From Aphrocallistes beatrix (Eukaryota; Porifera; Hexactinellida; Sceptrulophora; Aphrocallistidae), in contig OY725488.1 in NCBI GenBank assembly GCA_963281255.1, forward strand, positions 4,983,925 through 5,047,924: a stretch of 64,000 nt of DNA. Direction: 5' to 3'. The notes beneath the pieces were generated by a model. That model saw only the letters and a program-made list of their open reading frames with translations, had not been told where the DNA came from and made no database searches. This document shows, one piece after another, positions 1 to 64,000 of the stretch. The position numbers were made by a program, and so were the translations under genes. Each line of letters starts with the position of its first letter. The first letter of the stretch is position 1.

Positions 1-1119
1 TATCAAAGTCTGAGGAACTCTTCATTTGGGTCGACGTGTGCACCGCCTCGACTCTAGAAAATGCCTGTCCTCCTTGTACGGATGCGCCGGCCTCCTTCCA
101 ATGTTTATCCAATCGTACCCGAAACCTCTTTACATCGAAGCAGACTTCCTTGAAACTTCCCAAAGAATTTCTCCCGAGTATTGCTGTTCGTACCGCGGTA
201 TCTAGCACCTCCAACTTGTGCCTAACCTTTTGTCCATTCCCAACGATTTCTACCTCTAACGCGCCACATATGGGGATATGGAACTCTCCGACCATAGATT
301 CGGCCGTCTTTCGATTGGTAAGGAAGATTCATGTGCTTGATGGTGCCCTTGTCGACTACAGAAGGTTGAGCTCCCGTGTATAGCATTACGTCGATCGGAC
401 TCCCGTCAAACAGCACCGGAATAATAACTGCCGCCTCTGGACATCCGGCTAAGCTGTCTGCTATTTCCACTACGTTGTGAGGCTTTGTTCTACCATTGCA
501 TTGACGTAGCCCATGCCCCTTCTCCCGCATCGTTGCCATCTTTTCTCTTGGCAATGAGCCATTAAGTGAGTATCCGACCCACATGCGAAACACCTAGCCG
601 GAGAGGAGGTAGTCATGTTCCTTCCCAAATCCTTTAGCCGTCCCCTGCCAACGCTGGGATATTTTCCTTTCGAATATTGGTCAACCCGCATGACGTCCTC
701 TACTCCTGCCTCCTCATCTCTACGATTCGCTGCCCTTTCTTTTTGCGTTGGTCTGGACTCCTTATGTCCCTCGTCTTCTTCAACCCTGGCTATGCGTCCT
801 ATTTCACGGTAACCATAATCCATCTTATACCCCTTCTCCTTTCAGCCAAGGTCCTGCAAATATGCGCGGGTAGCATTTGAATCTCTTTCTTGCCCACCCC
901 CCTCAGTCGCTCGCAGCCCCGCAGTGGCTGCGTCAAAGAGGGGCTTCCATTTCTCATCCTTGCGTAGTTCTGGTATAAACATTCGTTCAGCCATCGAACA
1001 AAATTCAAAATAGATTTGTATGACGAAATTAGAGAGTTTGTGAAAAATCTAATTTGAATAACAAAGACAATACAAAGAAACGAGTACATAACAATAGTTA
1101 TACGTATGACTATAAACAC
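1..1119 (-). mobile_element. LTR retrotransposon remnant (gag zinc knuckle and protease)
   Basis: Degenerate coding region read right to left. Around 950-1119 is a Gag-like stretch. At about 555-600 lies a CCHC zinc knuckle (Cys-X2-Cys-X4-His-X4-Cys, reading CFACGSDTHLMAHC). At about 370-440 is a retropepsin core in which the catalytic Asp-Thr-Gly is Tyr-Thr-Gly. Further on, near 150-230 in another frame, is the ILGR motif that usually closes a retropepsin. At least two frame changes separate these parts, near 500 and near 315, so the copy is dead. The order Gag knuckle then protease fits Ty3/gypsy-type elements. The window edge cuts off reverse transcriptase and integrase, and no LTR could be delimited. 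Confidence 0.75.
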
Positions 1120-1209
1120 TATATGCCTTGTTGTTACGAGTAACCATGACTCCTAATTGTAAACGATGCTACCCCCCACGACGGGTGAATCCAGTTGCCT
1201 GACAGTCAT

Positions 1210-2400
1210 AGACTGTTCTAACTTCCTAATATACATTTTAGTAGCTAATTATTCATTATAAACTGATATACTTTAATTAGTAGTAGTTGTTGTAATATTA
1301 ATTATTATTCACAATTGGCTGAAAATATTCGAATTAGGGGGTCTCAAGAAAATTTTTGAATTTTCAGCATACCTTTGAAATTTTCCCAAAATTATTTACC
1401 CTTAATGACTCAATTTACATTTTTACATATTTGAACTTAATTAAAATCCATATTTCTCGCGACTTTAAAATTTTGAAATAGGAGTTTCTTGTATATATCT
1501 TGTATATAGATCTTGTATATAAGGATATCTTGTATATATCTTGTATATAGATCTTGTATATAAGGATATCTTGTATATATCTTGTATATAGATCTTGTAT
1601 ATAAGGTCCCTAACATGGTAGATCATCTATGTTTCAATTTTTGAACCATTTGATACTACGGTTTGTTCACAACTTTATACAGAGCTAAACTATTAAGATT
1701 TACTATCGAAAAACGGAATTACGAGACTATGAGACGCTTTATCTGAAAAACTAGATATAATCATTAAAAGCGGTTTGGCATTCGTTAATATCTCTCAAAT
1801 CGACTACATGCCCACTCTCAGAGACGTAGTTAGTATCTTTATAGGTTGCGACACAATATTTTCGATTGCGGCCTGCATGGCTCGGGCACGTGCCGTCCTA
1901 CACCTTCACCTGCGGCATTGCCATGTGACTTTAAATATATAACATATGTCATTATACTTCTTTAATCGACTCTAGTCTGCAAATATTCTTTTATATTCAA
2001 TCATAGGATTTAATCTAAAGTACTGCACACTGCAATTCGTGTAACATGTATTGGTTGTCTCAAATATGGGAACCGGACACTTAATTAATAATAGGTGAGG
2101 CTTCTTCTTTCAAACATTTACCCCCTACTTTTTTATTATAATTATAATTTTATTATATCCATGCTGTATTGTAATCAGTCCCCAATAGTTTGGGCATGGG
2201 GTATTGCTAAATATTTCCCTGCGGCAATGCCGCGGGGCCTTGACAAAAATCGATCGGGTCTGTCATGCGGCAGGAATTTTCTGTGTGCAGCCACGCGCAC
2301 CCTGGATAAGCCTATGCTCACGCTTAACATCCTAGATACCTTTCTTTTTAACATAGGCTGCAAGCCAAATCGAAGCATTTTTCGAGGGAAGTATCATTAA
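1210..2400 (-). mobile_element. T1 (TTAA-flanked) element remnant
   Basis: Stretches at about 1210-1480, 1690-1830 and 2305-2400 match, in reverse orientation, the internal and terminal sequence of the T1 family described at 14573-17026. The last part is a decayed T1 end (TTTTTCGAGGGAAGTATCATTAA). The middle (about 1840-2300) is not assigned. No coding sequence is recognised. Confidence 0.55.
1488..1604. repeat. 41-bp tandem repeat, about three units
   Basis: Three near-identical 41-base units built from TCTTGTATATA motifs, each ending in TATAAGGAT. Lies inside the T1 remnant. Confidence 0.9.
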
Positions 2401-2529
2401 CTTTATTGGCAAGTGAACAATTGGTAGAAGTTTAAATATTTTTAGAATAGTCCAATTATGGGCAATAAAGCATATGCAACTTCTGTCTGCAAATGACCTG
2501 CAATCTGGAATCATTTTATTGGAAAAGAG

Positions 2530-2761
2530 GAATGGACACCCTACAGTCCCGATTTAAATCCAATGGACTATTCCATCCGGTCCATTTTGGAAACGAGGGC
2601 ATGTTCAAAGTCTCACTCCAATGTAGACTCATTGAAGAAGTCGTTGTGCCGAGAATGGGAGAGAATACCTCAAGAAACCCTCCGTGCCGCAGTTGAGGCC
2701 TTCCCTAGGAGGCTGAAGACTGTTATTGAGAAAAAGATGAGGATATATAGAACAAGCGACC
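2530..2761 (+). pseudogene. mariner/Tc1-like transposase, C-terminal fragment
   Basis: Reads EWTPYSPDLNPMDYSIRSIL and continues open for about 75 codons through a helical C-terminal part. The YSPDLNPMD motif carries the third catalytic Asp of the mariner-type DDD/D triad. Only the last third of a transposase is present, and the right side runs directly into HLE sequence at 2762. It is therefore a truncated relic, with subfamily undetermined. Confidence 0.7.
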
Positions 2762-2852
2762 CCCACATACCAAAAATCAGGTTTCTGTGACCGGCAGTTT
2801 CTTCAATCAATTCGTATATATACACACATTTATCGAGTTTTAATAGTAAGGA
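2762..2852 (-). mobile_element. HLE fragment, 5' terminal part
   Basis: Reverse-oriented HLE sequence from the CCAAAAATCAG segment through the TA tract to the terminal TCGAGTTTTAATAGTAAGGA, followed by T (A on the element strand). The 3' half is absent. Confidence 0.8.
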
Positions 2853-3512
2853 TAATTAACCTATTTATATTTAGATATACGTATATGTTTACTAGTAACT
2901 TACCAAATTCAAGACAATACAAATTATCTAGCGAAAAATATCGTTATTTAAAAATGTGGCAGAACATATGCGCCACCATGTACATTTATATATATATATA
3001 TTATAGGTGCCAAGTTTTTTGGAAATAGAATAAAACCTGGGGGGCAAGAGCGAGCGACGGTAAGGAGGGGAAAATTTTTTAAATCTTAGATGCTCAAATA
3101 TCGATATACAGCTATTGTTGTTACCTAGAGAAAAGAAAATCTCGGACTATAGTTGAAGAAAAATGTAATTGGGATATATATTTAGACTCAATTAACATGA
3201 TTTTGGGGTTTAGTTGTAACCTATAAGTTTGTGTGGAGTCCTGCATACCACAGTTTCCTCCACTGTTCCATTGCCCAGCACCACGGCCTCCCCCAGGTAC
3301 CCACACTTGGCGCCTATGATATATATTTTCCGTGGGTACGTATTAACCGAGTTGATATTACAAAGAATATACATATTAGATGAATTTTGGTTCAGAGAAA
3401 CGAGTACGTACTAAGCCGAAGTACGTCTTATCCCGCGTACGTACTAACCCAGTTCTACTGTATATATATATATATATATATTTAAACATAAATCGAGTTT
3501 TAATAGTAAGCA
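2853..3512. other. Unassigned repeat-rich stretch with pogo-like end and HLE tip
   Basis: No gene seen. At 3446-3460 the sequence CAGTTCTACTG followed by TA looks like a pogo/Tigger-type terminus. A TA tract follows, then a bare HLE 5' end in reverse orientation at 3486-3512. A motif at 3040-3075 (GAGCGAGCGACGGTAAGGAG) recurs in diverged form at about 24170-24205, so it is probably part of another repeat. Confidence 0.4.
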
Positions 3513-4258
3513 TTAACTTGTCAATACAAGTATCTTCAATAGAAAAATAAAAGGATAAACAACTATTAAATTTGCATGCATCCCCATGCTTGAAAAACTG
3601 GACTATTTGTTTTCCTACTATTACTTTTCTTTATCCAATAATGTTTAAATCTTAAGTACGCATTTGGGATGTATCTCAACAATATGTTTAGCGAATACTA
3701 TATTGGTCCGATTTCTATCTAACCTATATTTACCAGCAACATCCTTAACCTAAGACTACCGAAATGTACCACAGTGGTACAACTTTATGGCTTCTTTCCC
3801 ATTGAAAATGGCTGGAGACATCCGCGATATCGCGAGTTTTCGATAATCTAGGGTTAAAGCATATATTATTCCAATAATCTAAGTCAAGTAAAAACTCGTC
3901 AGATCCCTGAATACTAGAACAGGGAACATCTGAATCTAAGCCTAAATCACTAGATTATTCTTGGACTTCTATTATTTTAATAGAATATCATAAATCTAAA
4001 AAGTCGAATTCAAACTCTTCATCCTCGGCGGGTAGAAGGTCAACGACAGGACTCGACACATGTAATGAAACATTATAATGAATAAATATGTGATAGACAC
4101 TCCACTATCATTTTCAGAATCTAGAGTCTAGACTAACAGTTTGATATATATTTTTTAGTTCATTGTAAGGATCAATGTCAGATGCAGCGGAGGAGCAACT
4201 ACTATTAGTAAATTATCATTATGTCAATCAAACTCTACACACCCAAAACAATTCTGCA
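3513..4258. other. No gene recognised; one minus-strand open stretch
   Basis: On the minus strand, 3790-4060 reads as acidic protein-like sequence (for example LPAEDEEFEFDFLDL) broken by two stops. I do not recognise it. It may be a decayed transposon gene. Confidence 0.25.
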
Positions 4259-4299
4259 GCCGTATTCACTAAGATCTTAAGCACTAAGATCGATCTTAA

Positions 4300-6103
4300 G
4301 GATACCGCCCTCGAAAAAACATATGATTTGCATTACAGCATACGATGAAAGTAGAGCTATAAGAGATGTTAAGCGTGGGGAGGTATCTCCATCAAGAAAT
4401 ACTGGCACATTCCAAACCGTTTTTAATTCTCATTTCTAGATTTTGAGATACAGTGTCTCAAAGTCTGTTTTTTTAATTTTCCGCTAGCACATCTTAATGG
4501 TAGAAATTTAGGCACTCAATGAATTGTTTAGGACATACCAAGGAATCAAACGCTTCCAAAATCGAATCATAGATAGTCTACCATATTTGAAACTTCATAG
4601 GACCAGAAGAAAGTTAAAATGACAAATATTGTAAATTTTATCGGTGTCCGAAAAAAAAGGGCCAAAAAACGGCGAAAAATGTCTGTTTTTTTGGGGAAAT
4701 CATGAATAAAATCTCCTTAGAATATATCCAAAAAATGGTGGTCCTACGTTCATCGCCTAATGATATGAAACAACTCTTGAAATTTTCAAACATCTATCTC
4801 AAACCAAATTTGAGAAATAATTCTGTAAAGACGGTCAATTTTGAAATTTTATAGTCCCGAGATATAGAGATTTTAAGTTTAGGTGTCAAGAAGAATGTAA
4901 AATGAGTTATTAATAATGCACATAAGCATCCACAGACATTTATTCGCATCCATACTGCTGATTTAGGTATATTAAAGCCAAATATTTACCAAAAATAGCA
5001 AAAGTACCCTGAAAATCCACAAATTTCCTTGAGGCCCCTAACTCAGAATATTTTGAGATAATTGTAGATAATATTTCATATTCCTGGCACTGCGAAGTAT
5101 AATCTATCAGTTTAGAATGAATAAAAAGCTTCCAAAAAGTATATTAGGAAGTTAGAGCGAAAGTCTACGACTTTTAGTTTCGAATTTAGGATTTTCGAAA
5201 AATGCTACGTCATCATATGACAAAAATCTAAAACTTAACATTCCATAGGGTGTAGTGCAATTATTATCAAAGAATTATATATGTACACTCGTAAAAAGTA
5301 TATTAGGAAGTGAGAACTAAGAATTTGGACTTGTATTTACAAAGATAGAGAGATATCTCTTTTTGGACCCTAAATGGGGGTTTTTGACCGAATCTGCGAG
5401 GTCCAAGGCCAGAACTTTCAAAATAATTATCAAAAGTTCTCCAATTTTTCTGTATATATTATTAACGGCAATTGTATTCACTATTTAGCATAATAGCTAA
5501 ATTTGGACACATATTTAATGATTAGATTCGCCATTTTCTAATAGATTCAAAGTTTCTCCATAGAATTTGTATTACAATTAAATCAATGATAAGTCGAGAA
5601 TTATTTATTTTTTGACAAAGGAATGCTCGAGGAACCTATATATTTTCGCATATATCCTTTTATTTAAGGATATATTATATTATATATCTACAATAGTTTT
5701 TAAGATATAACATCAGCCTCTTTCGGGACCTTAGAGGGATATTATGGCCGAACTTTACCTATAATATGCGATATCTCAAGAACAAATGGTCGGATCCGAA
5801 CAAATTTTTTTTTAAACGATCAGAATTTTATTTCTGACCCAGTGATCGCAAAATATCTGAGATCAAACTTACGATTTCCCGAGGATTATATAAATGAACT
5901 CCCTTATAGAGCTATTTTGTTTGGATTTTATTTGCCCATTCTTTTAAATCTTAGTGTTTTATAATCTCCAAAGGTGCTAATACAATGTTAAGGTTCATAT
6001 CATTAAAAAAATATCAAATAAGTTAAAAACTAATTGGTAAATGAGTTAAAATCCTCTAATAATTTTTCAATTTTTATTAACGCTAAACTTTAGGGGGTTA
6101 TTT
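4300..6103 (+). mobile_element. T1 element, copy A, right end missing
   Basis: Starts GGATACCGCCCTCGAAAAA directly after a TTAA at 4296-4299 and runs colinear with copies at 17609-20069 and, inverted, 14573-17026. Similarity fades near 6103 without a matching inverted end. No protein is recognised. Probably non-autonomous. Confidence 0.75.
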
Positions 6104-6408
6104 CGCAAAAAATATATCAAAGGAAGAGCTATCAAAGAGCACAAGTTATACCTCATGGATTCATAGTCTTATATTAAACAAAACATATAAATGACGTGTC
6201 TTTATATATTGTAACATGAAAACCTCTCTAAAACAAAGTATAAACACTGGATATGAGAAGTACAATAGATTGAACTCTATCGACGGTAAAATTTCTGCGT
6301 CATTTGGTGTTAAGAAAATAATTGGTGTCATTAGTGGTTATGGTAAGTCGGCGTCCTCCCGTGTATATAAATTGCTGCTGAGTACTTGCATTAACAATAC
6401 CAGACCAA

Positions 6409-6975
6409 ATGGACAAATCTCGCAAAGCAAATTGGACCAGAGAAGTCTCATTAATGAAATTGAATCAGCAGGTGAGATTTTGAGAGGCTCAGGAATTCTG
6501 CTGACAAAAACAGGAAGCCAGAAAGACTGGTGTGGGGTACAAACACTGCTGGACAGGTAGAAGACGAGGACATGTAATTATATCAGCAGATAGAAGTATT
6601 TCTGACTCTGCAGATCGGGTAACAGAGATGTTTCAAAACACCCTTGCTTTTAGCGGAATTACAGGTGCTGCTGATCTTTTTCAAAGCACCAGCTGAGAAC
6701 AATGAAATTCCAATAGCATCAACAGTATCAGCTGCAGGTCCTGTTGAATTTGAAGATACTCCAATTTTAGAGTCTCCAGAAGTTGAAATCCCGACAATAT
6801 ATACTCGTAAGCCATCAAAGAAAAGTCGGAAGAGAAGGCGAACTGTTGATGAGCAAGATGATTCGGTCGAACTCTTGAAGGCTCTGCAGACTTACTTCCA
6901 TTACAGCAGGTTGATGAAGAGCAGAGGGACTATTATAGATTGAAACGTCAGAGACTGCTGGAAAAATCATTGTGA
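6409..6975 (+). pseudogene. Harbinger Myb/SANT-like protein, broken
   Basis: Begins ATG GAC AAA (MDKSRKANWTREVS), typical of the N-terminus of Myb/SANT DNA-binding proteins in Harbinger elements (NAIF1/MSANTD type). The frame is lost within about 22 codons, resumes in other frames, and ends in a basic stretch (KPSKKSRKRRR) and an EEQRDYYRLKRQRLLEKSL tail with stop. At least three frame changes. In PIF/Harbinger this partner protein imports the transposase and binds the ends. Identification rests on pattern only. Confidence 0.5.
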
Positions 6976-7560
6976 ATAGGAAAATAGGATCAAAGTGATT
7001 ATTATCAGTCATGTGAATCAATATATAAAGCCTGTCTCTATAATTGTGCATATTGGAATGATTATATGATCAAAAAATGTATGTTTGTTTATTCATACAA
7101 ATCCAAAAAGAATTTGCCACGAATATAGCATGTGATACATGTTGCGATGTTACACACAATAAGGAGAAATGTTTTTAAAATATTTAAATTTTATTTGAAG
7201 TCTAATATCAATCAAGGTAGATTAAATGTTCGATAGAAGTAAGTTTGAACAACATTTATGGAGTAATTAGTGAAAATCGAATCAATTCCAATACTTAAGA
7301 CACCTCCCTAGGTTGCTTAAAGTTCGGTCTTAAGTTCGGTCTTAAGATCGAACTTAAATCTTAGTGAATACCATTCTTAGTGAATACGACTTAAGATCGA
7401 ACTTAAGACTTAAGCACTAAGATCGGTCTTAAGTTCTTAGTGAATACGGCCGCAGATCTTGTAGAACAAGATATTTCACGTTTAAAATGCCTCCCTTCCG
7501 CCCGCGAAATAAAGACTTTTAAAAAAGTATTTGTATAAAATGAAATCTTTTGGTTTCTAA

Positions 7561-7600
7561 TCCTTACTATTTAAACTCGATTAATGTTCGTCTGTATATC
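7561..7600 (+). mobile_element. HLE 5' end fragment
   Basis: TCCTTACTATTTAAACTCGA after an A at 7560, ending in a short TA-rich run. The body of the element is missing. Confidence 0.65.
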
Positions 7601-7609
7601 TTATATATT

Positions 7610-8457
7610 AAAATGCTAGGATTTTTTTTTTGTTTATGTTTATTGGTGTTTGTCCGAATTGAATGAAGAATTGGGAAGTCATAGAGATGTGAAAATTGGC
7701 ATGTATGTGTTAAATGATATGACTACGATTAAGTTCTAAGATCTAAGCAAAATTTTCACATTTCTGCAAAAAAAATGGAAAACAATTTTTCACACCTCTT
7801 CTATACAAAATAAATGACTACACTATCACAATAGAAATCAATGTACGAGTACGACACTACGATAGATCGTCATTGTTATTAATCCTTCAAAGCCACAACT
7901 TATGTTTGATATCTTAAATGTATTATAGTGTATGGCAATAAAAAAGATTATGTGCATATTTTCACACCTTTATATACATATTTTCACACCATTTGATAAA
8001 TTTTGAAAATAATGCTAGAGACTAGCTTACAACGGGTGACATGGGGTTTTTAGGTGTGCAGATTTCGAATATCATATTTTGAGATCTATATGATAAATTA
8101 TTTGTTTACTTTTGTTTACATTAGATACATAAAGTAAACAAATCTCAAAGATAAGCTATAAACTTGCTTTAAACGGTTGACATAGGGTTTTCAGGAGTGT
8201 AGATTTCGAATATCATATTTTCAGATCTATATAATACATTATTTGTTTACTTTTGTTTACAATATATACATAAAGTAAACAAATCTCAAAGATATGCTAT
8301 AAACTTGCTTTAAACGGTTGACATGGGGTTTTCAGGGATGTAGATTTCGAATATCATATTTTTAGAGCTATATGATAAATTATTTGTTTACTTTTGTTTA
8401 CAATAGATACATAAAGTATACAAATCTCAAAGATATGCTAGAAACTTACTTTAAACG
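7610..8457 (+). repeat. Interspersed repeat with three 141-bp tandem units
   Basis: The first 400 bases match, inverted, 57250-57930. The distal part (about 8027-8457) is three tandem units with a spacing of 141 bases, measured between the GACATGGGG/GACATAGGG motifs at 8038, 8179 and 8320. Each unit contains the inverted pair TTTGTTTAC / GTAAACAAA. Noncoding. It directly abuts the MULE fragment and may be its terminal region, which is speculation. Confidence 0.7.
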
Positions 8458-9010
8458 GATGCTCTTTAATAGCTGACTAGTGGTTATGTTGGCTTTTCTA
8501 TATTCGGACCACAATTGAAATAATTTACCTTGAAATGCAAGAGTTTGCTTTTTCTGGAATTTGCGTAGTTTCTCCTCGTAAATGAGTTGTTGCTGGATCG
8601 AGACGAGTCTAGATTCTGTATGTAGCAAGGACACTAGGATGTAAAATGAGATATTACTATGATGAGCTCTTGTGTTGAAACGATTGTGCCATCCCTCTAC
8701 ACCATTTTTTTCGGATCGCTCTTTTGTAGATACACCAATCAGCAGGGGAACACATCGCGCCACTCATCCATGCTCTATTCATATAATCGAGCAATGGTTG
8801 GATATCAGAGCTTCCACTTGCTGCCTTTTCTGTGAATGATGGGATGATGTCTTGCGGGAGGAAATGCAAAGCAAATAGTAGTTTAATATTTCATTGATGG
8901 GTCCGGATGTACGTATGCAACTGCTAGCCCCAATTCCTGAACTTTTCTCAATAGTTCTTGTCCCCAATGGAAGTTCCACCCACTAAAGGCAATGTTCGGA
9001 AAAATCTTTC
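8446..9010 (-). pseudogene. Mutator-like (MULE) transposase, C-terminal part
   Basis: Read right to left: SGWNFHWGQELLRKVQELGL, then LHFLPQDIIPSFTEKA, a YMNRAWM segment, VEGWHNRFN, and a basic C-terminal helix region (RKFQKKQTLAFQGKLF). This order matches the conserved C-terminal half of metazoan MULE transposases (helical part after the DDE core, ending WHxRLN and a coiled tail). Two frame changes (near 8720 and near 8900) break it. The N-terminal FLYWCH/WRKY-type zinc finger and most of the DDE domain are absent. Confidence 0.65.
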
Positions 9011-9300
9011 TTGTTCCGTACATAGTTATAAATAGTTTACCATAGTTCACTAAAAGCAGTTCTCTACACCTTTTTGACTTATATTTATATCTTTTGATTT
9101 ATTATTAGCTGCTTCACCATTTATTTTCACGATATCCCTGTTCTCTTTCCGGATGTAGAGTAACTATTCCCCAGATCGTGTAAATTGTGAACCTGTTCCA
9201 GTAGTCAGACGAGATTTTATATTTGAACAAATTGATGATTCTGAGAATATGAAGAAAAATGGTTGTGACTCTTTTTTAAGGACTAAATATGTTTACCAAC

Positions 9301-9444
9301 AAAGTAACTATGGATAAGAATGGGAAGTGGGCAACGGATTTGGAAGTATTTGCAACAGCGTTACTTTTTGAAACCGATATATGGGTATACTTAGGACCTG
9401 GTGTACAGGCTGGGTTGGATTTTCTGATAAAGGAAAAAAATTAA
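9301..9444 (+). pseudogene. OTU-like cysteine protease fragment
   Basis: Open frame reading DKNGKWATDLEVFATALLFE then TDIWVY and a stop at 9442. The G-x-W-x-T/G-D-x-E ... T-D-I-x-V-Y pattern is the C-terminal half of OTU domains, common as transposon cargo (Helentrons, some MULEs and others). The catalytic Cys half is not found upstream. A weakly protein-like frame at 9180-9300 could be a decayed continuation. Alternative: chance resemblance. Confidence 0.4.
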
Positions 9445-9479
9445 ATCAATTTCTCGATTGCCCCTTTATATTTGGATTA

Positions 9480-10007
9480 TCCTTACTATTAAAACTCGAT
9501 TAATGTGTATGTATATGTGTTTATATATATACATCTCTGTAACGAATTGATTGAGGAAACTGCCAGGCACAGAAGGCTGATTTTTAGCTTGTCGGAGTCT
9601 TTTGGCTATGGCTCCACTAAGTTCTGAATTCAGACCAAAATGCCGACTCATCATGGAATTATGACGTCATTGTCACCTTTTTATAATTGGAAATTTCAGT
9701 TTGTCGACTATAACTCAGCCATTTTAGGTGATAGGAGGCTGAAGTTTTAATAGAATGTGTATATTAATACATCTCACAAATGATGAGACTGTCATCAAAA
9801 ATATGACTTATTACTGCTATGACGTCATCATTTCTCATCAAAAATTTAAAAATTGACAAATTTGATGATTTTTCGAGTGATATCGATTTTAACAGTAAGA
9901 CAGACATATTTAGATATGTTTTCTCCCTTATAATTAATCAATGTGATCCCAGACGCCCAAAGGGCGCGTCTGCCAGCCGCGGAGCGCATGCAAGCGAATC
10001 GCGCTTG
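9480..10007 (+). mobile_element. HLE, full length
   Basis: 5' TCCTTACTATTAAAACTCGA after A9479, short TA tract, body with several TGACGTCA-like palindromes, and 3' hairpin ending CGCTTG before T10008. The middle 3' hairpin is deleted here (CTGCCAGCCGCGGAGCGCATG). It keeps the shared 70-codon open frame at 9819. Confidence 0.85.
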
Positions 10008-11849
10008 TATCTAGAGAATACTGGTTGTCCTATGAGCCTGTTTAGTCTGTTAAGTATCAAATTCTTCAATTAGGCTAATTAAATAGATTCAACTTCTATA
10101 TATGACCTTGTTTTATTTTGTATCCGTGCTGTTGTTGTTTTTATTCTGTATTAATGTTGTTTTTTGTTTTTTCCTTTGTACCTCTTCATTGTACTTAGTG
10201 TTCTTTGTCAAATGGATATCAGCAGCTGTATTTGAATTCAATCAAGTCATTCTCATTTGTTGTCATAACCTGGAAGTGTAGAGTGTGTCAAACACACATT
10301 TCTAAAAAAATGTACTGCCCAAGAAGTTCTTACTTTTCACAAATCAAGTCTTTTTATATATTAAATATTTGCCGGAAATTTGGAACCAACAAACCTATGG
10401 TGATTCAAAAGAAGCGTTTTCAATTTTCAGCCATGATATAATTTGTAATATTTTAGTTTTTCTACGTCAAATAACTGCTATGTATAGTATATATCAATCG
10501 TTACTCCCATGATCAAATGGAATTTAATTTTCTAATTTTAAACCAGAATGTTTGTCTACTGCTATAAAAAGATACACCGCTTCATTAAAAGTCATAGGAC
10601 TTTTTTTGCATTCACTTTCGGAGCATTCCATTCCATTCTTCTAATAGCATTTTTTATCTTCTACAAAATAAATTTTAAACTACGATGTCAGGAAGTGTCA
10701 ACGATATTTTTTTGCGATTTTAAAATGTCAGTTCGTTTATAATTATATAATATTATTCCATAGTTTTCATAAATAATTATTATGGTTGATTATTGGCACT
10801 ATTCTTCATCATAAATAATGAAGAAGCATACATATATTCTTCACTGCACAGAAGAACAAAACAATATCTTCGATTTATCCGAGTTTATTTGTCCTCAATA
10901 GTTTGGAAGAAACTGCGCATGATCAGTTCACAGAAAATTCTCAAGCCTTAGAGAAGACAGGAAGGAATACCTGAAGCGAGCCGACATATCAACTGGAATG
11001 CGATACCCTTTTACACCCCACCTTCTAAATACCCGAGATTGAGTACGGGTTCTCAATACTCGGATGAAGACATGGTGATTGGTAGTGTTTCATCTTGCCA
11101 ATCTACCGCTGTTTTCGAAGAAGATTTTAGTTGGCCCACCCGTAAGCCTCTGAATGAATTATCAACTAAAGGTTTTCTTAACCGAGACAGTTGCTGAACA
11201 AGAAAATGTTTCCAGTAAAGAACTATCCTGTTACCTGATGATGCTATGTTCACAAGGTGAATTCTACTTCGATAGTGCCAATTTTGTGTGCATTGTCATT
11301 ATTACTTCTATTTATATTTATTACTTCCCCATATGTTATAACTTATTTATTAAAAGGTGTCGAGTTATAATGATGACACAAGAACCATATACGATGACGT
11401 CATAACCCACATATATGAAGCCACACAACAGTATTCCATTCAATTTTTAGACAATGATAACCTATAGGTGAATACTACTTATTATAGTAAGTCCCTATCA
11501 CAGAAAACGGAAATACGTATTTCTAGATTATGACAACTTTGTGCCACTATTGGATGACGTCATAGCGAGCATGCCTGAAGCCATAGAAAAAAACATTCTA
11601 CCAATCGATTTTTTAGGTCCAAACCTATTGGTCAACAATACTTTTTAAGTCTCTTTCTGCAACAGTAATACCTATTTCTAGATTATGACCACTTTGTGCC
11701 ACTTGAACGTGACATGCGAATCCACTGCTGAATCGGCCGCTAAGATAACACTCGTGTACAACTGCACTAATACTTTCAATTTTAGTTAATTTAGGTACCT
11801 ACCAGCATAGGCGGCGATTTGAGCAAAACTCGGGTAACAGTAGGCAAGA
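10008..11849. other. No gene recognised; one cryptic 81-codon open stretch
   Basis: AT-rich. The plus-strand stretch 10952-11197 is open for 81 codons without an ATG, has normal-looking composition (for example NWNAIPFYTPPSKYPRLST) and begins right after a TAG. I do not recognise it. It could be a relic exon. At 10205-10440 a WKCRVCQ segment faintly resembles the zinc ribbon of Merlin/IS1595 transposases, which is not convincing. At 11400-11710 two diverged copies of a segment with TTTCTAGATTATGAC lie in tandem. Confidence 0.3.
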
Positions 11850-12053
11850 AAGATAGCACCTGACTTAACTTAACCTTTAAACGAGATGACATCCTTAGTG
11901 CTTTCAGCTCACTAAGGTTTTGCAAGAGTGTAGGCTCAGATTACATTACCGAAGCAATGTAATTGAGAGTTAAATGCAAATGACTAGAGCGAGGTTAGAA
12001 CCCCTGACCTAAGTCTTGGTATTCGAACGCCCTAAGCACTACACTACCCAAGC
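11850..12053 (-). mobile_element. tRNA-derived SINE
   Basis: Read right to left from 12053: GCTTGGGTAGTGTAGTGCTT (A-box-like), then a D-arm/anticodon-like region, and GGGGTTCTAACCTCG (B box with one change from GGTTCGAACC). A non-tRNA body follows. This matches the head of tRNA-type SINEs transcribed by Pol III. No clear poly-A tail or target duplication was fixed. Confidence 0.6.
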
Positions 12054-13007
12054 AGATAAACCATATGAATTCAGAAAGACGAAATAGATAGATACGGTGA
12101 TGATAAAATCCTTACTTCAGGAGTTTTATTTTGGAAAGTTTGATTGTTGATTGATTTGGATATCATCATCACAACAATACAAAATGTCAAAATAATGATT
12201 GTAATGTCTAGCTTCAAAATACGTATGCATACATTGAATCCAAATTCAATATGTTTTTGACAATTCGAAAAATGAGTGAAATTTAACGATCTAAGTATGA
12301 TAAATTATTAGCTAATGTAGCTATTAAATTGGAACTATCACAGTAGATGGTGTATCCATTCTAGAATTAGTGGCAGAAAAAACTTTAGATAGAAATACTG
12401 TAATATGATTAATACTATACAGAATTTCAATGACTCCATCGAAGCTGATTAGGGGGAGCTATTTCGATAAAATCAGATCAGAGTAGAGCACTTGTTTCTT
12501 TTATCTAATTATGCTAAATTTTGATCAAACTAGCACATACAGGATGTGAATTTTGGAATCGAAACATGCTAATTCAGTGCATTGTGGGGAGAGGGGTTGT
12601 CCGAACTCTAACTTTAGCAACCATATCTCAAACAAAAAATAATTTTCTAGAAATTTAAACGCTGTAGGTCACCAAGAATCCTGCCTACAAAGTTTGATAA
12701 CGAAGTCCTTATAGAAAGCGGACCAATAATTAGTCAAGCTGTGGTCGGACATCTATTATATCATAAGTCATAAAATAACTTTTTTTAAATCTTATTATAT
12801 TGAAAGAGAGCACTAATCCTCTTCTATCGAATGGTACCAGATTTATTCAAATCTGATAATGGGAAGTTGGCTAAATTTTTACTCAAACTGTGCTCAGTCG
12901 AATATTGTGCCAACTTCACGCTCGTCTACTTTCTACGTATTAGCTCCTAATACATTTTGTACCATTAAATCCTAGGGTTGTCGAGAAATGGTGCAATTTA
13001 TCAAATA
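12054..13007. other. Noncoding stretch, nothing recognised
   Basis: AT-rich sequence with no convincing open frame or delimited repeat. A GAGAGGGGTTGTCC segment near 12588-12601 stands out only by base composition. Confidence 0.3.
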
Positions 13008-13548
13008 TCCTTACTATTAAAACTCGATTATTGTGTATGTGTATATATATATATGTAACGAATTGATTGAAGAAACTGCCGGTCATAGAAAGCTAATTTT
13101 TGGCATGTGGGAGTATTTTGGCTATGGCTCCAGTAAGTTCTGAGCTCAGAGCAAAATGTCGACTCATCATGGAATTATGACGTCATTGTCACATTTTAAA
13201 AAGTTAAGCAACACAGTTATTCGGGAATAACTCAGCCATTATAGGAGATAGAAGGCTGAAATTTTAATAGAATCCGTATACTAACATGTCTCACATATGA
13301 TGCAACTATCATCAAAAAATGATGACTCATCACTTTGTTATGACGTCATCATTACGCATCAAAAATTTTTAAATTCACAAATTTGGTGATTTTTCGAGTG
13401 ATATCGATTAGCACAGTAGGACAGACATATTTAGAGATGTTATCTCCCATATAATTAACCAATGTGACTCCAGGCGACCGAAGGGAGCCTCCGGCGGACA
13501 CAAAGTGTCCGCCAGCCGCGCAGCGCAAGCAAGCGCGAAGCGCGCTTG
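13008..13548 (+). mobile_element. HLE, full length
   Basis: Starts TCC after an A, with TA tract at about 13037-13052. All three 3' hairpins are present. Ends CGCTTG before T13549. A 2-base GC insertion lies in the terminal hairpin loop. Confidence 0.9.
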
Positions 13549-13925
13549 TGATATATAAATGATGTGCAATATCTTGAAAACCTTAGGATTTAATATTACA
13601 AAATGTATTAGGAGCTAATAGAGAGTAGCCTATTATCTATCAAATACAGTCAAATTTGAATGTCTAACCATGACGGTTTTCAAGATTAGGCTCAAATGGT
13701 AAAAATAGGTTTCCATTGCAACCCTGGAATGTAACAAAATTTTTTAAAATTTTAATTTTTTTGAATCATCCCGTCCTAACTTTGATTCTTGAAAATCATA
13801 CAATAATAATCCCTTAAAATTTGCTTAAAACTATCGCTAAAAAGTATCTTAAATCTGTGAAAATAGAAGTGAAAACCGCATAACTCACGGTTCATACTTA
13901 GGGCGGTCAGAAAGTTCGGTTCATA

Positions 13926-14511
13926 CTTAGGGCGGTCAGAAAGTTCTAATCAGTGCTATCATATTCTCTTATTGTACCTTATTGGATCGATATTGAAGCT
14001 TGAATTTACTTCTTAACACATTCACAAGTGATACCAATTTACAGAATCAAAATCTAGAGAAAACTCTTTGTATACCACGTCCTATATATTGTGTCGCTTG
14101 AGCCACCGTGTAAAATTATGGCCACAAATCACCCGTTCACCACTCGTCCTTCCCTCAAGAGTAGGCTCCATTATCAGATATTTGAATCTGAGAGAGTATC
14201 ATTCCCATCAACTTCCTAAGATTGATTTGTATTTGAGCATTCGTATCGCTTAGTAATGCCCTTGTAATGTCGTTACTCTTGAGGGAAGGACGAGCGGTGG
14301 TCGGGTGGTTTGTGGCCATAATTTTACACGGTGGCTCAAGCGACACAATATATAGGAAGTGGTATACAAAGAGTTTTCTCTAGATTTTGATTTTGTAAAT
14401 TGGTATCACTTGTGAATGTGTTAAGAAGTAAATTCAAGCTTCAATATCAATCTAATAAGGTACAATAAGAGTGTATGATAACACTGATTAGAACTTTCTG
14501 ACCGCCCTAAG
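13926..14511. mobile_element. Fold-back MITE, mariner-type ends
   Basis: Nearly the whole 586 bases is an inverted repeat: CTTAGGGCGGTCAGAAAGTT at the left, AACTTTCTGACCGCCCTAAG at the right, arms about 250 bases, centre near 14220. Both ends are bordered by TA, the Tc1/mariner target duplication. A 27-base tandem copy of the left tip lies just outside, at about 13897-13923. No coding sequence. Confidence 0.85.
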
Positions 14512-14572
14512 TAATAAGCGAACCTGACTGTAATGATCAAAAGTTCTCCAATTTTTCTGTACACATTATTAA

Positions 14573-17026
14573 GGATACCGCCCTCGAAAAACTTTGCCTG
14601 GCGAAAAAAAACTTTTTTATTGTTAAGGTTGGCCTTTCCTATAGGCATAGGCGTCGTAACCCACCCGGTTACCCGGCATTGCTATAGGCATTTTGTTTTT
14701 TATCAAAAATTTGCCAATAGTCCTTTTTAATCATTTTTAGATCCCTAAAGGGGTTCTAAACATAAATTTCGATTTTCAGAATTTTTGAAGCGAAAGGTCT
14801 CAAATCCATGACTTCTTTGAACCATGTCATATCATCATTTTAATTTTAAATTCGTGCTCAGCACTAAATTTCCAGCAATTTGATATATATATATTGGACA
14901 CATTTGGAGAATTTTTTGGCTGCGGGTTCCTAGCAACGGCCAGGAATGTGAAAAAATTCCTGGCCGTTGCTAGGCACGGAAAACAAAAAGATTCTCCAAA
15001 TATGGTCAATATATACATATATCAAATTGCTGGAAATTCAATGCGGGACACGAATTCAGAATTCAAATGATGATCTGACATGGTTCAAAGAAGTCATTGA
15101 TCTGGGATTCCGGCGGATACTATCGAATGTGGTTATTTTTGGGTAGCCAGTCATCAATGGCCAGTTTTTTACACTTTTGATGGTGAAAATTTCTGATATA
15201 CCATATTTTGAAGTTAACGGTATTTATTTTGATTTTTATGAGTTAATCCCATAAATTTTAGCGTTACTAAAAATTGAAAAATTATTGGAGGTTTTTGAAG
15301 CATTCACCAATTAGTTTTTAAATTATTTGATATTTTTTTAATGATATGGAGCTTAACATTGTTTTGACCCTTTGGAGATAATATAGCACAAAGATTTAGA
15401 AGAAAGGCCAAATAAAATCCAAACAAAATAGCTCTATAAGGGAGTTCATTTATATAATGCTCCGGAAATCGCCTGTTTGATATCAGATATTTAGCGATCA
15501 TTGGAACAGAAATAAAATTCTGATCGTTTCAAAAAAATATTTGTTTGGATCCCATCATTTGTTCGTGAAATATCGCTTATTATAGGTAAAGTTCGGGCAT
15601 AATATCTCTCTATGATCCCGAAAGAAGTCGATGTCATATCTTGAAAACTATTGAAGGTATATAATCTATTATAATCTTAAATGAAAAGATAAATGCGAAA
15701 ATATATAGGTTCCTCAAACATCCCTTTGTCAAAAAATAAATATTTCTCGACTTATCATTGACTTGATTGTAATACGAATTTTACGGACAACTTTGAATAT
15801 ATTAGAAAATGGTGAATCTAATCATGAAATATGTATCCAAATGCTAAATAATGAATACAATTGTCGTTAATAATGTGTACAGAAAAATTGGAACACTTTT
15901 CATAGTTATTTTGAAAGTTCTGGCCTTGAAGTTCCCAGATTCGGTCAAATTCCCTCCCATTTAGTGTCCAAAAAGAGAGATCTCTCTATAGAGATAGAGA
16001 TAATAAATATAAGCCCAAATTCTCCTAATATACTTTTTATAAGGGTATATATATGATTCATTGATAATAATTGCACTACATCCTATGGAATGTTAAGTTT
16101 TCGATTTTTGGCATGTGATGAAGTAGCATTTTTCGAAAATCCTAACTTAGAAACAAGTCGTAGACTTTCTTTATAACTTAATAATATAATTTTTGGAAGT
16201 TCTTTATTCATTCTAAACTGGTGGGTATACCTCTTAGTGCTAGGAATATTAATTATTATTCACAATTATCTCAAAATATTCGGGGTTAGGGTCCTCAAGG
16301 AAATTTGCAGATTTTCTGTGTACTTTTGCTATTTTCCGCAAATATTTGATTGGAATATCCCTAAATAATCGATATAAATACGAATAAATGCCTCTGAATG
16401 CTTTTATTCATTTTTAATAAATCATTTTACATTCTTCTTAACACCTAAACTTAAAATCTCTATATCTCGGGACTTAAAAATTTCAAAATTGACCGTCTTT
16501 TAAAAATTTTAAGTCAAAATTGCTTTGAGATAGATGTTTGAAACTTTTAAGAGTTGTTCCATATCATTATGCGATGGACGTAGGACCATTCGATTTTCGA
16601 TATCTTATGACTTGGTGATTTTATTCCTGATTTACCAAAAAAACGACATTTTTCGCCGTTTTTTGCACTTTTTTCAGACACCAATAAAATTTGCAATTTT
16701 TGCTATTTTAACTTTCTTTTGGTCCAATGAGGTGGCAAATACGATTGACTATCTATGATTCGATTTTGGAAGCACTTGTTTCCATAGCATGTCCCAAACA
16801 CTTATTTTGAGTCGCTGGGTTTCTACCTTTAAGATGGGTTAGTGAAAAACGAAAAATACAGACTTTGAGACACTGTGTCTCAATAACTAGAAATGAGAAT
16901 CAAAAGCGGTTTGGAATGCGCAAGTATCTCAAGACGGTGATACGTGCCCATGCTTAACATCTCTTATAGCTCTACTTTCACCGTATGCTGTAAGCCAAAT
17001 CATATGGTTTTTCGCGGGCGCTATCC
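14573..17026 (-). mobile_element. T1 element, copy B, with T2 insertion
   Basis: Ends GGATACCGCCCTCGAAAAA (left) and the inverted TTTTTCGCGGGCGCTATCC (right), each bordered by TTAA (14569-14572 and 17027-17030). TTAA duplication is the hallmark of piggyBac-type integration, but no piggyBac transposase is visible, so superfamily assignment is inference. The body is inverted relative to copies A and C. T2 sequence sits near the left end. Confidence 0.8.
14627..15213. mobile_element. T2 element, truncated, nested in T1
   Basis: Begins GGTTGGCCTTTCC after a TTAA and contains the long hairpin shared with 22390-22600 (stem CCTAGCAACGGCCAGGAATG with AAAA-centred loop). It stops at a TTAA at 15214-15217 without the expected inverted end. 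Compare the intact copy at 21622-22835. Confidence 0.7.
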
Positions 17027-17608
17027 TTAAATGAAAGGATGTATACGATAATATACAGGTTCTTCCAACATCTCTTTGTCAAAAAATGAATATTTCTCTA
17101 CTTATTACTTTATTGTTATACAAATTCTATGGAGAACTTTGAATATATTAGAAAATGGTGAATCTAATCATGAAATATGTGTCCAAATCAGGGTTGGCAG
17201 GTCATGTCCATGTGGTAAAAACCATGGTGGTACAAACTGGTAAAAACCGTCCTGTCCAAAACCTCCTGACTGGACAAAACTGGTCAAAACCTATTTATAA
17301 TACTAATGCATTTACTTCTTACTTGTATATTTTAATAAGTATATAAATATGCTGAATACATATTGAATCAATGGGCCTTCCTCCTTGTCATTTCAAATTG
17401 GCCAATTCAAGTAAGATAAACAATCTGCACGATTGTATTCAATTTAAATAATATCACAAATGCTTTCGATAATTATACCCCTTTAGAAAGAGCATATGTA
17501 CGTATACTTTATTAGAGTTTAATTGGTTGAACCACACATTTTTCACTTTACTGTTTCATTGTATATGTAGTCAATAGTATATTACAAACTTAAAATAAGA
17601 TATCTTAA

Positions 17609-20069
17609 GGATACCACCCGTGAAAAATCCATAGGTTTGGCTTACAGCATATATCAAGAATAGAGATAGATAAGATGTTAAGCGTGGGCAGGTAGTGCAA
17701 TTAAAAAATATTGAGACATGCCAAACCGTTTTTGGTTCGTATTTCTAGTTTTTGAGTTACAGCGTCTCAAAGTCGGTTTTTTTCCGTTTTTCCCTAGCAC
17801 ATCTTAATGGTAAGCCCTCCTCCACTCTGATTTTTTTGAAACACATGTTTGGATCAAATGCTTCGAAAATTTATTCATATATAGTCTATAAAATTTGCAA
17901 TCGCATAGAACCAAAAGAAAGTTAAAATAACCAAAATTGTTAATTTTATAGGGGTTTGAAAAAAAATTGCCAAAAAACGGCGAAAAAAGCCCGATTTTCT
18001 TTTGAAATCATCAATAAAATCACAAATTTATAAGATATTGAAAATCGAGTGGTCCTACGCTCATCGCCTAATGATATGGAAATACTCCTGAAATTTTCAA
18101 ACCTCTATCTCAGGGTTACCATACGTCCTTTTTTAGAAATGACAGTCCTTCTTTTTTGCTACCTGTCCTTTTTAAAATATGCTGTCCTTTTTGTCCTTTT
18201 TTTCGCTTTTTGTCCTTTTTGTTCTTTAAACTCATTCTTGTCCTTTTACGTTTTACTTGTAGATTATATACTAGAATGGCTATCATGATGATTTAGCATA
18301 TTTTGGATATCGAAACCCTAGGTGAGAATTTACATATATGTTCGCAGCTTCACAAAAAGATTCAAACCGATATCTCTTAAACTCAGGTCTACACCACATA
18401 CGGCCGGACATCAGCACTCATTTTAGAACTGTGCTGCTATAACATTATATTGGATCAGAGATCCAATATAATGATATAGAAGCACACTAAAAACATTCAA
18501 AACAATTCCTTGGGGTGCTAGCACCCAGACAGCCATTATTGTCGTTCGCTACGCTCTCTCTTTACATCGTTTTTCTAAATCTTCGATCTATCCCTGAATG
18601 TCCTTTTTTTTATGACTGAGGAGATGGCAACCCTGCTCTATCTCAAAGCAATTTTGAGTTAAAATTTTTGAAAGACGGTCAATTTTGGAATTTTAAAGTC
18701 CCGAGATATAGGGATTTGAAGTTTTGATGTTAAGAACGATGTAAAATGAGCTATTAACAATAAATAAAAGCATCCATGGGCATTTAATCGCATGTATACT
18801 AATTAATTAGATGTACTCCAACAGATTTTGGTGAAAATAGCAAAATTATACCTGAAAATTCACAAATTACCTTGAGGCCTCTAACCCCGAATATTTTGAA
18901 CCAATTAGGGAATATAATTCATATTCTTAGCACTACAAAGTATAATTCATCAGTTTAGAATGAATAAAGAGCTTCTAAAAAGTATATTAGGAAGTTAGAG
19001 CTAGAGTCTACGACTTTTAGTTTTCAAGTTAGGATTTTCGAAAAATGCTACGTCATCACGTGTTAAAAAATTAAAAACTTAGCATTCCATTCCATGTAGT
19101 ACACTTATTATTTAAGAATCAGATTTATACCGTCTTGAAAAGTATATTAGGAATTGAGAGCTAAGAATTTGGGTGTATATTTCCCGAGATATGGAGGAAT
19201 CTGTTTTTAGACCATAAATGGGGGCTTTGACCGAATTTTGGAGATAAATGCTTTGAACTTCCAAAATAATCACGTTGAGTGCTTCAAAACTTCTGTATAC
19301 ATTGCTAGTGACTATTGCATTGTTTTTTGAGTATAATAGCTACTTTTGGAAACTTATTTCATAACAAGATTCGCCATTTTCTAATATATTCAAAGTTCTC
19401 CATAGAATTTGTATTACAATAAAATCGATGATAAGACAAGAAATATTTACTTTTTGACAAAGAGATGTTTGAGGAACCTATATATTATCATATATATCCT
19501 TTCATTTAAGATTAAATAGATTATATATCTTCTATAATTTTTAAGCATTGACATCGAGCACTTTCGGGACAATAGAGAGGTTTGATGTCTGAACTTTACC
19601 TACAATATACTATAACTTACGAACTAATGGTCGGATCTGAACAAATTTTTTTTTTAACTGTTTAGAATTCTTTTCTATACACAATAGGTAATATCACAAC
19701 GGCCATTTCCCGAGCATTTTAGAAATGAAGTCCCTCATAAAGATATTTTTGATTGGATTTTAAGTGCCTCTTTTTCTAAATTCATCTGTTTTATAATATT
19801 TAAAGGGGCCAAAACCATTTTGAGGTTCATATAATTGAAAAAATATCAGATAAGTTAGAAAATAATTGATGAATGCGCCGCAAAACCACGAATAACTTTC
19901 CGATTTTTAGTACGACTGAGCTTTAGGTGCTCAGTTCTAGAATATCAAAATAAATACCGTTCAACAAGTACGATTAGATGGTAGACTATTCAATAATCCG
20001 ATGGAATTAGTAATAAAAAATCTCACCATTTTTTTTAATGTCAGGCGATGTTTTTCGAGGGCGGTATCC
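17609..20069 (+). mobile_element. T1 element, copy C, both ends present
   Basis: Left end GGATACCACCCGTGAAAAA, right end inverted TTTTTCGAGGGCGGTATCC, each bordered by TTAA (17605-17608 and 20070-20073). About 1.94 kb after removing the hAT MITE it contains. No coding sequence recognised. Confidence 0.9.
18111..18635. mobile_element. hAT MITE, 525 bp
   Basis: Ends CAGGGTTACCATACGTCC and GGAGATGGCAACCCTG, bordered by an exact 8-base repeat CTCTATCT (18103-18110 and 18636-18643). Contains T-rich TCCTTTTTGTCC repeats and a short perfect hairpin at 18441-18471 (CATTATATTGGATC stem). Confidence 0.92.
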
Positions 20070-21417
20070 TTAACAAGTTTTCAGTTTCTTATTATTCAAG
20101 GATATAGTATTGATCGGTATTGACCAGTTTTGACCGGTTAACTGGGTTTTTCCCACTGTCCGTCCAAAACCAGTTTGGACAGGACAAAACCCAACCCTGG
20201 TCCAAATGTGGCTTATGTTAAACAATCAATATAATTGTCGTTAATAATGTGTTACAGAAAATTGGGGCACTTTTCATAGTTATCTTAACGGGATTTCTCG
20301 CCATGGACTTCCCAGATTCGGTCAAAACGGAAGCCCCCCCCCCCCCCATTTAGGGTCCAAAATGAGATATCTCTCTATCTCTGTAAATATATGCCCAAAT
20401 TCTTAGTTCTCAATTCCTAATATACTTTTTGTGAGGGTACATATATGATTCATTGATAATAATTGCACTATCCTATAGAATGTGAAGTTTTAGAATAAAA
20501 TTTTAGATCTTTATCATGTAATGACGTAGCATTTTTCGAAAATCCTAATTGGAAACTAAAAGTCGTAGACCTTCGTTCTAACTTCCTAATATACTTTTTA
20601 GAAGCTCTATATTCATTCTAAACTGATGGATTATACTTTGTTGTGCTAGGAATATGAATTATTCTTAACAATTACCTCAAAAAATTCGGGTTATAGGAGC
20701 CTCAAATAATTTTGTGGATTTTCAGTGTTCTTTTCCATTTTCCCCAAGATTTGGTTGCAAAATATCTGAATCATCAGTATATTTGCTAATAAATGCATGT
20801 TTTTATTAATCTTTAATAATAACTCATTTTACATTCTTTTTAACATTTAAATTTAAAATATCTATATCTCGGGGCTTTCAAATTTCAAAATGACCGTCTT
20901 TAAATAAAAAAATTCATAATTGGTTTGAGATAGAGGGTTGAAAGTTGTTCCATATCATTATGCGATGAACGTAGGACCACTCGATTTTGATATCTTTGTG
21001 ATATTATTGCCGATTTACCAAACAGAAACAGACGTTTTCGGGGGTTTTACTAGTACTTTTTTTTCAAACCCATATAACATTACAATTTTTGTCTTTTTAA
21101 TTTCTTTCGGTCCTATGAGGTTGCAAATATGATAGACTATATATTATTCGATTTTGAAAACATTTTTTCCTTGGCATGTCCTAAAAAATTACTTTGAGTG
21201 GCCGGGTGTCTACCATTAGGATGTGCTAGCGAAATATGAAAAAAACACACTTTGAGACTTTCGCTAGCTTAAAAACTAGAATTGAGAATCAAAAGCGGTT
21301 TGGAATGCAGAAGTATTTCCAGAAGGAGATACATGCCCACGCTTAACATCTCTTATATCTCTACTTTCATCGTATGCTGCGAGCCAAATCGAATATGGTT
21401 TTTCGCGGGTGGTATCC

Positions 21418-21621
21418 TTAATCCATTCGGCTATTATTGCATCCTTGGTTATTTACTGTCAAGCATTATGTTGATCCGGTTATGGACAAATTATGCTCAA
21501 CAGTTTGAAATCAATAATTTCATTTTAAGTGATAGCAGCAACGAAACATCCGTTAACGGCTTCCAATTAGCCGTAGCCTAATCTTCACCGTGTTATATCT
21601 AAATTATTTTGTGTTTATTAA
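21418..21621. other. Short unassigned spacer
   Basis: About 200 bases between T1 copy D and the T2 element. Open on the plus strand but without recognisable protein features. Confidence 0.3.
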
Positions 21622-22835
21622 GGTTGGTGTTTCCTTCCAGAACTAACTGAAAAGGTTTTCATTATTTTCTCCTGAAATTTTTTGTGGAAACTGTTCTCGA
21701 TTAGTTATCTGCAAAAATACACTTTTCGGGAGCTCAAGAAGCAAGGAAAATTTTTCCCCCCCCCAAATCACCTAATTTATAGAGGACATTCAAGGAAACT
21801 TCAATGGCTTATGCCTCTTACTCAATTATTCTTTCACGAAATGGTTGAATAAAGAAAATAATAGGAATATAATTTTCAATTTTAGCCCAATTAATTTTTT
21901 CTTTCCAATTTCGTTGCGACAATATTTAGAAGCAGATTTTCGTAACGAAAAATATTTTAACGTTTTTCTAAACTAGAATATCGAAAATCTTTCTATATCA
22001 TTTTGTTCTACGTGACGAGATCTCCAAAACCGTCGAGTTTTTTACTCTACGACTTTTGTAACTAGAGATTCCTCCGTTGTAAAATTGATTTTTTTAAGTG
22101 CTAAAAACAGGCTACAAAGCAATTTTCTTCGGAAAAGCTTGATTTCCATTAGTTTTTACTGTGTCCTAGTATTAAATAACATCTAAACATCCTAAATAAA
22201 AAACATATACTAGTGCTTAACTTCAAAATATGGCATATAAAATATTTTCACATCATGCCACCTTCAAAAGTGTGAAAATGTTGTCAGTTATGACTGGGGG
22301 CCCAAAAATGACATCCGATAGTATCCGCCGAAATCCCACATCTATAACTTTATTTGACTATGCCAGGTCCTTATTTTAATACTGAATTCGTGCTCAGCAC
22401 TAGATTTCCACCAATTTGATATATATATTGACCATATTTGGAGAATATTTTGGTTGCCTTTCCTAGCAACGGTCAGGAATGTGAAAAAATTCCTGGCCGT
22501 TGCTAGGCACGGTCAAACAAAAATGTTTCCAAATATGGTCAATATATATATATATCAAATTGCTGGAAATCTAGTGCTGAGCATGAATTCAGCATTAAAA
22601 AGATGATCTGGCACTGTTAGAAGAAGTTATAGCTGTGGGACATTTCACATTTAAAATGTGTCTTTTTAAGAGCGACACCAGGTGATACAAGTGGCTCAAA
22701 GTGGCGAAATATTGGGGCTGGAGTTATAAAAATCGGAAATATTGTTTAGAACCCCTATAAGGATCTAAAAATGATAAAAAAGCAATTTGGGCACATTTTT
22801 TGAAAAAAACAAGTGTCCCATGGGAAACACCAACC
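21622..22835. mobile_element. T2 element, complete, 1214 bp
   Basis: Ends GGTTGGTGTTTCC and GGAAACACCAACC, each bordered by TTAA (21618-21621 and 22836-22839). Internal long hairpin at about 22415-22570. Non-autonomous; TTAA targeting suggests a piggyBac-type transposase acting in trans (inference). It lies about 540 bases upstream of the AP2A start codon. Confidence 0.88.
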
Positions 22836-22839
22836 TTAA

Positions 22840-23380
22840 AGGAAAAATTCTCGATTCTCATGGATTACAGTTTCCAAGGCTTTGTATTAAAAGGCGAGGA
22901 TCAGGGAGGATTGGCATCATAAACCCCCCTGGGTTCTCTGTGCACTCTACAGAGTCTAGCAGGCACATGGTATATGGGAAGTTCATTATAGCATTTCCCT
23001 CTCCCGCCCTTAGCGTCTCAGTGGTTATAATTCTTTTAATTTTGTTTGAGGCATGACGAGAATCCCCTAGTAACTCACATCTCTAAAGCAAATAATTCGC
23101 AATATAGAAGCTAAGATTCAGAAAATACTAGTACCAAACCTGCTTCCAGAATCATAAACTTGGTGGCTATGGTACCTAGTAACTATGGTGACCTTCATTG
23201 TGTTGACTCAAATTTATACCCAGAATATGTATTTGGTTGTACAATACAAATTTTCCTAAATTTACCAAAGGGGGCGGCTGTGCCCCCTTTGCTCCCTCTA
23301 CTATGCTCCCCCCAAAATCTGCTACTGGTGGATCCTATTTATATTTTATTTAGTATTAGTGAATATTATAGTAACCCACG
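22840..23380 (+). promoter_or_regulatory. Presumed AP2A upstream region
   Basis: Non-repetitive stretch between T2 and the AP2A ATG. No clear TATA or initiator motif could be defended. Two in-frame stops (TAG TAA at 23369-23374) lie three codons before the ATG, which fixes the start but leaves the transcription start unknown. Confidence 0.3.
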
Positions 23381-23927
23381 ATGGCTAAAGGTCCAGATTC
23401 AATGAAAGGTCTTACCAAATTTATTGGAGATATTCGTAGTTGTAAATCTAAGGAAGCTGAAGTAAAACGCATTCAGAAGGAACTTTCTAATATACGGGGT
23501 AAATTTAAAACTGATAAAGGACTTGAGGGATATCAAAAGAAAAAATATGTCTGCAAGCTGCTCTTTATGTTTTTACTGGGTACAGATATTGATTTTGGAT
23601 TCCAAGAGGCTATAAACCTCCTCTCTTCCGTCAAATATTCAGAGAAGCACATCGGGTATCTTTTCCTCAGTGTTCTGGGAACTCCCACCACCGAGATGTC
23701 GCGTTCCGTGATGCAAGCAATACGGAACGATCTCCGTTCACGCATAGCTGTAAACGTATCATTAGCTCTTCAAGCTGTGGCGAACATAGGGTCTGAGATG
23801 ATGGCCCAAGACCTAGGTCAGGAGATTCCTCAGATTCTTATGAATCGTACTATGGATGACTCAGTTAGACAGAATGCAGCACTCTCATGGCTCAAGCTCA
23901 TTCGAGTGCAGCCTGCGCTCTTTTTAG
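23381..23927 (+). CDS. AP2A: AP-2 complex subunit alpha, exon 1 (residues 1-183)
   Basis: First coding exon of alpha-adaptin, the large subunit of the AP-2 heterotetramer that links PIP2-rich plasma membrane, cargo tails and clathrin during endocytosis. It shows the diagnostic start (KGLTKFIGDIRSCKSKEAE), the RIQKELSNIRGKFK helix, and the basic KKKY cluster at residues 53-56, which in the family contacts PI(4,5)P2. Next come GYLFLSVL and the first trunk solenoid repeats. In-frame TAG and TAA just upstream make this ATG the start. Residue 183 (Gly) is split: the exon ends on its first base before GTCAGT, a good donor. Residues 100-180 are more diverged from vertebrate AP2A than the rest. Confidence 0.93.
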
Positions 23928-23959
23928 GTCAGTTCCATATTTTATATTTCCGCTTAAGC

Positions 23960-26889
23960 GGTTAGATTCCTTAATAAAAAAGAGATGCATTTTGGTTTTC
24001 ATTCTATCAATATATATATTTGATTCACACTTCTCCACTTTATCACAATATATATCCACATATATATTATCTTTGATAATATAATAACCAACTTTCGGTG
24101 TGTTCCCTTTTTTTCTGCCATTTTCTGTGCTAAAGTCTGTACATACATACAGCAAGCAGCTAAATAAAAGCGAACGTAGCGAGCTACCGTAAGGGAGGGG
24201 GGTCTGGTGCCCAAAAGGAGATTTTGGGAATCTTAGATTTCATAAAAACACCAATACTGAACATTTATACAATTGAAAGTTTCAGCCTATCTCTTCAAAT
24301 TGGTGGGATATTGATATTTAAGTTAATGAATTAAGTGATAATAACGCGTTCAATTTTTATCTGTAAATTGCAAAGCGGGTCAAAATCTGAACGGATTGCT
24401 AGTAAAATATGTTTTTTATGAGGTAACTATCCCATTCAATTCTAATATTGACTCTATGTTTAATAGTTTTCTAGTTAAAGCAGACTAGTTAAATCACATG
24501 TTTCGTAATATCTGATTTAGTATATATTGAAAATCATAGGGTTATGTGGGTATATACTACATGTACACTTAACCTTTTTGGCTCATGACCAGAGATGGAT
24601 CCAGGCCGAGTCTCGGATCTGAGGGGGATGGGGGAGCTAAGGAGGCCTAAATGTTTTCAGGAGGTGGATAGATGCAACGCTGCTCATGACTACGAATAAC
24701 CACACTTGATCAAAATTGGCCAAAGTCTGGCTCGACTGTAATTAATTACATTTACATTCAACTATATTCTAGTTAAAAGCCTTATTTAGGCACTATTCAA
24801 TCATAAATGTCCCTTAGTAATTCCCTGATATCATTCTAGCACTGCAAAAGTATGTTTTGAATTTCAAAAAATTCCAACGTACCAGGAAATTTCTCTTTGA
24901 CCTGAATGTGATCTTTTTGGTCAAATGACCGCAGGTTAAGAAACCCTGATATAGTCGCATCTTACAAAAAATGAAGTTATTTATATCTTAATCTCTGTTC
25001 AGTGGAGTGACCACGCATGGAAATCAGCACTCATTTAAAAATGGGCCCCATACAATTACTAATGTACATGTTGGTTCGCTCAATACTGATTGTATAGGAA
25101 GCAAACTGAAAGAAATGTACTTATCATTGATGGAGACTGTATGATCAGAATTTATGTTGAATTTTGATCAGAATAATCACTCAAAATGTAATTGAAGCTT
25201 ATTATTTAACAAAAATATTGTTTAATGAGTATATTTTAGGAAAAAGTAGTGGCAATTTTTTTTAGATTGCGACAAAATTCTGCGATGACTCGCAATTAGT
25301 TGTATAGTAGTATAGAGCAATATGGTACAAAAGAATCACAGAATTGTGCACTTTTAAGTAAAAGCAACAGATTTGGCATGTGCTAGTTTTAAATGCTTAC
25401 ATCAACTTGAATTTTTGTAAGAATAAAAACTTTAGGAGTCAAAAATTTCCTGCAAATGTCGCCGATTTGGAAATTAAATTTTTCCTTTTTAGATGCTTTC
25501 GAATCAAATTTTTATTTAAGATTCTTACTCAGTATCTCCAGACTTTTGATAATAATTTTCACCACATTTAGAGAATTCTATTTTCAATTTTCTAGCAACA
25601 ACAGGATTCTTGCAATAATCCGATCTCCAAACATTTATCGAGTGAACCACTCATTTTTCCTGGCTTTGTCAGCTGTTTTTTTGCTAATATGACCATATTA
25701 CTGCAAAAGTATCGAAAAAACTTGATTAATCTGTTTACACCTACTAGGATTCACGTAAATCAGATATTTATGTAGGATTGGAATATCAACAATAACGCTT
25801 ATCATCATTGCATCACACATCAATTTAGATGATTGGAAAGGTTAAATACGTCACCCATTGTTAATCAAAAATAGGTGACATAAATACAAAATATGTATTA
25901 TTCCCGTTTCTGTTTGATGACTATACATTGCCACAAAAAAGAACTATAGAAAAACAATATAATATATATGAAATTTGAAATCCGCTCTATCGCAGCTAAG
26001 TCATAGCTCTATGCATCTTTCTGCTTCTAGTTTAAACACAATTGGACTCATTTATTCGAAATCAAAACATCAGATAAAACAAAAGCTGTATAATTTAACT
26101 AATGAGTTCATTTTTTTCAATTGCTTTTCTTTTTTTGTTGTACTAATATTTGAACTAGTTCGTCTCCAATTTCTTGTTTCGAATTCAATAGATCTCACAC
26201 CGATACAATGGCATCAAATTTTCGTAGTACATTCAAACTTCTCTATATTAAACACCTTCTGGACACGAATTTTTGTTCAGGATATCGACATGTTCATTAA
26301 CCAGAGGTTAATTTTAATTAAGTTATATAGATAGTGCTCAAAAAAGTTGTTTACTATATCGAGGGGTTCACTAAACAGAACCAGAGCGGCGCCACCGGGA
26401 GTGTCCTGGGTGTCTGGACACCCGCTGCATCCTATTTTATCATATTGTACAATATATTTCCCTCTATAAATGGACACACAGTTTCAGAAATCCCTTTCAA
26501 GACACCCACTGCCCATAAAACATGGCGCCGCCTATAAGAGGAGTTCAATATCGGAGGTTTGATTGTGTTTACTATTTCAGCACATTTTATATGCACCTTC
26601 AAGTGTCAGCTAAGGATATTATATTGTAAAAATTGAAAAATATTGGAGCAGAACCAAATGGGGGAAGGTAAAGAGGAAACGCGTTCTGAAACCTGAGAAC
26701 GACCCTATTATTTTACCTCGGGTAAAAAAATGGGATACTTCCGGGGACCTAGATTCTACCACAGGCAGCCCCACCCCATATACAACCCTGGTTTTGATTT
26801 TGTTTCTGTGCCCGTTTTACAACATTTAAGATTGAAAATATTCGTTAGTAATGTGTGGGCAAAAAATTGAAATCACAATTTAAGCAATA
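23960..26889. other. Intronic AT-rich stretch, no gene
   Basis: Contains a copy of the GAGCGA/ACGGTAAGG motif (about 24170-24205) shared with 3040-3075. At about 24590-24690 is a GC-richer fragment related to the hAT-like piece at 28443-28720. At 26381-26531 a short GC-rich segment has inverted GGCGCC-containing ends (GCGGCGCCA / TGGCGCCGC). The open stretch at 25975-26334 is AT-rich and not protein-like. Confidence 0.4.
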
Positions 26890-26930
26890 TCCTTACTATT
26901 AAAACTCGATTAATGTGTATGTATATATAT

Positions 26931-28184
26931 CAAGCGCGCTTCGCTTGCATGCGCTGCGCGGCTGGTGGACACTTTGTGTCCGCCAGAGGCGCCCTATGGG
27001 CGCCTCGAGTCACATTGATTAATTATAAGGGTGATAACATCTCTAAAAAATCACCAAATTTGTCAATTTTTAAAATTTTGATGCTTAATGATGGCGTCAT
27101 AACAAACTGATGAGTCGTCATTTTTAATATTTGCCTTCTATCACCTAAAATGGCTGAGTTATGGTCGAACAACTGAAATTTCTGATTATAAAACAATGAC
27201 AATGACGTCATAATTCCATGATGAGTCGATATTTTAGTCTGAGCTCATAACTTAGTGGAGCCATAGCCAAAAGACTCCCACATGCCAAAAATCAGCTTTC
27301 TGTACCTGGCAGTTTCTTCAATCAATTCGTTACATATATATATATATATATATATACAGTAGAGTTCGCTTATTAGCAATTGCCTTATCAGCAAGATTCA
27401 CTTATTAGCAAGTTTTTTCAGTGCACAGAGCAAAGGTATAGGGATTCATGTATAAACAAGTTCGCTTATTAGCAAGTTCGCAAATTAGCAAGATTCGCTT
27501 ATTAGCAAGTTTTTTTAAGGTCCCAATGGACCAAAATGTATTAATTATGTTCCCTTATTAGCAAGTTCGCCTATAAGCAAGTTTTTCTCGTGCAAAACAC
27601 GACTTGCTAATAACTTAATAAGCGAACTTTAGTTCGTTTATTAGGAAGAACTTGCTAATAGAGATTATTCAGTATTACATATGTATTAATTAATTTACAT
27701 TCTTCAATTTGGAGGAAATTGTGGTTGCTTTTGAATAGAGTAGAAAGTTTCGCAAGTATTATATGTATGTATAAATTTAAAAGGTTTCTATATATAGGCT
27801 TTCAAAAGGTTATCTTATGTTAGTCTATAAGAGGATTCAATTGGCATTTTGGTATAATTCAGGGACGTAGACTTGGGGTGCGGATTGGTAGGACCATCCT
27901 TACATGTTTGTATTAGTGTCTATAGAGAAAGCAAAACTATTGGTGGGGCGACAGCCCCACCAACCCTACCGGTGCCTACGCCGGAGTACGCCCATGGGTA
28001 TTTAATGATATTTTATATTTATTACTGACGTACTTAGAGTCTATTTCATCGATTGGCTTTCATCATATTAATTGAATTGCTCTATTAGCAAGTTTTTCTC
28101 GTGCAAAACCCGACTTGCTAATAAGTGAACTCTACTGTAGTATATACACATACACAAACATTAATCGATTTTTAATATTAAGGA
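26931..28184 (-). mobile_element. HLE, reverse copy nested in HLE
   Basis: 3' hairpin end CAAGCGCGCTTCGCTTG at 26931 and 5' end near 28184. Its TA tract was invaded by the pogo-like MITE 27357-28137. This is the rare copy followed by A rather than T outside CTTG. Confidence 0.85.
27357..28137. mobile_element. pogo/Tigger-like MITE, 781 bp
   Basis: Ends CAGTAGAGTTCGCTTATTAG and the inverted CTAATAAGTGAACTCTACTG, bordered by TA on both sides. Many internal copies of CTTATTAGCAAG. At about 27860-27995 lies a smaller insertion beginning CAGGGACGTAG, probably hAT-type. No transposase. Confidence 0.85.
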
Positions 28185-28402
28185 TATATATATATATCTG
28201 TAACGAATTGATTGAAAAAAACTGCCAGGCACAGAAGGTTGATTTATGTTGTCAAAATGGGCTTTGTCATCTTCTTATAACTCAACGAGCTAAATTTAGT
28301 GCAAAATATGGCAATTTTCTGGCCTGCTTTATATAGTTATAATGGCATCATTTATATGCCCAATTATCGCAAGAAATCTCACTATGAACAGTTGTTTAGA
28401 AA

Positions 28403-28738
28403 CCTGGCGAAGACTCGGAATGATGATTGGTAGGGTCTTTGGCAGGGTTGGATCCAGCCCTGGATCTCAGAGGTGGGCTAAGAAAGTATAAATACTTTCA
28501 GGGGGTGCTAGTCCCCCTTGAAGGGGTAGCTACTCCCGGGTTGGAGATCCTTCCGAATCTCAGAGGGGGTAAAGGAGGTCTAAAATATTTTCAGAGAGGA
28601 AGACCTTGTGTTTGGGATAGGACTCAGGTTCGGTGGGCCCATTTTGGACAAATCTTATTATGGCTATTAGAAGATAAGCCTTCGACAAATTATTGGTGTG
28701 CCATGGTTCTACCAACCCTGCCGGAGCCTACGGCTATG
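28403..28738. mobile_element. hAT-like MITE fragment in fold-back arm
   Basis: Interrupts the left arm described above. Contains CAGGGTTGG (28443) and CCAACCCTG (28712-28720) as inverted motifs typical of hAT ends. Exact borders and target duplication are not clear. The open frame on its plus strand is not protein-like. Confidence 0.5.
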
Positions 28739-29319
28739 AGAAATATGTGGAATTTTTAATCAGAATGTTCACACATTCCTGGTTTGTTAGGGAATTGTAA
28801 TTGGACTATCTTGAGCTCTATCTCGAAAATAACAAATGCTAGACACCAATAAATGGTGCCATAAGAAGCAATAGCCAACTTCATCAATAATACACTGATA
28901 ATTTTCTTATCAATATTACACTTTTTCTAGATATAATAGTTTACATTTATGGAACAATTTGCTTTGCCATTCAAAACTAAGTTGACTAATTCAATGAAAG
29001 ATGATGAAGAATTATGAATTATTCAAAATCTCAAACATTAGTGCAAATTCTTTGCCCAGAGTGGTTAAAAGGTTGCTCATGTTATATACCTCTAACATTG
29101 CTCAGTCCCTAAGCGAAATATCAAATATTTTTTTCATTATTTTAGTTTCAAATTTTGAGTAATTCATTGAGAATTCATGAATTAGTCAACTTAGATTTTA
29201 AATGATAAATAGTTCCATAATTGTAAAACTATTAAATCTAGAGAGACAAGTGTATTACTCTTGGAGAAAAGCGAATTGTGTATTTGCTATCATATGGCAC
29301 TATATATTGGTGTCTAGCA

Positions 29320-29511
29320 GGGTATTATACAGCCCTCCAGAGATACGCTCCTAATCTAAAATCCCTAAATTTTCATACGCCTAAATCTATAAATTGCATC
29401 ATAAAATAGGGTAAATAAATTGGGTATTATTCTGGATTTTCACGCTCCTAAACACTTTGAGGCTTAAAATCATACGCCTAAAGGAGCGTCTCGCGCACCT
29501 AGATAATCCCC
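29320..29511. mobile_element. 192-bp insertion with 12-base flanking repeat
   Basis: Bordered on both sides by TGGTGTCTAGCA (29308-29319 and 29512-29523), a sequence present once in the opposite arm of the host fold-back. Ends GGGTATTAT and ATAATCCCC are imperfect inverted repeats. Contains ACGCTCCTAA / TTTAGGCGTATG-like motifs. Confidence 0.7.
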
Positions 29512-29701
29512 TGGTGTCTAGCATTTGTCATGTTCAAGATATAGCCCAAGTTAGCCCAATTACATTTCCTTAACAACGCAGGAGTGTGTAAACGTTCCGA
29601 TGAGAAATTCCACATTTTTCTGAACAACTGGTTGATGGTAAGACTTCCTGCGATAGTTTTTAATAATAATTCCATATTAACAGGTCAGAAAATCACCTAA
29701 T

Positions 29702-29952
29702 TATGATGCAACTATCATCAAAAAATGATGACTCATCACTTTGTTATTACGTCATCATTAGTCATCAAAATTTTAAAAATTGATAAATTTGGTGATTTTT
29801 CGTGCGATATAGATTATAACAGTAAGACAGACGTATTTAGAGATGTTATCTACCTTATAATTAACCAATGTGACCCCAGGCGACCGAAGGGAGCCTCCGG
29901 CGGACACAAAGTGTCCGCCAGCCGCGCAGCGCAAGCAAGCGAAGCGCGCTTG
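29702..29952 (+). mobile_element. HLE, 3' half
   Basis: Starts within the ATGATGCAACTATCATC segment and runs to the terminal hairpin ending CTTG before T. Carries an intact copy of the shared 75-codon open frame from 29725. Confidence 0.85.
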
Positions 29953-30138
29953 TAACTATACAAAATACAGTGCTGAAATTCCATGAAAAGTTGATTGGTT
30001 CGAAATCGATGTTTCATTTGGAACAAACGACGCAGAATTTATTTCTTGAATTAGTTTTTCTTGATTTCATTCTTAGTTTATTCACATTAATTTTAGAGAG
30101 TGTCTCAAATAGTTTTGTTTCTTCTCATAAAATGCCTA

Positions 30139-30680
30139 TCCTTACTATTAAAACTCGATTAATGTGTGTGTATATATCTATATCTATATATATCTGTAAC
30201 GAATTGATTGAAGAAATTGCACTGCACAAAGAGCAGATTTTTGGCATGTAGGAGTCTTTTGGCTATGGCTCCACTAAGTTCTTAGCTCAGAGCAAAATGT
30301 CGACTCATCATGGAATTATGACGTCATTGTCACATTTTTAAAAGTTAAGCAATACAGTTATTCGAGCATAACTCAGCCATTATAGGAGATAGTTGACAGA
30401 AATTTTAATAGAATCTGTATACTAAATTACTTCACATATGATGCAACTATCATCAAAAATGATGACTCATCACTGTTGACGTCATCATTACACATCAAAA
30501 TTTTAAAATTTGATAAATTTTGTGATTTTTCGTGCGATATCGATTATAACAGTAAGACAGGCGTATTTAGAGATGTTATTTCCCTTATAATTAATTAATG
30601 TGACCCCACGCGCCCAAAGGGCGCTTCCGGCGGACGCAGTGTCCGCCAGCCGCGCATCGCAAACAAGCGAAGCGCGCTTG
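30139..30680 (+). mobile_element. HLE, full length
   Basis: Both ends present (A before TCC, T after CTTG), TA tract 30170-30195. Inserted about 190 bases downstream of the previous HLE. Confidence 0.9.
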
Positions 30681-30729
30681 TCCATATCAATCTATACATA
30701 GGGCACTGCCGCACTCAAATGGACTTGGA

Positions 30730-30988
30730 CCAAGGATGGTCTAGTATAGTTAGGGGATTTCACAACATGAACCGAAGTTTTCCCTTTGGAACTGTTGTTT
30801 ATAAATATGTGGAAATTTTCATCGGAATGTTGACACATTCTTCCGTTGTTAAGGGATTGTAGTTGGACTGATTTGGATTATATTTCGAAAGTTGCAAATG
30901 CTACACGCCTATAAAAAAGGTGCCATCAGGTAGGTAATGGGCGACGTTCTATTCACCAATAATACACTTTTCTCTAATATAACAGTTA
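30730..30988. repeat. Single arm of the 28330-type fold-back
   Basis: Shares GAACTGTTGTTTA, GGAATGTTGACACATTC and TTAAGGGATTGTA with the arms at 28330-29690 and 32571-32940. Cut off by the next HLE at 30989. Confidence 0.65.
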
Positions 30989-31408
30989 CAAGCGCGCTTC
31001 GCTTGCTTGCGCTCCGCGGCTGGCGGACACTTTATGTCCGCCGGAGGCGCCCTTTATGCGCCTGGGGTTACATTGATTAACTATAAGGGAGATAACATCT
31101 CGAAATACGTCTGTGCTACAGTTGTAATCGATATCGCACAAAAAATCGCCAAATTTGTCAATTTTAAAAATTTTTGATTCGTAATGGTGGCGTCATAACA
31201 GAGTGATGAGTCTTTTTTGATGATAGTTGCATCATATGTAAGATATATTAGTATACACATTCTATTAAAATTTCAGCCTTCTATCACCTAAAATGGCTGA
31301 GTTAAGGTCGAAAAGCAGAAATTTCTAATTATAAAAAAGGTGACAACTCCCACATGCTAAAAATCAGCTTTCTTTGCCTGCCAGTTTCTTCAATAAATTC
31401 GTCACATG
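30989..31408 (-). mobile_element. HLE, 5' end lost
   Basis: Reverse copy from the CAAGCGCGC end to the CAATAAATTCGTCACAT segment. The TA tract and 5' tip are missing, and a segment near 31345 (TGACGTCATAATTCC through CCATAGCC) is deleted. Confidence 0.8.
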
Positions 31409-31737
31409 ATAAACCATTTTCAATTGGAAGATTCCTATGACCTAAACCGAATGGGAAAACATTAGTCGCATAATATTCATCGCCAGAATATTCGTCGCAT
31501 TGAGTACAAGTTTATTTATTTACCTAACTAAAAAGATCTAGTTAACCCATATCTCAGCCCATGGTCCTTACCTCGGCCCCAAATGTTTCCTTGACAGGTT
31601 AAATTTCCTATAAATAATCCTGAAATGCCTGAAATCGCAGAATTAAACTTTATACGCTCCTGCCTCAAATACTTAGAATCTCCAGGCATCGCGAACATGC
31701 ACAATGGTTAATACAACATAATATATTTCCAGTAAAT

Positions 31738-32340
31738 TGTGGTGTAGTTGTTAAAATTGAAATTTTTAAAAAATCCCACTTTCGGGCGGGAAGGGGTCGG
31801 AAATTTGTTGCTTTGAACCAAAAACCCACCAATCACTCATTGGAGATGTCTTTTGACCAAAATTCCGGCTTAGCTCAATGACTCCTAACCTCGGAACCTT
31901 TGGGGCAACATAACTCAAAAGGTATTCTATATATCAAAAATATATTGCTCAAAAAGACGCCCCGTCGTCTCCTCGAAGAAATGGTTGGTTTTGATTTGCC
32001 TTTTATGGTAGTTTTGAAGCTTCAAAATCAAAACATCCCCAAAACTCGGCCTTTCTTGATTTTACTGCGTCATGGCTAGCTGCATTTTTTCAAAAACTCA
32101 CAACGAGGCGTATTTTTTGATATGATAAATATCTTTAGTTATGCTACCGCCAATATTTGAGGTTGGAAAATGTATCAACTTTTAAATCCGTCATTGAGCA
32201 AAGCGGACATTTTAAGTAAATAAAAAAGCCTCCAAAGGGTGATTGGTGGGGTCTTAGGTGATAAACTACAAAGTCCAACCTCATTACCGCCCGAAAGTGG
32301 GTTTTAAAATCATTTTTCAATTTCGACCTCAACACCGTGA
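31738..32340. mobile_element. Fold-back element, about 0.6 kb
   Basis: Inverted arms around CCCACTTTCGGGCGG (31785-31800) and CCGCCCGAAAGTGGG (about 32288-32302), extending outward through ACACCGTG-like tips and inward through ACCCACCAATCAC. Borders approximate. Class unknown. Confidence 0.55.
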
Positions 32341-32385
32341 TTTAACCTTATTAGTAAGTGACGAAGTTCCGTTAATGAGATTTGA

Positions 32386-32570
32386 TTTTTCGAGTGATAT
32401 TCATTATAACAGTAAGACATACATTTTTAGAAATGTTATCTCCTTCTAAATTAATTAATGTGAGCCCTTTATTTTTGGCATGTGAGAGTCTTTTGGCTAT
32501 GGCTCCACTAAGTTCTGACCTCAGACGAAACTGTTAACTCATGGAATTATGACGTCATTGTCACATGAAC
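32386..32570 (+). mobile_element. HLE fragments
   Basis: A piece of the 3' half (TTTTTCGAGTGATAT to AATTAATGTGAGCCC, 32386-32467) is joined to a piece of the 5' half (TTTTTGGCATGTG to GACGTCATTGTCACATG). The order is scrambled relative to intact copies. Confidence 0.65.
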
Positions 32571-32940
32571 CGAAATTTTCCCTTGGCACGATATACTAAT
32601 TCTATTACCAGCATATATCAACCACATATCAGAGTACTCGAATCCGTATTCAGAATGTGTATCATCTTCATCATAAGGCCATAATCCATCATTAATGTCT
32701 AATTATCACAGGAGATCTTACTTTGGACCAGCAGTTGTTTAGAATTATGTGGAAATTTTCATCAGAATGTTGACACATTCCTCCGTTGTTAAGGGATTGT
32801 AATTTGACTAATTTCGACTATATCTCGAAGGTTATAAATGCTAGACACCAATATATTGTTCCATCAGATAGGCAATAGGTGATTTCCTATTCACCAATAA
32901 TACACTTTATCTCTCTAAATATAACAGTTATTTAGTTATG
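32571..32940. repeat. Arm of the 28330-type fold-back
   Basis: Colinear with 30730-30988, including CAGTTGTTTAGAA, TTGACACATTCCTCCGTTG and ATTCACCAATAATACAC. Confidence 0.65.
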
Positions 32941-32989
32941 GAGCCACTTATAATTTTGAACATACATGGTAAATTGCACCATAAATATA

Positions 32990-33156
32990 TCCTTACTATT
33001 AAAACTCGATTAATGTATATTTATTTATATACAAGCGCGCTTCGCTTGCTTGCGCTGCGCGGCTGGCGGACACTTTGTGTCCGCCAGATGCGCCCTTTGG
33101 GCGCATGCCAAAAATCAGCTTTCTACGCCTGGCAGTTTCTTCAATCAATTCGTTAC

Positions 33157-33187
<31 letters not shown>

Positions 33188-33236
33188 ATATATTTTTATA
33201 GATATATACACATTAATCGAGTTTTAATAGTAAGGA
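32990..33236. mobile_element. HLE tip with short reverse HLE nested in it
   Basis: A plus-strand 5' end (32990-33031) is followed at once by a reverse copy 33032-33236. The reverse copy keeps all three 3' hairpins, the CCAAAAATCAG segment, the TA tract and the 5' tip, but lost about 340 bases of the middle. Confidence 0.85.
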
Positions 33237-33416
33237 TACCTATTTCAAAGGTTTAAATAATCCATGTGTACCACATTTTGGAACTTGTGTCTTGGTTTAG
33301 CCAATCTACAGATGGTAGTAAGTGGAACATAGTGATACTACTCAATACTTTAATTCATCGAACCAATGAATTAACAATTTCGATAATTGATATCCAATGT
33401 GTAGAATAGGTATTTT

Positions 33417-34422
33417 CATAGCCTACTGTATATAAGGCCTCACAGTAACTTGCGGATTTGGCACTAGGGATGCGGTAGAAGATGGTTGAACTAATACATG
33501 AGCTGCCTTAAATCATTAACCAAGCACAATAGAGCTTAGGAATGTATTACCAGCATGTATAAATAAGGTGTCAAAGTACCCATATCCGTTGTTAGTGATT
33601 TTCAGGGGCCGTTTAGGGGCACTTCTAAGTGTTTTTATTCTAATATTTTTCGCATAGAACTGAGATGTGAATGTTAATACGAAAAATTTGGAATTTTTTC
33701 ATAGAATGTTGCTATGGAAACGTGTTTTGGTCAGGTGGGGTTATATCTTGAAAACTGGAATAGCTAAACATTCAAATGTAATTCCATTTGATTGCAAATG
33801 TACTACTTCCTATTAAGCGATAATATAATTTCGACGTCTGAATTCAATGGTTTACGAGATATTCGACAAATTACCAAATATGACCAATATGATAAATTGT
33901 CGAATATCTCGTAAACTATTGAATTTAAACGTCGAAATTATATTATCGCTAAATAGGAAGTAGTCATTCGCTATCATTTGGAATTATATTTGAATGTCTA
34001 GCTATTCCAGTTTTCAAGATATAACCTCAACTGACCAAAACACGTTTCCATAACAACACTGGAATGTAGCAACATTCCATGATAAAATTCCACATTTTTC
34101 GTATTAACCCATTCACATCTCAGTTCTATGCGAAAAATATCATAATAAAAACACTTAGAAGTGCCCCTAAACGGCCCCTGAAAATCACAAAATTTGTCAC
34201 AAATATAACCTATTGCGCAACCATATGGTGACTAATCTAAATTTTTACAACGGATGTAGGTACTTTGACACCATATTTATATATGCTGGTAATACATTCC
34301 TAAGCTCTATTGTACTTGGTTAATGATTTAAGGCAGCTCATGTATTAGTTCAACCATCTTCTACTGCATCCCTAGTCCCAAATCCGCAAGTTACTGTGAG
34401 GCCTTATCTGCAGTAGGCTATG
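33417..34422. mobile_element. 1006-bp fold-back element with 7-base target repeat
   Basis: Almost perfect inverted repeat with arms of about 480 bases. Tips are CATAGCCTACTG and CAGTAGGCTATG, centre near 33895 (GACCAATATG). Exact direct repeat GTATTTT on both sides (33410-33416 and 34423-34429). No coding capacity. A 7-base duplication is not typical of Tc1/mariner or hAT. A P-like or other superfamily is possible, not shown. Confidence 0.85.
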
Positions 34423-34563
34423 GTATTTTAAATCAAAAATTTTAATATTTACCGTTTGAATGCATTTCCCTTGAGCAATATACCATTTGGTACAATCTGA
34501 ATATGAAATAGTGTAATGTGCAAATAGTTTTGTCTGGAATTTAAATTTAGATTTTAAGTGATA

Positions 34564-35108
34564 CAAGCGCGCTTCGCTTGCTTGCGATGCGCGGCTGGCG
34601 GACACGAAGTGTCCGCTGGAGGCTCCCTTCGGTCGCCTGGAGGTGACATTGGTTAATTAAACGGGATATATCATCTCTAAATATGTCCATCTTAGTTTTA
34701 AAATCGATATCACTCGAAAAACACCAAATTTGTCAATTTTTAAAATTTTGATGAGTAATGATGACGTCATAGCAAAGTGATGAGTCATCATTTTTGATGA
34801 TAGTTGCATCATATGTGAGACGTGTTAGGATACAGATTCTATTAAAATTTCAGCCTTCTATCTTCTATAATGGCTGAGTTATGCTCGAATAACTGTGTTG
34901 CTTAACTTTTAAAAATGTGAAAATGACGTCATAATTCCATGATGAGTCGACATTTTCGTCTGAGCTCAGAGCTTACTGGAGCCATAGCCAAAAGACTCCC
35001 ACATGCCAAAAATCAGCTTTCTGTGCCGGGCAGTTTCTTCAATCAGTTCGTACAGATATATATATATATATATATAAACAAACAATAATAGAGTTTTAAT
35101 AGTAAGGA
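34564..35108 (-). mobile_element. HLE, full length
   Basis: CAAGCGCGC end after T-A context (T follows CTTG on the element strand), all hairpins, TA tract 35053-35076, and 5' tip ending AAGGA before T35109. Confidence 0.9.
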
Positions 35109-35194
35109 TTTGTACTATAGTCTTCCTTTTATAGATAAATTAACGAGATGAAAAAAGGACATTAATATTTCGAACTCTCTCTGGTTGAGAGTCC

Positions 35195-36035
35195 TGTTGC
35201 GTGGAATTCTGAGACGCATAGAATTTTGAGACACTAGTGTTATCGAACTATGGATTGCATAGAATTTTGAGGCGCATAGAATTCTGAGACTGAGTTCACT
35301 AGCTACGTATATAATCTCAATATTATTAATTCATACCCAGGATTTCACTTGATCTGATTTTTACTTTCATTATGCCCCTGTTATTAATATAAACCTTGAT
35401 TCAGCTCCAAAAGAACCATCAATGAGGGGTGTGGGCCGGTGATATTCTACATCATAACTAATTATGTCGAATGTATATATCCCAATCATTCGTAATCAAT
35501 ACCCTTACACCTGAAATGCTGATTGAAATAATGACAATATATGTGGCAGCTAATTATTGATGCGGGTAGTGGGGCTGAAACAATTTCAGCGGCATTATAA
35601 GAATGTATTTGATGTTGTGTGCTTTTCGCCTTAGAATTATAAATGGATCGTTTGGAGTACGTCCGAACATTTGAATTCTTAAAACATGGAAAATATCCAG
35701 ATGGATTTTCCTGTCAACAGAAGTGGAACTTCAAGAGAAAGTTGACCAGATTTTTCGTATCTGAGTCGGACATACTCTACAAGGTGAGTACGATCTAATA
35801 ATTCTGGTATTTACGGTTTATTCAAAGATTTTTTAAAAGCGAATAGAAAGTATTTTAAAATATAGCAGCTTGACGTTCTTCCAATTATCTTGTAAAGTAC
35901 ACTCTAGAGGAGGGTTTGATTTAGTTATTAGGATTGCCTGTATTAAAATAATTGACACTAAATCTAATAGAATGTCTCAAAATTCTACGCAATACATGGT
36001 TCGATAACACTAGTGTCTCAAAATTCCACGCAACA
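35195..36035 (+). mobile_element. Ginger-type DNA transposon, internally deleted
   Basis: Ends TGTTGCGTGGAATT and AATTCCACGCAACA, with inverted repeats extending about 90 bases (including ACACTAGTGTTATCGAAC). The left one carries a small internal duplication. Exact 4-base direct repeat GTCC flanks it (35191-35194, 36036-36039). TGTNR termini and a 4-base duplication are the published hallmarks of Ginger elements, DNA transposons whose transposase is related to gypsy integrase. The cargo exon at 35643 fits this. Most of the integrase is absent. Confidence 0.72.
35643..35783 (+). pseudogene. GIN/KRBA2-like integrase, N-terminal exon
   Basis: Forty-seven codons from ATG: MDRLEYVRTFEFLKHGKYPD, a GFSCQQKWNFKRK segment and FFVSESDILYK. 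They end exactly at a consensus donor AAG/GTGAGT (phase 0). The pattern FxFLxHGxYPxGF...KRxxRRFxxxxxxLYK is the N-terminal region of gypsy-integrase-like proteins (GIN, KRBA2-like), which precedes the H2C2 zinc finger and DDE core. No following exon is visible within the element, so it is an intact first exon of an otherwise lost gene. It is in the same orientation as AP2A and could act as a cryptic exon. Confidence 0.6.
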
Positions 36036-36039
36036 GTCC

Positions 36040-37860
36040 TTCGCATTGTTTCTCCTGAACATTTTTAGAGATATACGTATTTCCCCCCTGTAAATCTCTT
36101 TTGTAGCCAAAATAGACATATTTTGTCAACCGCCCGAAATTAAAGAGCATTAGATCGATCGTACAATTAAATGATCGTAACATTTCACAAACGACTTGAG
36201 AATTCATTTGACACATTTTTTGTATCCTCGCTGGTCATGCTAGTTTTGAGTTCAAACTTCAGACGAGTTAACTAGCTGCAATGCATGTAAACTCCATTTA
36301 TACAACACAATTCAACTTAGAAAATAGAGAAATCATAAAAGAATGTGTACTCAATACTTATATTACTCATTAGTTCTTAAATTCTAATCCTGACTTGCCA
36401 ATATTTAGTGGTATCTTTATTCGAATTCTGATTACTCGACTGTTAATGTAAGCATCACATCATTTTGATACTGTCATGTCTGAACAAGTAAAAAGTACTA
36501 CTTATATATAATAATATAAAGAAGACTAACCAAAAAATTGGGTGCACTCTTATGTGTGACGAATGCACAGGCCCCCCACATTCCAAAATTCGGTCCTAAT
36601 TTTCCAGACACCAGAAACTGACGTCACGACTGGCGACGCGGCTTTGTCGGGCACCTTGCAAGCCCAGGGCCCTGGGTATTTTGCCTCCCTGCTCCCATCC
36701 TCTCACCGACCTTGAAGTAAACCAGAAGTTTTCAGTAGAATCCAAGTTGCACGTGGGGCGTACCGACTTTCTCAACGGGCCGCGGGTTGTGCTGGCCAAA
36801 CAAAAAAATTTGCCAACAAACTATAGTTAGTATAATGACTACAGTACGATATACGTACTATTTAAGAAATTTTAACATTTTATACTATTGGATCCAGATT
36901 GTTATTTAATCAAGTTATTAGAAGAATAGATTGTAATTAGTAATTTGGTCGTAATCCTGGGGTTGAAAATGGGTTTCATTCCTGAACATTTGCGTAATTC
37001 TATATTTACATTTTACTATCAGTATCAATGTACTTTTTCCGAGGAATATTTTAGCATCCTAGATCCTACACACTTCCCCCATTTAAGAACCAGTCATTTT
37101 GAAATTTAAGCATTTGCTACATTGTTTATCCAGAAGTTTTTACGTACCGAAAATATTTATGCGTGCTTTGCGGGACAGATAATTCAGTTCCGGGCCGGTG
37201 TAATTATAATTTTGCCAACGAATACTTGAATACCATGTTTGTATTTGTTGATAATATAGTATTGTCTATCATGAATATTTTTTAGATATTTGCTTGAATA
37301 CTGATTATGACTATCCATTGGCGCCCGATCCGGTCCTGAACAATGTTTACGTCAAGTTACTCCACAGTCACATTAGTGCTTACTATCGAAGTGTTATTTA
37401 ATGTCCGAAATTTTGCATGTACTTTGTCATATTATCAAGAATTATATACTAATTTCGATGAATCTGGGTATATTATACGATAAATGTTGTCAGCTTCCAG
37501 AGGCTTAGCCTCTGGACCCCACTGGAAGGCTTACAGCGCTCCCCAGCCCCCCAGCTGGATGCTGTGTCCCCCTGTCACTAAAAATCTTGGTTACGCCGGA
37601 TCAATGCGGTAGTGCCCCTGCTATCGACTTCATCTTTTCCTTGATACCGGTACAAATCGTTCGGTGAAAGGCCGTTGTATATATGTTACAGTCTATGTTA
37701 CAGTATGTTACAGTGTAATCAGTTATTTCATGAAAAGCCCAGTGATTTCACGAAATTACTAGGCTTTTCGTGAAAAAAAACACTCATTCCACGAAATGCC
37801 TAGTAATTTCGTGAGATCATTAGGCACTTCATGAAATCCCTAATTTCACAAACTGTAAAT
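36040..37860. other. Intronic stretch, no gene
   Basis: A GC-rich block at 36560-36800 starts CAGGCCCCCCAC and ends GTTGTGCTGGCCAA, suggestive of hAT-type ends but not delimitable. At 37640-37850 short inverted copies of CACGAAATTACTAGGC occur. Another GC-rich piece lies at 37495-37600. Open frames here are not protein-like. Confidence 0.35.
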
Positions 37861-37984
37861 ATACACTGCCTGGTATAATGTATTCGAACGCCACTTTGCT
37901 TGCATCATAAGTAATATTGTGAACGGTCTATCAATAAAGTTAAACTTACTTATGCATTTTAGTAGTACCATTCTAGAGTGGTAC

Positions 37985-38370
37985 AGCGGACCCACTGATA
38001 AACAGCACTCCCAATAGCAGACCTAGATCTGTAATTGTTTCCTTTTCAAATTCTTTTCCAGTGTAGGGAATAGTGTAAAGTCGCTAGGTGCCAGATCAGG
38101 TAAATATGGTGGATGGGGTAGTTTTTCATATCCTAGTTCATGAATCTTTACGATTGACTTGTGTAAGTAAATCCCCTCCCTAATATTTCCACGCCGTTAT
38201 CTTTAATAGCAGGGTGTAATTTCTCTATTAAAAAGTTGATGAAGTCATAACTGTTGATTATTTTCCCTTTAACAAGTAATCTACCTGACTACTGGTGTTC
38301 TTCCACTAACAACTCTACTGCTTTGTCTCTGGATCATAGAAATACTAGGTCGTTCAATAAGTTTGAGTTG
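37985..38370 (-). pseudogene. mariner-like transposase fragment
   Basis: Reads PHPPYLPDLAPSDFTLFPTL, the third catalytic Asp region of mariner transposases, followed by a KNLKRKQLQI helix. Upstream are decayed frames, and the sequence TACTAGGTCGTTCAATAAG near 38346-38364 resembles a mariner terminal repeat. Cut by the HLE at 38416. At 37866 a CACTGCCTGG tip of a Tc1-type repeat lies close by. Confidence 0.65.
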
Positions 38371-38415
38371 TATTTCAATTACTATCGCTGTAAAGTTCTC
38401 AACCTTCATATTTAA

Positions 38416-39839
38416 CAAGCGCGCTTCACTTGATTGCGCTGCGCGGCTGGCGTCCTTTGGACGCCTATGCTCATATTGGTTAATTATAAAGTAGATAACA
38501 TCTCTTAATACATCTGTTTTATTGTTGTCATCGATATCACTCGAAAAATCATCAAATTTGTCAATTTTTAAATTTTTGATGCGTAATGATGACGTTATAA
38601 CAGAGTGATGAGTTATCATTATTTTATGAGAGTTGTATCATATTTGAGATATATTAATATACTCATTATATTAAAACTTCAGCCTTCTATCACCTGATAT
38701 GGCTGAGTTATAGTCAAAAACTGAAATTTCTAATTATAAAAAAGGTGACAAAGACGTCGTAATTCCATGATAAGTCGACTTTCTGGTCTGAGGTCAAAAC
38801 TTAGTGGAGCCATAGCCAAAAGACTCCAGCTTTCTGTGCCTAGTAGTTTCTTCAATCAATTCGTTACATATATACACTGCCTGACCAAAAGTATTGGAAC
38901 GCCACTATTTCCCAGTAAAATAGTATTAAAATGGTATCATTCATAGTAGACATTCAATCTAGTTAAGATTTCGATTTATTGAAAAGGGCTTAATAAGTCC
39001 AGATAACAATCACTATTCATATACTGTAAGGAGTTTTGTAATTCGTAGCTTTAGTATTTTGTGTGGGCCCCATTGACTATTTCAGATTATCCTACTCTTT
39101 TGACGTTAAGGGAAAGATCAAAAGAGTAGATTATCCTACTCTTTTGATCTTTCCCCCTTTATAATTTCTTTTAGTTCCATTTAAAGAGGTTGGTGTCATG
39201 TTGGAAGGTTGGTTTCTCCCCAGATTCTATTAATGGTAAATAAAAAGTGTTATAAAAAATCTTCAAAATCTTATTTATATAAAATGTTGAATTGACGTTT
39301 TGGTCCAAAATATCAGTGGACCCAATTGTTTACCATAAAAACAACCCCAAATTGAAATAGAACCCCTATATCCTAGGCTAAATACTGATTGTATTATGAA
39401 GACTGTCCATGGAGGACAGTCTTCATAATACAATCAGTATTTAACCTCTGATTCCTTTCCCTCCGGACTCTAATTCTCCCATCAGAGTTAAAGAGCCGAA
39501 TTCTTGTCTCATTACTCCAGATAATCCGACCCCAAACTTCAAAAGTGAAATTTTTATGTGCATGATAAAATGCTGACCTTTTTTCTCTTTGATATGGGTG
39601 GTTTGCGAGCTGTCATACAGGATCTGAATCCCAAATCCTTTATCCGCCTTCTTAGTGTTCTTTTTGAAAAGCCCCACTGCCTGATTACGTAAATTGTTCG
39701 AGATTTCGCACCTCTTCACCATAATGCAATGGTAATTTATTAAAGAGTATAATAATGAAATAGCGCAGTGAAAGAATAATTTAGCCGCTCATGCTCACAC
39801 ACACACACACACACATTCATCGAGTTTTAATAGTAAGGA
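38416..39839 (-). mobile_element. HLE interrupted by Tc1 element
   Basis: 3' end CAAGCGCGC at 38416 and body to CGTTACATATATA at 38874. After the Tc1 remnant the 5' end resumes as a CA-repeat and ATTCATCGAGTTTTAATAG up to 39839. The middle 3' hairpin is shortened. The shared open frame is preserved at 38440-38619. Confidence 0.85.
38875..39790 (-). pseudogene. Tc1-like transposase remnant
   Basis: Left tip CACTGCCTGACCAAAAGTAT after TA is a classic Tc1 end. Transposase pieces, right to left: a helix-turn-helix start (MVKRCEISNNLRNQAVGLF), IIWSNETRIRLFNSDGRIRV and CIMKTVLHG, then after a rearranged palindrome DILDQNVNSTFYINKIL and PTFQHDTNL. The first catalytic Asp is Asn (WSNE for WSDE), with several frame changes. 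Dead element inserted in the HLE TA tract. Confidence 0.7.
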
Positions 39840-40119
39840 TTTAACCATATATCTTTACTAGTTCCAAATTATAGACTGATTGAATGGAAACTCTTTTAGC
39901 TTTTCACATCATACCTATTTCAGCATGCTTGTAATAAATGGCTTCCAAGGATGACAATTTCAATTTGAAATGGAGAGCATACATTGAATTTCGAACAAAA
40001 CTCAATATCCAGCCCGTACTCATTCACAACGAGTTACAGGAGACACTTGGAATGGATTGTCCTTCCAGATCCACCATTGAACGATGAGCTGCACGATTTA
40101 GGTCCGCAGATAAAAATAA
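39840..40119. other. Short spacer, nothing recognised
   Basis: Between two HLE copies. Mixed composition, open frame at 39984 not protein-like. Confidence 0.3.
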
Positions 40120-40670
40120 TGCTTACTATTAAAACTCGATTACTGTGTATATATGTGTATATTATATATATATATATATATGTAACGAATTGATTGAAGA
40201 AACTGGCGGGCACAGAAAGCTAATTTTTGGCATGTGGGAGTCTTTTGGCTATGGCTCCAGTAAGTTCTGAGCTCAGAGCAAAATGTCGACTCATCATGGA
40301 ATTATGACGTCATTGTCACATTTTAAAAAGTTAAACAATAAGGTTATTCGAGCATTACTCAGCCATTATAGGAGATATAAGGCTGAAATTTTAATAGAAT
40401 CTGTATACTAGCATACCTCACATATGATGCAACTATCATCAAAAAATGATTACTCATCACTTTTTTATGATGTCACCATGACTCATCAAAATTTTTAAAA
40501 TTGATAAATTTGGTGATTTTTCGTGTGATAGATTATAACAGTAGGACAGATGTATTTAGAGATGTTATCTCCCTTATAATTAACCAATGTGACTCCAGGC
40601 GACCGAAGGGAGCCTCCGGCGGACACAAAGTGTCCGCCAGCCGCGCAGGCAAGCAAGCGAAGCGCGCTTG
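40120..40670 (+). mobile_element. HLE, full length
   Basis: 5' tip reads TGCTTACTATT (C to G change), TA tract 40150-40180, complete 3' hairpins ending CTTG before T40671. Confidence 0.9.
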
Positions 40671-40754
40671 TGATTTAAAAAACAAACAAAAATCGAACAT
40701 TTTTATGATTAATTGGAATAGGAAAATGTCGATGAGAAAATTTAGTACGAAGTT

Positions 40755-40901
40755 TTATTTAGATAGATTGGGCATTCTGTAGATAAAAACAATTTTGGCT
40801 GCCTTATCAACTCCAAGTTTATTCCTTATGTTGGAATGTATATAGCCAAATGCTGAAAATATCCGCTCAATTCCTGCGCTTGATGCCATAGCAGAATAAT
40901 T
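40755..40901 (-). pseudogene. hAT transposase C-terminal dimerisation fragment
   Basis: Minus-strand frame, open to its stop at 40755: SSAGIERIFSAFGYIHSNIR, then NKLGVDKAAKIVFIYRM. This is the conserved hAT dimerisation motif (SxxxERxFSxxGxIxxxxRxxLxxxxxxKLVFI). Nothing upstream continues it, so only the last 48 codons survive, next to the HLE 3' end. Confidence 0.7.
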
Positions 40902-41159
40902 TAATTTTTGATATTAAGAAAGCCATTGATTAACATTGTTCACAATCATATGTGTGATCATTATAATTCGAATAGAGTCGAGTCTCGTTAATATGAATCA
41001 GGGAACCTTCGAAACTTGTACTATTATCCGAAATTCGTATTACCCAAAAGTTAATTTCATGCATTTGTACAAGCTGGGGAATCAAACCTTGTTCGCTTTA
41101 GCCGGAATTTTGCCTTATCCGTGTTCATATTAGCGAGAGGCTACTTTACTTTATTATAT

Positions 41160-41877
41160 GATTTAAATCAAGGATTTAAATCAAACAACCCTGCCATTAG
41201 CACTCCAGATAATGTTTCATTAATTGAGAGAATGGTGATGGAAGGCATGTTTTTAACCGTCGATCAGTTACCGCAAACATGGAGATGTCATCGGGAGCAA
41301 TTCATTCAATTCTGACCATTCGTCTTGGCTACCGATCGATTTGTGGCAAATGGGTCCCACATAATCTCAGTGAGCAACAAATGCTCACCCGAGTGAATAC
41401 AGCAAAAAAGCTCTTAGAAACATATGATAAGTGTGATTCTAGGCGCCTATCAGATAGTATAACTGATGATGAGACTTGTGTACCGTTTTCTACTCCTTAT
41501 AGTTAGTATAAAATGCGATCGTGGGTGAAAGGAGATGAAAAACCGACACAAGTTCACAGGCCCGACTTCAGAAACTCGAAAGTAATGTATACAATTTTCT
41601 TCAATAATGGCGGTATTGTTTTACAATTACCTTCTGAGAGTGGTAAATCTATCAATGCGACCTATTTTATTCATAAATCCTACCAAACTTGATTAAAAAT
41701 GTAAATCAGGCTCGTCATAAGGCTGGAATGAGCAGTATTAACATATTGATTGATAACGCTAGTTCCGTGTGTGGCAGTAGGAGCGGATTACTTTGAATAA
41801 AAAACTACTACTTTAGTCCATATAGTGTATACACTTACTTTTGTGATATGAGCTGCAAGACTTTTTGAATGCCCTAG
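41160..41877 (+). pseudogene. mariner transposase remnant
   Basis: Pieces in order: VSLIERMVMEG, MSSGAIHSILTIRLGYR, KWVPHNLSEQQMLTRV, ITDDETCVPF (first catalytic region, usually TGDE), RPDFRNSKVMYTIFF, and INATYFIH. Same lineage as the element at 50131 (RPDFRSSKVMYCIFF). It has at least one frame change and one in-frame stop, and the middle catalytic region is lost. The right tip GACTTTTTGAATGCCCTAG before TA is a mariner end; no left end found. Confidence 0.75.
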
Positions 41878-41999
41878 TATATTGTTTCCTCCACAGTTAT
41901 TATTCGTTCGGCCTATTCGGCCGGAACGAAAACGTTCAAACCAGTCATATATGGCGGTTTTCCCTAGAACTACTTAACCGTAAACAGCTTCCAGAACCA

Positions 42000-42496
42000 T
42001 CCTTACTATTAAAACTCGATTAATGTGTATATATGTATGTATATATCTATCTATCTATATATATCTCTGTAACGAATTGATTGAAGAAACTGCCGGGCGC
42101 AGAAAGCTGATTTTTGGCATGTAGGAGTCTTTTGGCTATGGCTCCAGTAAGTTCTGAGCTCAGAGCAAAATGTCGACTCATCATGGAATTATGACGTCGT
42201 CACATTTTTAAAAGTTAAGCAATACAGTTATTCGAGCATAACTCCGTCATTATAGGAGATAGAAGGCTGAAATTTCAATAGAATCTGTATACTAACATAC
42301 CTCACATATGATGCAACTATCATCAAAAAATGAATACTCATCACTTTGTTATGACGTCATCATTACTCATCAAAATTTTTAAAATTGATAAATTTGGTGA
42401 TTTTTCGTGCAATATCAATTATAACTGTAGGACAGAGCCTCCGGCGGACACAAAGTGTCCGCCAGCCGCGCAGCGCAAGCAAGCGAAGCGCGCTTG
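42000..42496 (+). mobile_element. HLE, full length with small deletion
   Basis: Both ends present. About 45 bases are missing just before the 3' hairpins (GACAGAGCCTCC junction near 42435). A Tc1-like element follows within 14 bases. Confidence 0.9.
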
Positions 42497-42509
42497 TTAC
42501 ATATATATA

Positions 42510-43645
42510 CAGGGTGTCTCAAAAGTTTTTTCCGGTTGTACTAATACCCATAACTAGTAAACTACAGTATAGAAATCTTATTTTATTTGCCAATATAATC
42601 TCCTCTAAGTTGGATACAAGAATTAATTCGAGCAGGCATCCCTGAGATTAAATTCTCCAAAATCAACAGCGTGAGTCCTTTCCAGATATTTCTCAGGTAA
42701 TTAGCGAGCTCTGACAAGTTGGTGGCTGGTCTCATCTTGTCAAGCACTGCTTGAATAATCGCCCAAAGATTTTCAATGGGATTTAAATCTGGTGAATTGC
42801 TGATTCAAATTCCTTTTGCCCAGTAGCCTGGAATATGATTGGAAAACCAGGTTTGCGTCTTTTTGACGGTATGGGCAGGAGCCCCATCCTGCATAAAAAT
42901 GACCTCGGACATCAAGCGACACATTTTCCGTTCTGTCATTGGGCCTGTAGTTTTCCTTCTCTTTGAGTTAGGAAGGCAAGACTTCTCCAAAATTTCTTTT
43001 ATATAGTATTCTGCATTTACAGATTGTTTGGGAGGAAGAAAATGGAGTTCCGAGAGCCCACTGCCACTCATCATCCCCCAGACCATGATTTTAGGCGGGA
43101 ATTAACTGTTTGAATAGGTTCAATGTTTCCCGCATTCTGACTCCAAACCCAGTCGTTCTGCCGATTTGTTGGATGGAAAAGTTCAAAAGAACTAAAAAGA
43201 ACCCTTTTCCAATCCTGTTTATCCCAAATTTTATGACTAAGGCAGAATTGTAGCCTCTGCTCCTTCTGTTTTTCCGACAATTTTGGATGCGAAGGTCTTT
43301 TGTATTGCTTTGTTCCGATGGTATTCCTTAAATAGCGATGTAGTATAGTGTCTTTACTGATTCTGTGTGAATTTTTCGAAACGATACAAGCAAGTTTTCG
43401 TGTAGACTGCCAACGTTTGCCTAGAGATTTTCTGATAATGATTTTAGGAACGCGAGAAAGCCCTGTTGGACGCCCAGACCGAGGTTTGTCCTCCATGGAT
43501 TTGCCTGATAGACTCTTCGTTTTCAATTTTCAAACAGTCTTAACTGTAACTCCTAAGGTCTGAGCAATCTGTTTTGGCTAATACCAGATTCTAACATACC
43601 AATTGCGCGTAATCTCTTACCAATTCTGGAATTTTGGACATCCAT
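42510..43645 (-). pseudogene. Tc1-like transposase, nearly full length, broken
   Basis: Start MDVQNSRIGKRLRAIGMLES at 43645, stop near 42583. Helix-turn-helix parts are followed by RPSHPKLSEKQKEQRLQFC, VLFSSFELFHP (the usual SDE is lost), MVWGMMSGSG, FMQDGAPAHT (second Asp) and SPDLNPIENLW (final Glu). There are one in-frame stop in the N-terminal part and several frame changes. The right-to-left gene ends at the tip CAGGGTGTCTCAAAAG after TA (42510). The upstream tip was lost where a degenerate HLE begins. Confidence 0.82.
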
Positions 43646-43659
43646 TATATAAGCTACCA

Positions 43660-44104
43660 CCGCGCTTCACTTGCTTGCAATAATTATAAGGGAGATAACA
43701 TCTCTAAATACGTTTGTCCTACTGTTATAATCGATATCGCACGAAAAATCGACAAATTTTTCAATTTTTAAAATTTTGATACGTAATGATGACGTCATAA
43801 TAGAGTTATGTGTAATTATTTTTTGATGATAGTTGCATCACTTGTGAGGTATATTAATATACACATTATATAATAATTTCAGCCTTCTATCCCCCAAAAT
43901 AGCTGAGTTATAGTCGAAAAACTGAAATTATAATTATACAAAAGGTGACAATTAAGTCATAATTCCATGATGATGTGGACATTTTCGTCTGAGGTCAGAA
44001 CTTGTGGAGCCATAGCCAAAAGACTCCCCATGCCAAAAATCAGCTTTCTGTGCCTGGCAGTTTCTTCAATCAATTCGTTACGCACATATATATATATATA
44101 TATA
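43660..44104 (-). mobile_element. HLE, degenerate, ends in TA tract
   Basis: Starts CCGCGCTTCACTTGCTTGC and lacks the first two hairpins. The body continues to CGTTACGCACATATATATA. Two fold-back MITEs and another HLE occupy the position of its 5' end. Confidence 0.75.
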
Positions 44105-44692
44105 CAGGGTGGTCCACGGATAATCTACTCTACTGATTTAAAAATGTCATATTTCAAGAACTTCATCTCAGATTTTTAGGAATGATCACTCGTTTTATTG
44201 CCCAAACTTATACATTTTGATATTTACTAGCAAAAATCCCGTTAGATTATGTCATTGCTTTTAGAGACTGAAATGAAAGTCACCATTGTGAAATGGTACT
44301 ATGAAAATGTTAAGAATATAGTCAGAACACAAAGGATGGTCCTAGCAGTGAAAACTGGACCTGGTGCTGTTTTTTTGGCAACTGAACCATTCTCCTCGCA
44401 TTTCATAACAAGATTCCTGATTATTTGTCCACATGGAGCTGTTTACACTAAAATTGTCTTGAAAGTGCTCTGTGTTCTGACTATACTCTTAACTTTTTCA
44501 TAGTACCATTTCACAATGGTGACTTTCATTTCAGTCTCTGAACGCAAAGACATAATCTAACGGGATTTTTGCTAGTAAATATCAAAATGTATAAGTTTGG
44601 GCAATAAAACGAGTGGTCATCCCTAAAGATCTGAGATGAAGTTCCTGAAATATAACATTTTTAAATCAGTAGATTATCTGTGGACCACCCTG
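44105..44692. mobile_element. Fold-back MITE, 588 bp, Tc1/mariner type
   Basis: Ends CAGGGTGGTCCACGGATAAT and the inverted ATTATCTGTGGACCACCCTG, with TA on both sides. Arms about 280 bases with AACGGGATTTTTGCTAG paired to its inverse. No transposase. Confidence 0.9.
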
Positions 44693-44704
44693 TATATATA
44701 TTTA

Positions 44705-45447
44705 CAGGGTGACCCATAAGTTCTGTTACAAGCTTCATTAGGTATAAAATTTCTTATACTCAAACTATCTTAGTTATTTAGTCCTTAGAGATTGTAATTC
44801 GAATATTTTCAATGATTTTAAAAGATTTTTCGATTCTATGACTTAGAAATTTGTTTTGTATGGTGAGTTTTGAGAAAAAAAATGTGTCCTGGTACGCAGC
44901 GAAAATCGTGAATCTTTTCAAGTTATTTTCCCAGAGTCTTCAAATTCTAGGAAAAATTAGCTCACATATTTTCCTCGAACAGTCTAAATTTGTAGAGATA
45001 TAAGATGTTCAGATTAGTGCATTTTGAAGACCATTTGGGTCAGACTTTTATGTGATGTGAAAAAAATGCCATTTGGGGAATTTTGCAAAATGTACCTAAT
45101 TTGAACTGCGACTGAATAACTTTTTCTCTTTTCTGATAGCGAATTCAGTGGATTTATGAAATATTTCTATGGCGAATGAAAGGTATTAATCGGTTAAATC
45201 GTCATGGGACATCGATTATGAAGACATTTTTTACAGAAGCAGTGGTCCCAGATTCGCGATTTTCGCTGCGTGCCAGGACACATTTCTTTTTCTCAAAACA
45301 CATTTCTAAGTCATAGAATCGAAAAATCTTTTAAAATCATTAAAATATTCGAATTACAATCTCTAAGGACCATAATAACTAAGATCATTTGAGTATAAGA
45401 AATTTTATACATAATGAAGCTTGTATCAAAACTTATGGATCACCCTG
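44705..45447. mobile_element. Fold-back MITE, 743 bp, Tc1/mariner type
   Basis: Ends CAGGGTGACCCATAAGTT and inverted AACTTATGGATCACCCTG, TA on both sides, 12 bases from the preceding MITE. A second, interrupted copy of this family lies at 46540-47760. Confidence 0.9.
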
Positions 45448-45459
45448 TATATATATATA

Positions 45460-45959
45460 CAAGCGCGCTTCGCCTGCTTGCGCTGCGCGGCTGGCGGCTG
45501 GCGGACACTTTGTATCCGCCGGAGGCTCCCTTCGGTCGCCTGGAGGTGAGATTGGTTAATAATAAGGGAGATATCATCTCTAAATATGTCCATCTTAGTT
45601 TTAAAATCGATATCACTCGAAAAATCACTAAATTTGTCAATTTTTAAAATTTTGATGAGTAATGATGACGTCATAACAAAGTGATGAGTCATCATTTTTT
45701 GATGATAGTTGCATCATATGTGAGGCGTGTTAGTATACAGATTCTATTAAAATTTCAGCCTGCTATCTCCTATAATAGCTGAGTTATGCCCGAATAACTG
45801 TGTTGCAACTTTTAAAAGTGTGACAATGACGTCATAATTCCATGATGAGTCGACATTTTGCTCTGAGTTCAGAACTTACTGGAGCCATAGCCAAAAGACT
45901 CCCACATGCCAAAAATCAGCTTTCTGTGTTCGGCAGTTTCTTCAATCAATTCGTTACTG

Positions 45960-45990
<31 letters not shown>

Positions 45991-46229
45991 TATATATATA
46001 TATATAAATATACATTTGTCAAGGTACGTTTGATAAACCTAAGTATTTATTGAAAGCACACACACAGTTACAAAAATAATAGTGAACAGCATTAAGACTG
46101 ACTACTATGCTTGGTTGCTTATATACTAGTCCCTATTGTTAAGATATCTAAACTACGCCTAACTATCGCTACGTCGTACTAGTGTTGCTATGGATACTTC
46201 ACACATTAATCGAGTTTTAATAGTAAGGA
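45460..46229 (-). mobile_element. HLE carrying a solo LTR
   Basis: CAAGCGCGC end at 45460, complete body, long TA tract 45959-46011, then a 187-bp LTR-like insertion, then the 5' tip CATTAATCGAGTTTTAATAG ending at 46229. Confidence 0.9.
46017..46203. mobile_element. Solo LTR-like insertion, 187 bp
   Basis: Begins TGTCAAGG and ends ACTTCACA (TG...CA), bordered by CATT (46013-46016 and 46204-46207), where intact HLE copies have a single CATT. A 4-base duplication and TG...CA ends fit LTR retrotransposons. No internal region. Confidence 0.65.
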
Positions 46230-46539
46230 TATATATATAGTAGAACTTCAGTTATCCGAACCCATTGGTTGACCAAATAAAATTGCTAAATTTATAAATG
46301 ATGCATCCTTTGAGAATTGCAAGTACTACACTGCCATCATTTTATATACTATTGATGATACTTACATAGATCAATATGTATTTTATCCATATTCATCATT
46401 ATGACTACTTAGTACTACTGACTAACTTTTGTATATAGTGTAATAGGCTATGCTTTACTCAAAAATGTTAATTCCTTGATATTTTGCACTAAACTGCTCT
46501 ATACTACTTTTACTAAAATTTAATAGTCAACACCTTATC

Positions 46540-47760
46540 CTCTAAAGGGTAACACACAAATTCTGTTATAAGCTAATCATTAATTATAAAATTCTTATCT
46601 CGAACAATCTTGGTTATTATGGTCTTGAAATATTGTAATTCGAATATTTTCAATGGTTCTAAGAGATTTTTTCAGTCTAAGACCTAGAACTGTGTTTTGA
46701 ATGGTCAGGGGCGTAGGAAACTAGTTTATATTGATCCGATGTAGATTTTTACATTGTTGGACTTGATGATAACATTGTAAAGTATTATAAAAATTGGTCA
46801 ACTATATTGATATTTCTCATTAACAATTCGAGATGAACTGTTTTCATGCAAATTTCAATTATAATAATAATAATAATAATATACATTTATATAGCGCAGA
46901 TTCCATATTAATATGTTCAAGTGCCAAAAATTTTAGGTTGAACGTATAATACGTCAGTTATCCAGTCCAGGGACACAAAGTTGATTAGATAGAGACATTG
47001 ATAAGTGAATATCAAAGGAAAGACTGTCAACACAAAGAAACTACAAAACCAATCGGCCCGATAGGAAATCGCTTAAATATTTCAGCAAGCAATGTAAAAT
47101 AATTAGGGAATATTTTTATGTGAGTGAGTTTCTGCAAACACAAATACAACTGAAGTACAAAGTTCCATCTACGTATGTATTCCTTTTGATTGATACCTTG
47201 TGACACTTGAAAACAGTCGGTGTCAGGTGTCATGGCAGGGAGTCTTCCCTAGCCCTTTGCCTTGTGAAGCTCTACAAAGCTAAAGGCTAAAATTTGGTCC
47301 GGCATCAGCCGGCCAGCGTGCAACTCCGAGCAAAATATTGGTTCGGCAGCTGCCGGACCAGCCGGACCTGTTCCTACGCCCCTGAATGGTGAGTTTTGTA
47401 ATGAAAAGATGTGTCGTGGCATTAAGCGAAAATCGATAATCAGAGGCCACTGCTTTTGTAAAATGTCTTCATAATCGATATTCCATTACGATTTTGCACC
47501 TGATACCTTTTCATCATGGAAATATTTCACAAATTCAGAAATGAGAGATCATTAATTCGCAGGTTCAAATTAGGATTCAAAAAAATTTGCTTTTTTCACA
47601 TCTTTTTTCACATCACCAAAAATTCTGATCCAAATGGAAGCACAATTCCAGGTCTTAGACTCTAAAATCTTCTAAGATCATTGAAAATATCCGAATTATA
47701 ATCTCTAAATATCATAATAACCAAGATTGTTCAAGTTTTAGAAATTTTGTGGAGTATGTT
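46540..47760. mobile_element. Copy of the 44705-type MITE, interrupted
   Basis: 46546-46705 and 47385-47755 match the arms of the MITE at 44705-45447 (ATTGTAATTCGAATATTTTCAATG and inverse). The left tip is decayed (AGGGTAACACACAAATTCTG). Interrupted by the hAT MITE 46706-47384. Confidence 0.75.
46706..47384. mobile_element. hAT MITE, about 680 bp
   Basis: Ends CAGGGGCGTAGG and CCTACGCCCCTG. TGAATGGT precedes it and also overlaps its right end (CCCCTGAATGGT), so an 8-base duplication is likely but its first two bases merge with the element tip. Contains an (ATA)n run near 46860-46885. Confidence 0.8.
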
Positions 47761-47764
47761 GCCT

Positions 47765-48159
47765 ATGGCTCCCACAAGTTCTGACCTCGGCTCATCATGG
47801 AATTATGACGTCATTGCCAACTTTTTATAATTAGAAATTTCAGTTTTTCAACTAATTTAAAAGATAGAAAGCTGAAATTTTGATATAATGTGTATATTAA
47901 TATATCTCACATATGATGCAACTACCATCAAAAAATGATGCCTTATCACGCTGTTATGACGTCATCAATATGCATCTAAAATTTCAAATTGACAAATTTT
48001 GTGATTTTTCCGAGTTATATCGATTATAACAGTAAACATACGTATTTAGAGATGCTACTCCTTATAATTGATCAATGTGAGCCTAGGCACCCAAAAGGCG
48101 CCTCCGGCGGATACAAAGTGTCTGCCAGCCGCGCTGCGCAAGCAAACGAAGCGCGCTTG
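47765..48159 (+). mobile_element. HLE, 5' end lost
   Basis: Starts in the TATGGCTCC segment and ends in the terminal hairpin with CTTG before T48160. Confidence 0.85.
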
Positions 48160-48234
48160 TAACATAACTTATATGCCTATTATAGCATTAGCAAACACAT
48201 TACGTAGAAATAATTGCGCCGATTATATTTATTA

Positions 48235-48659
48235 CAAGCGCGCTTCGCTTGCTTGCACTGCGCGGCTGACGGATACTTTGAAGGCTCAAGCTCACATTGA
48301 TTGATTATAAGGTAGACAAAATTTGTAAAATTTCCAATTTTTCATGCGTAATAATGAAGTCATAACAGAGTGATTAGTCATCATTTTTGGTGAGCGCTGT
48401 ATCTTATTGAGACATATTAATATACACATTCTATTAAAATTTCAGCCTTCCATCATCTAAAATGGCTGAGTTATATTCGAAAAACTGAAATTTCTGTTTA
48501 TAAAAAAGGTGCGATCATAATTCTATAATGAGTCGACATTTTCGTCTGAGGTCAGAACTTAGTAGAGTCATTGTCAAAGGACATTTTCCAAAAATCAGCT
48601 TTCTGTGCCTGGTAGTTTATTCAGTCTACAAGCATTAATCGAGTTTTATAAGTAAAAAT
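48235..48659 (-). mobile_element. HLE, old copy without TA tract
   Basis: CAAGCGCGC end at 48235, shortened hairpin block, and decayed 5' tip CATTAATCGAGTTTTATAAG. There is almost no microsatellite between body and tip. Confidence 0.8.
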
Positions 48660-50128
48660 AGCTTTCGTAATCTTGCATGATATTGAGAAAAAGTTTGTTC
48701 TAAAATGTGCAATGTGAACGACCTAGACATGAAATGTTAAAATTATACACTACAAATTTTCAATTAAACATTCTCCAGATTATATATTTCAACTTTTGCT
48801 AGCCTACGCCACATCTCACGAGTCACATAATCATTGCATGTGATGGCTCTAATTGCACATAGTTGCACGGGTTAAAATTTTAACTTTATTGACAATGGAT
48901 ATTTTACTATCATCAATATTTATATGGAAAATATTGGGGTGTTAAAACCGCCTCCCCTGTTTTATTATTGTGAAATCCTGATAAAATATTCAATTTACCC
49001 TCTAAATCTTGATAATACGTATTGGTATTACAAAATTAAGGAGATTGTGTAACGAAGCAGAGAACATGAGAGTTTGATTGTACTAATAACTGCACACAAA
49101 AAATTGTGGTAACTTCCAAGGCTAGCATCAATAGATTTTATTTGTCATCCCAATCACTCAATTTTCAAAATTTTTTGCTTGTAATAGTGTGCTCGATCTC
49201 TCGCTGCTAAGAACTGAGAGATCACCTTTAGCATAAAATAAGAATTTTTCAAAAGTTGTGATATTGTATATATCAATATGTTAATAACTCAATATGTTAA
49301 TAACTCAAATATTCATATTATTACTTTCAAAGCGCGAAAATTGGATCCTACATGGTGAAATTCCCTACATTAGTCGTTGAGATCTTATCTTATATCTTTT
49401 AAACAAAGCTTTGCAGTGGTGGAATTAAAATATGAAAATACTTATAAAAACCGGAAGTGATGATATTTTGAGGAACAATGTTAACGGTACGCATCTACAC
49501 CATAATGAGATCCTACATGTAAAATTTGGTAAAAATTATTTCGCAGTATCGCGCGTACATGCATACAGTAGATATATTTGTATACCAAAAAACATTGACA
49601 ATCGATAATGAGCACGAAACAAAATCAAATCCATAGGCTTTGCCACTAGGAGGACAAAGAGGGGGAAATTTCCTTCCCAACTTATTCGGAATTTTGATCG
49701 TCATATGAAGATTATGACTTTTGTAGGCTGGCGGAATCGAGAATTGACTAAATTTTGTTAAGTAAGGAATGTTGCACATCTTTTTTTGTTGGATTCGGGC
49801 ATCAAAAGGGCACTTCGTAGAATGGTAGTGAAATTAAGAGGAGGTGTCGGATGGAGGCTTTTTTTTTCGATTATTGGTAAATAAATATCATTAACCATAG
49901 CCTTCTTAAAATAAGGCCTAACAGTAAATGTACCATGGATAAACAACAAGATGGGAAATTTTATTTTCTGAAATCCAGTGAATTGAGCTATTAAATTAAC
50001 TATGCATCTCTGGACTCCCAAACATTACTGCCCTGTTACCTGTAGTTAAAATTATCATGTATAGTGAAAATGGTGATTGGATATCATAATTTAATAATAA
50101 TAGTACATACAAACTGTACATACTATAA
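48660..50128. other. Intronic stretch, no gene identified
   Basis: Two adjoining minus-strand open stretches (50021-49758 and 49779-49513) look mildly protein-like (KFPILLFIHGTFTV; RKFPPLCPPSGKAYGFDF), but I cannot assign them. A DDE-type transposon relic is possible. The rest is AT-rich. Confidence 0.3.
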
Positions 50129-50130
50129 TA

Positions 50131-51452
50131 CTACGGGTGTTCAATAAGTTCTGATCGGTACACTGTAAAACATTTAAAATACACAATAAACAAGTTGTTA
50201 ATGCTTTATTTTTTCAAAATACTCCCTACGATTATCGATACAGCGTTGTAAACGTTCTAACCATTGTACAAATACTTTTTTATAGTCCTCTGGAGGGATA
50301 AGGTTTAGATACTGGAAAATCGCCGAACCCAGTGCTGTATTTGTGTCGAAATGACGACCAGAAAGGTACTCTTTTAGCTTCGGGAATAAATAAAAGTAAC
50401 AAGGAACTAGGTCTGGACTGTAGGGTGGATGCTCAAGCTCAACCATCCCCATCCTTGCAATTTTGGCTTTGACCTGCTTGGTTTTGTGAGGGCGGGCATT
50501 ATCGTGCAATAATTTCAACCCCTTTGCTCCAGTACTAGGTCTTTGTTTAAAAAGTCTTTATTCAACTTCACGAATACACTGGTTAGTATAGAAATTCCAT
50601 GTAATGGTTTACCCTTTTGGAACTATTATCTGAGCAACTGGGCCATATCCATCAAAGAATATACAGTACATCACCTTGGATGACCTGAAATCGGGCCTAG
50701 CGATCATTGGTGGATCTGAGTGACTCTCCTTCCACACCTTGTTCGCTTCTTTAGATATAGGTGTGCTATACTGTACACACGTTTCATCACCAGTCACTAC
50801 TTCAAATAAACGGCGATGGTCAGCTCCTTTATACAATTTGAAGAGGTTTCGGCAACATCTAACCCTGGTTGCCATTTGGGCCTTTGTTAAGCAATGAGGG
50901 ACCCATCGGGCACAAACCTTTGATATATTTAGTTTTGACTTTAGAATGTGATCAACACTTCCCGTTGAAATCCCAATAATATGAGCTAGCTAACTCTTTA
51001 ACGAGTTCCTTAATAGCACTGGAATACTTGGGGACAACCGCCGTAACAGGTGCTCCAGCCCTAGGGCCATCTTCCACAGACTCTCTACCTACCCTAAAGC
51101 ACTGGGTCCATCTCTGACTCCAGGATAAGATAGAGCACCTTTCATACCATAGACTTGCACCAAGTCAACATGTATATCGTGCGCAGATTTCCCGAGCAGA
51201 GTATGAATCTTAACGTATCATCTCTGCTCAATATTAGAATTCTTCTTTGATGACGCCATAATTGATTAGTATGCAAAATAGGTTTTACAAAATAATGTGT
51301 AAATCAATAAGTATATGGAATATCAAGATGAAATAAAAACTGACTTTTAGGTAATTGATAAAATAAACATATTCTATGAGCGAATTATGGTACTTGTACA
51401 ATATAGTAGTCATGTTATCTCATAATGATCAGAACTTATTGAACGCCCGTAG
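50131..51452 (-). mobile_element. mariner element, full length, inactive
   Basis: 1322 bp with ends CTACGGGTGTTCAATAAG and CTTATTGAACGCCCGTAG, TA on both sides. Transposase runs from ATG at 51259 (MASSKKNSNIEQR) to a stop at 50198. Motifs: KSAHDIHVDLVQVYG (second helix-turn-helix), VTGDETCVQY (first Asp), LLHDNARPHK (second Asp), and HPPYSPDLVPCYFYLF, where the third catalytic Asp is Tyr. Frame breaks occur near 50550 and upstream of 50875. Length is normal for mariner, and it is a relative of 41160-41877. Confidence 0.9.
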
Positions 51453-51723
51453 TATAATTAGTAGAAATACAAAACACAACCTAAATAATAACTCTCTTTC
51501 TCATTCTCTCTCCTCATTCGGACTCTAGCTAGCTACTAGCTAGCACTAATATGCATTCTGTTTATAATAGATGAATCAAGGACACCAAGAAATTACAATT
51601 AACAAAGCATTATACAAATATGCTTAGTAGGAAATGCAGTAGTAAACTAATAATTAAGAAAATTTCATTAATTTACGTTTATCTACAACTTTCGAAAGAA
51701 CTAGAGAATTATAATTCTTGACT
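51453..51723. other. Short unassigned spacer
   Basis: Contains a CTAGCTAGCTACTAGCTAGCA-type low-complexity palindrome near 51525-51545. No gene. Confidence 0.3.
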
Positions 51724-52637
51724 TTATTTGCGAGAAAGCAATTCGCTGAGGTAAAAACAAGTTTCTTTGAGATGCTCCAATTGATTAATGGACAGAATAG
51801 CCTGAAATAAAGGCCAATGATTGAAGCACCTGTGGACTGCATTCAATTGTTGATAGATCAGGAATTTCATCAAGAAATGGCCTAAATTGAATACAACATC
51901 ACTATTGGAATAAGGAGAAGAAAAGGATTTGACAAATGATTGAATTGATGGCAAAAAAGAGTCTTGTCTGTCAGCAAATATATCTAATATGCTAGAAAGT
52001 TTGTGTCGACGCTCGGTTTCGAGATTTTGAACATATTAGATATGGTAATTAGAACCCGACACATCATACGATACAGCCCGAAATGGTGTTCCAATGGATC
52101 TATTTGTAAAATGGAGGAAACACATAGGTAAAACCACAAGAGTTCGTCAAATGGTTAGCAATTTGTGGTAGTGCAATACAAGCATGCCTAAAACTAGTGT
52201 ATGTTTGTTTACTCAGTTTCACAATTTTTTGTGGTAGAGCTTGTCAGGGGTAGAGCTTACCAGAAAACTACACGAGTCAAGAATAAAAACCGTTCGTCAT
52301 TAAAAGTCAAAGGTTCAGAGAAATGATCGTTCAAACGTATTCCTTTAAATGGTGTTAAATATGTTAAATAATATCCAAAAAGTAAGAAGGATGTCAACAA
52401 ACTCCGGTGTATTATTTGTAAATTCTGGGGTACGCAATCCGTTCTGGATGGTTAGTGCAGAAAGTTAATTCGTTAACGACTTTCAACACCAGTTTTACAT
52501 TTTGACGCTCTATGCTAGATGGAAAGCATACTTTCATTGTCGAATGAACTGCTAACTTGGCTAAACTTGCTCTTTCAGAATTACTAGTATATAATTGACG
52601 TACATCTTGAAAGGATGCACTACCAAATTTAAGTGGA
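51724..52637 (-). pseudogene. P-element/THAP-type transposase, C-terminal half
   Basis: Read right to left: LAKLAVHSTMKVCFPSSIER and VKLVLKVVNELT; then EFVDILLTFW, GIRLNDHFSEPLTFNDERF, DPLEHHFGLYR, and SGSNYHI followed by LETERRHKLSSIL. A helical C-terminus (QLNAVHRCFNHWPLFQAIL) ends at 51724. The FGxYRxxSGxNYxxS...LExExxxKxxSLL pattern is typical of transposases of the P-element superfamily with THAP domains. It has at least two stops and three frame changes. The HLE at 52638 truncates its front; no terminal repeats found. Confidence 0.6.
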
Positions 52638-53070
52638 CAAGCGCGCTTCGCTTGCTAGCGCTGCGCGGCTGGCAGACACTTTGTGTCCGCCGGAGGATCC
52701 CTTCGGTCGCCTGGGGTCACATTGATCAATTATAAGGTAGATAACATCTCTAAAAACGTCTATCCTACTGTTAAAATCGATATCACTCGAAAAAACACCA
52801 AATTTGTCAAATTTTAAAATTTTGATGCGTAATGGTGACGTCATAACAGAGTGATAAGTCATCATTTTTTGATGATTACATCACATGTGAGGAATATTGA
52901 TATACACATTCTATTAAAATTTGAGCCTCCTATCACTTAAAATGGCATTAGTTATAATCGAAAAACTGAAATTTCTAATTATAAAAATGTGACAATGACG
53001 TCATAATTCCATGATGAGTCGACATTTTCGTCTGAAGTCAGAAAATCACAGCAATCGAGTTTTAATAGGA
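52638..53070 (-). mobile_element. HLE with internal deletion
   Basis: CAAGCGCGC end, all three hairpins and the full shared open frame. The segment from TCTGAAGTCAG joins directly to GCAATCGAGTTTTAATAGGA, losing the TA tract. Confidence 0.85.
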
Positions 53071-54588
53071 TGATATTTTCGCACCTTTTATGAATTTTCA
53101 AAGGTATGCCCTAGATTAGCTTTCAATGGATGCCCTGAAGGGCTTATTTTTTACTTAAATTGATGCAAAAAAGTTAAGTTTGCTTATAACCAGACTTAAC
53201 TCGATATTTTTAGTTTTTTTTGTAATGATTTGATAATTGAAAGTAAATGAAATATGTATATGTAACAAAACTTGGATGATGAGTAGCGGTTACATTGATA
53301 TCGTGTTTTAAATTCATCACTATTTGATTTGCTTATCACTTAGTACTTGATAAATAACGATGGTTTTTGTATTTAATTAATTGATTGTATTTATAGGCTT
53401 GAAAATCGGATTCTGTATTAGTCTCACAATGTTTCAAATTCTAAAGATACAGTAGTATATAAGAAAAATGGAGATGAATCTTATCTAATTCGCGAATAAC
53501 AAATATTATGAATCAATATTAATAATATTTACATTTGGCCTGCGACCCAAATAATGATGATTCCATCTATTTCATACCTGCGATTTCAAATAAATCAGGG
53601 ATTTATGTAGAACGAGCCAATCGGCAATAAAGTTTGCCACAATTCAAAAAGCATCAGAATCTATAGACATGACGTACACGTAATTTAATCAATTTTGAGT
53701 GAACGTGGCATTTAAAATGGTCCCATTGCGCCTATGTTTAGAGATTCCATGTCCCAGAATAATTTATAGTTGTTGGTCGACTAGACTGCTAATAATACTG
53801 TAAGTACTGCAATACTGCAAGTACAACTGAGGAAAGTTGTACAAATTACCTGACGAGAAAAGTCTCAGGTTCTGAAGTGGAAAGTGATAATGAGAATGAG
53901 GAGGAGGAGAAGGATGATTAAGTATGATCGTATTTTTATCATTGTTCACCTCGAGTTCCAGTATAGACCCATTTCAGTATTATGATCAGAAAAAGTCTCT
54001 TCCTCGATTATTGTCCCATCCTATGGCATTATCTAGGGTGCACTTTACACAAACGCAAATTAGAAATGCTTGATGAATTTGGGGATTGGGATGACTGGGT
54101 CGAAGTCTGTTAAATGCAAAATTTCTAATGGCATAGAATAGTCTAGAATTTAGAAATTTCCTCAATATCTCTTAATAACCCTACTTGAACTTGGGGTCAA
54201 AGGTATAAATAGAAAATTCCCACTTTCATTTTCACTTTCAGTTCACTTTCAATTAAATTTCACTTTCCTTCAACATTCCGAGTCCAATTAGGGTTAATTA
54301 AAAGATAGGATACATATCGCTCTTTTTACAAGTATGTCTTATTTTCTGATATTTACTCAAAATGGCACATTTAAAGAGGTTTTATTTAGATAAAATTGAA
54401 ACTTGCTCTCCCCATTCCCCCCCCATTAGATGTTATTCGACGTTTACTAGGTTAATTCTACTGAATTTAGACAATTTAATCTTATCCCTCCCGCATTCAC
54501 AAAGGTCTTATTCATTTAGCTGTTTTAAATAGATTTTCTTGAACAAGTCATGTATCCATCATTTTCATTTTTTATATAATTTTCTTAG
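53071..54588. other. 3' end of AP2A intron, no gene
   Basis: AT-rich. Closest to the acceptor are pyrimidine-rich stretches. CACTTTC repeats at 54222-54270 (CACTTTCATTTTCACTTTCA) are low complexity. No branch point can be fixed by eye. Confidence 0.4.
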
Positions 54589-56876
54589 GTGCAATCGATG
54601 AGAATGGCTCTCAACTGGGCCAATTGATCAATGACAAGAACTTAGGTGTTGTTACCAGCGCACTAGGGCTTTTACAGGAAATGGCTATTCACAATCCTGG
54701 GCCTATCGTGGGAGCAGTTAGTCATTCCGTTAGTCGATTGTCTAAACTTGTTCAAGGCCAACCTAACGACTTTGAAGATTATGGGTACCACTTTGTAGTC
54801 GCTCCTTGGCTGACTGTCAAGCTTTTACGCTTCCTCCAACATTTTACACCCCCTGATGATCCACTAATCCGCTCTAGGCTTAATGAAGCTTTGGACGCAA
54901 TCCTTAGTAAAGTTCAAGAGCCACCTCAAAGCAAAAAGATCTATCACTCTAATGCAAAAAATGCTATCCTTTTTGAATCAATATATTTAATTATACATCT
55001 AGAATATGAGCACGCGCTGATGATTCGCGCATGTAACCACATTGGTTCTTTCATGCAACATAAAGAAGCCAATCTACGCTACCTCACAATTGAGGTGATG
55101 GTCCGCCTCGGTGCATCTGAGATATGTCATGGTGCTGTTGTTAAACATCTTGAAACTGTACTTTCAACTCTCAAAACAGATCGTGACATATCCATTAGGC
55201 AACGGTGTGCTGACTTGCTCTATTCTATGTGTGACCATAGCAATGCTGAGGATATTATAAAAGAATTGCTTACATATCTTGAGAAGGCTGATTATGCTAT
55301 TCGAGAGGAGCTAGTATTGAAGATAGCTATTCTTGCTGAGAAGTTTGCAGTTGACTTTTTGTGGTATGTTAATACAATTTTGAATCTTATTCGTGTGGGA
55401 GGTGATTTTGTGAGTGAGGAGGTCTGGCACCGTGTTATTCAGATAGTCATCAACCGTGAAGATATACAAGGTTATGCTGCTAAGCTTTGTTTTGAGGCGC
55501 TACAAGCCCCGGCTTGTCATGAAACTATGCTCAAGGTTGGAGGATACATTCTAGGTGAATTCGGAAATAACATTGCAGGAGATTCTCGGTCTAGCCCATA
55601 TATTCAATTTCGCCTTCTCCATTCTAAATTTTTTCTTTGTTCTCATGATACCCGTGCACTACTACTCTCTACTTACATGAAATTTATGAACTTGTTTCCA
55701 GAGCTGCGTTCCACCATTCAATCTGAGCTCTCAAAAGAGAACCAGTTAAAGAATGCAAATGTGGAGCTGCAACAAAGAGCTGTTGAGTATCTCTCTCTTA
55801 GTCGAATTGGAAACGACACTTTGCTCAATAAAGTGCTTGAAGAGATGCCTCCGTTTCCTGAAAAAGAGAGCTCCCTTATGGCCAAGCTTCGCAAGAAAGT
55901 ACCATCCGTTCCTATATATAAAGAAGAAAAGATAGCTTCAGCTGGATCTTCTGGTGATCTACAACGCAATGTTAGCCCTGGGTCCCAGGTTACTGTATCA
56001 ACTCTATTAGAAACAGTAACGAAGAGATCACCAATTGCAAGTACTCCAGTTCAGCAACAGGGTAATTTATTAGAATTGGGAAATTCGGTGAATAATACTG
56101 TTATAATGGAAGAATTTCTAATTGCTCCTACTATGGGAGCCTCCCAATCTGCAGCGAGAAGCTTTGAAGAAGTAAAGAATGATTTTTTGTTGAAGAATAA
56201 TGGTATTTTGTTCGAGAATGAGTACATTCAAATTGGTGTCAAGACAGAATACAACCTTGGAATCGGGAAAGTAAATATATTTTATGGAAATAAGAGTAAC
56301 AGCCCATTCAATAATTTTTCGGTTAACTTGAAATGTCAGGAAGATAGCAACTCTTTAGAATTAACAAATCAGTCTATCCCGCCTACAAACATTGCGTCTG
56401 GTGCTCAAGAACAGCAGGGGATCGAAGTAGTGTGCCTTGGACAATTTTACTTACCACCATTCCTTGAAGTAAAATTTTCTGTTGCCGGTATGAATAATGC
56501 TTTTACTGTGCCACTTCCTATATTTCTTTCCAAATTCTTAGAAGCAACGCAAATGTCTCAGGACAATTTCTTCGCTAGGTGGAAGGCCCTCTCAGGTGAC
56601 AAAGAATCCCAGAAGATATTCGCAGCGACGAAAAAGATTGATAATGCTAGTATTACTAATGTAATTTCTTCATTCGGATTGGGAGTTTTAGAGAGTATTG
56701 ACCCCAATCAAAATAATTATGTTGGTGCTGGCATTGTGCAGATTAGGGCAGGGCCATCTGGTGTATTGCTCCGCTTAGAGCCAAATGATCAGACAAAGAT
56801 GTTCAGACTTACTATTCGGTCATCAAAGGCATCGGTCAGTCAAATTATGCAATCTTTGCTAAGTGACCAGTTTTAA
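54589..56876 (+). CDS. AP2A: AP-2 complex subunit alpha, exon 2 (residues 183-944)
   Basis: Second and last coding exon, open over 2288 bases to TAA at 56874. It carries the remaining trunk solenoid (APWLTVKLLRFLQ, SNAKNAILFESI, LRYLTIEVM, RQRCADLLYSMCD, FEALQAPACHETMLKVGGYI), ending near residue 620. A Ser/Thr/Gln-rich hinge follows (about 620-712), with a possible clathrin-box-like NLLELG. The ear, about 713-944, opens NNGILFENEYIQIG; Trp about 847 in FFARWKAL matches the conserved ligand-binding Trp of the platform subdomain. It closes SQIMQSLLSDQF, like other AP2A proteins. Total 944 residues, normal for the family (about 940-980). No frame damage, so probably functional. Confidence 0.95.
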
Positions 56877-57035
56877 TCCGCACTTTTTATCTTGAGTGCT
56901 GTGTGACTTAGTTTTTAATATTTCTCCTTGTACCCTATCCATTGGTAAACTATACAGAGTATAGTCTTGCTTTATCTGCTTTAGTGTATATTATTTTATT
57001 GTGCTCTCCTCTATCTATGCAGGATGAACATTATA

Positions 57036-57041
57036 ATTAAA
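57036..57041 (+). terminator. Candidate AP2A polyadenylation signal
   Basis: ATTAAA, a common variant of AATAAA, 160 bases past the stop codon, followed by a GT-rich stretch (GTCGTTTGTTGTTTC) starting at about 57057. No AATAAA is seen earlier in the 3' region. Confidence 0.5.
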
Positions 57042-57137
57042 CTTGAATGTTGATAAGTCGTTTGTTGTTTCTCAATATAATGTACCTATACGTATTTCCT
57101 TTTTACTTGATTTAATACTTTAGGATATTCATTGTTA

Positions 57138-57220
57138 TAAGCGCGCTTCGCTTACTTGCGCTGCACAGCTTGCGGACACTTTGTGTCCGCAGAGTCACCC
57201 TGCGGAGGCCTGGAGTTACT
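57138..57220 (-). mobile_element. HLE 3' end fragment
   Basis: Terminal hairpin and the GCGGACAC / GTGTCCGC hairpin only, ending in a degraded first hairpin. Marks the start of repeat DNA after AP2A. Confidence 0.75.
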
Positions 57221-57249
57221 CAATCTAGCCTATTTTGGGAATTAGTTTA

Positions 57250-57930
57250 CTTTAATATTGTGAAAAAAAGTTAACAAATGATTCCTCATATAGATCCGAA
57301 AATATCATATTCTAAATCTACACCCCTGAAAACCCCATGTCAACCATTAGAAGCTAGTCTCTAGCGATTTTTTTAAAAATTTAGCAAATTTTGTTAAAAT
57401 ATATATATAAAGGTGTGAAAATATACACAAAAACTTTTTTATTGCTATACACTATAATATAATTGAGACATCTATATAGTTTTTGCTTTGAAATATTAAT
57501 AACAATGACAGTCTACAATAGTGAAAGTCATATACTACTGCCTGGCCATAAGTATTCGAACACCACATTGCTTTGCATCATAAATAGTACTAAATGCGTC
57601 TACCCATGGAGGTCAATTCATTCAAACCACGACAGTTACTGAAGATCTAACATCAAATTCATAATTGACCTCCATGAGCAGACCCATTTTAGTATTATTT
57701 ATGATGTAAATCAATATGGTGTTCGAATACTTATGGCCAGGCAGTGTATATTGTATAGAAAAGATGTAAAAATTGTTTTCCATTTATTTTGCAGAGGTGT
57801 GAAATTTCGCTTAGATCTTCGAACTTAATCGTATATTCATCATTTGACACCTGCATGCCAATTTTCGTATCTCTACGACTTGTCTATTTTACAATCTATT
57901 CGGACAAAAACAAACAACAATCCTAGCTAT
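57250..57930 (-). repeat. Inverted copy of the 7610-8200 repeat
   Basis: Matches 7610-8200 in reverse, including one unit of the 141-bp repeat, AAAGGTGTGAAAATAT and the ATGCCAATTTTCGTATCTCTACG-like segment. Interrupted by a Tc1-type MITE. Confidence 0.75.
57535..57746. mobile_element. Tc1-type MITE, about 210 bp
   Basis: Inverted ends CTGCCTGGCCATAAGTATTC and GAATACTTATGGCCAGGCAG, TA on both sides, inserted in the repeat above. Middle has CATGGAGGTCAATT paired with its inverse. Confidence 0.85.
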
Positions 57931-59224
57931 TTGCAACATGATTATGTCCCTGGTTCGCAGAATATGAATTATGATCAAGAGGAGAGAAATATGAGGTCAC
58001 AAGCTCAACGGACATTACAAGATCACAATTTTTTATATATTATAATATGCCATATTAAAATTCTATTCTAATGTGACCATGACCTTGTGGAGGGTTCGCC
58101 CCTAAGAGAGACACAGCGAGAGAGCCGAAATCCCCATGCGCCCACGGATTGGATACTAGCTCGAAAGAATATGATACCAACCAGTGTTCTCGAGAAGCGG
58201 TATTGTGAATTGGGATGCTTTTACGCGGGAATTCTGCATACCCTTGCGTAATATAATCAAATGATAATTGATGCAGATAAAATGTTATAACAATTTAACT
58301 ATTAAAAATTAAACATACCATGAAAGCGTGTATAGTAGAATCTGTGAGTAGAGTATCCTTCTCAGATAACAGTATCTGTCAATTCAGCAGGACGGATAGG
58401 TTTGGGCCTTTTTGGGAAATTGGGATACTTTTGCGAGTTGGGAAATATGGCCCTATCTCGTCAACTCTGTGCTGTACTATATTTGTCTACAGCTGCATCT
58501 ACACGCTTCCCCTACTCTCATCCCAGTTATATAGGCTACTGCCATCTGAGTATATTTAAACTTGTTGACCATAGCTGTTAGCAGAATCTTAATATATATG
58601 CCTGACTCTGAGAATACCGACCGAGGGGTAATATTTGTTGAAATTTCTGGTGCATGGCTAGGATCTGAAAAGCTATGTGAAGGAGGAAGAATAGGGCACG
58701 TTGAATAACCTAGTGGTTTAACTTTTGATGCAGCTGAAATATTCTGATCTTGGTTTGGTGTGAGCCCGGAGGCAGTGGGGGCCTGAAGCAAGGGGCCAGA
58801 AATTGAGATGAGCAGAAATATATTTTTCCTGCACAATATCAAATTTATTGCATCACGAAGAAAACAGTCTGTGGCATGTGTTCACAGACTGTTCTATTAG
58901 TAATTTGTTATGAATTAACATCTTAATATTAATAAATATATTTCACTTGAATCCCTGTATTCATTTCATACTTACACCTTAAAGTATTAACTATAAAATT
59001 GTATCAAGTCAAAATATGTTTTCTACATGTTAGTAATGCGCATGCCAGTCCACATTTACTTGAACACCAAATTCATATTTATACGTGGAAACAAATATTT
59101 GGCTATACTCGTATTAATATTAACGATTAATTATGTCTTACATCCACAAATCAGGTTCACAAAAGCGACACGAAGGGTTCGAAAGAAAAATAAATAGCAA
59201 AAGATTATCGAACATTGTTTCAAC
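57931..59224. other. Intergenic stretch, one unrecognised 121-codon frame
   Basis: On the minus strand 58477-58842 encodes 121 codons starting MILCRKNIFLLISISGPLLQ, superficially like a signal peptide, then Ser/Pro-rich sequence. There is no recognisable domain, codon pattern or neighbour evidence, so it is probably fortuitous. The rest is noncoding. Confidence 0.25.
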
Positions 59225-61460
59225 GAATCTATACAGGAACAGTCCGAACAGATAGTTGATATTGGGCTTCTCCCAGAACATATTTCATTCAATCGAATTG
59301 AAGAGATTGTTAGCGTTGGACCTCCACCAAAACAAACAGGTAACGTATTTCCGTTTTCTGTATTTCAAAAGAAAAGACAAAATGGCGAAAATCAAAATAG
59401 AGATTGGCTTGTTTATAGTCAACAGAAGGGTGCATTGTTTTGCTTTCCATGCAGATTATTTGGACAAAACGTTTCTAAGAATCCAAGTAATTCCTTTTTA
59501 GCGTCTGTAAATGGATGTGGCCCAGATTCAAAATGGAAATACTTTTTGATCGTTTGCCTTTGCATGAAAATAGTACTAATCATAAACAATGTTATTTGGA
59601 ATGGCGTCAATTAGAAATACGTTTGTCAGATAAATCTTCTATTGATAATCAGCTCATTGCAAGAATTAACACAGATATATCAAAATAACGTCAATAATCC
59701 GATGCAACAATTCCCTCCGTTGCATCGGATTATTGACGTTATTCTATTCTTAGGTCAACGCGGCCTTTCATTTAGAGGAGATACTGATGAAATAGGAGAT
59801 GTACACAATGGGAACTTTCTAGGATTAATAGAACGAATTTATCATTATGACCCTGTACTTCGCGAACATGTTAGCAAGATACATGAATCTCAAAGAAAAG
59901 GGAAACGTATTCAGGCTCATTATCTCCCTAACGAACAAAATGAATTCATCCATTTATGTGCAAATAAGCTTCGTAGCTGTATTTCAATTGAGTGCACGAA
60001 TGCTAAATACTATTCTATCATGGTAGATGCAACTCCAGACACACACAGAACAAAATACTTTTATTTTACGCTATTTGGTACGTCAACAAGATGAATATAT
60101 AATCCAGGAACGCTTTTTCACATTTATAGATGAATTCGGCCAAACCGGTTCAGTGATCGCAGCAATGATCTTAAAGTTTCTCAAAAATGATGACATTCCT
60201 TTTCGAGAATGCAGAGTTCAGGGATATGACAACGCAAGCAACATGTCAGGAAAATTTAATGGTGTTCAAAGCCTGCTAAACCAAGAAAACCCACTTTGCA
60301 TCTTCTCTCCTTGTGGATGTCGTTCACTTAATTTGTGCGGTCTAATTCAGCTGCTTGTTGTAAAGAAGCTATTACTTTTTTTAGTATGATTCAAACTATC
60401 TACAATTTACATTAATCCAGTCCAAAAAGATGGGCTATTCTAATTCGCCACATTGGAGTCTCTCTTTACGGTATCTCTGGTACAAGATAGACTGACCGGA
60501 TTGCAAGTGTTCGACCATATAATAGGCATTTGCCATGAATCCAGTTATCCTTGAGTGAACTTCTCGAACTCAATCTTACTTCAAAAGCTAAAATCAAATA
60601 CGTTTTTTCATTTGAGTGTGTGTTCATGTCAGCAGTATGGTATACAATTTTGCAAGCTATAGACCCAAGGAATCAAGTGATCGAAGCACGAGATGCAACC
60701 ATTGAGGTTGAAGTAAGGAATTTGGATGATCTTCTGACTGAACTCAAAACAATAAGAGATAATTGGTTTTCTATCTTTGAGGAAGCAAAGAGTGTGGCAG
60801 AAGCTTTAAACATTAATACACAATTCCCAGAAGTCAGAAAACGGAAAAAAGATTAAATTATCTGATATGTGCGAATCTGAAATATCAGAAGAAAATTCAC
60901 AAATCACTGGTGAAGAGAAGTTTCAGAATATATTTCATCAAATCATTGACTCCGTTCGTGAAGGCTTAAATAAGAGGTATAAAGCAGCTTATAGGATAAA
61001 TGCGCTTTTCCAATTTTTGTGGAGATTTTCTGGAAATGTCTGAAGAGAATGCAATTAGTGCATGCAATGAATTTGAAACTAGGTATGGAGAAGATGTATC
61101 AGACAACTTTAAAATGAAATTCTGCATCTTTGCAAAAATACATATTGCCAACCTTTGTGATAATTCATTAAATCACTTCTCAACACGATCCGGAGACTGA
61201 AACTGGAAGGAATTTTTCCAAATACTTGTATCGCATTACGAATTTTCTTGACCTTACCTGTCACTATTGCTACAGCAGAACGCTCGTTCAGTAAACTTAA
61301 GCTAATTAAAAACTACTTACGAAGTACAATGTCACAAAGCAGACTGGTTGATCTTGCTTTACTAAGTATTGAAAGTGAGTTAGCAAGAACATTTGATTTC
61401 AACTCAGTTATTGACAACTTTGCTATGATAAAGGTTCGAAGAGGTTACTTTTAGAGAACT
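59225..61460 (+). pseudogene. hAT transposase (TTF/ZMYM1-like), broken
   Basis: Parts in order: a TTF-type zinc-finger region (KKRQNGENQNRDWLVYSQQK, GALFCFPCRLFGQ), FLGQRGLSFRGDTDEIGD, NGNFLGLIERIYHYDPVLRE, KYYSIMVDATPD (catalytic Asp region), CRVQGYDNASNMSGKFNGVQ, IFSPCGCRSLNL, and finally the dimerisation motif ATAERSFSKLKLIKNYLRST. All match hAT transposases of the ZMYM1-like type. It has at least five frame changes and a 25-base palindrome that replaced coding sequence at 59684-59743. A GGGCCCGGGTCAGTG motif at about 61571-61585 may be its right terminal repeat. Confidence 0.85.
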
Positions 61461-61655
61461 TTGTCTGTTATAATTACGTATATTTAGATGATGTAATAGA
61501 AATATATACTATTTATATGATTATTAAACTTACTAGATAGAAACTAAAATTTTCAGGGAAAATAATTAGTGGGCCCGGGTCAGTGTATCTTTTAAGGATT
61601 TAAAAAGATAATCCCCAGAATAAAAAAATATATTATATTGGGATTTTTATTAATA

Positions 61656-62158
61656 CAAGGCGCTTCGCTTGCTTGCGCTGCGCGGCTGGCGGACATTTCG
61701 TGTCCGCCAGAGGCTCCTTTCGGTCGCCTGGGGTCACATTGGTTAATTATAAGGGAGATAACATCTCTAAATATGTCCATCTTAGTGTTAAAATCTATTT
61801 CACTCGAAAAATCACCAAATTTGTCAATTTTAAAATTTTTGATTCGTAATGATGACGTCATAACAAAGTGATGAGTCATTATTTTTGGATGAAAGTCGCA
61901 TCATATGTGAGGTATGTTAGTATACAGATTCTATTAAAATTTCAGCCTTCTATATCCTATAATGGCTGAGTTATGCCCGAATAACTGTGTTGCTTAACTT
62001 TTAAAAATGTGACAATGACGTCATAATTCCATGATGAGTCGACATTTTCGTCTGAGCTCCGAACTTACTGGAGCCATAGCCAAAAGACTCCCACATGCCA
62101 AAAATCAGCCTTCTGCGCCCGGCAGTTTCTTCAATCTATTCGTTACAGATATATATAC

Positions 62159-62215
<57 letters not shown>

Positions 62216-62243
62216 TACAATAATCGAGTTTTAATAGTAAGGA
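61656..62243 (-). mobile_element. HLE, full length, longest TA tract
   Basis: Both ends present, a near-pure (TA)n of about 50 bases at 62160-62210, and all hairpins. The terminal hairpin lost two bases (CAAGGCGCTTCGCTTG). The shared open frame is intact (61592-61879 region). Lies outside the AP2A gene. Confidence 0.9.
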
Positions 62244-62401
62244 TAAATTCAAAAATTTGAAACGTTATTGTACTGGAAGTCATATGAAACTCCCAATATT
62301 GGCTCGGAATGTAAAATTTATCATACTTCAAACACAATCATGTAATAATACGCTAATATAAAATATCCAACCATTTCTTAGTCATATATAAAAAATTTAG
62401 A

Positions 62402-63260
62402 TTATAATCTAAATTCTAGGAAAAAATAAATCAGAAATAAAAAACTTTTAGAAGTAAGAAAAAAATTGCTTAAAAGATAGCCTGACCCGGGTTCTAACGT
62501 AGCCAGAGGGCCCAAAAATCTCTCCACGGCACTGTCAGAGGAGCACATATTTATAAGATTCGAGACTAGGAGCAGTCGCCTTTCAAGAGATGAGGTTAGG
62601 GTAGTTAACATTTTTGGCTTATATGTGGTTAACAACTCTTTCAGTTCAGCTCTAATTCCACGGATTCAAGTGATTATCAAACTTGTTGCTACGGAATTCT
62701 GTGTTGACATTGGATAGTTGCTGCACAAAAATCATGGTTTTCAACCTCAGAAAGGGGTTTTAGTGAATTGCAGGAATATCTAACCAAATATTCTGTCAAC
62801 TATCTGTTTAGGATCTCTTGCTTTCCAGTGAACTGGATTGACATTAACATACACAAAGGTAGTTACAGGGCTTTGTTTTAATTGCGAAGATGACTGGATA
62901 GATTCTATGATAATTTCTGGATGATGTCTCTAAACAGAGAACGTGGGATAAACATATTACCTCATTAAAATGAATTATTAAAAAAGTATAATAAAGGTTC
63001 TCTTATTTCTCTATCTAACCTTGATGTGTGTGTGTGTGAAAGTTGGAAGTGGATGTGTAGGAACCCGAGACTGACTTGTTGCAGTGCTCACATGTCAATT
63101 TGAACTGACCTGTAGTTGTCCCAGTGGGTTCTGAATAGTGTTTGAAAATAGGAGTCATCACAGTAAAATGAATTTGTACTATATCTTCGGTGAACATATT
63201 TATAGTGCACAGGAACCACGAAAAAGAGAGAATCCATATGCTTACTCGTAAAGTTGTCAA
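62402..63260 (-). pseudogene. hAT (ZBED-like) transposase fragments
   Basis: At 63015-63110 the minus strand reads FKLTCEHCNKSVSGSYTSTS then NFHTHTH, a BED-type zinc finger (Cys-X2-Cys ... His-X-His) common at hAT N-termini. At 62480-62650 it reads ELKELLTTYKPK, SSLERRLLLVSNLINM and VERFLGPLATLEP, resembling the hAT region before the dimerisation domain (usually LATLLDPRFK). The frames between are lost. Moderate evidence. Confidence 0.45.
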
Positions 63261-63647
63261 CTTACACTTACAAATTCCCGAGAAACACCAAACACAACGA
63301 TATCAAAACAATAATGTAAATAATCAACACATGTATAGGAATTGTAAGTGGCTTTAGCCTTTAAGTATAATTTAGACTTAATTACAATTATGTACTTCAA
63401 TTACAATTATGTACAAAACATAATTAATTGTAATTAATTAATTATAAATATAATTGAACCCAACCCTGATGAATAGGTTCAAGTGCTTAAGTCTTACATA
63501 GTATCAAATAAACAATTACTTGTTAAAGTGCGAAACTGGTGTGTTGGCGAATCGATCGTCTTTTTCGTTAATACTCGTATACTGGTGACATTCGCAATGA
63601 TTTTCACTGTATGTTGCAATGTAGGGGTGTATTGGATGTCCATATGT

Positions 63648-63808
63648 CATAGTTGGGTTCAAATACATTTTTCTTGATCAAATACAAATACAAATAAGTT
63701 AAGTAGAAACCAAATACGAATACAATTACTCCTAATTTAATAGATCCAAATACAATAACGAATACAAATACAAATACAAATACAAATACGTATTTGAACC
63801 AAACCCTG
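63648..63808. mobile_element. hAT-type MITE with hexanucleotide repeat
   Basis: Imperfect inverted ends CATAGTTGGGTTCAAATAC and GTATTTGAACCAAACCCTG, with flanking 8-mers CCATATGT and CCATACGT (7 of 8 identical). The interior is (AAATAC)n-like repeat. Not coding despite open frames. Confidence 0.6.
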
Positions 63809-64000
63809 CCATACGTGAACAATGACTCTAGCATGTCTATACAGATACGGTGTATGGAAATTTCTAGACCGTCTCTATATCAGTGTTCACTTGTAGACAT
63901 CCAACACACCCATACATTACGATATTTATAACAGTATAGGTCGCTCAAGGTAGGCTTCCCCAAGCGCAGATTTATAATTGGATTTGTCCGGTTTGGGGCT
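63809..64000. other. Window end, nothing recognised
   Basis: Short unassigned sequence to the end of the window. Confidence 0.3.

Follow-up and report, generated by a model that had tools for sequence, protein, structure and literature searches.

Canonical Helitrons (Helraiser/Helibat, HelibatN) begin with 5' TC, insert at A|T targets without duplication, lack terminal inverted repeats (TIRs), encode a Rep/helicase with an HUH motif and two tyrosines, and include non-autonomous copies with common ends as well as de novo 3' ends. Their 3' end reads CTRR, with a palindrome about 11 nt before it. HELPO2 of Pleurotus ostreatus (PMC4289320) has an A|T target, a CTTG 3' end, a subterminal hairpin and a one-frame Rep/helicase. 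Helentrons and HINE/DINE-1 elements are described as using TT targets, carrying subterminal inverted repeats and encoding an endonuclease fused to Rep/helicase (PMC4067079, PMC5148889), and proto-Helentron-Pi of Phytophthora as having an A|T target, 5' TT, 3' CTAG and no endonuclease (PMC4067079). In bats and maize, the 3' end of one Helitron has been reported to abut the 5' end of the next, with unlike elements and a G|T junction in the maize pair, and the two reports interpret such head-to-tail pairs differently (PMC2267711, PMC4778049). Here we compare with these systems the HLE repeats of Aphrocallistes beatrix, found throughout the window, i.e. the whole 64,000-nt stretch that was analysed.

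Copies, tips and target site of the HLE family

HLE elements are short (about 550 bp), abundant, AT-rich and without coding capacity, and cover 8328 of the 64,000 bases of the window (13.0%). Pairing of tips in the window, with at most 5 of 23 mismatches at the 5' tip and at most 4 of 17 at the 3' tip, gave 13 two-tip copies, and a wider search adds further fragments. Across the genome there are 4519 exact matches to the 3' 17-mer and 3520 to the 5' 23-mer, compared to 0 genome-wide for the reversed-pattern control of either.

Complete copies lie at 9480..10007 (+, 528 bp), 13008..13548 (+, within a palindromic repeat and with a 19-nt 3' tip), 30139..30680 (+), 34564..35108 (−), 40120..40670 (+, 5' tip TGCTTAC) and 61656..62243 (−). 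Other two-tip copies include 33032..33236 (−, 205 bp) and 42000..42496 (+), both with internal deletions; 38416..39839 (−), whose TA stretch is interrupted by foreign sequence; and 45460..46229 (−), with an insert of about 200 bp behind the 5' tip. A resident copy whose 5' part occupies 26890..26930 (+) resumes at 28185-28248 beyond an HLE nested in its TA stretch (26931..28184, −), which itself holds an inserted repeat. Partial copies comprise a 3' half (29702..29952, +), a 5'-truncated copy with 3' tip (30989..31411, −), a 5' tip and TA stretch only, adjoining the copy at 33032 (32990..33031, +), a further 5'-truncated copy (43657..44100, −) and a 3' part (47751..48159, +), and diverged copies are found at 48235..48658 (−) and 52638..53074 (−, variant 5' tip). 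HLE tips also occur beyond 9480..62243, the interval initially annotated, at 2852, 3512 and 7561; these include the 5' part of a copy at 2758..2852 (−) and, at 7561..7604 (+), an HLE 5' tip followed by what by eye is a clade-A-type Helitron 5' end. As a separate observation, the AP-2 alpha gene can be aligned over its length with AP-2 alpha chains of solved structure.

Both ends showed strongly biased flanks. HLE starts with the 5' TC of canonical Helitrons, and A precedes all 16 window matches to TCCTTACTATT (at most one mismatch), while T follows 14 of the 15 matches to CAAGCGAAGCGCGCTTG (at most two mismatches), the exception being the nested copy at 26931, which is followed by A; the base frequencies of the window are 0.32 for A and 0.33 for T. 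Genome-wide, A lies upstream of 3349 of the 3520 exact 5' tips (95.1%) and T downstream of 4439 of the 4519 exact 3' tips (98.2%), up to 91 of these 4439 being HLE-HLE joins, where this T already opens the following HLE. Paralogous empty copies were found for three of ten window sites searched and for none of the other seven. All three usable sites, those of the copies at 9480, 13008 and 61656, read A|T with neither duplication nor loss, a flanking T and the element's own T being indistinguishable at the HLE boundary (a 1-nt ambiguity), and 19 of the 20 empty copies read A|T, one of the seven at 9480 reading T|T.

Comparison of the first 60 with the last 100 bases of the consensus revealed no TIR, the longest inverted match being 5 nt against a shuffle mean of 5.2, and the five repeat pairs found in three copies were internal, flanking or TA-rich, none connecting both ends. 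A TA-rich stretch near the 5' tip was seen by eye in 11 of the 13 two-tip copies, in some behind an insert. Tip counts, empty sites and end comparison thus bear out the first-pass annotation in its description of a TIR-less, duplication-free, A|T-targeting family of Helitron type, including the A before the 5' tip, the T after the 3' tip with its one exception, and the TA microsatellite.

Rep/helicase elements with HLE-like ends

The first-pass annotation had also looked to a larger, same-tip copy with a Rep/helicase gene, and one such element, designated clade B, was read end to end. This element, C2:3994039-4003543 (9505 bp, its ends placed where it resembles the HLE tips), starts A|TCCTTACTATTAAAACTCGATGA, ends CAAGCGAAGCGCGCTTG|T and contains an open frame of 1959 aa (stop to stop) with matches to PF14214 (1.8e-59) and PIF1 (4.2e-74). 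PF14214 (Helitron_like_N) matched 106 stretches of the genome, often several per element, and none in 14 control genomes. HLE positions 1-21 and 51-539 match the start of the clade B element (100% and 92%) and positions 404-553 its end (89%), such that its first ~510 bp are nearly a whole HLE with a broken terminator. Given this near-identity up to the broken terminator, HLE and the clade B element are related through use or loss of the internal terminator.

Two further Rep/helicase elements, clade A, are 9949 and 9587 bp long and share their last 120 bp with HLE at 89%. Homology between the two stops at most 3 bases from the CACTTG end. Visual comparison likens their 5' ends to that of HLE, and BLAST gave a single weak match (E 0.001); a 23-mer look-alike, TGCTGACCAATCAAATTCGATTA, was rejected as the clade A 5' end because homology runs on upstream of it, the true start being TCTTATATATTAAAACTC. 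The frame of the copy on C11 is split in two. The clade A protein, the one covered by our Helraiser comparison, scored 1048.8 bits against bat Helraiser (7lcc) in an alignment over 214-1697 that covers nearly all of Helraiser and brings the HUH motif (GLPHAH) and the KYLYKY stretch into register. Non-autonomous copies with common ends, and de novo 3' ends, are traits found here as in canonical Helitrons. In contrast to canonical Helitrons, Rep/helicase here has a C-terminal OTU-like domain, above cut-off in the clade A protein and below it in clade B, and N-terminal repeats; no paper combining STPR and Helitron was found in the literature searched.

Because a larger element with the same two tips has an open Rep/helicase frame and an HLE-like start, HLE is very probably a non-autonomous Helitron whose mobility depends, in trans, on a Rep/helicase element that resides in this genome and has matching ends; having no protein of their own, HLE copies most likely rely on the replication enzyme that this larger relative encodes. 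If the published Helitron mechanism applies, the HUH/two-tyrosine Rep would nick at A|TCC, the helicase would peel one strand away, G+C-rich 3' palindromes would set the stop point at CTTG, and a new A|T would receive the single strand or a circle without duplication. The observed basis of this proposal is the ends, the duplication-free A|T target, the same-tip Rep/helicase element and the correspondence of HLE to its first ~510 bp.

The 3' terminus and placement among Helitrons

HLE and the clade A and B elements end in CTTG rather than CTRR. The first-pass annotation took CTTG, together with the flush hairpin, as a possible mark of an undescribed subfamily. CTTG ends are already on record: they are reported for HELPO2 (PMC4289320) and, in PMC4778049, for Helraiser insertions that are truncated as well as, from cited work, for maize. 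In addition, the canonical hairpin, a 16-20 nt palindrome 10-12 nt upstream of the 3' end, is absent in HLE, where palindromes abut or include the terminus; predicted HLE hairpins reach the terminus itself, stop 2-5 nt short of it or lie about 32 nt upstream.

The earlier proposal of a hairpin flush with the 3' end holds in part. The flush fold was predicted for the isolated 17-nt tip and, in context, for the 19-nt tip variant only, whereas for the 17-nt tip in 32-nt context the predicted minimum pairs an upstream stretch and leaves CTTG unpaired, so that the flush hairpin is, by folding prediction, one of two competing folds. Among 84 anchored 3' ends, a set that was not de-duplicated and in which a few are decayed internal ends, 11 have the 19-nt form and 51 share one sequence up to and including the next T. 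Both sides of a terminal-hairpin pair are changed in one of these 84 sequences alone, the HLE 3' end at 57138..57219 (−), in which the outer pair of the tip differs (TAAGCG...CGCTTA).

Kinship with Helentron/HINE elements, which the first-pass annotation favoured, did not stand. HLE resembles Helentron/HINE/DINE-1 elements, as described, in its high-copy non-autonomous copies, 3' palindromes, internal microsatellite and lack of duplication, and its partners in the OTU domain, which is listed among Helentron accessory proteins (PMC4067079). However, empty sites and genome flank counts identified A|T and no TT insertion as the HLE target, end comparison of the HLE consensus found no subterminal inverted repeats, Pfam scans of the clade A and B Rep/helicases found OTU at the C-terminus instead of an endonuclease domain, and the alignment of the clade A protein spans nearly the whole of Helraiser. 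Together these results largely refute the reading in which a Helentron drives HLE as a HINE/DINE-1-type element, which we consider highly improbable. A proto-Helentron lacking the endonuclease, like the one described from Phytophthora, is a remote possibility as driver; proto-Helentron-Pi, likened here by target, termini and domain content, is similar in target and lack of endonuclease and differs at both termini. HELPO2, likened to HLE by description, shares target, CTTG and the one-frame Rep/helicase and differs in its hairpin and host. Finally, derivation of HLE from a MITE or other DDE transposon, which would fit short, abundant, AT-rich, non-coding copies, is vanishingly improbable, as TIRs and target duplication (three sites with empty paralogs) are both absent and an element with HLE tips encodes Rep/helicase.

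Head-to-tail joins between elements

Genome-wide, we found 91 exact spacer-less joins of a 3' end to a 5' end, including three runs of two junctions, and 0 head-to-head (exact matches only), whereas with a 2-bp spacer the counts were 4 head-to-tail and 3 head-to-head. Among the first 100 5' tips listed, four same-strand clusters with a spacing of up to 60 bp, accounting for 11 of the 100 rows, were seen by eye. As in the bat and maize pairs, a 3' end abuts the next 5' end, with unlike elements and a G|T junction as in maize; compared to these pairs, the present data add 91 exact cases and an orientation control, and no earlier orientation count was found in our limited literature search.

Of 38 joins examined with their flanks, 20 had two scorable bodies, of which two or three pairs look like duplicates of one copy and the rest seem unrelated. 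The orientation-specific joins between mostly unrelated copies suggested insertion directed to resident 5' ends, and we tentatively propose that Rep also inserts the strand of another element at the nicked resident origin A|TCC, stacking unrelated, even cross-family, elements head-to-tail. By extension of the mechanism above, the perfect 3'-to-5' joins would arise when an incoming element is attached to the nicked 5' end of a resident copy. Such origin-directed insertion, if true, would explain the 91 versus 0, the prevalence of mixed monomers and the similar counts of 4 and 3 with a 2-bp spacer.

A possible but rather doubtful source of the joins is homologous recombination of an extrachromosomal HLE circle with a resident copy, which predicts the exact ends, single orientation and mixed monomers that were all seen, and Helraiser circles have been reported to have precise joined ends (PMC4778049). 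Arguing against it are a few cases with little homology: in L088 the upstream partner has only the last 30 nt and a 19-nt patch in common, and in L101 a full HLE is joined to a clade-A-type element.

It is unlikely that the joins are concatemers, whether produced by rolling-circle copying of a single element or by bypass of the terminator. Concatemers would fit the 91 exactly joined ends without a host base and the runs of two junctions, and mean identity within pairs slightly exceeded that of all unlinked copies (92.9% vs 91.2%, P 0.02; 62 of 1500 partner shuffles reached 92.9%), with 2 of the 20 pairs beyond the 99th and 3 beyond the 95th percentile of unlinked tandem members. By the fairer yardstick of unlinked members of other tandems, however, identity was not higher (92.9% vs 92.3%, P 0.27), agreement at 28 subfamily-informative sites was 0.55 vs 0.51 (P 0.19 to 0.24; 286 of 1500 shuffles reached 0.55), and L101 joins elements of different families. 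A subset of 14 of these 20 pairs gave a mean agreement of 0.56 vs 0.50 (P 0.08). With respect to the age of tandem monomers, private changes were lower upstream in 11 pairs and downstream in 8, with one tie (P 0.51). Random, orientation-neutral insertion is very unlikely, for it fits the exactness of the G|T junction and the mixture of monomers but predicts about 0.7 to 3.6 joins rather than 91 and equal numbers head-to-head and head-to-tail, an equality approached only with the 2-bp spacer.

In sum, the HLE family is an unusually complete case: one genome provides the abundant repeat, a same-tip element encoding Rep/helicase and clean empty sites. The clade B element, starting with a near-whole HLE and its broken terminator, provides a natural example of gain or loss of an internal terminator, and the old puzzle of perfect head-to-tail Helitron pairs becomes a countable test, head-to-tail versus head-to-head with spacer controls.

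Ends, target sites and abundance of HLE

HLE, a repeat of about 550 bp, belongs to the non-autonomous Helitrons; its copy number is high, and a Rep/helicase element bearing the same tips is present in the genome. Exact searches of 100.5 Mb in 28 contigs, including the window (G000:C1:4983925-5047924), revealed 4519 occurrences of the 3' 17-mer and 3520 of the 5' 23-mer, with zero whole-genome matches to the reversed-pattern control of either. Within the window, HLE covered 8328 bases (13.0%) in a search with a consensus from seven copies, and both tips were present in 13 copies at a looser mismatch limit. The flanking bases described in the first-pass annotation held genome-wide: A preceded all 16 window 5' tips (at most one mismatch) and 3349 of the 3520 exact 23-mers, and T followed 14 of 15 window 3' tips (at most two mismatches) and 4439 of the 4519 exact 17-mers, the T being the first base of a joined HLE in up to 91 of these 4439.

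When the flanks of ten copies in the window, joined as 75+75, were compared to the genome, uninterrupted repeats matched across the junction for three (9480, 13008 and 61656); the other seven had no junction-spanning match. Alignment of 20 empty copies, taken from among the 50 matches listed (7, 6 and 7 per site), confirmed the absence of target duplication, with zero bases gained or lost at each of the three junctions, and A|T was read in 19 of the 20, with a single T|T copy at the 9480 site. The element limits are TCC...CTTG or shifted by one base, the T fitting either side. As annotated, terminal inverted repeats are lacking: inverted matches between the two ends were not above chance.

By eye, the TA stretch of the copies at window 26931-28184 and 38416-39839 contains foreign repeats, and resembles a landing site used by HLE itself as well as by other transposons. 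The window also contains the AP-2 complex alpha subunit (54543-56876, identified over 54588-56873) and, by eye, a probable N-terminal part of AP-2 alpha (23375-23965), a Tc1-type transposase-like open frame (43071-43529, minus strand) and a hAT-type fragment-like open frame (59615-60094, plus strand).

Rep/helicase elements and the HLE tips

A profile search found 106 stretches matching PF14214 genome-wide, and Rep domains of the best 30 loci compared formed two main clades (L001 and L005 were 76% identical), with L025 fitting neither well (48% and 43%). Two clade A elements, C11:2035676-2045624 (9949 bp, frame split in two) and C2:4508787-4499201 (9587 bp, frame whole), run from A|TCTTATATATTAAAACTC to CAAGCGAAGCGCACTTG|T, and their mutual homology ends at most three bases from these points. 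The predicted larger same-tip copy encoding Rep/helicase was found in clade B: C2:3994039-4003543 (9505 bp, with a 1959-codon open frame, stop to stop), the sole clade B element read end to end (n = 1), runs from A|TCCTTACTATTAAAACTCGATGA to CAAGCGAAGCGCGCTTG|T, its tips identical to those of HLE. Its first 511 bases correspond to HLE 51-539 at 92% identity, and this HLE-like start stops where the terminal hairpin is CAAGCAAAATG, not CAAGCGAAGCGCGCTTG; the 3' region carries a second, interrupted terminator upstream of the complete one. Given this HLE-like start with a broken terminator, HLE is either the 5' part of a clade B-like element, freed by a functional internal terminator, or its ancestor, in which later breakage of the HLE terminator let replication continue further; the data fit both orders. 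In the 3' third of clade A elements (L032 from about 8100, L034, L036), a long minisatellite of ACATGCAGATACACCACGAGACGAATGTG-like units separates the Rep/helicase frame from the 3' end.

Pfam scans placed PF14214, PIF1, Pif1 2B and OTU above cut-offs in the clade A protein P0001 (1970 codons between stops), and PF14214, PIF1, Pif1 2B and STPR repeats above cut-off in the clade B protein, whose OTU match (E 0.001) was below. The STPR repeats (PF21107, E 7.7e-11) occupy residues 149-219 at the N-terminus; a literature search for STPR together with Helitron found no paper naming both. P0001 214-1697 aligned at 1048.8 bits to 22-1495 of the 1496 residues of Helraiser, the bat Helitron (7lcc), and both HUH motif and tyrosine pair were in register in this comparison of the clade A protein only; the catalytic pair of Helraiser is presumably Y727/Y731. 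Endonuclease families were absent from the scans of both proteins, and the suggested HINE kinship was not borne out; we judge HLE to be a non-HINE Helitron.

The 3' terminus

The novelty of HLE is its terminus. CTTG 3' ends, earlier taken as a possible mark of an undescribed subfamily, already appear in passages of PMC4778049 and PMC4289320, and therefore CTTG by itself marks no new subfamily. The last 79 bases (a composite from copy variants) fold with a z of -6.4 versus shuffles, due mainly to two upstream palindromes. The annotated flush hairpin stood in part: it forms in the isolated tips (17-mer z -2.0, 19-mer z -3.0), but in context it is the predicted minimum only for the 19-nt tip, a form present in 11 of 84 anchored sequences, while in the predicted minimum of the 17-nt tip an overlapping stretch is paired and CTTG stays single-stranded. 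Neither tip in context exceeded shuffles in stability (z -0.01 and -0.38). On these folds, termination by the flush hairpin is a possibility.

Head-to-tail joins

The exact join string GAAGCGCGCTTG|TCCTTACTATTAAAACTC, in which the 3' end of one HLE directly abuts the 5' end of the next, occurs 91 times genome-wide, compared to about 0.7 (exact tip counts) or 3.6 (tips approximately doubled) expected by random insertion at the AT density of the window; in three cases two junctions lie 522-596 bp from each other, marking runs of three elements. The head-to-head equivalent at the same A|T, TAATAGTAAGGATCCTTACTATTA, had 0 exact matches genome-wide. With a TA spacer, a control that excludes joined ends as the cause, head-to-head occurred 3 times and head-to-tail 4 (small counts and, like all join and spacer counts, exact matches only), indicating that palindromic joins are not simply lost.

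Other arrangements were also seen. L060 (C1:1717900-1719250) contains, at 139-408, HLE 5' tips in tandem that form a 60-bp double unit upstream of a complete copy, as well as a pair facing head to head across a 4-bp spacer, possibly the birth of a satellite; doubled 5' tips also occur at L061, L062, L075, L079, L095 and L098. At L097 (C6:3434080-3435380), two head-to-head copies are, by eye, separated only by the 19-bp palindromic 3' hairpin, which therefore adjoins a 5' end on either strand.

Of the 91 junctions, 38 were retrieved with flanks, and 20 had scorable bodies on both sides. At 28 subfamily-informative sites, joined pairs agreed at 0.55; the value was 0.51 both among unlinked copies as a whole (P 0.19) and among unlinked members of other tandems (P 0.24). 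Whole-body identity was 92.9%, compared with 92.3% among tandem members that are not linked (P 0.27), and it exceeded the 91.2% of the full set of unlinked copies (P 0.02), which includes more diverged solo copies. Partner shuffles equalled the observed identity in 62 of 1500 cases and the agreement in 286 of 1500, and 2 of 20 pairs exceeded the 99th percentile of unlinked tandem members (3 of 20 the 95th). These near-background values and few outliers suggest that true duplicates may be a small share of joined pairs, most of which look like unrelated copies.

Joins also cross families, with the HLE 3' end exactly joined to the clade A 5' tip at 5 places; at L101 the join links a complete HLE with a clade-A-type element, and at the other four the upstream partner matches the HLE 3' end over 34 to 53 bases. 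At L088, similarity of the upstream partner to HLE is limited to the final 30 bases plus a single 19-nt patch. Head-to-tail runs are likewise formed at L099-L103 by a second non-autonomous family, whose 5' ends are those of clade A and whose 3' end resembles that of HLE; in L103 it measures about 750 bp.

Abutting 3' to 5' ends are described for bat Helitrons in a passage of PMC4778049. We tentatively favor a reading in which Rep would nick the origin of a resident element and the strand of an incoming element would be joined there, which would cover all features of the joins. Recombination of a circle with a resident copy would give both the orientation and the unlike monomers where interiors are alike. 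Random re-insertion at the A|T of the resident 5' end, which a passage of PMC2267711 gives as one of two possible readings of a maize Helitron pair, accounts for unlike monomers but fails to explain the orientation. Concatemers would yield the single orientation but not the unlike monomers. Orientation-specific joining is the most interesting aspect of HLE.
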